From positions 1-20,666 of the forward strand of contig ML213518.1 of assembly GCA_004369045.1 (NCBI GenBank): a DNA stretch of 20,666 nt, read 5' to 3'. Under the pieces are notes generated by a model that was given only the letters and a program-made list of their open reading frames with translations, was not told the origin of the DNA and made no database searches. The DNA comes from Heliocybe sulcata. Taxonomy: Eukaryota > Basidiomycota > Agaricomycetes > Gloeophyllales > Gloeophyllaceae. Every line of letters starts with the position of its first letter. The stretch's first letter is position 1. This document shows, piece after piece, positions 1 through 20,666 of this stretch. A program made the position numbers and the translations under genes.

Positions 1-130
1 GGGTTTATATCGCTCTGGGACGGTGGCTGTGGGTGGCTGACGGACGCGTCGATCACGGGACCCGCAACTTCGGTGGCTGACAGGGAAGCGTCAAGGTGCT
101 TCGAAAGTCGTTAGACGTCAATCCTCAAGG
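1..130 (-). promoter_or_regulatory. Outward-facing promoter-like end
   Basis: Read on the minus strand, this end has two GTCAGCCAC boxes (plus-strand GTGGCTGAC at 33-41 and 73-81), a further partial box (GTGGCTG at 23-29), and then a TATA-like ATATAAACC at 2-10 right at the window edge. The same arrangement, with GTCAGCC boxes and then a TATA-like box 15-40 nt later, precedes CC2 and CC3. I infer a promoter for a gene, probably a CC paralogue, transcribed leftwards from just outside the window. The gene itself is not visible. Confidence 0.5.
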
Positions 131-382
131 GCTTCGATGTCAAAGATCGACGATCTGCTCGCGCACGGACCAACTCTGTTTGCATCACGTGCGAAGTCCA
201 GTCGTGGTGAGCAAGCCAGCATCCAAAGAGTCATACGAAGGCGGTATCGTAGCCTCTAACGCTCGCAAGATGAGCGTGATGTGTAGACAAAACGCAAGGA
301 TACACGTATCCGCCAGAGCCGCCTGACCGTCGAGTGAAGCGACCGTGCAAAGTCGTGAGCAGAGAGGGAGCGGAAGTTGAAG

Positions 383-421
383 TTACAAACTGTCAGAGCT
401 GGAGTAAATATTGTAAATCAT
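383..421 (-). pseudogene. AC-like 5' remnant downstream of EH2
   Basis: On the minus strand, about 93 nt after the EH2 stop, an ATG opens a 12-codon frame, MIYNIYSSSDSL, followed by a stop. It resembles the first residues of AC1 (MFYSVYSSSENL), and the bases before the ATG also resemble the AC1 leader (TTATTGCT, then a CCATC motif). I read it as the 5' end of an AC-type gene whose body is lost or unrecognisable. An untranslated 3' segment of EH is the alternative. The right arm has the same 39-nt frame at 20242-20280. Confidence 0.45.
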
Positions 422-513
422 GATGGCAGATGGCACATTACTAGCAATAAGCATTCTCGAAAACATCTTGGATTCTGTCCATTCCACTCAGCAGGCTCTC
501 AGCGGCACTCACT

Positions 514-1207
514 TTACAATTTGTATCCCGTCAACCCCGGCACCACCCCAAACGAAGGCCCGCCCTTCCCAAACATCTTCCTCAAGTCGTCCACGAATGC
601 CTCCGGCTCCTCGTAAGCTGCGAAATGTCCGCCACTCGCGTGCTCCGACTCAAATACAACCTCGCCAATAAAGGCCTTTGTCCAGCTACAACAACACGGA
701 TGAGTACCTGGTAGGCACTCCAAGTACGGGAGTTATATACTTACGACCGTGGTGTGGGCGCGACTTCTTTCGGGTAGTAGGAGACGCCCAACGGCACTCC
801 GCGTACATACGGCAAGCTCATGAGACTATCGTTCATGATCTCATAGTATATTCTCAGCGAGCTCGCGGGCCCTGCTCGCGAAAACCAGTAGATCGAAACC
901 CATGTAAGCACTGGGCCGTGGTATCAGCTGTTACGATGCAGTGCTGTGACATCAAGTCACTTACCTTCATCATCCTCCCATTGGTAATTATCCGTCCAAT
1001 TGACGAGCTTCTCGTATATCCACGCCAGAAGTCCGGCAGGCGAATCGGCCAGCGAGTATCCAAGCGTCTGCGGCTGCGTACCCTGCTCTTTCGAGTACCC
1101 CTGGCCCTTACTGCTGAACCACTGCGCCCTCTCCAGGCCTTTTCGTTCAGACTCAGTATATGGGCTGAACGGAGTAAGATTGTCTAATATCAGCTCCAGG
1201 AACAAAA
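514..1207 (-). pseudogene. EH2: 5'-truncated epoxide hydrolase (exons 6-8 only)
   Basis: This is the 3' part of an epoxide hydrolase gene nearly identical to EH3. It has partial exon 6 (965-about 1207), exon 7 (745-910) and exon 8 (514-685), separated by introns of 54 and 59 nt, the same sizes as in EH3. It keeps the cap-region Tyr (GQGYSKEQ), the acidic residue in YYPKE and the catalytic His in GGHFAAYE, and ends GLTGYKL. The EHN domain, the HGWPG oxyanion motif and the QGGDWG nucleophile segment are absent. Sequence upstream of about 1207 is unrelated, so the gene was cut inside exon 6 and cannot encode an active enzyme. The retained exons have no internal stop, so the truncation is probably recent. 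Confidence 0.9.
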
Positions 1208-2982
1208 TCATTTGCTGTAGACATCAAGGTAGTTCGTCGTCCGGACCTCGGCCGCATTCGAGGTATGTCACTCGTCTCTCGAAACACGAAGGATCTCATT
1301 CTTCAAAGGTCCGAGAAAGCTTGCTACAGGTGGCAGTGTCCTCTACGGCGGAGACCACAAGTCGGAAGTAATAACATCAGATGAGCAAAAAGTGCTAGCA
1401 TAGCCCCAGTGATTCATAGCGGAGCGCGGTCTAAGGTATGCCATAGGTCAGGCACATGGGAATGCAGAGTTATGATCGACAGATTGACCCACCCACTAAT
1501 TTTAGCAAAGCGTCCCGCAGCACTTCGCAGTCGAGAATTCAAAGCCGCGTTGGTACCTGGTACTGCGGCGGCGCTCGTCCTGACATTGAGCGGCAGATGT
1601 AAGTCCGGGTCTGCATCCCAAAGGAGCTGAGATGATGACGGAGGAATGAAATCCGGAAGGCACTGGTCGCGCGCTGCATGTCTGTTGCGGACGCGAAAGG
1701 GTGGATCAAAGATGGGTTGGAATGAAGGTTTATAGTACTTACCGGGTACATTGAGTGACCGTTCGCTTCGGCGGGCGGGGGTGCCCTAGGTATGTCAGGG
1801 AATTAGCATGTTGCTATTGGACGAAGAAATGGCTTAAGGACGCATATCCGACTGTACCCATGAGGTGGCCAGCCTCAGAAGTACAGCTGGAACGGCACTT
1901 GAGTCTAACATGACGACGAACCCTCCTTCGCAGCACCGCTCTCCTTCTCCGAGAAGCGCATTTGTTTTTAAATGCAACTTGATCCGCGATGCTGTACCGG
2001 AGGAACTTCGCAATAATCCATGGTGTACCTCAAATGCAAGACAACTGGTTAGAAAGGGTCTCCGATCGATAAACGGTTGAATCAGAAAAGAGGAGTGTAT
2101 GATGAGGTATGGGACGTTGGCCGGACGCCACATACGCTCGGTAGAGGGAGGCAGGGAGCGGAGGTGACAAAAAAGAAAACATGCTTACTGAGGGTAAGTA
2201 TGCATTCACGGAGTTTGCGGAGTATGCAGTCAGAGCTGAGATGATTCATTGGGCAGTAGCGATGGTCAGCAGGTGATGGTAAGGTGCGACAAGAATGAAC
2301 TGACTTGAATGCACACGTCGGTCGGTATATTTGCTTTCTGGCAGACTTCGTAGGTGCGCATCTGTGAGAGATGTCCCTCAGATAGAAGAAGGAAAGGATA
2401 GTCAGCGCTTGTTGTAAAACTCCAGGACATAACGCAAGGGAGGGAAAAGCAAAAACCGATGCCTGTGGACGCTGGCCAGACGCTACAGGCAGTGGTGAAG
2501 GAAGAGGTCGCGAGGCAATAATCGGAGGAAGATTCAGAACCACTCACGCATTGCAAGAAGTGGATTGATGAGCGAGAAGAAGAACCTAGGAATTGGACCG
2601 TGAGAAGACAAGATGAGAGCATGGTACGAGGATACTTATCGAGGAAGGCGACGGACTGAATACGCGTAAATTTTGGTTGGAGGCTTGACGGTCGTGAGGC
2701 TATATAAACAAGAAGTCAATCTGCGAATGGGGGCTTCAGAACAGGGGATATTAAACATGAGCAGGAGCGTGTGGTGGGAAGGCAATTAAGATGTGTAGAT
2801 GCAGGAAGGCTATGATGTTGTGCATTCAAGAGAGGAAGGATTAGTGCAAAGTATCGCACGAGGGGCCTTTCATACGAGAAACTCATCGTCAGATAACATA
2901 GAACAGAGCATAAACTGTACTGACCTTTCACATGGCCGCGTCCGTTCACGTCCACCACCCCAGCAGCGTCTCGCTCCACGTC
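1208..2982. other. Stretch without a confident gene
   Basis: Between the broken edge of EH2 and AC1 I find no recognisable protein. Short frames on both strands lack familiar motifs and many begin only at GTG or TTG. A TATA box (TATATAAA, 2701-2708, readable on both strands) lies in the middle. It may serve the minus-strand ATG frame at 2622-2266, annotated separately. A plus-strand ATG frame at about 1910-2080 (56 codons) has ordinary composition but no support. This block sits where the mirror arm has only about 170 bases between AC2 and EH3, so it may be inserted DNA that truncated EH2. Confidence 0.5.
2266..2622 (-). CDS. Possible small Ser/Cys-rich protein (118 codons, doubtful)
   Basis: This ATG-started frame lies about 80 nt downstream of a TATA box (2701-2708) read on the minus strand. 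It opens MLSSCLLTVQFLGSSSRSS and is rich in Ser, Thr and Cys (8 Cys), with no motif I recognise. A GTGAGT donor occurs after codon 25 (about 2547), with candidate acceptors 75-90 nt downstream, so the true product may be spliced into another frame. The start could form a weak signal peptide. It may equally be chance open sequence in a fungal spacer. Confidence 0.2.
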   Translation of the reverse strand: MLSSCLLTVQFLGSSSRSSIHFLQCVSGSESSSDYCLATSSFTTACSVWPASTGIGFCFSLPCVMSWSFTTSADYPFLLLSEGHLSQMRTYEVCQKANIPTDVCIQVSSFLSHLTITC

Positions 2983-3876
2983 CTAGGCTTCGATCAGGTC
3001 GTCGAGCATGAGGCACACCCAATCGTCCCTAATAGCAGGGTCTTCGTCATCGTCCTCCTCACACCATTCCACTTCAGCAACATCACCGACACTCCATCCT
3101 TCAGCACCAGGATCCCGTGGCACATCGTCCGCCATGACAAAGAGTCGGTGAGCCACATCGTCGAGCGTGAGCATTCTCATCCACTCAAGTAATTGCTCTT
3201 GCTCCCCTCCCTCCTCTTCGTCTTCCTCCGCATGTTCGTCTCTGTCGTCTCCGTCCTCGTCCTCATCATCTGCTAGGTACGAAGCGTCGCAAGCCTCGAG
3301 ACTAAGATAGAGACTCAAATCCAGCTGAAGCTCCAGCTCGCAGTCACAGTCGACCATAACGGAAGAGTCGGGGTCGTATAGATGGAGCATGGAGACCTCC
3401 GTATCGGAGAGTCCAGAGTCGACGTTAGCCAGGTATCCGCCGCGGTCCTTCACGTCCTCCTCGGCATCACTCTTGAGCTCGACGTCCTCCTTGAGCTTAG
3501 GAAAAGACACGCTAGCCACCATACTCCACTCTAGCCCGCCAAATCTGCCGTCCATAAGGATAGAGACATCGGCATCGTAAGGTGACGGGAGGGAGGAATC
3601 GGAAGACACGGAGTCATCCTCGATGTTCCCACTTGAAGTGTCCACCTGACTCTCCACTCCGTATAGCTCCTCCAGTTCCATGTCCTTCTCATATTCCATC
3701 ACCATCTTCATCTCGTACTCCAAGCGGTCCTCCCAATTCTTGTCCGCGAACTCCTCGTACGTCATGGTCAGCCAGTTGTCCGGGTCCAGTGAGGGACTGT
3801 GCACCACGACGCCAGAAACTGCAGGACCAGAAGAGAAGGAGAGGTTTTCAGAGCTGGAGTAGACGCTATAGAACAT
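2983..3876 (-). CDS. AC1: highly acidic protein of unknown function (297 aa)
   Basis: A single uninterrupted frame from an ATG, with a TATA box about 110 nt upstream, encodes a very acidic, aspartate- and glutamate-rich protein. A dense acidic tract occupies residues 203-228 and is followed by the segment LTLDDVAHRLFVM (236-248), a GW motif near 260 and a second acidic patch (273-279). There is no signal peptide, membrane segment or catalytic motif that I recognise. A paralogue, AC2, lies in the mirror position on the right and shares MSY/MFY..., HS(P/Q)S, DKN...MKM and (I/L)DDVA(E/H)RLFVM. AC-like first codons also follow EH1, EH2 and EH3. It lies between CC1 and EH2 in the same orientation. 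The acidic stretches suit a soluble interaction or chaperone-like role, but that is a guess. I am confident the frame is coding, because the conserved motifs lie in one frame shared with the paralogue; the function is unknown. Confidence 0.75.
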   Translation of the reverse strand: MFYSVYSSSENLSFSSGPAVSGVVVHSPSLDPDNWLTMTYEEFADKNWEDRLEYEMKMVMEYEKDMELEELYGVESQVDTSSGNIEDDSVSSDSSLPSPYDADVSILMDGRFGGLEWSMVASVSFPKLKEDVELKSDAEEDVKDRGGYLANVDSGLSDTEVSMLHLYDPDSSVMVDCDCELELQLDLSLYLSLEACDASYLADDEDEDGDDRDEHAEEDEEEGGEQEQLLEWMRMLTLDDVAHRLFVMADDVPRDPGAEGWSVGDVAEVEWCEEDDDEDPAIRDDWVCLMLDDLIEA

Positions 3877-3982
3877 GATGGTGGATGGCAGAGGTGTAAC
3901 AACAGCAATAAGGACAAGGTATAAGAAGGGATGCAGCGGGTAGATTGAAAAATCTGGTGGACGACGAGCAGAGAGTCCCGTG

Positions 3983-3989
3983 TCTTATA
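3983..3989 (-). promoter_or_regulatory. TATA box of AC1
   Basis: The minus strand reads GGTATAAGACAC about 110 nt before the AC1 ATG. The same TATAAGA form is used before CC1. The leader between it and the ATG contains a pyrimidine-rich stretch and ends CCATCCACCATC before the ATG, resembling the sequence ahead of the AC-like remnants that follow each EH gene. Confidence 0.5.
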
Positions 3990-4297
3990 CCGCGGCAGGA
4001 AGTCATACTGAGACAGCCCAAGACATGCGCTGAAGATTGTTGCAGGTGCAACGCAACTGAACATCCCGCGCCGCCGACCGGACCCTCCAGATGGGAAGGA
4101 CCCTTTCCTTTTGGGCTGCAGTTGGTTCGCACGGTCCACATAACTTGGGTGGCTAACAGGAAGCTTCGTTGCAGTTGGGACCAACATCACTGAGCGCTAT
4201 ACAGCATATAGACAGAAGAAGAAAGAATGTCGCTGACGCCTAAGCAGCCAAGTCGCCGAGTAGAGGACGATATTCATGAGGGCTAAAACGTTAGACG

Positions 4298-4513
4298 TTA
4301 CGCATTAAAAGAGTAGAGGCTAAAGGGGCTTCCGCAAGTCCCCCAACCAGCATTTGCCGTCAGCGCGTCCGCTAGTAATTCCAAAGTATCTCCAATTGAT
4401 ATGATATGATTTCGTCGAATGATACCGATACATATAGAACGGCAAATATAGCAGCCGATGCTAATACTGAAGCAGAAGCAGATCCATAATGGTAAACCAA
4501 CTATCGAGTCCAT
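4298..4513 (-). CDS. Possible short hydrophobic frame (71 codons, doubtful)
   Basis: This minus-strand ATG frame lies directly downstream of the degenerate module array. Residues 5-30 are strongly hydrophobic and Ile/Cys/Phe-rich (LPLWICFCFSISIGCYIC), like a single membrane segment, followed by basic residues and a polar tail. No family is recognised. It may be a surviving exon of the gene whose duplicated exon/intron pieces lie just upstream, or a chance frame. Confidence 0.18.
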   Translation of the reverse strand: MDSIVGLPLWICFCFSISIGCYICRSICIGIIRRNHIISIGDTLELLADALTANAGWGTCGSPFSLYSFNA

Positions 4514-4589
4514 CTTTGAGCCACGCTACTAATACGATCCGATATGTTCGGTCGTACGCTCGACATGAAACCCTGAAAATACGGACTCC

Positions 4590-5465
4590 AGAGACAATCG
4601 ACCAATCCGTACCATGAAGTCGGATATCTAACATTGGTGTCGCGGTTGATGAAGCAGGAGTGCGGAGTGTATGAATTGAAGCGCCCGTCCTGGTCAAAAA
4701 CAGTCAGAACGGAAAACATCATACTACGGCAGAGTAGAACTCACTTCGAGCATATACCAGGTCGTTGTCGACCTCGAGATGATATTTCGGACGTACGCTA
4801 CGATGAATTTATTGTGGGAGTGTGCTGGATGTGCGTCGCGGGTTCAAGAAGCCTGAAGGCGGTGTGCTTGATCGAGCCTTGTTATATAATAGTGCGATTC
4901 CTAGTAGTAACGATCAGAACAAAGAACATTATTAGGCACCGCGGTTGTCATCACCTCGAGCTCACTCTAAGTGGTCGTCGCCCCCGGGACGATTGTCGGG
5001 AATATTTGAGGAAAAGGGAAGATGGAATAATATGTGGATAATGATATCCAGAAGCATAGGCCCTATTGGTAGACGGTCAAAACGGATAACGAAATACGAT
5101 CACGGAATGGTACTCACCAGGAGCGCACTCTGAGTTATGGGTGACCTCGAGATGACGCTTTATACCAGTATGTAAACAGACTTGGTGATATGATAAGCTG
5201 CAAGCGAGTTGCTGCGCGGCAATGCCGCGGGTCAAGGACTTGACACTAGGGACTCTTCAAACATGACGCGGATGTGGCGATTTAGGGAAGCAGGAGTGCG
5301 TGATGATGATGATGTATGACTTGTTCAAAGGCTTAGGTGCTGGACAAAGATGGTAAGGAGGACAAAGACGGTCAGGACGTATATCAAAGTATCGGAGAAG
5401 ATGACAACTCACCTTGGGCGTAATCCGGGTCGCCGTCGACCTGGAGACGACTCTCTAGACGCTTG
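4590..5465 (-). repeat. Degenerate tandem array of exon-intron-like modules
   Basis: On the minus strand the same small pattern recurs four times, at about 5465-5340, 5165-5050, 5000-4900 and 4790-4690. Each has a short exon-like piece (two of them read VDGDPDYAQ and VDNDLVYAR), a GTGAGT-type donor (altered in the third), about 40 nt of filler, the branch-like segment CCGTTCTGACCGT, and an acceptor AG. The first and last modules also share downstream sequence, CGCACTCCTGCTTC, near 5300 and 4650. The copies have diverged and acquired stops. This looks like a gene segment duplicated in tandem and then decayed. The parent gene is not recognised. Confidence 0.5.
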
Positions 5466-5558
5466 CCTGGGCCCAGCTCCCGCACCCGCCCGCCCCTCCG
5501 CGGCCCTCCCCTTCCCCGACCTCCCGCGCATCCACGCCCCTCATCCCCTCCCCTGCCC

Positions 5559-6614
5559 TCAGAACTTGTACTTCGCATGCATAGCCGCATGAAAGTCACT
5601 CAACTCCTGCGAGCGACGCGCCTCAGTAAACAGCTCGAATCGAAAAGAACAGGGCATCCGTACCTTGGTGACGGCTCCGAGAACATCACCCCCGACGTAA
5701 GCCGACTGCGCGGGCTCTGCACGCTCCTTCTCGAGCTCCTGCACTCGAGCACCCAACTCCCCAACTTCCTTCTCCTGCTCCGCTCTGATCACCTCAAGCT
5801 CCTGCGCACAAACGTGAAGTTCCTCGACGCGGTTCTCAGCGTCCCCAAGCTTCTCATCCTTTACCGCTCCGCTAACCTCAAGTTCGTGCGTCCGAGCCTT
5901 CAGCTCCGCGATGCGCTCGTCCTTTGCCGTTGCGTTGGCCTCAAGCACCTGCACCCAAGCCTTCAACTCCTCGACCTGCCAGTCCTTTTCCCCCATCCGA
6001 GCGCGCAGCTCCTGCGCCTCTGCGCTCGCCTTCTTGGCTTGCTTAAACCAACCGATAACCACCTTCCTCGCGTCTCCTGCCATCAATTCCTCCATCCACT
6101 CCGGAACCTCCCTTTCGCGCCGCTGCTCCTTCAGCCCCTTCTCCCGGAGCAGCTCCTCGACGTGAGTAGCCTGCTGGTGCTGGTGCTGCTGGGTCTTGGG
6201 AGGGCAAGCGGAGAGAACAGGGTAAGAACGGCCGGCAGACCGCCACATCGACGGCGCCGGCTTCATGGGACGCATTCGGATTGTGGGACCCGACCGAAGC
6301 CAGCGCTCGATCTCCATGGCTTCCTCCTGCGTGTGGCGGCGACGAAGTTCCGCATTGCGGTCGAAGGGAGGCGGCGTAGGCGTAGAGGGAATAGTAGGCG
6401 AAGGGCAAGGCGAAGGAGCAGCCGTCGAGGTGAGAGAGGCCGTGAACGGTGACGTTTCTCTCGGAGCCGGGGCTGCAGAGACAGCGGCAGCAGGAGACGC
6501 CTTCTTTCGAAGGAGACGAGACACGAGGGGCTGCTTGGTAGTCTGAGGAGATGTGGCCTCCGAGCGCTTGACCTTAGACTGAAGGTTCTTGAGGGCGATC
6601 TTGAGAGAAGGCAT
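5559..6614 (-). CDS. CC1: coiled-coil paralogue family protein (332 aa if spliced)
   Basis: The protein opens MPSLKIALKNLQSKV and has a basic motif VSRLLRKKASP (31-41), then a Pro/Ser/Ala/Thr-rich linker (41-85), an MKPAPSMW segment (117-124) and a C-terminal coiled coil (about 195-300). Three 21-residue units begin LEANATAKDERIAEL, LEVSGAVKDEKL and LEVIRAEQEKEVGEL. Exon 1 is 5664-6614. A 57-nt intron (5607-5663, GTACGG...CGCAG) precedes a 16-codon last exon. The intron is divisible by three and has no stop, so retention would give 351 aa. CC2 and CC3 have a 58-nt phase-0 intron at the equivalent place, which supports splicing here. There is no signal peptide or catalytic motif. Function is unknown; a scaffold or oligomerising role is an inference from the coiled coil. 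Confidence 0.85.
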   Translation of the reverse strand: MPSLKIALKNLQSKVKRSEATSPQTTKQPLVSRLLRKKASPAAAVSAAPAPRETSPFTASLTSTAAPSPCPSPTIPSTPTPPPFDRNAELRRRHTQEEAMEIERWLRSGPTIRMRPMKPAPSMWRSAGRSYPVLSACPPKTQQHQHQQATHVEELLREKGLKEQRREREVPEWMEELMAGDARKVVIGWFKQAKKASAEAQELRARMGEKDWQVEELKAWVQVLEANATAKDERIAELKARTHELEVSGAVKDEKLGDAENRVEELHVCAQELEVIRAEQEKEVGELGARVQELEKERAEPAQSAYVGGDVLGAVTKVRMPCSFRFELFTEARRSQELSDFHAAMHAKYKF

Positions 6615-6754
6615 GATTTCGATGGTATGTGCTAGTGATACTGTCCGTAGAGGTCTTCTGAGACGTTCCCAGAGAGTAGATGCAAGCGCACGAGACTGCC
6701 TTGATATTAGTAGAAGACAAGCGAGGGTAAAGAGCAGAGACGAGGCAAGATGGT

Positions 6755-6824
6755 TCTTATAGCGTTCCGAGTCGACGGCGGCTGTCCTCGATCCACGGCG
6801 GCAGTGCCAGCGAAACCGTCAGCC
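6755..6824 (-). promoter_or_regulatory. CC1 promoter: TATA box and GGCTGAC box
   Basis: Minus-strand TATAAGA lies at 6755-6761, about 140 nt before the CC1 ATG. The core GGCTGAC (plus-strand GTCAGCC, 6818-6824, in context CAGCGGCTGACGG) lies about 57 nt further upstream. The same core occurs upstream of the other three CC genes and at both window ends. Confidence 0.5.
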
Positions 6825-7505
6825 GCTGAGAAGGCAAGACCGAACTGCGACGCTGCGCAAGATGCCAGAAGCATCGACCATCGCAGGTGCGGCTGGCACC
6901 GTCAGTCTGAAGTTCAATATCACCAATACCAACTGCACCCATACGGAGAACTCACCAGCGTGACCATCCTATTTGACGGGAGCTCATAATGCTACAACAG
7001 CTCCAGAGATAGTTTACAGCGAGCTGAGAGATATGGTTGAGCCATTCAGTCAAGAGAGTTACCGAGCCCAAGTGACTTGGAAATGTGACAACATCCGTAT
7101 TGTCACTATCACGTGATCGCGTTGTGGCGTTCGCACCTGCGATACCTGCAGAGAAATCCAGGAGAAGGTTTGAGTGCAGCAACAATAATCACTGGGGTTA
7201 TATAAAGATATGAAGTTCTTCCTGCAATATGGTCATCACGTGCGCCGGCGAGCCTGAAGGTCTACGTCAGCTCCTTCCATGTTCACAGCCACCTCGGAGT
7301 TTGAGCGCCAGTCCAGGTATGCCGGGACATGCAAGGAAGTTAGCCTAATCATTATTCAGAGTGAAGACATCAAAAGGTGCAATTGAAGCGGATGGCTCAC
7401 GCAACCTCGTTGCACTCATGAGAAGTCTTGTAGAAATGTAAGCGGCGAAAAAAAAGAGAGAAAGGAGGGCACATACCTACCTTCATCTTGGCGCACAATG
7501 GTTCT
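6825..7505. other. Spacer with E-box palindrome and TATA-like sequence
   Basis: No gene is supported here. The stretch holds the palindrome ATCACGTGAT (7108-7117), a second CACGTG near 7234, and a TATA-like TTATATAAAG at about 7198-7207. A minus-strand open frame at 6952-7185 begins only at TTG and shows no recognised motif. The E-box palindromes could bind bHLH factors, but no target is evident. Confidence 0.4.
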
Positions 7506-7796
7506 TCACTGACTAGTAGGCCTTGCAAGGCAGTATTCACAAGCTCGTCTTGGGAAGTGAGGCCCAGCATATGGCATGGTCACTGCAGATGTTGGCCAGA
7601 CATCTGCAATGGAGACCCCAACCGAGAATCCTAACGCTCGCAGGATGAGCCTGATGTGTAGACAAAGTGCAGGGGTACACGTATCCGCCAGAGCCGCGTG
7701 ATTGTCGAGTGAAGCGACCGTGCAAAGTCGTGAGCAGAGAGGGAGCGGGAAGCGAAAGTAGTAAACTGTGAGAGCTGGAGTAAACGTGTAAACCAT
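7506..7796 (-). pseudogene. AC-like 5' remnant downstream of EH1
   Basis: About 93 nt after the EH1 stop, a minus-strand ATG begins a stretch homologous to the remnant in both terminal arms; homology runs from about 7800 down to about 7627. Compared with the arms, one base is missing between the TAC codon and TTTACTCC, so the frame shifts from the MIYNIYSSS pattern to MVYTFTPAL. It then stays open by chance to 7506 (97 codons). I treat it as a decayed copy and not as a real protein. Confidence 0.4.
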
Positions 7797-7888
7797 GATG
7801 GTAGATGGCACATTACTAGCTATAAGCATTCTCGGAAATATCTTGGATTGTGTCCATTCCACGCAGGAGGCTCTCAGCGGTACTCACT

Positions 7889-9520
7889 TCACAATTTATA
7901 TCCAGTCAACCCCGGCACCACCCCAAACGCAGGCCCGCCTTTCCCAAACATCTTCCTCAAATCGCCCACCAATGCCTCCGGCGTCTCGTACGCCGCAAAG
8001 TGTCCACCGCGGTCGTGCTCTTCCAGGAACACCACGTTCCCTACCAACGTTCGCATCCACCTATAGTGCAGAACCGCTAAGCGTCAGGATAGAATATTGG
8101 GAACCAGGCCATATGTGGCTTACGATTTGGGGACAGGCCCCATGTCCTTCGGGAAATAAGACACGCCGAGCGGCACATCTTGTATGGGCTTTGAAAGACT
8201 CAGGTCGCCTGCCTTCCTCCCTTCGTAGTATATCCGTATCGAACTAGCGGGACCTGCTCTCGAGAACCAATATATCGACACCCACGTCAACACTACCTCT
8301 CATCAGCCCCTATTCCCTTCTAATCCTCATTCCCAACATTATCAAGTACTCACCTTCGTCGTCTGTCCACGCATACTCATCTGTCCACCGCACCAGCTTC
8401 TCATACACCCACGCCAACAGCCCCGCCGGCGAGTCCGCCAGGAAGTACCCGAGCGTCTGCGGCTGCGTTGCCTGCTCCTCCGCGTACCCGCGTCCGTGGT
8501 CCATGGTCCACTTCGCTTGGTCTAGGCACCGCTGTTCGTAGGCGGAGTAGGGAGAGAAGGGCGTGAACATGTGGAGGAGGAGTTGGAGGAAGAGGATGGG
8601 GTGACGGTGTGGTTTGGGAATGTCGGAGCTGCCGGTGTAGAGGGTGGGGTGAGGGAAGAGGGAAGTAAAGGGCGAGGAGGACATACAAGGGCACGTTGGT
8701 GTGCCATGCTTTGACGTGCTTTGGGCCATACGTCGCAGCCATTCTACGCGTGACCTAATTTTCGCAAGATTAGACGAAGTTCTATGGAGGAACTGAAAGC
8801 AGCCGCACGATGTGCCCCCAGTCCCCGCCTTGCGTTACTGGTCGTGAATGGTATGAAGGACTATTCCCCATGGGTATGCATGATAGGAGCACGCACCATA
8901 TTCATTGTAGCCGAGCGATAGCATCAATTTATGTCCGACCTGAAGCGTCGTGTTACTCTCAAACCACGCATACAAACTGAGAACGCTATATACCTCTGCA
9001 TACTGAGTCAACACGAATCCTTGCTGCTTCACGCCCTCCGAAAATCCATATCCCGGAAGCTCAAGGACGACAACATGGAAGCTCGGGTGATCGGGAGACG
9101 CCTCGATAAGCAAGGGCAGCACCTTCTTGGCCTCGAGAAAGCTCCCAGGCCCTGCCCACGTCAAGTCAACTAGCCACCATGGCAATATTTGCGCAGGAAC
9201 TCACAGCCGTGAACAAATAACAACGGTATAGCACCCTCCTGCCGACTCCTCTGGTGCAAATAATGCACACTCAAGCCCCCAAACCCGCCCACCTCAATAT
9301 CTCGTAAGAAATGCGGCAGCTCATTCAGCTCCGCCTCCTGTTTTCGCCAGTCAAAGCCGTCCTTCCAATACGAAACAAGCCGCTTCATGTCCGCCAAGGG
9401 CACGCCATAGTCCCAGCCCGCGCCATCAAGCTCGTCCGGAAAGCGTACCAAGTCCAGTTTACGCCGGAGCAAGTCTAAGTCGGAGTCGGGGACGTTGATA
9501 CTGAAGGGAGTCTCAGTCAT
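7889..9520 (-). CDS. EH1: microsomal-type epoxide hydrolase (409 aa, 8 exons)
   Basis: This gene is predicted to hydrolyse epoxides to vicinal diols with the alpha/beta-hydrolase mechanism. Exons on the minus strand are 9205-9520, 8994-9151, 8897-8939, 8809-8837, 8687-8754, 8354-8628, 8124-8292 and 7889-8060. All seven introns (53-63 nt) are GT-AG and keep the frame. The N-terminal EHN domain has [15 protein letters not shown] and FDWR. HGWPG (104-108) is formed across intron 1. The nucleophile Asp178 lies in VTQGGDWGH. The likely proton donors are Tyr253 and a Tyr in RIYYE, the charge-relay acid is Asp346 in SYFPKD, and the catalytic His373 is in GGHFAAYE. The start at 9520 ([10 protein letters not shown]) matches the EH3 start. 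There is no signal peptide. It lies between GST and CC1 in the same orientation. The EH2 and EH3 proteins are close paralogues. Its physiological substrate cannot be read from sequence. Confidence 0.93.
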
Positions 9521-9897
9521 GGCAGGCTCAGTCGCAGTCGAGTAGAAGGAAGATGACAGCAGGAAATGTTGGGCGGCTCTCTTAGGTTCTGACAAATGAT
9601 ACGGCCGCTCGCGCAGGTCATCACAGCTGCCCCGTTTCGTCCATATCGGAGAGAACCAGCCAGCTTGCCAAGGATTGATACAAACAGATTCAGAGAGCTA
9701 AGCCACGGCGGTAAGCCTCAAATCAGAGCAGAGGTCATATCTGGTTGAGCTTCACAAACATGCAAGCCACGCTCATAGCAAATGCGGCAACGGCCGAATT
9801 AGTCATGTGATCCACGCGTAGTATACAATAAGAGTCGTGAAAAGACTGATCAGGATATATAACCGAGGAGATTTGTGGCTTTCAAATATTATTCAGG
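9521..9897. other. Spacer upstream of EH1 with a plus-strand TATA box
   Basis: I see no gene and no clear TATA box for EH1 on the minus strand. A plus-strand TATATAA at 9856-9862 lies about 40 nt before the small plus-strand ATG frame at 9898, so the stretch may be a divergent promoter. Confidence 0.4.
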
Positions 9898-10363
9898 ATG
9901 CACAGCTCTGCTTTGCTCTACCTTTTTCTGTGTGCCACACAAGCAATGCTCACGTGATAAGACGCGTCTGTGGCTGAGCGCTGATTGATTGCATAACAGG
10001 CCTAGAAATGGCGTGCTCGGCCTCGGTCATTGGTAAGTTCTCATCCACATTTCCTCTTCTTCGACGCCCCTTATGCCTCCATGACCAGCACTGCGGAATC
10101 CCGTGCAGTCATCAGATGTCGGTTGCGCAAAGTCTCCACGATGGGTCCACTTTCGCTCCCCGGCTGGTCTACTTACTCTCAGCCCCTGTGCTATCGACTC
10201 CGCCTTCCCAATGGCTACCAGTGATCTCGTATTCATTGCTTCTCTTCTCTTCACTCTTGATGCTACATTGCAGTACATTTCTTGCTTCGCCACCGGCGAG
10301 CCTAACATCGCCGTCGCTCCTGTTTCCATGCCCACCTACTCATCCGCATCCAACTCTTCGTAA
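9898..10363 (+). CDS. Possible small secreted-type protein (doubtful, splicing uncertain)
   Basis: A TATA box at 9856-9862 is followed by an ATG at 9898. The first frame reads MHSSALLYLFLCATQAMLT and then a stop; it has the shape of a signal peptide. A weak GTGATA donor sits exactly at the stop, with an acceptor at about 10001. A good GTAAGT donor at 10033 and further acceptors near 10107 and 10273 could link to a final segment ending CFATGEPNIAVAPV...SSASNSS. If so, the gene overlaps the convergent GST gene by about 28 bases at its 3' end. The joining is uncertain, and it could be noncoding. Confidence 0.22.
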
Positions 10364-11323
10364 TGCCTGAACAATCCCATGCCATACTCCTGTCTTCGGT
10401 TGCTCGCCAGATACGCCTTCAGCTTCTCCTCTCCAGCCACCGAGTTCTTCATCTCGAACAGCATCGGATACTTGCCCGACTTTTCAAGCGCAGCCCACCG
10501 GCGAGGGAAGGCGAATTGTATCCCGTCCAACACCTGCAGCATCCAAGGTGAGGCGGCTGTAGGTAGTGGTCGAGCTGGATGACGTACCTGGAAGAGCACT
10601 AAGTCTGCTGTAGTGGTGCTTGATCCGACGAGCCTGTGCGACTTGGCCGGGTTGGAGGATAAGACCTGTTCGAAGTGCTGGAAAAACTTGGGGATGCGAT
10701 TCTTTCGGAAATCCTCTGCACGCCGTATCGCCTCATCTTTCTGATCCTCATCTTATTCCAGGCGCGTATTAGGTGAGATTTCACGTAGGATGCGAGTACT
10801 CACAGTATTGGCTGGTAGCCACAGGATGATGGACCTAACGGAGGTAAGTACTGACGCCTCCATCGTAACGACCGAAAAAAGGTTCTTTACTCACATCGTG
10901 CGCCTCGTTGGACAAATCCAACGCCGTCAACACAAGCTGATTAACCTGCGCCCTCCTAACCTCCCTAACCGCCTCCTCCTCTCCCTCCACATCTCCCACC
11001 AGCCCCAGCTTCGGACCCAAGTACGCCAAGATCGCCGGCGTCTGACTGATGAACACGCTCTGCGTGCCACCCCCGGACACGCTCTGCCCCGCCTGCGTCT
11101 TGGCCCTCTTCGCACTCGCCGGGGCCGGGAACTCAAGCACGGGCGGCGCGAAGTGCGGCGGGTGCCCGACGACGTCTGGGGACATGACGAGCTTGCCGAG
11201 GGTCTTCACGTCCATGTCGTCCGTGTAGGGCTCCCCGGCGGCTTCGAACGCGAGGCGGACGTACTCGCCACGCCCGGGGATGCCAGGCCAGTAGTGGAGT
11301 GTGTAGGTGGGTTTAGTCGACAT
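10336..11323 (-). CDS. Glutathione S-transferase (273 aa, 4 exons)
   Basis: A cytosolic GST, expected to conjugate glutathione to electrophiles. Exons on the minus strand are 10895-11323, 10804-10834, 10588-10751 and 10336-10533; the introns are 60, 52 and 54 nt, all GT-AG and in frame. The thioredoxin-fold N-terminal domain opens with YTLHYWPGIPGRGEYVRLAFE (residues 7-27), as in sigma-like fungal GSTs. The glutathione-binding segment ISQTPAILAYLG (92-103) follows a low-complexity Lys/Gln/Ser/Gly-rich insert (about 69-90). The helical C-terminal domain contains LDLSNEAHD-VHHP, DFRKNRIPKFFQHFE and the family segment TTADLVLFQ-VLDGIQFAFP. The start at 11323 is the first ATG after a TATA box. 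It is the innermost minus-strand gene and is divergent from CC2. Placement next to epoxide hydrolases suggests a shared detoxification theme. I cannot assign the exact class. Confidence 0.92.
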
Positions 11324-11419
11324 GAGTCTGAGGTGTGTGCGTGGTCGCACGAGCAAGCGTGAAGTTTGTATAAGCGTGTGTAGAGCCAGAGTGGCCTGCT
11401 GACTTCGAGCTTGATGGTG

Positions 11420-11427
11420 CTTTTATA
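11420..11427 (-). promoter_or_regulatory. TATA box of GST
   Basis: The minus strand reads CAGTATAAAAGCACC about 100 nt before the GST ATG. It is the best TATA match in the left half, and it makes the ATG at 11323 the first one downstream. Confidence 0.7.
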
Positions 11428-12185
11428 CTGATGATCCAGGACAAATCTGAGGGATGCCGTCGCAGCCGTAGGTCAATCCTTGACGTCATGGTTTTCTTCC
11501 GTGGGTTTCCTGGTCTGGAGGAGAGCACCTCGACCTGGCGACTCAAGAGGACAACTTGTAATAACATACCCGCCACTATCAATGATGACTCTAGGATGCT
11601 TCGACACTTCTATCGACAAGATGCAAAGAGGCTGCCTCGGACGCAGGACGACCGCAAGTAGCGCAAGTCCGCGACCGGGTACTGGAGACACGTGGCTAAC
11701 ATTCGCACGGCTTCCTCGCATCCGAGTCGCCACGCAATAGTTCGAGGCATAACGGAAAAGTCTTCGTCTACGTCTCACTCACTGTGGACTGCTTAACTGT
11801 GTATGACAAGTGTTCCTTGCCGTGGATCGTGGTGGTGGTCAGCGAATGCATCATCCGGGATTTGTCAGTCTGAAGATGAATCAGAGTTGAGCAAGGCTGC
11901 CCCGTGTCGAGGATGGATATCTGTTAACCACTGGCGACCATCCTTGGGGCGGGGAAAGTCTTTCTCAAATACTGATTCTGGAGGAATGCGTGTCTTGGGT
12001 AAGAATCACTCAGCTCCTCGCTCCTCAAGACTGCAGTGCACATCTCCCTCGGACTGACGTTGGTATACGACCTTTCCAGGTGGGCGTGGAACCCAATTCT
12101 CAGTTACTATAGGCTGACCCTGGAGGACTAATGAAGCGACTACTGCTTCAGCTTTTCTGATTCCCGACCGGTCTGGCGGCTGGTA
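11428..12185. other. Divergent intergenic region between GST and CC2, with CRE-like site
   Basis: No gene is supported. The region separates the minus-strand half of the window from the plus-strand half. It contains the bZIP-type palindrome TGACGTCA at 11481-11488, about 55 nt upstream of the GST TATA box. Open frames on both strands here have no recognisable motifs. Confidence 0.45.
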
Positions 12186-12234
12186 GTGGCTGACGGTCAG
12201 CCTTCCTGTCAGCCAGCGGCTCTGAAGGATAAAA
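12186..12234 (+). promoter_or_regulatory. CC2 promoter: GGCTGAC/GTCAGCC boxes and TATA-like box
   Basis: GTGGCTGAC at 12186-12194 runs into a perfect 15-bp palindrome, GGCTGACGGTCAGCC (12188-12202). A further GTCAGCC follows at 12208-12214 and the TATA-like GATAAAA at 12228-12234. The CC2 ATG is about 195 nt downstream, after a pyrimidine-rich leader. The palindrome implies a dimeric binding factor. Confidence 0.55.
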
Positions 12235-12428
12235 TGTCGACTACACCTGGTATCTTCGCTCAGCATCACTGTCTTCCCTTCAGATAGAGTGGACTTACCG
12301 CTCTTACTCGATTGCTTCTGCTACGCTCTACCCTCTTGCGTCTGATACTACTGCTTCTCTCCCATCCTCGACAACTATCTCTTTTGCTTCAGTATCATTT
12401 CCTCGAGCACCCCTTGCAGTCTGGAACG

Positions 12429-13605
12429 ATGTCTTTTATGATTAGTCACCTCAAGTCTCTCTCGTCGAAGGCCAGGCCGGTTGCTCCTCATGCATCTTTT
12501 GTCAGCCGCCTGTTCTGCAAGCAACCCAAGCCTTCTCCCATTCCCTCTATTCATAACATCACCGTGCCATCCACCCACGTCCTTCCTGGCCGCAATCCCT
12601 CCCCGCGCCTTTCCATCCCCATTGACTTCAAACCCCTTGGCTGGGTCGCGCCCGATACCTCCCTCCTCCAGGCTGCGAAGGACCGGCGCCTCACCCGCAT
12701 TAATCGGCGTATCTCTGCGCAGGTGCACGTCAGGAAGCTCGAGGAGGACGTCCTGCTTAGAGATGCGGAGATCTGGAAGATGAGGAAGGTGGAGCGGGTG
12801 TTCAGGAAGGAGGCATATGCGAGGGAGATTGAGCTGGAAGCCAAGAACGAGGAACTGCAGGCTGCGTTGGATACGAAGACGGACGAAGTGTTGATCTTGC
12901 ATGACGTGCTTGAGGAGCAGGAGAAGGAGATTCGTGGCTTATTGGGTGCGATAGAGGTGCAGGAGGGCGAGACTGAGGGGCTCCAGAGTGCGTTGGCTCT
13001 CAAGGAGGAAGATATTCGGCAGTTGGAGGAGATCGTCGAGGCGAAGGGGCGGTCGATCCGCAAACTGAAGAGCTCGCTTGTTGCGAAGGACGAGGATGTT
13101 CGCACTCTCGGTTGTAAGTTGGAGGTGAAGGAGGCTGCCATCGATAACCTCGAGCGGATGCTCTCGAGGGAGTACCAGGGCTTCTTGGAGCTCAGCGTCG
13201 CGCTTCAGGCGAAGGACGATATAATCAAGAGTCTAGAACGGGACGTACTCGTTCAGGCCCAGACGGGGGAGCTGGATAAGAGGCGCGGAAAGCGCGAGCA
13301 ATGGCAGAAGAAATGGATTGACTGGATGAACCGATTCGAACAAGAACGCGCGAAGGCGCACAAGAAGTGGTTGGCCGAACGCCGGGAGCTGACCGCCAAG
13401 AACGATGATTTGACCAACAGGAACAACAGGCTGCTGTATCAGCTTCACTATGTGACTATGGTGCGCTTTAGTCTTCTTGTCAGTATTTCTCACTGCTGAC
13501 GCTTGGCACACCGACTAGGATACGAACCTTGCTCCCGAACACGAGAAAGCCCAGGAAGCAGAACTGGAAGCTCTTCGGGAGTTAGCAGGGATAGACGTTG
13601 ATTGA
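12429..13605 (+). CDS. CC2: coiled-coil paralogue with two-heptad repeats (372 aa)
   Basis: Exon 1 is 12429-13460 and exon 2 is 13519-13605, with a 58-nt phase-0 intron (GTGCGC...GACTAG). The protein opens MSFMISHLKSLSSKARP, then FVSRLFCKQPKPSP (24-37), a Pro-rich linker, and IPIDFKPLGW (63-72), which match CC3 (IPRLFQKKDK and IPRAFKPVNW) and CC1. Residues 110-280 are a long coiled coil. Within it, 150-275 are nine consecutive 14-residue units of the form K(E/D)xxIxxLxxxLxx, for example KEEDIRQLEEIVEA and KDEDVRTLGCKLEV. A second basic helical region (285-340, WQKKWIDWMNRFEQERAKAHKKW) follows. There is no signal peptide, membrane segment or enzyme motif. It is the first plus-strand gene, divergent from GST. 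Its function is unknown; self-association through the coiled coil is expected. Confidence 0.88.
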
Positions 13606-14335
13606 TTCAGGTTTGAGACGAGGCAGATGTACTGCGTTTCTTGTGGCGTATGTTCCCGTATGGATTGCATGTTAGCGATGGTGGACGTGTATCATGTTTC
13701 TTTCTATCTCTGTTTATGTATCGGTATTGGTAAAGGACTACGCTTGTCCTGTAGCATTATTTTCCCTCTTCTATAGAATATCTTGTATCAATATGCTCTC
13801 AGCAGATATAAACTTGCCTCCTGAACGCTTATTTGCTGTTGTAGAACCTCTAATGGTTGTGGCTCTGTTCCGCCACAGACGCGTCGCGCAGGTGACGTCA
13901 CGCGTATTATAGCTTCACGGGATACCGTAGCTCAGAGCTCATATACCTACCGCTGTTTCTCATCAGTATACTCCTGTCGGGTCGAATGCACTATCTCTTC
14001 CACTATACGACTTAGCTCTATTCACTACGCTGAACCTGGAACCATCCCCTCTTTTGCACAGAGTCAGGATATGCACTCTTCGGAGAAAGAACATATATAC
14101 AAGATGCTGCTGCGGCGCCTTGAATGGTTGCAGTCCGTTAAGTCAATTCATATTGCAGCGGCTGACGGGCGTGTCTCGATTTGAATGTGAACTGGCGGCA
14201 GCGCGTCTGGTCAGGACTCAGTTCTGTCATGAACACTATTCCACTGGCATCCCTCTTCGCCCAGATCGTGCTGAATCAAGCCAGCCCTCGCAGTCAAGGC
14301 AAGCTGATCTTGCTGTTGCGTTTCATTTCGATACT
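13606..14335. other. Spacer with CRE palindrome and GGCTGAC box
   Basis: There is no supported gene between CC2 and CC4. It contains the perfect palindrome GTGACGTCAC (13892-13901), a bZIP/CRE-type site, a TATA-like ATATATAC near 14093, and the CC-type promoter core GCGGCTGAC at 14158-14166 in front of CC4. Confidence 0.45.
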
Positions 14336-15118
14336 GATTTTTCGTTTTTTAAGACGCTCAAAGCAGTTCAAGTTAGTAGGGTCAGTTCGGCAAGAAGGAC
14401 CCACTTTTGCATCCCTACGCCTTCGTTAGACGCAACCACGGCTTCTTCCACTACACCATCTCTGATACGACAACTCTCCCACAAGAAGCAGCCCTCGGTA
14501 GTACTCAGCGTCGCTAGCAGTGCGCGAGCCTTCCAAGTCACCACCACGGCCTCGTGCCGGGCCATGGTTCCTGACACTCACAACTCCTGCTCATTATTGG
14601 ACACATGCGATAGTCTCGAACATTCCTCGTCCTTTTTCCCTCCTCTTCCATCCGTCACTTGCGTGCCATCAGCATATCCTGGACCTGTCGTACAACACGA
14701 TGCCTGGTGGCTCACGAAGAACGTGGTGATCGGAGACGGTGATATCTTCGACCAGGTGGGCTCCGAAATCCAGAAACTCAAAGACGCCATAAGCGAGAGC
14801 AAGCGTAGCTGTGAAGAGTGGCGGATGAAGCGACGGGAACTTGTCAACAGACCCGTGGACTACTTCTGCGGCTCTCATGCTACCATCGTAAGTGCTCGTG
14901 CGCTCAAGTGCCCGTCTTCAACAACACCATTACGAGCATTATTGACGCCTCTCTCGTTGGTGCAGGAGACTCGCAGCCGCGAGAGAGGTGCATCTCCGGA
15001 GAGCGAATGCTCCGAAGACTCTAGCACAAATACGGACGTCTCATTCTTGAGCACGTCTACTGCTCTTGCCTCTCCACAGTTAGACTGCTCGGACAAGTGG
15101 GAAGAAAAATCTGTGTAA
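14336..15118 (+). pseudogene. CC4: diverged CC paralogue, start codon apparently lost
   Basis: A long open frame reads FSFFKTLKAVQ, then SLIRQLSHKKQPSVVLSVA, which aligns in order with the CC2 opening (MSFMISHLKSL and FVSRLFCKQPKPS) and with CC1 VSRLLRKKASP. No ATG precedes this part in frame; the first in-frame ATG is at 14564. From there, two exons (14564-14887 and 14966-15118, with a 78-nt GTAAGT...TGCAG intron) would give 158 aa. It contains HDAWWLTKNV, a short helical stretch EIQKLKDAISESKRSCEEWRMKRREL and a Ser-rich acidic tail. A GGCTGAC box lies at 14158-14166. The two-exon shape with a short last exon matches the family, but the long heptad region is missing. It may be a pseudogene, an N-terminally shortened gene, or have an unseen upstream exon supplying the ATG. 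Confidence 0.5.
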
Positions 15119-15680
15119 ACATAGCGCGGCGTAAGTTTCTGGTTGGATATAGCCCATGAACGTTTGCTTATCTCCAGAGCCCTAGTCTAGATGTCACACC
15201 TACGAGTCCATTATATACCATATCGTGTTTCTGTCTTCCCGATTTTTTGTGCATCGTTCCGTCCACAAATAGTCCGTACAAATAACGCATTGACGAAGTG
15301 CGTATAGACCGGTGAACATGCGACAACTTCCCACTTGTCTTCTCCATTGTCGCGTTGACTGTAACTCCGGGGCAATGACCTCGTATGTGTGGCAGAGTTC
15401 CGTAGGACACACAAGATATGCGGGATACACGCTTCCTATCCTTGGCAATTGATTCAACTCAACAATACGTCTCAACATTCAGGAAAGTCTGGACCACCTG
15501 GGCCTGATATAGCTGACGAGTGGATTGCCGCACCGACGATGCTCGCCTACTCGCTCGAAACCCGAGGCGATACCAACGACGTCGTCCGCCGAGCGGCTGA
15601 CCACGACGACTCGGCGGGTTGCGTAGGTTGGTATTGTGACCAGGCATCGGTGGACGATGACCGGCCAGCCAGCCGCAGCT
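15119..15680. other. Spacer between CC4 and CC3
   Basis: No gene is supported. Several open frames occur but share nothing with the families in the window. The last 100 bases become GGC/GCC-rich and lead into the CC3 promoter boxes. Confidence 0.4.
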
Positions 15681-15719
15681 GTCAGCCATGTCAGCCACCC
15701 CGTCACCTCAAGATAAAAG
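15681..15719 (+). promoter_or_regulatory. CC3 promoter: paired GTCAGCC boxes and TATA-like box
   Basis: GTCAGCC (15681-15687) and GTCAGCCAC (15690-15698) are arranged head to tail, followed by GATAAAAG (15712-15719). The CC3 ATG is about 170 nt downstream after a pyrimidine-rich, purine-poor leader. Box sequence and spacing to the TATA-like element resemble CC2 and both window ends. Confidence 0.55.
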
Positions 15720-15890
15720 GACGAACACAGGCAGGATTGAAGTCATCCCATCTTCCCTTCCCTCCTTCATCTCCACTCATCAATACCATCGCTACCACTT
15801 CATTCCACTTATCACTTCCATCACTATCCATTCATCGCCGCTTACGCCCTCGTCCATCATCACCACACTTCGAAGCCACACTTAGCCACG

Positions 15891-16935
15891 ATGCCTTCCC
15901 TTAGCAAGGCGCTGAGGAACCTCAAGCAGAAGCTCACACCCAGCCCACCCAAGCTCTCCGCCATCCCCCGCCTCTTCCAGAAGAAGGACAAATCCGCGCA
16001 AGACCCCGCACCAGTCAGGCGGCTGACAATGGTCGACCTCAACGACAGTCTCGCCCCCCCTCCCACTCCCGAATTCAGCTCGTCGTCAGCCTCCGGAAAT
16101 ACCTCATATTACTCTCTCGCTGCGGCTGCCAGCTTCTCTCCTCCCGACCTCGACGCTCCACTACCCCCTCTCGAGCGCGCTCCCATCCCCCGCGCGTTCA
16201 AGCCGGTTAACTGGTCGCCCGAGCAGTACGCCAGGCCGCAGCAGAAGGAGACAAAGGCCGCGGAGCCTCTGCCACGGGAGCTGGCGGCGAGGAAGGTGGG
16301 CAAGGTACGCGTCCCCGGGAACCGCAGGACGCTACGAGTCAGTCAGCTTGGAAAGGCGCGGAAAGCACTTGGGGAGAAGAATGTTGAGGTTGTACGGATG
16401 GGAGGGAAGATTGAGAAGCTGGTGGAAAGCCTTGAGGAGAAGCAGAGGGAGGTTGACGAGGCGCGCAGGGCCCTCGGGGTGAGGAACAGTGAGTTTACCC
16501 TTATGAAGCTCGGCATGGGCGGCAGAGTGAGGGAATTGGAGACGACGCTGGCGGGGAAGGTTAGAGAGCTGGAGGGGGAGATCGAGGACAAGCAGCAGGA
16601 GATGGAGCGTAGACTGGAGGAGAAGCAGAAGGAGGTGGACGAGGCGAATGCTCAGATGAGCTGGTTGAACATTCGGGTACGCGTCGCTGAGAAGATGGTG
16701 GTTCAGAAGGACACGGAGATCGATGAGCTGAAGGCTACTATTGCTGAAATGAAGCAGATAGAGGAGGAGCCTGAGGTCTCGATGGTGCGTGCTCCTTCAT
16801 CCGTGGCCCGCCTATGCATTTGCTGATACATTTTACTCGCAGGATGGTCCAGACTGCCAGAGGGACGCGTCGCCCGACCGGACTTTGACCCGCAAGAACG
16901 TCAAGTGCATTCTCGGGAAGCTGGCGGACGCTTAA
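15891..16935 (+). CDS. CC3: coiled-coil paralogue family protein (328 aa)
   Basis: Exon 1 is 15891-16784 and exon 2 is 16843-16935, with a 58-nt phase-0 intron (GTGCGT...CTCGCAG) that falls directly after a Met codon and before an Asp codon, exactly as in CC2. The protein opens MPSLSKALRNLKQKL (compare CC1 MPSLKIALKNLQSKV), then AIPRLFQKKDKS (24-35), a Pro/Ser/Ala-rich linker (55-100), IPRAFKPVNW (99-108), and a coiled coil from about 155 to 292. Two stretches, EEKQREVDEARRAL (182-195) and EEKQKEVDEANAQM (243-256), look like an internal duplication. The C-terminus is short and basic. No catalytic motif or signal peptide is seen. It occupies the mirror position of CC1, before AC2 and EH3. Confidence 0.88.
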
Positions 16936-17501
16936 AGGAAGTATGAGTTGACAATTGACGGACGAGGTTATCGGTGGTGCGAGGGAAGACGGACTGACCG
17001 ATCGGAAGACGCACCATTGAACGTATCCTCGACATATTGTAGCATATCGCTTCCATGGACCGGATTTTGTTTAGGGTTTTATGAGGCATAGGGCACTGGA
17101 TTGGCACAGAGTATCGGACGTCTCTTGGATCGTATCAGTAGCAAGGTTCGAGTGTATGCATGTCTCATGTATCGAGTATCTCTCTGTATTGTGGTTTGGT
17201 TATGCATGGATTGTAGGACTGCGCTTGTCCAGTGGAACGTCTTGGTGCCTGTTCGTTGAAGAAATGAGGGGTGCATGTTATACACGATATTGAGCGAACT
17301 GTGTGCCAGGTGCGGGCTATTGAGTGGGTTTGCGTTACATGCAACGCCAAATCCGAGACATCCTCGAAGTTGTCCGCTGGTGGCTGGGGCGTACAAATGC
17401 CTTCAGCGCATTCCCTCGCCGGTCGTCTTGGCACGTACCAGCCTCCGCCCCTTCCACAACGCTGAGCTCGCTTCTGGCTATCCGCCCCTCTTCAAAGGCG
17501 C
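16936..17501. other. Spacer between CC3 and AC2
   Basis: No gene is supported. Frames on both strands lack motifs, and I find no copy of the module array that occupies the equivalent place on the left (4590-5465). Confidence 0.4.
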
Positions 17502-18351
17502 ATGTCTTACACCACGCCTCTCAGTTTCAACGACATTGTCGAATTGTCTGATGTGAAAGACTCGGCAGCTGGCATGTTATCGCATAGCCAGAGCTACCTG
17601 GATATTCTCGGCGGTCCTATGCTGCATCCGAGCGACAGCTGGATGGCTCTGAGTGATCTCCATGGGGTATACACTGACAAAAATCATTCCGCATCCAGAA
17701 CCATCGATATGAAGATGGGCGTGGGGCAGGGCGCCCTCCAGACTCAAGCTCCATCAGAGGGGCACCGGGAGCATGCAGTGAGACGGGAGCAAAGAGCCGG
17801 GCGTTCAAGACCAGAGCTCGGTGACGCAGGCCATCTCAGCTCTACCAGCAACTTCCTTTCCCGTGGTAGATTCGTCGGACCTCGCGCGGTGTGACTACAA
17901 TGTCCGTCAGTGCGATGTCTGAACCGTAACCCGAAGGAACAGCGACGGCGTCAAAAGCGCCCGAGTAGACTGCGTCATCGACGTGGTCTCCCTGCTTCAC
18001 TTGTAGGCACTGCATACAGTCGTCCTCATAATACTTCGCCTTCTCGTCTCCATCGACAACTTTCATATGGCGTTCAACTTCGATCTGGAGACTGACAGCG
18101 CCATTAATCTGTTCTATGGGGAGAAATGTGAGGATTATAGCGTCAAGAGGAGAGAATTCACCATAGACGACGTGGCTGAACGACTCTTTGTTATGCTTGA
18201 ACTGAGCGACTTCTCTCAAACCTCGGGGTGGGTGCCGGAGGAAGTAGAGCAGGACTCGAGTGAAGGCAGCGGCCTCTGGGCTGTTGTAGAGAATAAACAT
18301 GGAGTGGTCTTGAGTAACATTCGAGGATTTGGTCAATGTAAAGATGCTTGA
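17502..18351 (+). pseudogene. AC2: broken paralogue of AC1
   Basis: The first frame, from ATG 17502, reads MSYTTPLSF, then SAAGMLSHSQSYLDI, DSWMALSDLHG, and TDKNHSASRTIDMKM. These match AC1 in order (MFYSV, AVSGVVVHSPSLDPD, DNWLTMTYEEFA, ADKN...MKM). It stops at 17894. The homology resumes in another frame from about 18067, with FNFDLETD and then REFTIDDVAERLFVM and GWVPEEVEQD (AC1: LTLDDVAHRLFVM and GWSVGDVAEVEW), ending at 18351. The acidic middle of AC1 has no clear counterpart. I read it as a frameshifted, partly deleted copy. An intron joining the two frames is possible, but I find no convincing donor and acceptor pair. A minus-strand open frame over the same DNA (17842-18417) is taken as a shadow. 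Confidence 0.6.
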
Positions 18352-18471
18352 AGACAACATACCAGCTTGACAGAGAAGAACGCCGGCAGGCGCCGTAATA
18401 TTTGGTATCACGTGCATATGTACGCGCCTTCACTACATGTCAGCTGTTGTGTGCTTAATTCAGTTCAGTCT

Positions 18472-18480
18472 TATATATAT
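18472..18480 (+). promoter_or_regulatory. TATA box of EH3
   Basis: TATATATAT lies about 45 nt before the EH3 ATG, in the short 170-base gap after AC2. It implies a very short leader. Confidence 0.55.
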
Positions 18481-18520
18481 CTCTTTATCCATCCGCTGTA
18501 TCGACCGCCAAACGACCCCA

Positions 18521-20143
18521 ATGAGCAGCGAGACACCTTTCCGTATAGCCATTTCTGATTCAGAGCTTTCATTTCTGCAGCAGAAGCTTGCTCTCACGCG
18601 TCTGCCCGATGAACTTGACGATGCTGGTTGGGACTACGGCGTCCCTCTGGCGGATATGCAACGCCTATTGGCGCGGTGGCAGGACGGGTATGATTGGCGG
18701 AAGTACGAGAGGGAGCTGAATGAGCTGCTACAGTTCACGAGGGATATCGAGGTGACAGGATTTGGAAAGCTGAATATCCACTACCTGCATCAGCGGAGCG
18801 CAGTGGAGGAGGCGATACCACTGCTCTTTGTTCATGGATGTGAGTTGCGCATCGGGCTCGTTGGGTATAGTTCTTTGATAGCTCTCTAAGGGCCTGGTAG
18901 CTTTTTCGAGGCGAGGAAGGTGTTTCCCTTGCTCACTGCGGCGTCGGCGGAATATCCGAGTTTCCACGTCGTGGTGCTCGGGTTGCCCGGATACGGGTTC
19001 TCGGAGGGTGTGAAGCAGAAGGGATTTAAGATGGTTCAGTATGCGGAGGTACTGTCATATTAGTCGTCTTCAGGCTTAGAGATCTTATGGTCTGAGTTAC
19101 TGTTGAAATAGGTTGGGCATAAGCTCATGCTGGCGCTTGGATACAGCGAGTACGGTATGGTCGCGTAGGGCGCATCATTCAGAGCTGCTTGATACGACTG
19201 AGCATCTTTCTCCTGCAGTGGCACAAGGCGGGGATTGGGGCCATTTGGTGCGCACCATTCGACCAGTAAGCAGCCTTGTTCTGACTGCATTTCATCTGCA
19301 GGTGACGCGGCAAATGGCGGCGACTTATGGACCTAAACACGTTAAAGCGTGGCACACCAACATGCCGATGTACGTCTTCTCTTCATGGCTCTTTTGCTCG
19401 TGCCTGAAGGATGCATCGTGCAGATCCATGCCTCCGAAACCGCATCGGAACCCCGTTCTATTCCTCGAGCTGATATTACACAGTCTTACTCCGTTCAGCC
19501 CATATACTGAGTCTGAACGGAAAGGCCTGGAGAGGGCGCAGTGGTTCAGCAGCAAGGGCCAAGGGTACTCGAAAGAGCAGGGTACGCAGCCGCAGACGCT
19601 TGGATACTCGCTGGCCGATTCGCCTGTCGGGCTTCTCGCGTGGATATACGAGAAGCTCGTCAATTGGACGGATAATTACCAATGGGAGGATGATGAAGGT
19701 GAGTGACTCGTTCGCGCGGCACTGCATCGTAACAGCTGATACCACGGCCCAGTGCTTACATGGGTTTCCATCTACTGGTTTTCGCGAGCGGGGCCCGCGA
19801 GCTCGCTGAGAATATACTATGAGATCATGAACGATAGTCTCATGAGCTTGCCGTATGTACGCGGAGTTCCGTTGGGCGTCTCCTACTACCCGAAAGAAGT
19901 CGCGCCCACACCCCGGTCGTAAGTGTTTATCTCCCGTGCTTCGAATGCCTACCAAGTGCTCATCCGTGTCGTCGTAGCTGGACAAAGGCCTTTATCGGCG
20001 AGGTCGTCTTTGAGTCGGAGCATGCGAGTGGCGGACATTTCGCGGCTTACGAGGAGCCGGAGGCATTCGTGGCCGACTTGAGGAAGATGTTTGGGAAGGG
20101 CGGGCCTTCGTTTGGGGTGGTGCCAGGGTTGACGGGATACTAA
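18521..20143 (+). CDS. EH3: microsomal-type epoxide hydrolase (407 aa, 8 exons)
   Basis: Exons are 18521-18839, 18891-19048, 19112-19154, 19219-19247, 19302-19369, 19424-19698, 19753-19918 and 19978-20143. Introns are 51-64 nt, GT-AG and in frame, at exactly the same positions and phases as in EH1. The EHN domain has [16 protein letters not shown] and YDWR. The protein has HGWPG (105-109), the nucleophile Asp179 in AQGGDWGH, proton-donor Tyr254 in GQGYSKEQ plus a Tyr in RIYYE (319/320), a Glu346 in SYYPKE as the likely charge-relay acid (Asp in EH1), and His373 in GGHFAAYE. All key residues are present, so it should be active in opening epoxides to diols. The product ends GLTGY, two residues (KL) shorter than EH1 and EH2, because of a stop gain. 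Exons from the middle of exon 6 onward lie inside the right inverted-repeat arm and nearly equal EH2. No signal peptide is evident. The substrate is unknown. Confidence 0.93.
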
Positions 20144-20241
20144 TCCTGAAGTGAGTGCCGCTGAGAGCCTGCTGCATGGAATGGACACAATCCAAGATAT
20201 TTCGGAGAATGTTTATTGCTAGTAATGTGCCATCTGCCATC

Positions 20242-20280
20242 ATGATTTACAATATTTACTCCAGCTCTGACAGTTTGTAA
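20242..20280 (+). pseudogene. AC-like 5' remnant downstream of EH3
   Basis: About 98 nt after the EH3 stop, an ATG opens the same 12-codon frame as on the left, MIYNIYSSSDSL and stop, resembling the start of AC1. The surrounding sequence continues similar to the left arm and to the stretch after EH1 for about 170 bases. All three EH genes thus have the same downstream neighbour fragment. Confidence 0.45.
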
Positions 20281-20585
20281 CTTCAACTTCCCGCTCCCTC
20301 TCTGCTCACGATTTTGCACGGTCGCTTCACTCGATGGTCACGCGGATCTGAAGGATACGTGTACCCTGGCCTTCGCCTACACATCACGCTCATCTTGCGA
20401 GCGTTAGAGGCTACGATACCGCCTTCGTTTGACCCTTTGATGTTGGCTTGCTGCGACCGTCGCGACTGGACTTCGCACGTGATGCAAACAGAGCCGGTCC
20501 GTGCGCGAGCAGATCGTCGATCCTTGACATCGAAATCCTTGAGGATTGACGTCTAACGACTTTCGAAGCACCTTGACGCTTCCCT

Positions 20586-20664
20586 GTCAGCCACCGAAGT
20601 TGCGGGTCCCGTGATCGACGCGTCCGTCAGCCACCCACAGCCACCGTCCCAGAGCGATATAAAC
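20586..20664 (+). promoter_or_regulatory. Outward-facing promoter-like end
   Basis: GTCAGCCAC at 20586-20594 and 20626-20634, a partial box CAGCCACC at 20638-20645, then GATATAAAC at 20656-20664 at the very edge. This is the mirror copy of the left end and resembles the CC2 and CC3 promoters. I infer that a gene, probably a CC paralogue, starts just to the right of the window. Confidence 0.5.
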
Positions 20665-20666
20665 CC

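Follow-up and report, generated by a model that had tools for sequence, protein, structure and literature searches.

Mirror-image gene order around epoxide hydrolase genes of Heliocybe sulcata as a probable product of separate duplications

The window analysed here is a stretch of 20,666 nucleotides at one end of a Heliocybe sulcata scaffold (C16), limited on the left by the scaffold start and on the right by a 6,023-base N gap (20667-26689). All results come from one draft assembly, and counts from genome searches are lower bounds. The window contains epoxide hydrolase genes (EH), genes for basic proteins (CC) and acidic proteins (AC), a glutathione S-transferase-like gene and an inverted repeat at its ends:

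1-204, minus strand: promoter-like end with a TATA-like box, a relative of a dispersed element
1-1202: left arm of the inverted repeat, with EHb exons 6-8, 3′ flank, AC remnant and promoter-like end; aligns to 20666-19461
393-435, minus strand: AC-like remnant 3′ of EHb, the start-codon context of an AC gene; mirror of 20228-20270, placed on the left by eye
514-1208, minus strand: EHb, truncated epoxide hydrolase, exons 6-8 only, with no EHN match, HGWPG or nucleophile
1200-7073, minus strand: duplicated block with CC1 and AC1, an inverted copy of C16:41412-47285 (89.7%)
2118-2128, plus strand (opposite to AC1): short element TGGCCRGACGY behind AC1, nearer the window start
2473-2483, plus strand: second copy of TGGCCRGACGY behind AC1
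2983-3876, minus strand: AC1, open frame, 297 aa, net charge about -71
5559-6614, minus strand: CC1, open frame, basic protein of 351 aa with a coiled-coil-like part
7631-8008, minus strand: conversion-like tract, EHa 3′ end and flank, 87% to EHc versus about 65% elsewhere in the gene
7771-7810, minus strand: AC-like remnant 3′ of EHa
7889-9520, minus strand: EHa, EHN-type epoxide hydrolase, 8 exons, model without stop or frameshift, stop codon position read from the sequence
10336-11323, minus strand: glutathione S-transferase-like gene (GST_C_3), hand-spliced protein
12429-13460, plus strand: CC2, gene for a basic coiled-coil-like protein, first exon; a short downstream second exon by eye only
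14564-15118, plus strand: AC4, small acidic protein, hand-spliced
15891-16935, plus strand: CC3, gene for a basic coiled-coil-like protein; exon 1 at 15891-16784, exon 2 by eye
17502-18351, plus strand: AC2, short AC-like gene with a provisional splice, possibly of two exons (about 17502-17738 and 18067-18351)
18521-20143, plus strand: EHc, EHN-type epoxide hydrolase, 407 aa, 8 exons, hand-spliced
19461-20666: right arm of the inverted repeat, from DNA alignment to the left arm
20228-20270, plus strand: AC-like remnant 3′ of EHc, aligned to the AC1 start
20463-20666, plus strand: mirror copy of the promoter-like end, 98% to 1-204

The EHN domain (PF06441) was detected above its curated cut-off in EHa (9206-9511) and EHc (18533-18838), and both genes encode the motifs HGWPGSF, GGDWG, GYxxEQ, YYE and GGHF. 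The HGWP motif, Asp nucleophile, lid tyrosines, acid and histidine presumably carry the catalytic roles, and in EHc all of them lie in register with the solved enzyme 5f4z in an alignment over 6-389. Judged from their sequences, EHa and EHc appear to be complete and unremarkable enzymes of the EHN type, with hydrolysis of epoxides as their most likely activity. Exons 1-5 are missing from EHb, and with them the catalytic nucleophile and the EHN domain, and it cannot be an active enzyme of this kind; no EH match was found between 1208 and 7898. The EHN matches listed for the genome (n=7) all fall at C16:9-65 kb or at C7:1406-1416 kb, the latter a cluster of four EH genes on a 1.42-Mb scaffold. 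Protein similarity among the seven full-length EH models is 63-71%. In EHd (C16:64.3 kb) the final exon is interrupted by an in-frame stop, and in the C7_4 model a single frameshift mark stands next to an intron. A 25-codon EH scar (E 1e-4) lies at C16:38284-38358, at a place whose neighbours have homologues on C7 that enclose two EH genes.

The CC and AC proteins gave no match at curated cut-offs in Pfam or NCBIfam (CC matches there fall below the cut-offs), AC1 had no match in the PDB, and a search of a viral contig collection, sensitive to close relatives only, returned no relatives of CC1 or AC1. Four copies of CC1 were found, 85-91% alike in protein, with dN/dS of 0.22-0.30 between CC1 and its three copies and 0.22-0.40 among the CC1 copies. 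An HMM built from the first 45 residues of these four copies and CC5 ranked CC3 (E 0.015) and CC2 (E 0.12) as the best non-members of 4415 ORFs, and an HMM of the CC1 copies alone gave CC5 at E 0.069 and CC3 at E 1.3 with CC2 unlisted in the same set. CC4 was also considered as a family member, and the HMM search did not support it. In a heptad test CC1 scored 0.81, above the highest of 100 shuffles (0.75), while CC3 and CC5 (0.81) equalled their top shuffle and CC2 and CC4 lay inside the shuffle range, so that the coiled-coil label is weak for these. Net charge is +3 to +13 for CC1, CC2, CC3 and CC5 and near zero for CC4; it is -11 to -76 for AC1, AC1b, AC3 and AC4, and -6 and -11 for the two pieces of AC2.

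AC3 finds homologues on scaffolds C30, C20 and C5 and at C16:122 kb (E 4.5e-9 to 0.028), and these genes constitute an AC family. AC1 is tied to AC3 by a shuffle test (2/500) and by the shared downstream element; against its kinship with the dispersed genes, an HMM of the AC3, C30 and C20 proteins misses AC1, and the score of AC1 with C30 was reached by 27/500 shuffles. The C-terminus of AC1 ranks AC2 first among 4415 ORFs (E 0.019). With the splice of AC2 provisional, its first exon was matched by 0/500 shuffles against AC3 and 14/500 against C30, and its second exon by 2/500 against AC1; AC2 scores E 0.028 with the AC model and is without the downstream element. AC4 was tried as a member, and the search gave no support. 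By their sequences, CC1/CC3 and AC1/AC2 would at best be remotely related (E 0.015-0.02).

An earlier note had described these genes as a mirror-image, outward-transcribed order on both sides. The order stands in outline, reading CC1-AC1-EH at left (minus strand) and CC3-AC2-EH at right (plus strand), except that the left EH is a piece of exons 6-8. The AC-like remnant and promoter-like end that the note saw on both sides are likewise real: the remnant matches the start of AC1 over 43 bp, a match that 0/200 shuffles reached, and it is present also at the third EH (EHa). The outer arms, 1.2 kb each, are indeed an inverted duplication, with 93.5% identity over 1208 alignment columns, and divergence differs by layer as described. 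A search between the halves for a DNA-level match of CC1 with CC3 or AC1 with AC2 found none. The arms (EH exons 6-8, 3′ flank and promoter-like end) are the DNA common to both halves. Homology between the halves ends at 1202/19461 and does not continue through both sides, and EH homology at the left breaks off at about 1202-1208. Short homology was noted by eye at the junction at about 1202. The outer 204 nt have relatives at seven further sites, four on C4 and three on C14, and the search that placed them showed no match to the EH part at any of these. Rfam at gathering score gave no match in the window and four further stretches, and none up to E 5 in a fifth; four tandem TTAGGG units, as in a telomere-type repeat, occur nowhere in the assembly.

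The left CC1-AC1 block is homologous in DNA to C16:41412-47285 and not to the right half of the window. This other copy lies about 40 kb distant on the same scaffold, and its flanks do not align with those of the block in the window. Synonymous divergence (95% resampling range in brackets) was 0.154 for EHb/EHc (0.091-0.235), 0.134 for CC1/CC1b (0.088-0.188), 0.117 for AC1/AC1b (0.068-0.176) and 0.126 for CC1c/CC1d (0.082-0.175), values similar enough to suggest that the four pairs belong to one epoch. Because the dS of the arms is close to that of the CC1-AC1 block, the later homogenisation proposed for the outer arms is not needed. Homogenisation is supported by sequence within the EH family, at the 3′ end of EHa, which is 84-88% identical to EHc there versus 45-73% per 100 nt over the remaining gene, with the jump at EHc position about 20030. 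Between EHb and EHc there are 18 synonymous and 4 nonsynonymous differences, where about 31 nonsynonymous ones are expected on one neutral branch, indicating that EHb was constrained until fairly recently. The genes shared by the two sides do not appear to be of one age, the EH ends having a dS of 0.154 and the CC and AC pairs weak protein similarity only, a comparison that conversion could blur. The lower similarity of the EH models than of the CC1 copies indicates that the EH and CC1 families were not duplicated together.

We consider it probable (about 0.72) that the window is part of a birth-and-death cluster of EHN-type epoxide hydrolases, in which separate segmental duplications and homologous exchange would have shuffled EH copies and the lineage-specific CC and AC families. 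The mirror order would stem from the junction at about 1202, where EHb, the 3′ half of an EH gene and a sister of EHc, abuts the inverted copy of the CC1-AC1 block; ectopic recombination or template switching may have caused this junction, presumably recently. Several observations count against such piecemeal assembly. The like dS of EHb/EHc, CC1 and AC1 is also compatible with one event, or with an assembly that combines two haplotypes. Long constraint on EHb misfits a chimera cut at birth, and would call for a later cut or a fragment with an unseen use. Finally, every CC1 copy found lies near EH genes, and the single draft assembly places a gap and a scaffold start at the window limits.

The weak similarity of CC1/CC3 and AC1/AC2 in like order leaves room for an ancient inverted duplication, and the earlier note proposed one old event covering CC-AC-EH, with the outer EH ends homogenised later by gene conversion. 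Order and outward direction are alike on both sides, EHa has a conversion-like tract, and the outermost 255 nt (4.3% diverged) and the next flank (8%) are below the introns and synonymous sites. However, the halves are without DNA homology inward of the arms, the left EH lacks exons 1-5 with no EH match between 1208 and 7898 or behind AC1b, and the arms, in dS (0.154 versus 0.117-0.134) and intron divergence (15%), equal the separate duplication of the block. Such an origin is unlikely. It is quite unlikely that the near-identical copies are two dikaryon haplotypes partly assembled separately, the repeats being allelic or chimeric. The four recent pairs with dS near 0.13, the window limits and the selection on EHb would suit this explanation, but the partners share one scaffold, where their order and orientation differ and their flanks do not align, C7 is a long scaffold, and the homology at the 1202 junction is short and seen by eye.

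The same note had suggested that CC, AC and EH form a retained functional module. One complete trio exists (CC3-AC2-EHc), CC1 occurs also at the C7 cluster beside four EH genes, and the CC1 copies have low dN/dS. Within this genome, linkage to EH holds for CC1, with 4/4 copies in the two EH-bearing regions, and fails for AC, whose homologues sit on C30, C20 and C5, scaffolds without any of the seven listed EHN matches. Two of these dispersed loci, each read over 4 kb (2.3 kb upstream of the AC frame and about 1.0-1.1 kb downstream), gave no EH match below E 0.2; an EH as far downstream as at AC1 (1.8 kb) would be beyond reach there, and the scaffold-wide EHN scan is the main argument. Weak EH matches (E 0.20 and 0.26) at one of the loci and CC-model matches at the dispersed loci (best E 0.18, small set) were taken as chance; the CC model covers the N-terminus only, so that a CC whose start lies beyond about 2.3 kb upstream would escape. 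No EH match at E<0.05 was found in C16:45480-53300, behind AC1b, or directly behind AC3. Together with an EHb that has no catalytic core and the different duplication ages of EH and CC1, these results make a kept three-gene module very improbable. Among papers judged by title or the start of the abstract, none was found to describe a unit of CC and AC, with or without EH.

A CC gene with an AC gene behind it on the same strand is seen at CC1-AC1, at its copy and at CC3-AC2, and possibly at CC4-AC3 and CC2-AC4. It is conceivable, if improbable, that CC and AC form a two-gene unit of interacting, charge-complementary proteins, fast-changing between loci, constrained within them and located among genes of detoxification; a pair for recognition, or one of a toxin-antidote-like kind, would be examples. 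That the window is one large transposable element with 1.2-kb terminal inverted repeats and captured host genes is scarcely credible: inverted repeats do lie at both ends, but these ends are fixed by the scaffold start and the N gap, the arms contain part of an EH gene, the search for dispersed relatives of the outer 204 nt gave no match to the EH part at these, and neither the eight window proteins scanned nor the GST matched a transposase family.

Birth-and-death multigene clusters with ectopic gene conversion are a general class. The cluster preferred here resembles them in its segmental copies, truncated gene, EH scar and conversion-like tract, and differs in being interleaved with two families that have no curated Pfam or NCBIfam match. 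EHa and EHc share the EHN domain and motifs of microsomal-like enzymes with solved structures (5f4z, 1qo7, 6ix4 and juvenile hormone epoxide hydrolase 4qla); they differ in forming a local array with seven introns per gene and, in EHb, a 3′ fragment. A further comparison is with extractive-detoxification genes of white-rot fungi: an expression table for Phlebiopsis gigantea includes an epoxide hydrolase (PMC4256170), and the likeness here is that EH genes lie beside a GST-like gene.

A striking mirror order can be the patchwork product of separate duplications, with limits that only mark where the assembly stops. The locus offers a dated example of turnover in a fungal epoxide hydrolase cluster, with a shared dS near 0.13, a long-constrained gene that is now cut and a conversion-like tract. 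The CC and AC families, which belong to no named family, merit study apart from the EH genes.

The locus is real and complex, and is best explained by ordinary gene-cluster turnover. The earlier note had proposed one old mirror-image duplication of a three-gene order, in which genes for basic coiled-coil-like proteins (CC), very acidic proteins (AC) and EHN-type epoxide hydrolases (EH) recur on both sides. The window was compared with scaffold C16:1-114000, its gap left in, and with the final 24.6 kb of scaffold C7. A single such duplication is improbable, since 1200-7073, the stretch holding CC1 and AC1 of the left half, matches C16:47285-41412 at 89.7% (copies CC1b and AC1b), and CC3 and AC2 of the right half have no DNA match in either compared region. 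A second block set pairs C16:34474-41356 with C7:1420609-1409650 in pieces at 84-88%. Whole-genome searches, whose counts are lower bounds, returned at least four matches for CC1 (E up to 1e-5), at least two for AC1 (E up to 1), CC2 itself plus two weak matches (E 0.019 and 0.1), and self alone for CC3 (E up to 1e-5), AC2 and CC5 (both E up to 1). CC1 is linked to CC3, and AC1 to AC2, only by weak protein similarity. In the reverse search, AC2 weakly matched AC1b (E 0.079) and AC1 (E 0.095); the score of its first exon against AC3, a gene outside the window, was reached by 0/500 shuffles and that of its second exon against AC1 by 2/500. Net charge was +3 to +13 for the CC1 copies, CC2, CC3 and CC5 and near zero for CC4, and -11 to -76 for AC1, AC1b, AC3 and AC4, with -6 and -11 for the AC2 pieces.

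A repeat between CC1 and AC1 (4391-5016) recurs ~70-73% alike at C16:36345-36963 and C7:1418115-1418737, and partly at C16:53258-53465. An EH scar of 25 codons (C16:38284-38358) has neighbours homologous to genes flanking two EH genes on C7. Between AC3 and the CC1 copy CC1c, C16:31046-33698 holds a DUF6589 gene together with a weak piece, below the cut-off, that resembles a DEAD helicase, and is perhaps a mobile element.

The EH genes of the window and the gene beside them are as follows.

523-687 and 744-1208, minus: EHb, left end (tblastn matches)
9520-7898, minus: EHa, aligned part; eight exons without frameshift or stop (spliced alignment)
10336-11323, minus: GST-like gene (GST_C_3) lying between the two EH arms; 3h1n is its closest solved chain
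18521-20143, plus: EHc, right end; eight exons (spliced by hand)

EHc aligns with the solved epoxide hydrolases 5f4z (residues 6-389, E 4e-70) and 1qo7 (residues 3-388, E 3e-57), and EHa and EHc are predicted probably to hydrolyse epoxides. Because the GST-like gene adjoins them, a role in detoxification is plausible. An expression table for Phlebiopsis gigantea lists an epoxide hydrolase (PMC4256170). EHb is a fragment: only its last three exons match, forced alignment of the remainder crosses stops, and the EHN domain, HGWP and nucleophile are lacking. Further along the scaffold, EHd (C16:64316-65974) is complete in the model except that its last exon carries a single in-frame stop, either a sequencing error or the mark of a young pseudogene.

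In BLAST of the window against itself, the inverted arms (1-1202 and 20666-19461) were 93.5% identical over 1208 columns, and a weaker third copy at 7631-8489 was 73.5% identical to 256-1100, with 7631-8008 matching 20407-20030 at 87%; EHa and EHc were 65% identical. Per 100 nt, identity between EHa and EHc runs at 45-73% over the gene and reaches 84-88% at 20021-20320, non-coding flank included, which marks a conversion-like or recombinant tract. Homogenisation, the second element of the earlier account, thus survives within the EH family, between EHa and EHb/EHc, but is unneeded for the arms, whose dS resembles that of the CC1-AC1 block. Here, dS was 0.134 for CC1/CC1b, 0.117 for AC1/AC1b and 0.126 for CC1c/CC1d, and rose to 0.33-0.40 when the two CC1 groups were compared with each other. 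EHb and EHc differ at 18/129 synonymous and 4/441 nonsynonymous sites; their introns have diverged by 15%, the flank nearby by 8% and the outermost 255 nt by 4.3%. The arms and the CC1-AC1 block copy are therefore of about the same age.

Since only 4 nonsynonymous EHb/EHc changes were observed against ~31 expected on one neutral branch, EHb was under constraint for most of the time since copying; a simple Poisson estimate puts the neutral share of that time at no more than ~29% at the 5% level. Thus either the cut in EHb came after the copying, or the fragment serves an unseen use. A simple one-step chimeric copy does not fit this long constraint. By dN/dS, CC1 is clearly constrained (0.22-0.40 among copies) and AC1 at most mildly (0.53 for AC1/AC1b).

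The window forms the first 20,666 of the 771,455 bases of C16 (assembly 31.6 Mb, 51 contigs) and is followed directly by an N run at 20667-26689. Continuous sequence breaks off at both window ends, in each case behind a TATA-like sequence and at one and the same point of the inverted repeat, so the sharp mirror ends probably reflect the limits of the assembly. The outer 204 nt of the arms are 98% alike and related to a dispersed element found at four places on scaffold C4 and three on C14. Behind this promoter-like element (~150-250 bp) on C4 and C14 lies a ~190-nt segment, 92-96% alike between the two scaffolds, preceded by a promoter-like part only 72-76% alike. The fold of the segment is a single long hairpin at -60 kcal/mol, and 1 of its 55 pairs has a compensatory change. 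By eye, the borders of the segment resemble those of a GC-AG intron, and Rfam gave no match for it. Its copies, in coordinates of the surrounding stretches, are:

L022:2446-2660
L022:9740-9954
L024:5243-5462
L025:6331-6540
L026:1773-1990
L027:3795-4003

A retained CC-AC-EH module is likewise improbable. The right half has an intact EH gene behind AC and the left half the EHb fragment, and no EH match at E < 0.05 was found behind AC1b (to C16:53300) or directly behind AC3. The EHN search listed seven matches, three on C16 (9.2, 18.5 and 64.3 kb) and four on C7 (1406-1416 kb), and none on C30, C20 or C5. AC3 gave ten matches at E up to 1. One is AC3 itself; the other nine stretches fall at seven places, of which C30 (E 5e-9), C20 (E 4e-4 and 0.001) and C5 (E 0.004-0.006) have two each and C16 has one, at 122 kb. 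Six of the places form pairs on opposite strands, 18-69 kb apart:

C30:92049 (+) and C30:160967 (-)
C20:305098 (+) and C20:329627 (-)
C5:967671 (+) and C5:949231 (-)

Both places inspected of the seven (C30:92 kb and C20:305 kb) hold a long acidic frame, the C30 score against AC3 being reached by 0/500 shuffles; in the 4 kb taken at each (2.3 kb before and ~1.0-1.1 kb behind the frame), no EH match surpassed E 0.2 and no CC match was convincing. Since the EHN search was empty for C30, C20 and C5, linkage to EH genes fails for AC, but stands for CC, as all four CC1 copies found lie within two regions with EH genes.

The short element TGGCCRGACGY lies behind several AC genes, on the strand opposite to them:

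2118 and 2473: behind AC1
C16:30769: behind AC3
C16:45982 and C16:46340: behind AC1b
L047:3223 and L047:3568: behind the C30 gene
L048:3312, L048:3487 and L048:3657: behind the C20 gene

It has no other occurrence in the window or C16:26690-114000, and AC2 and AC4 are without it; the count is descriptive, because the element was noticed by eye before counting. What interest the locus holds is modest and comes from the recurrent CC-AC pair.
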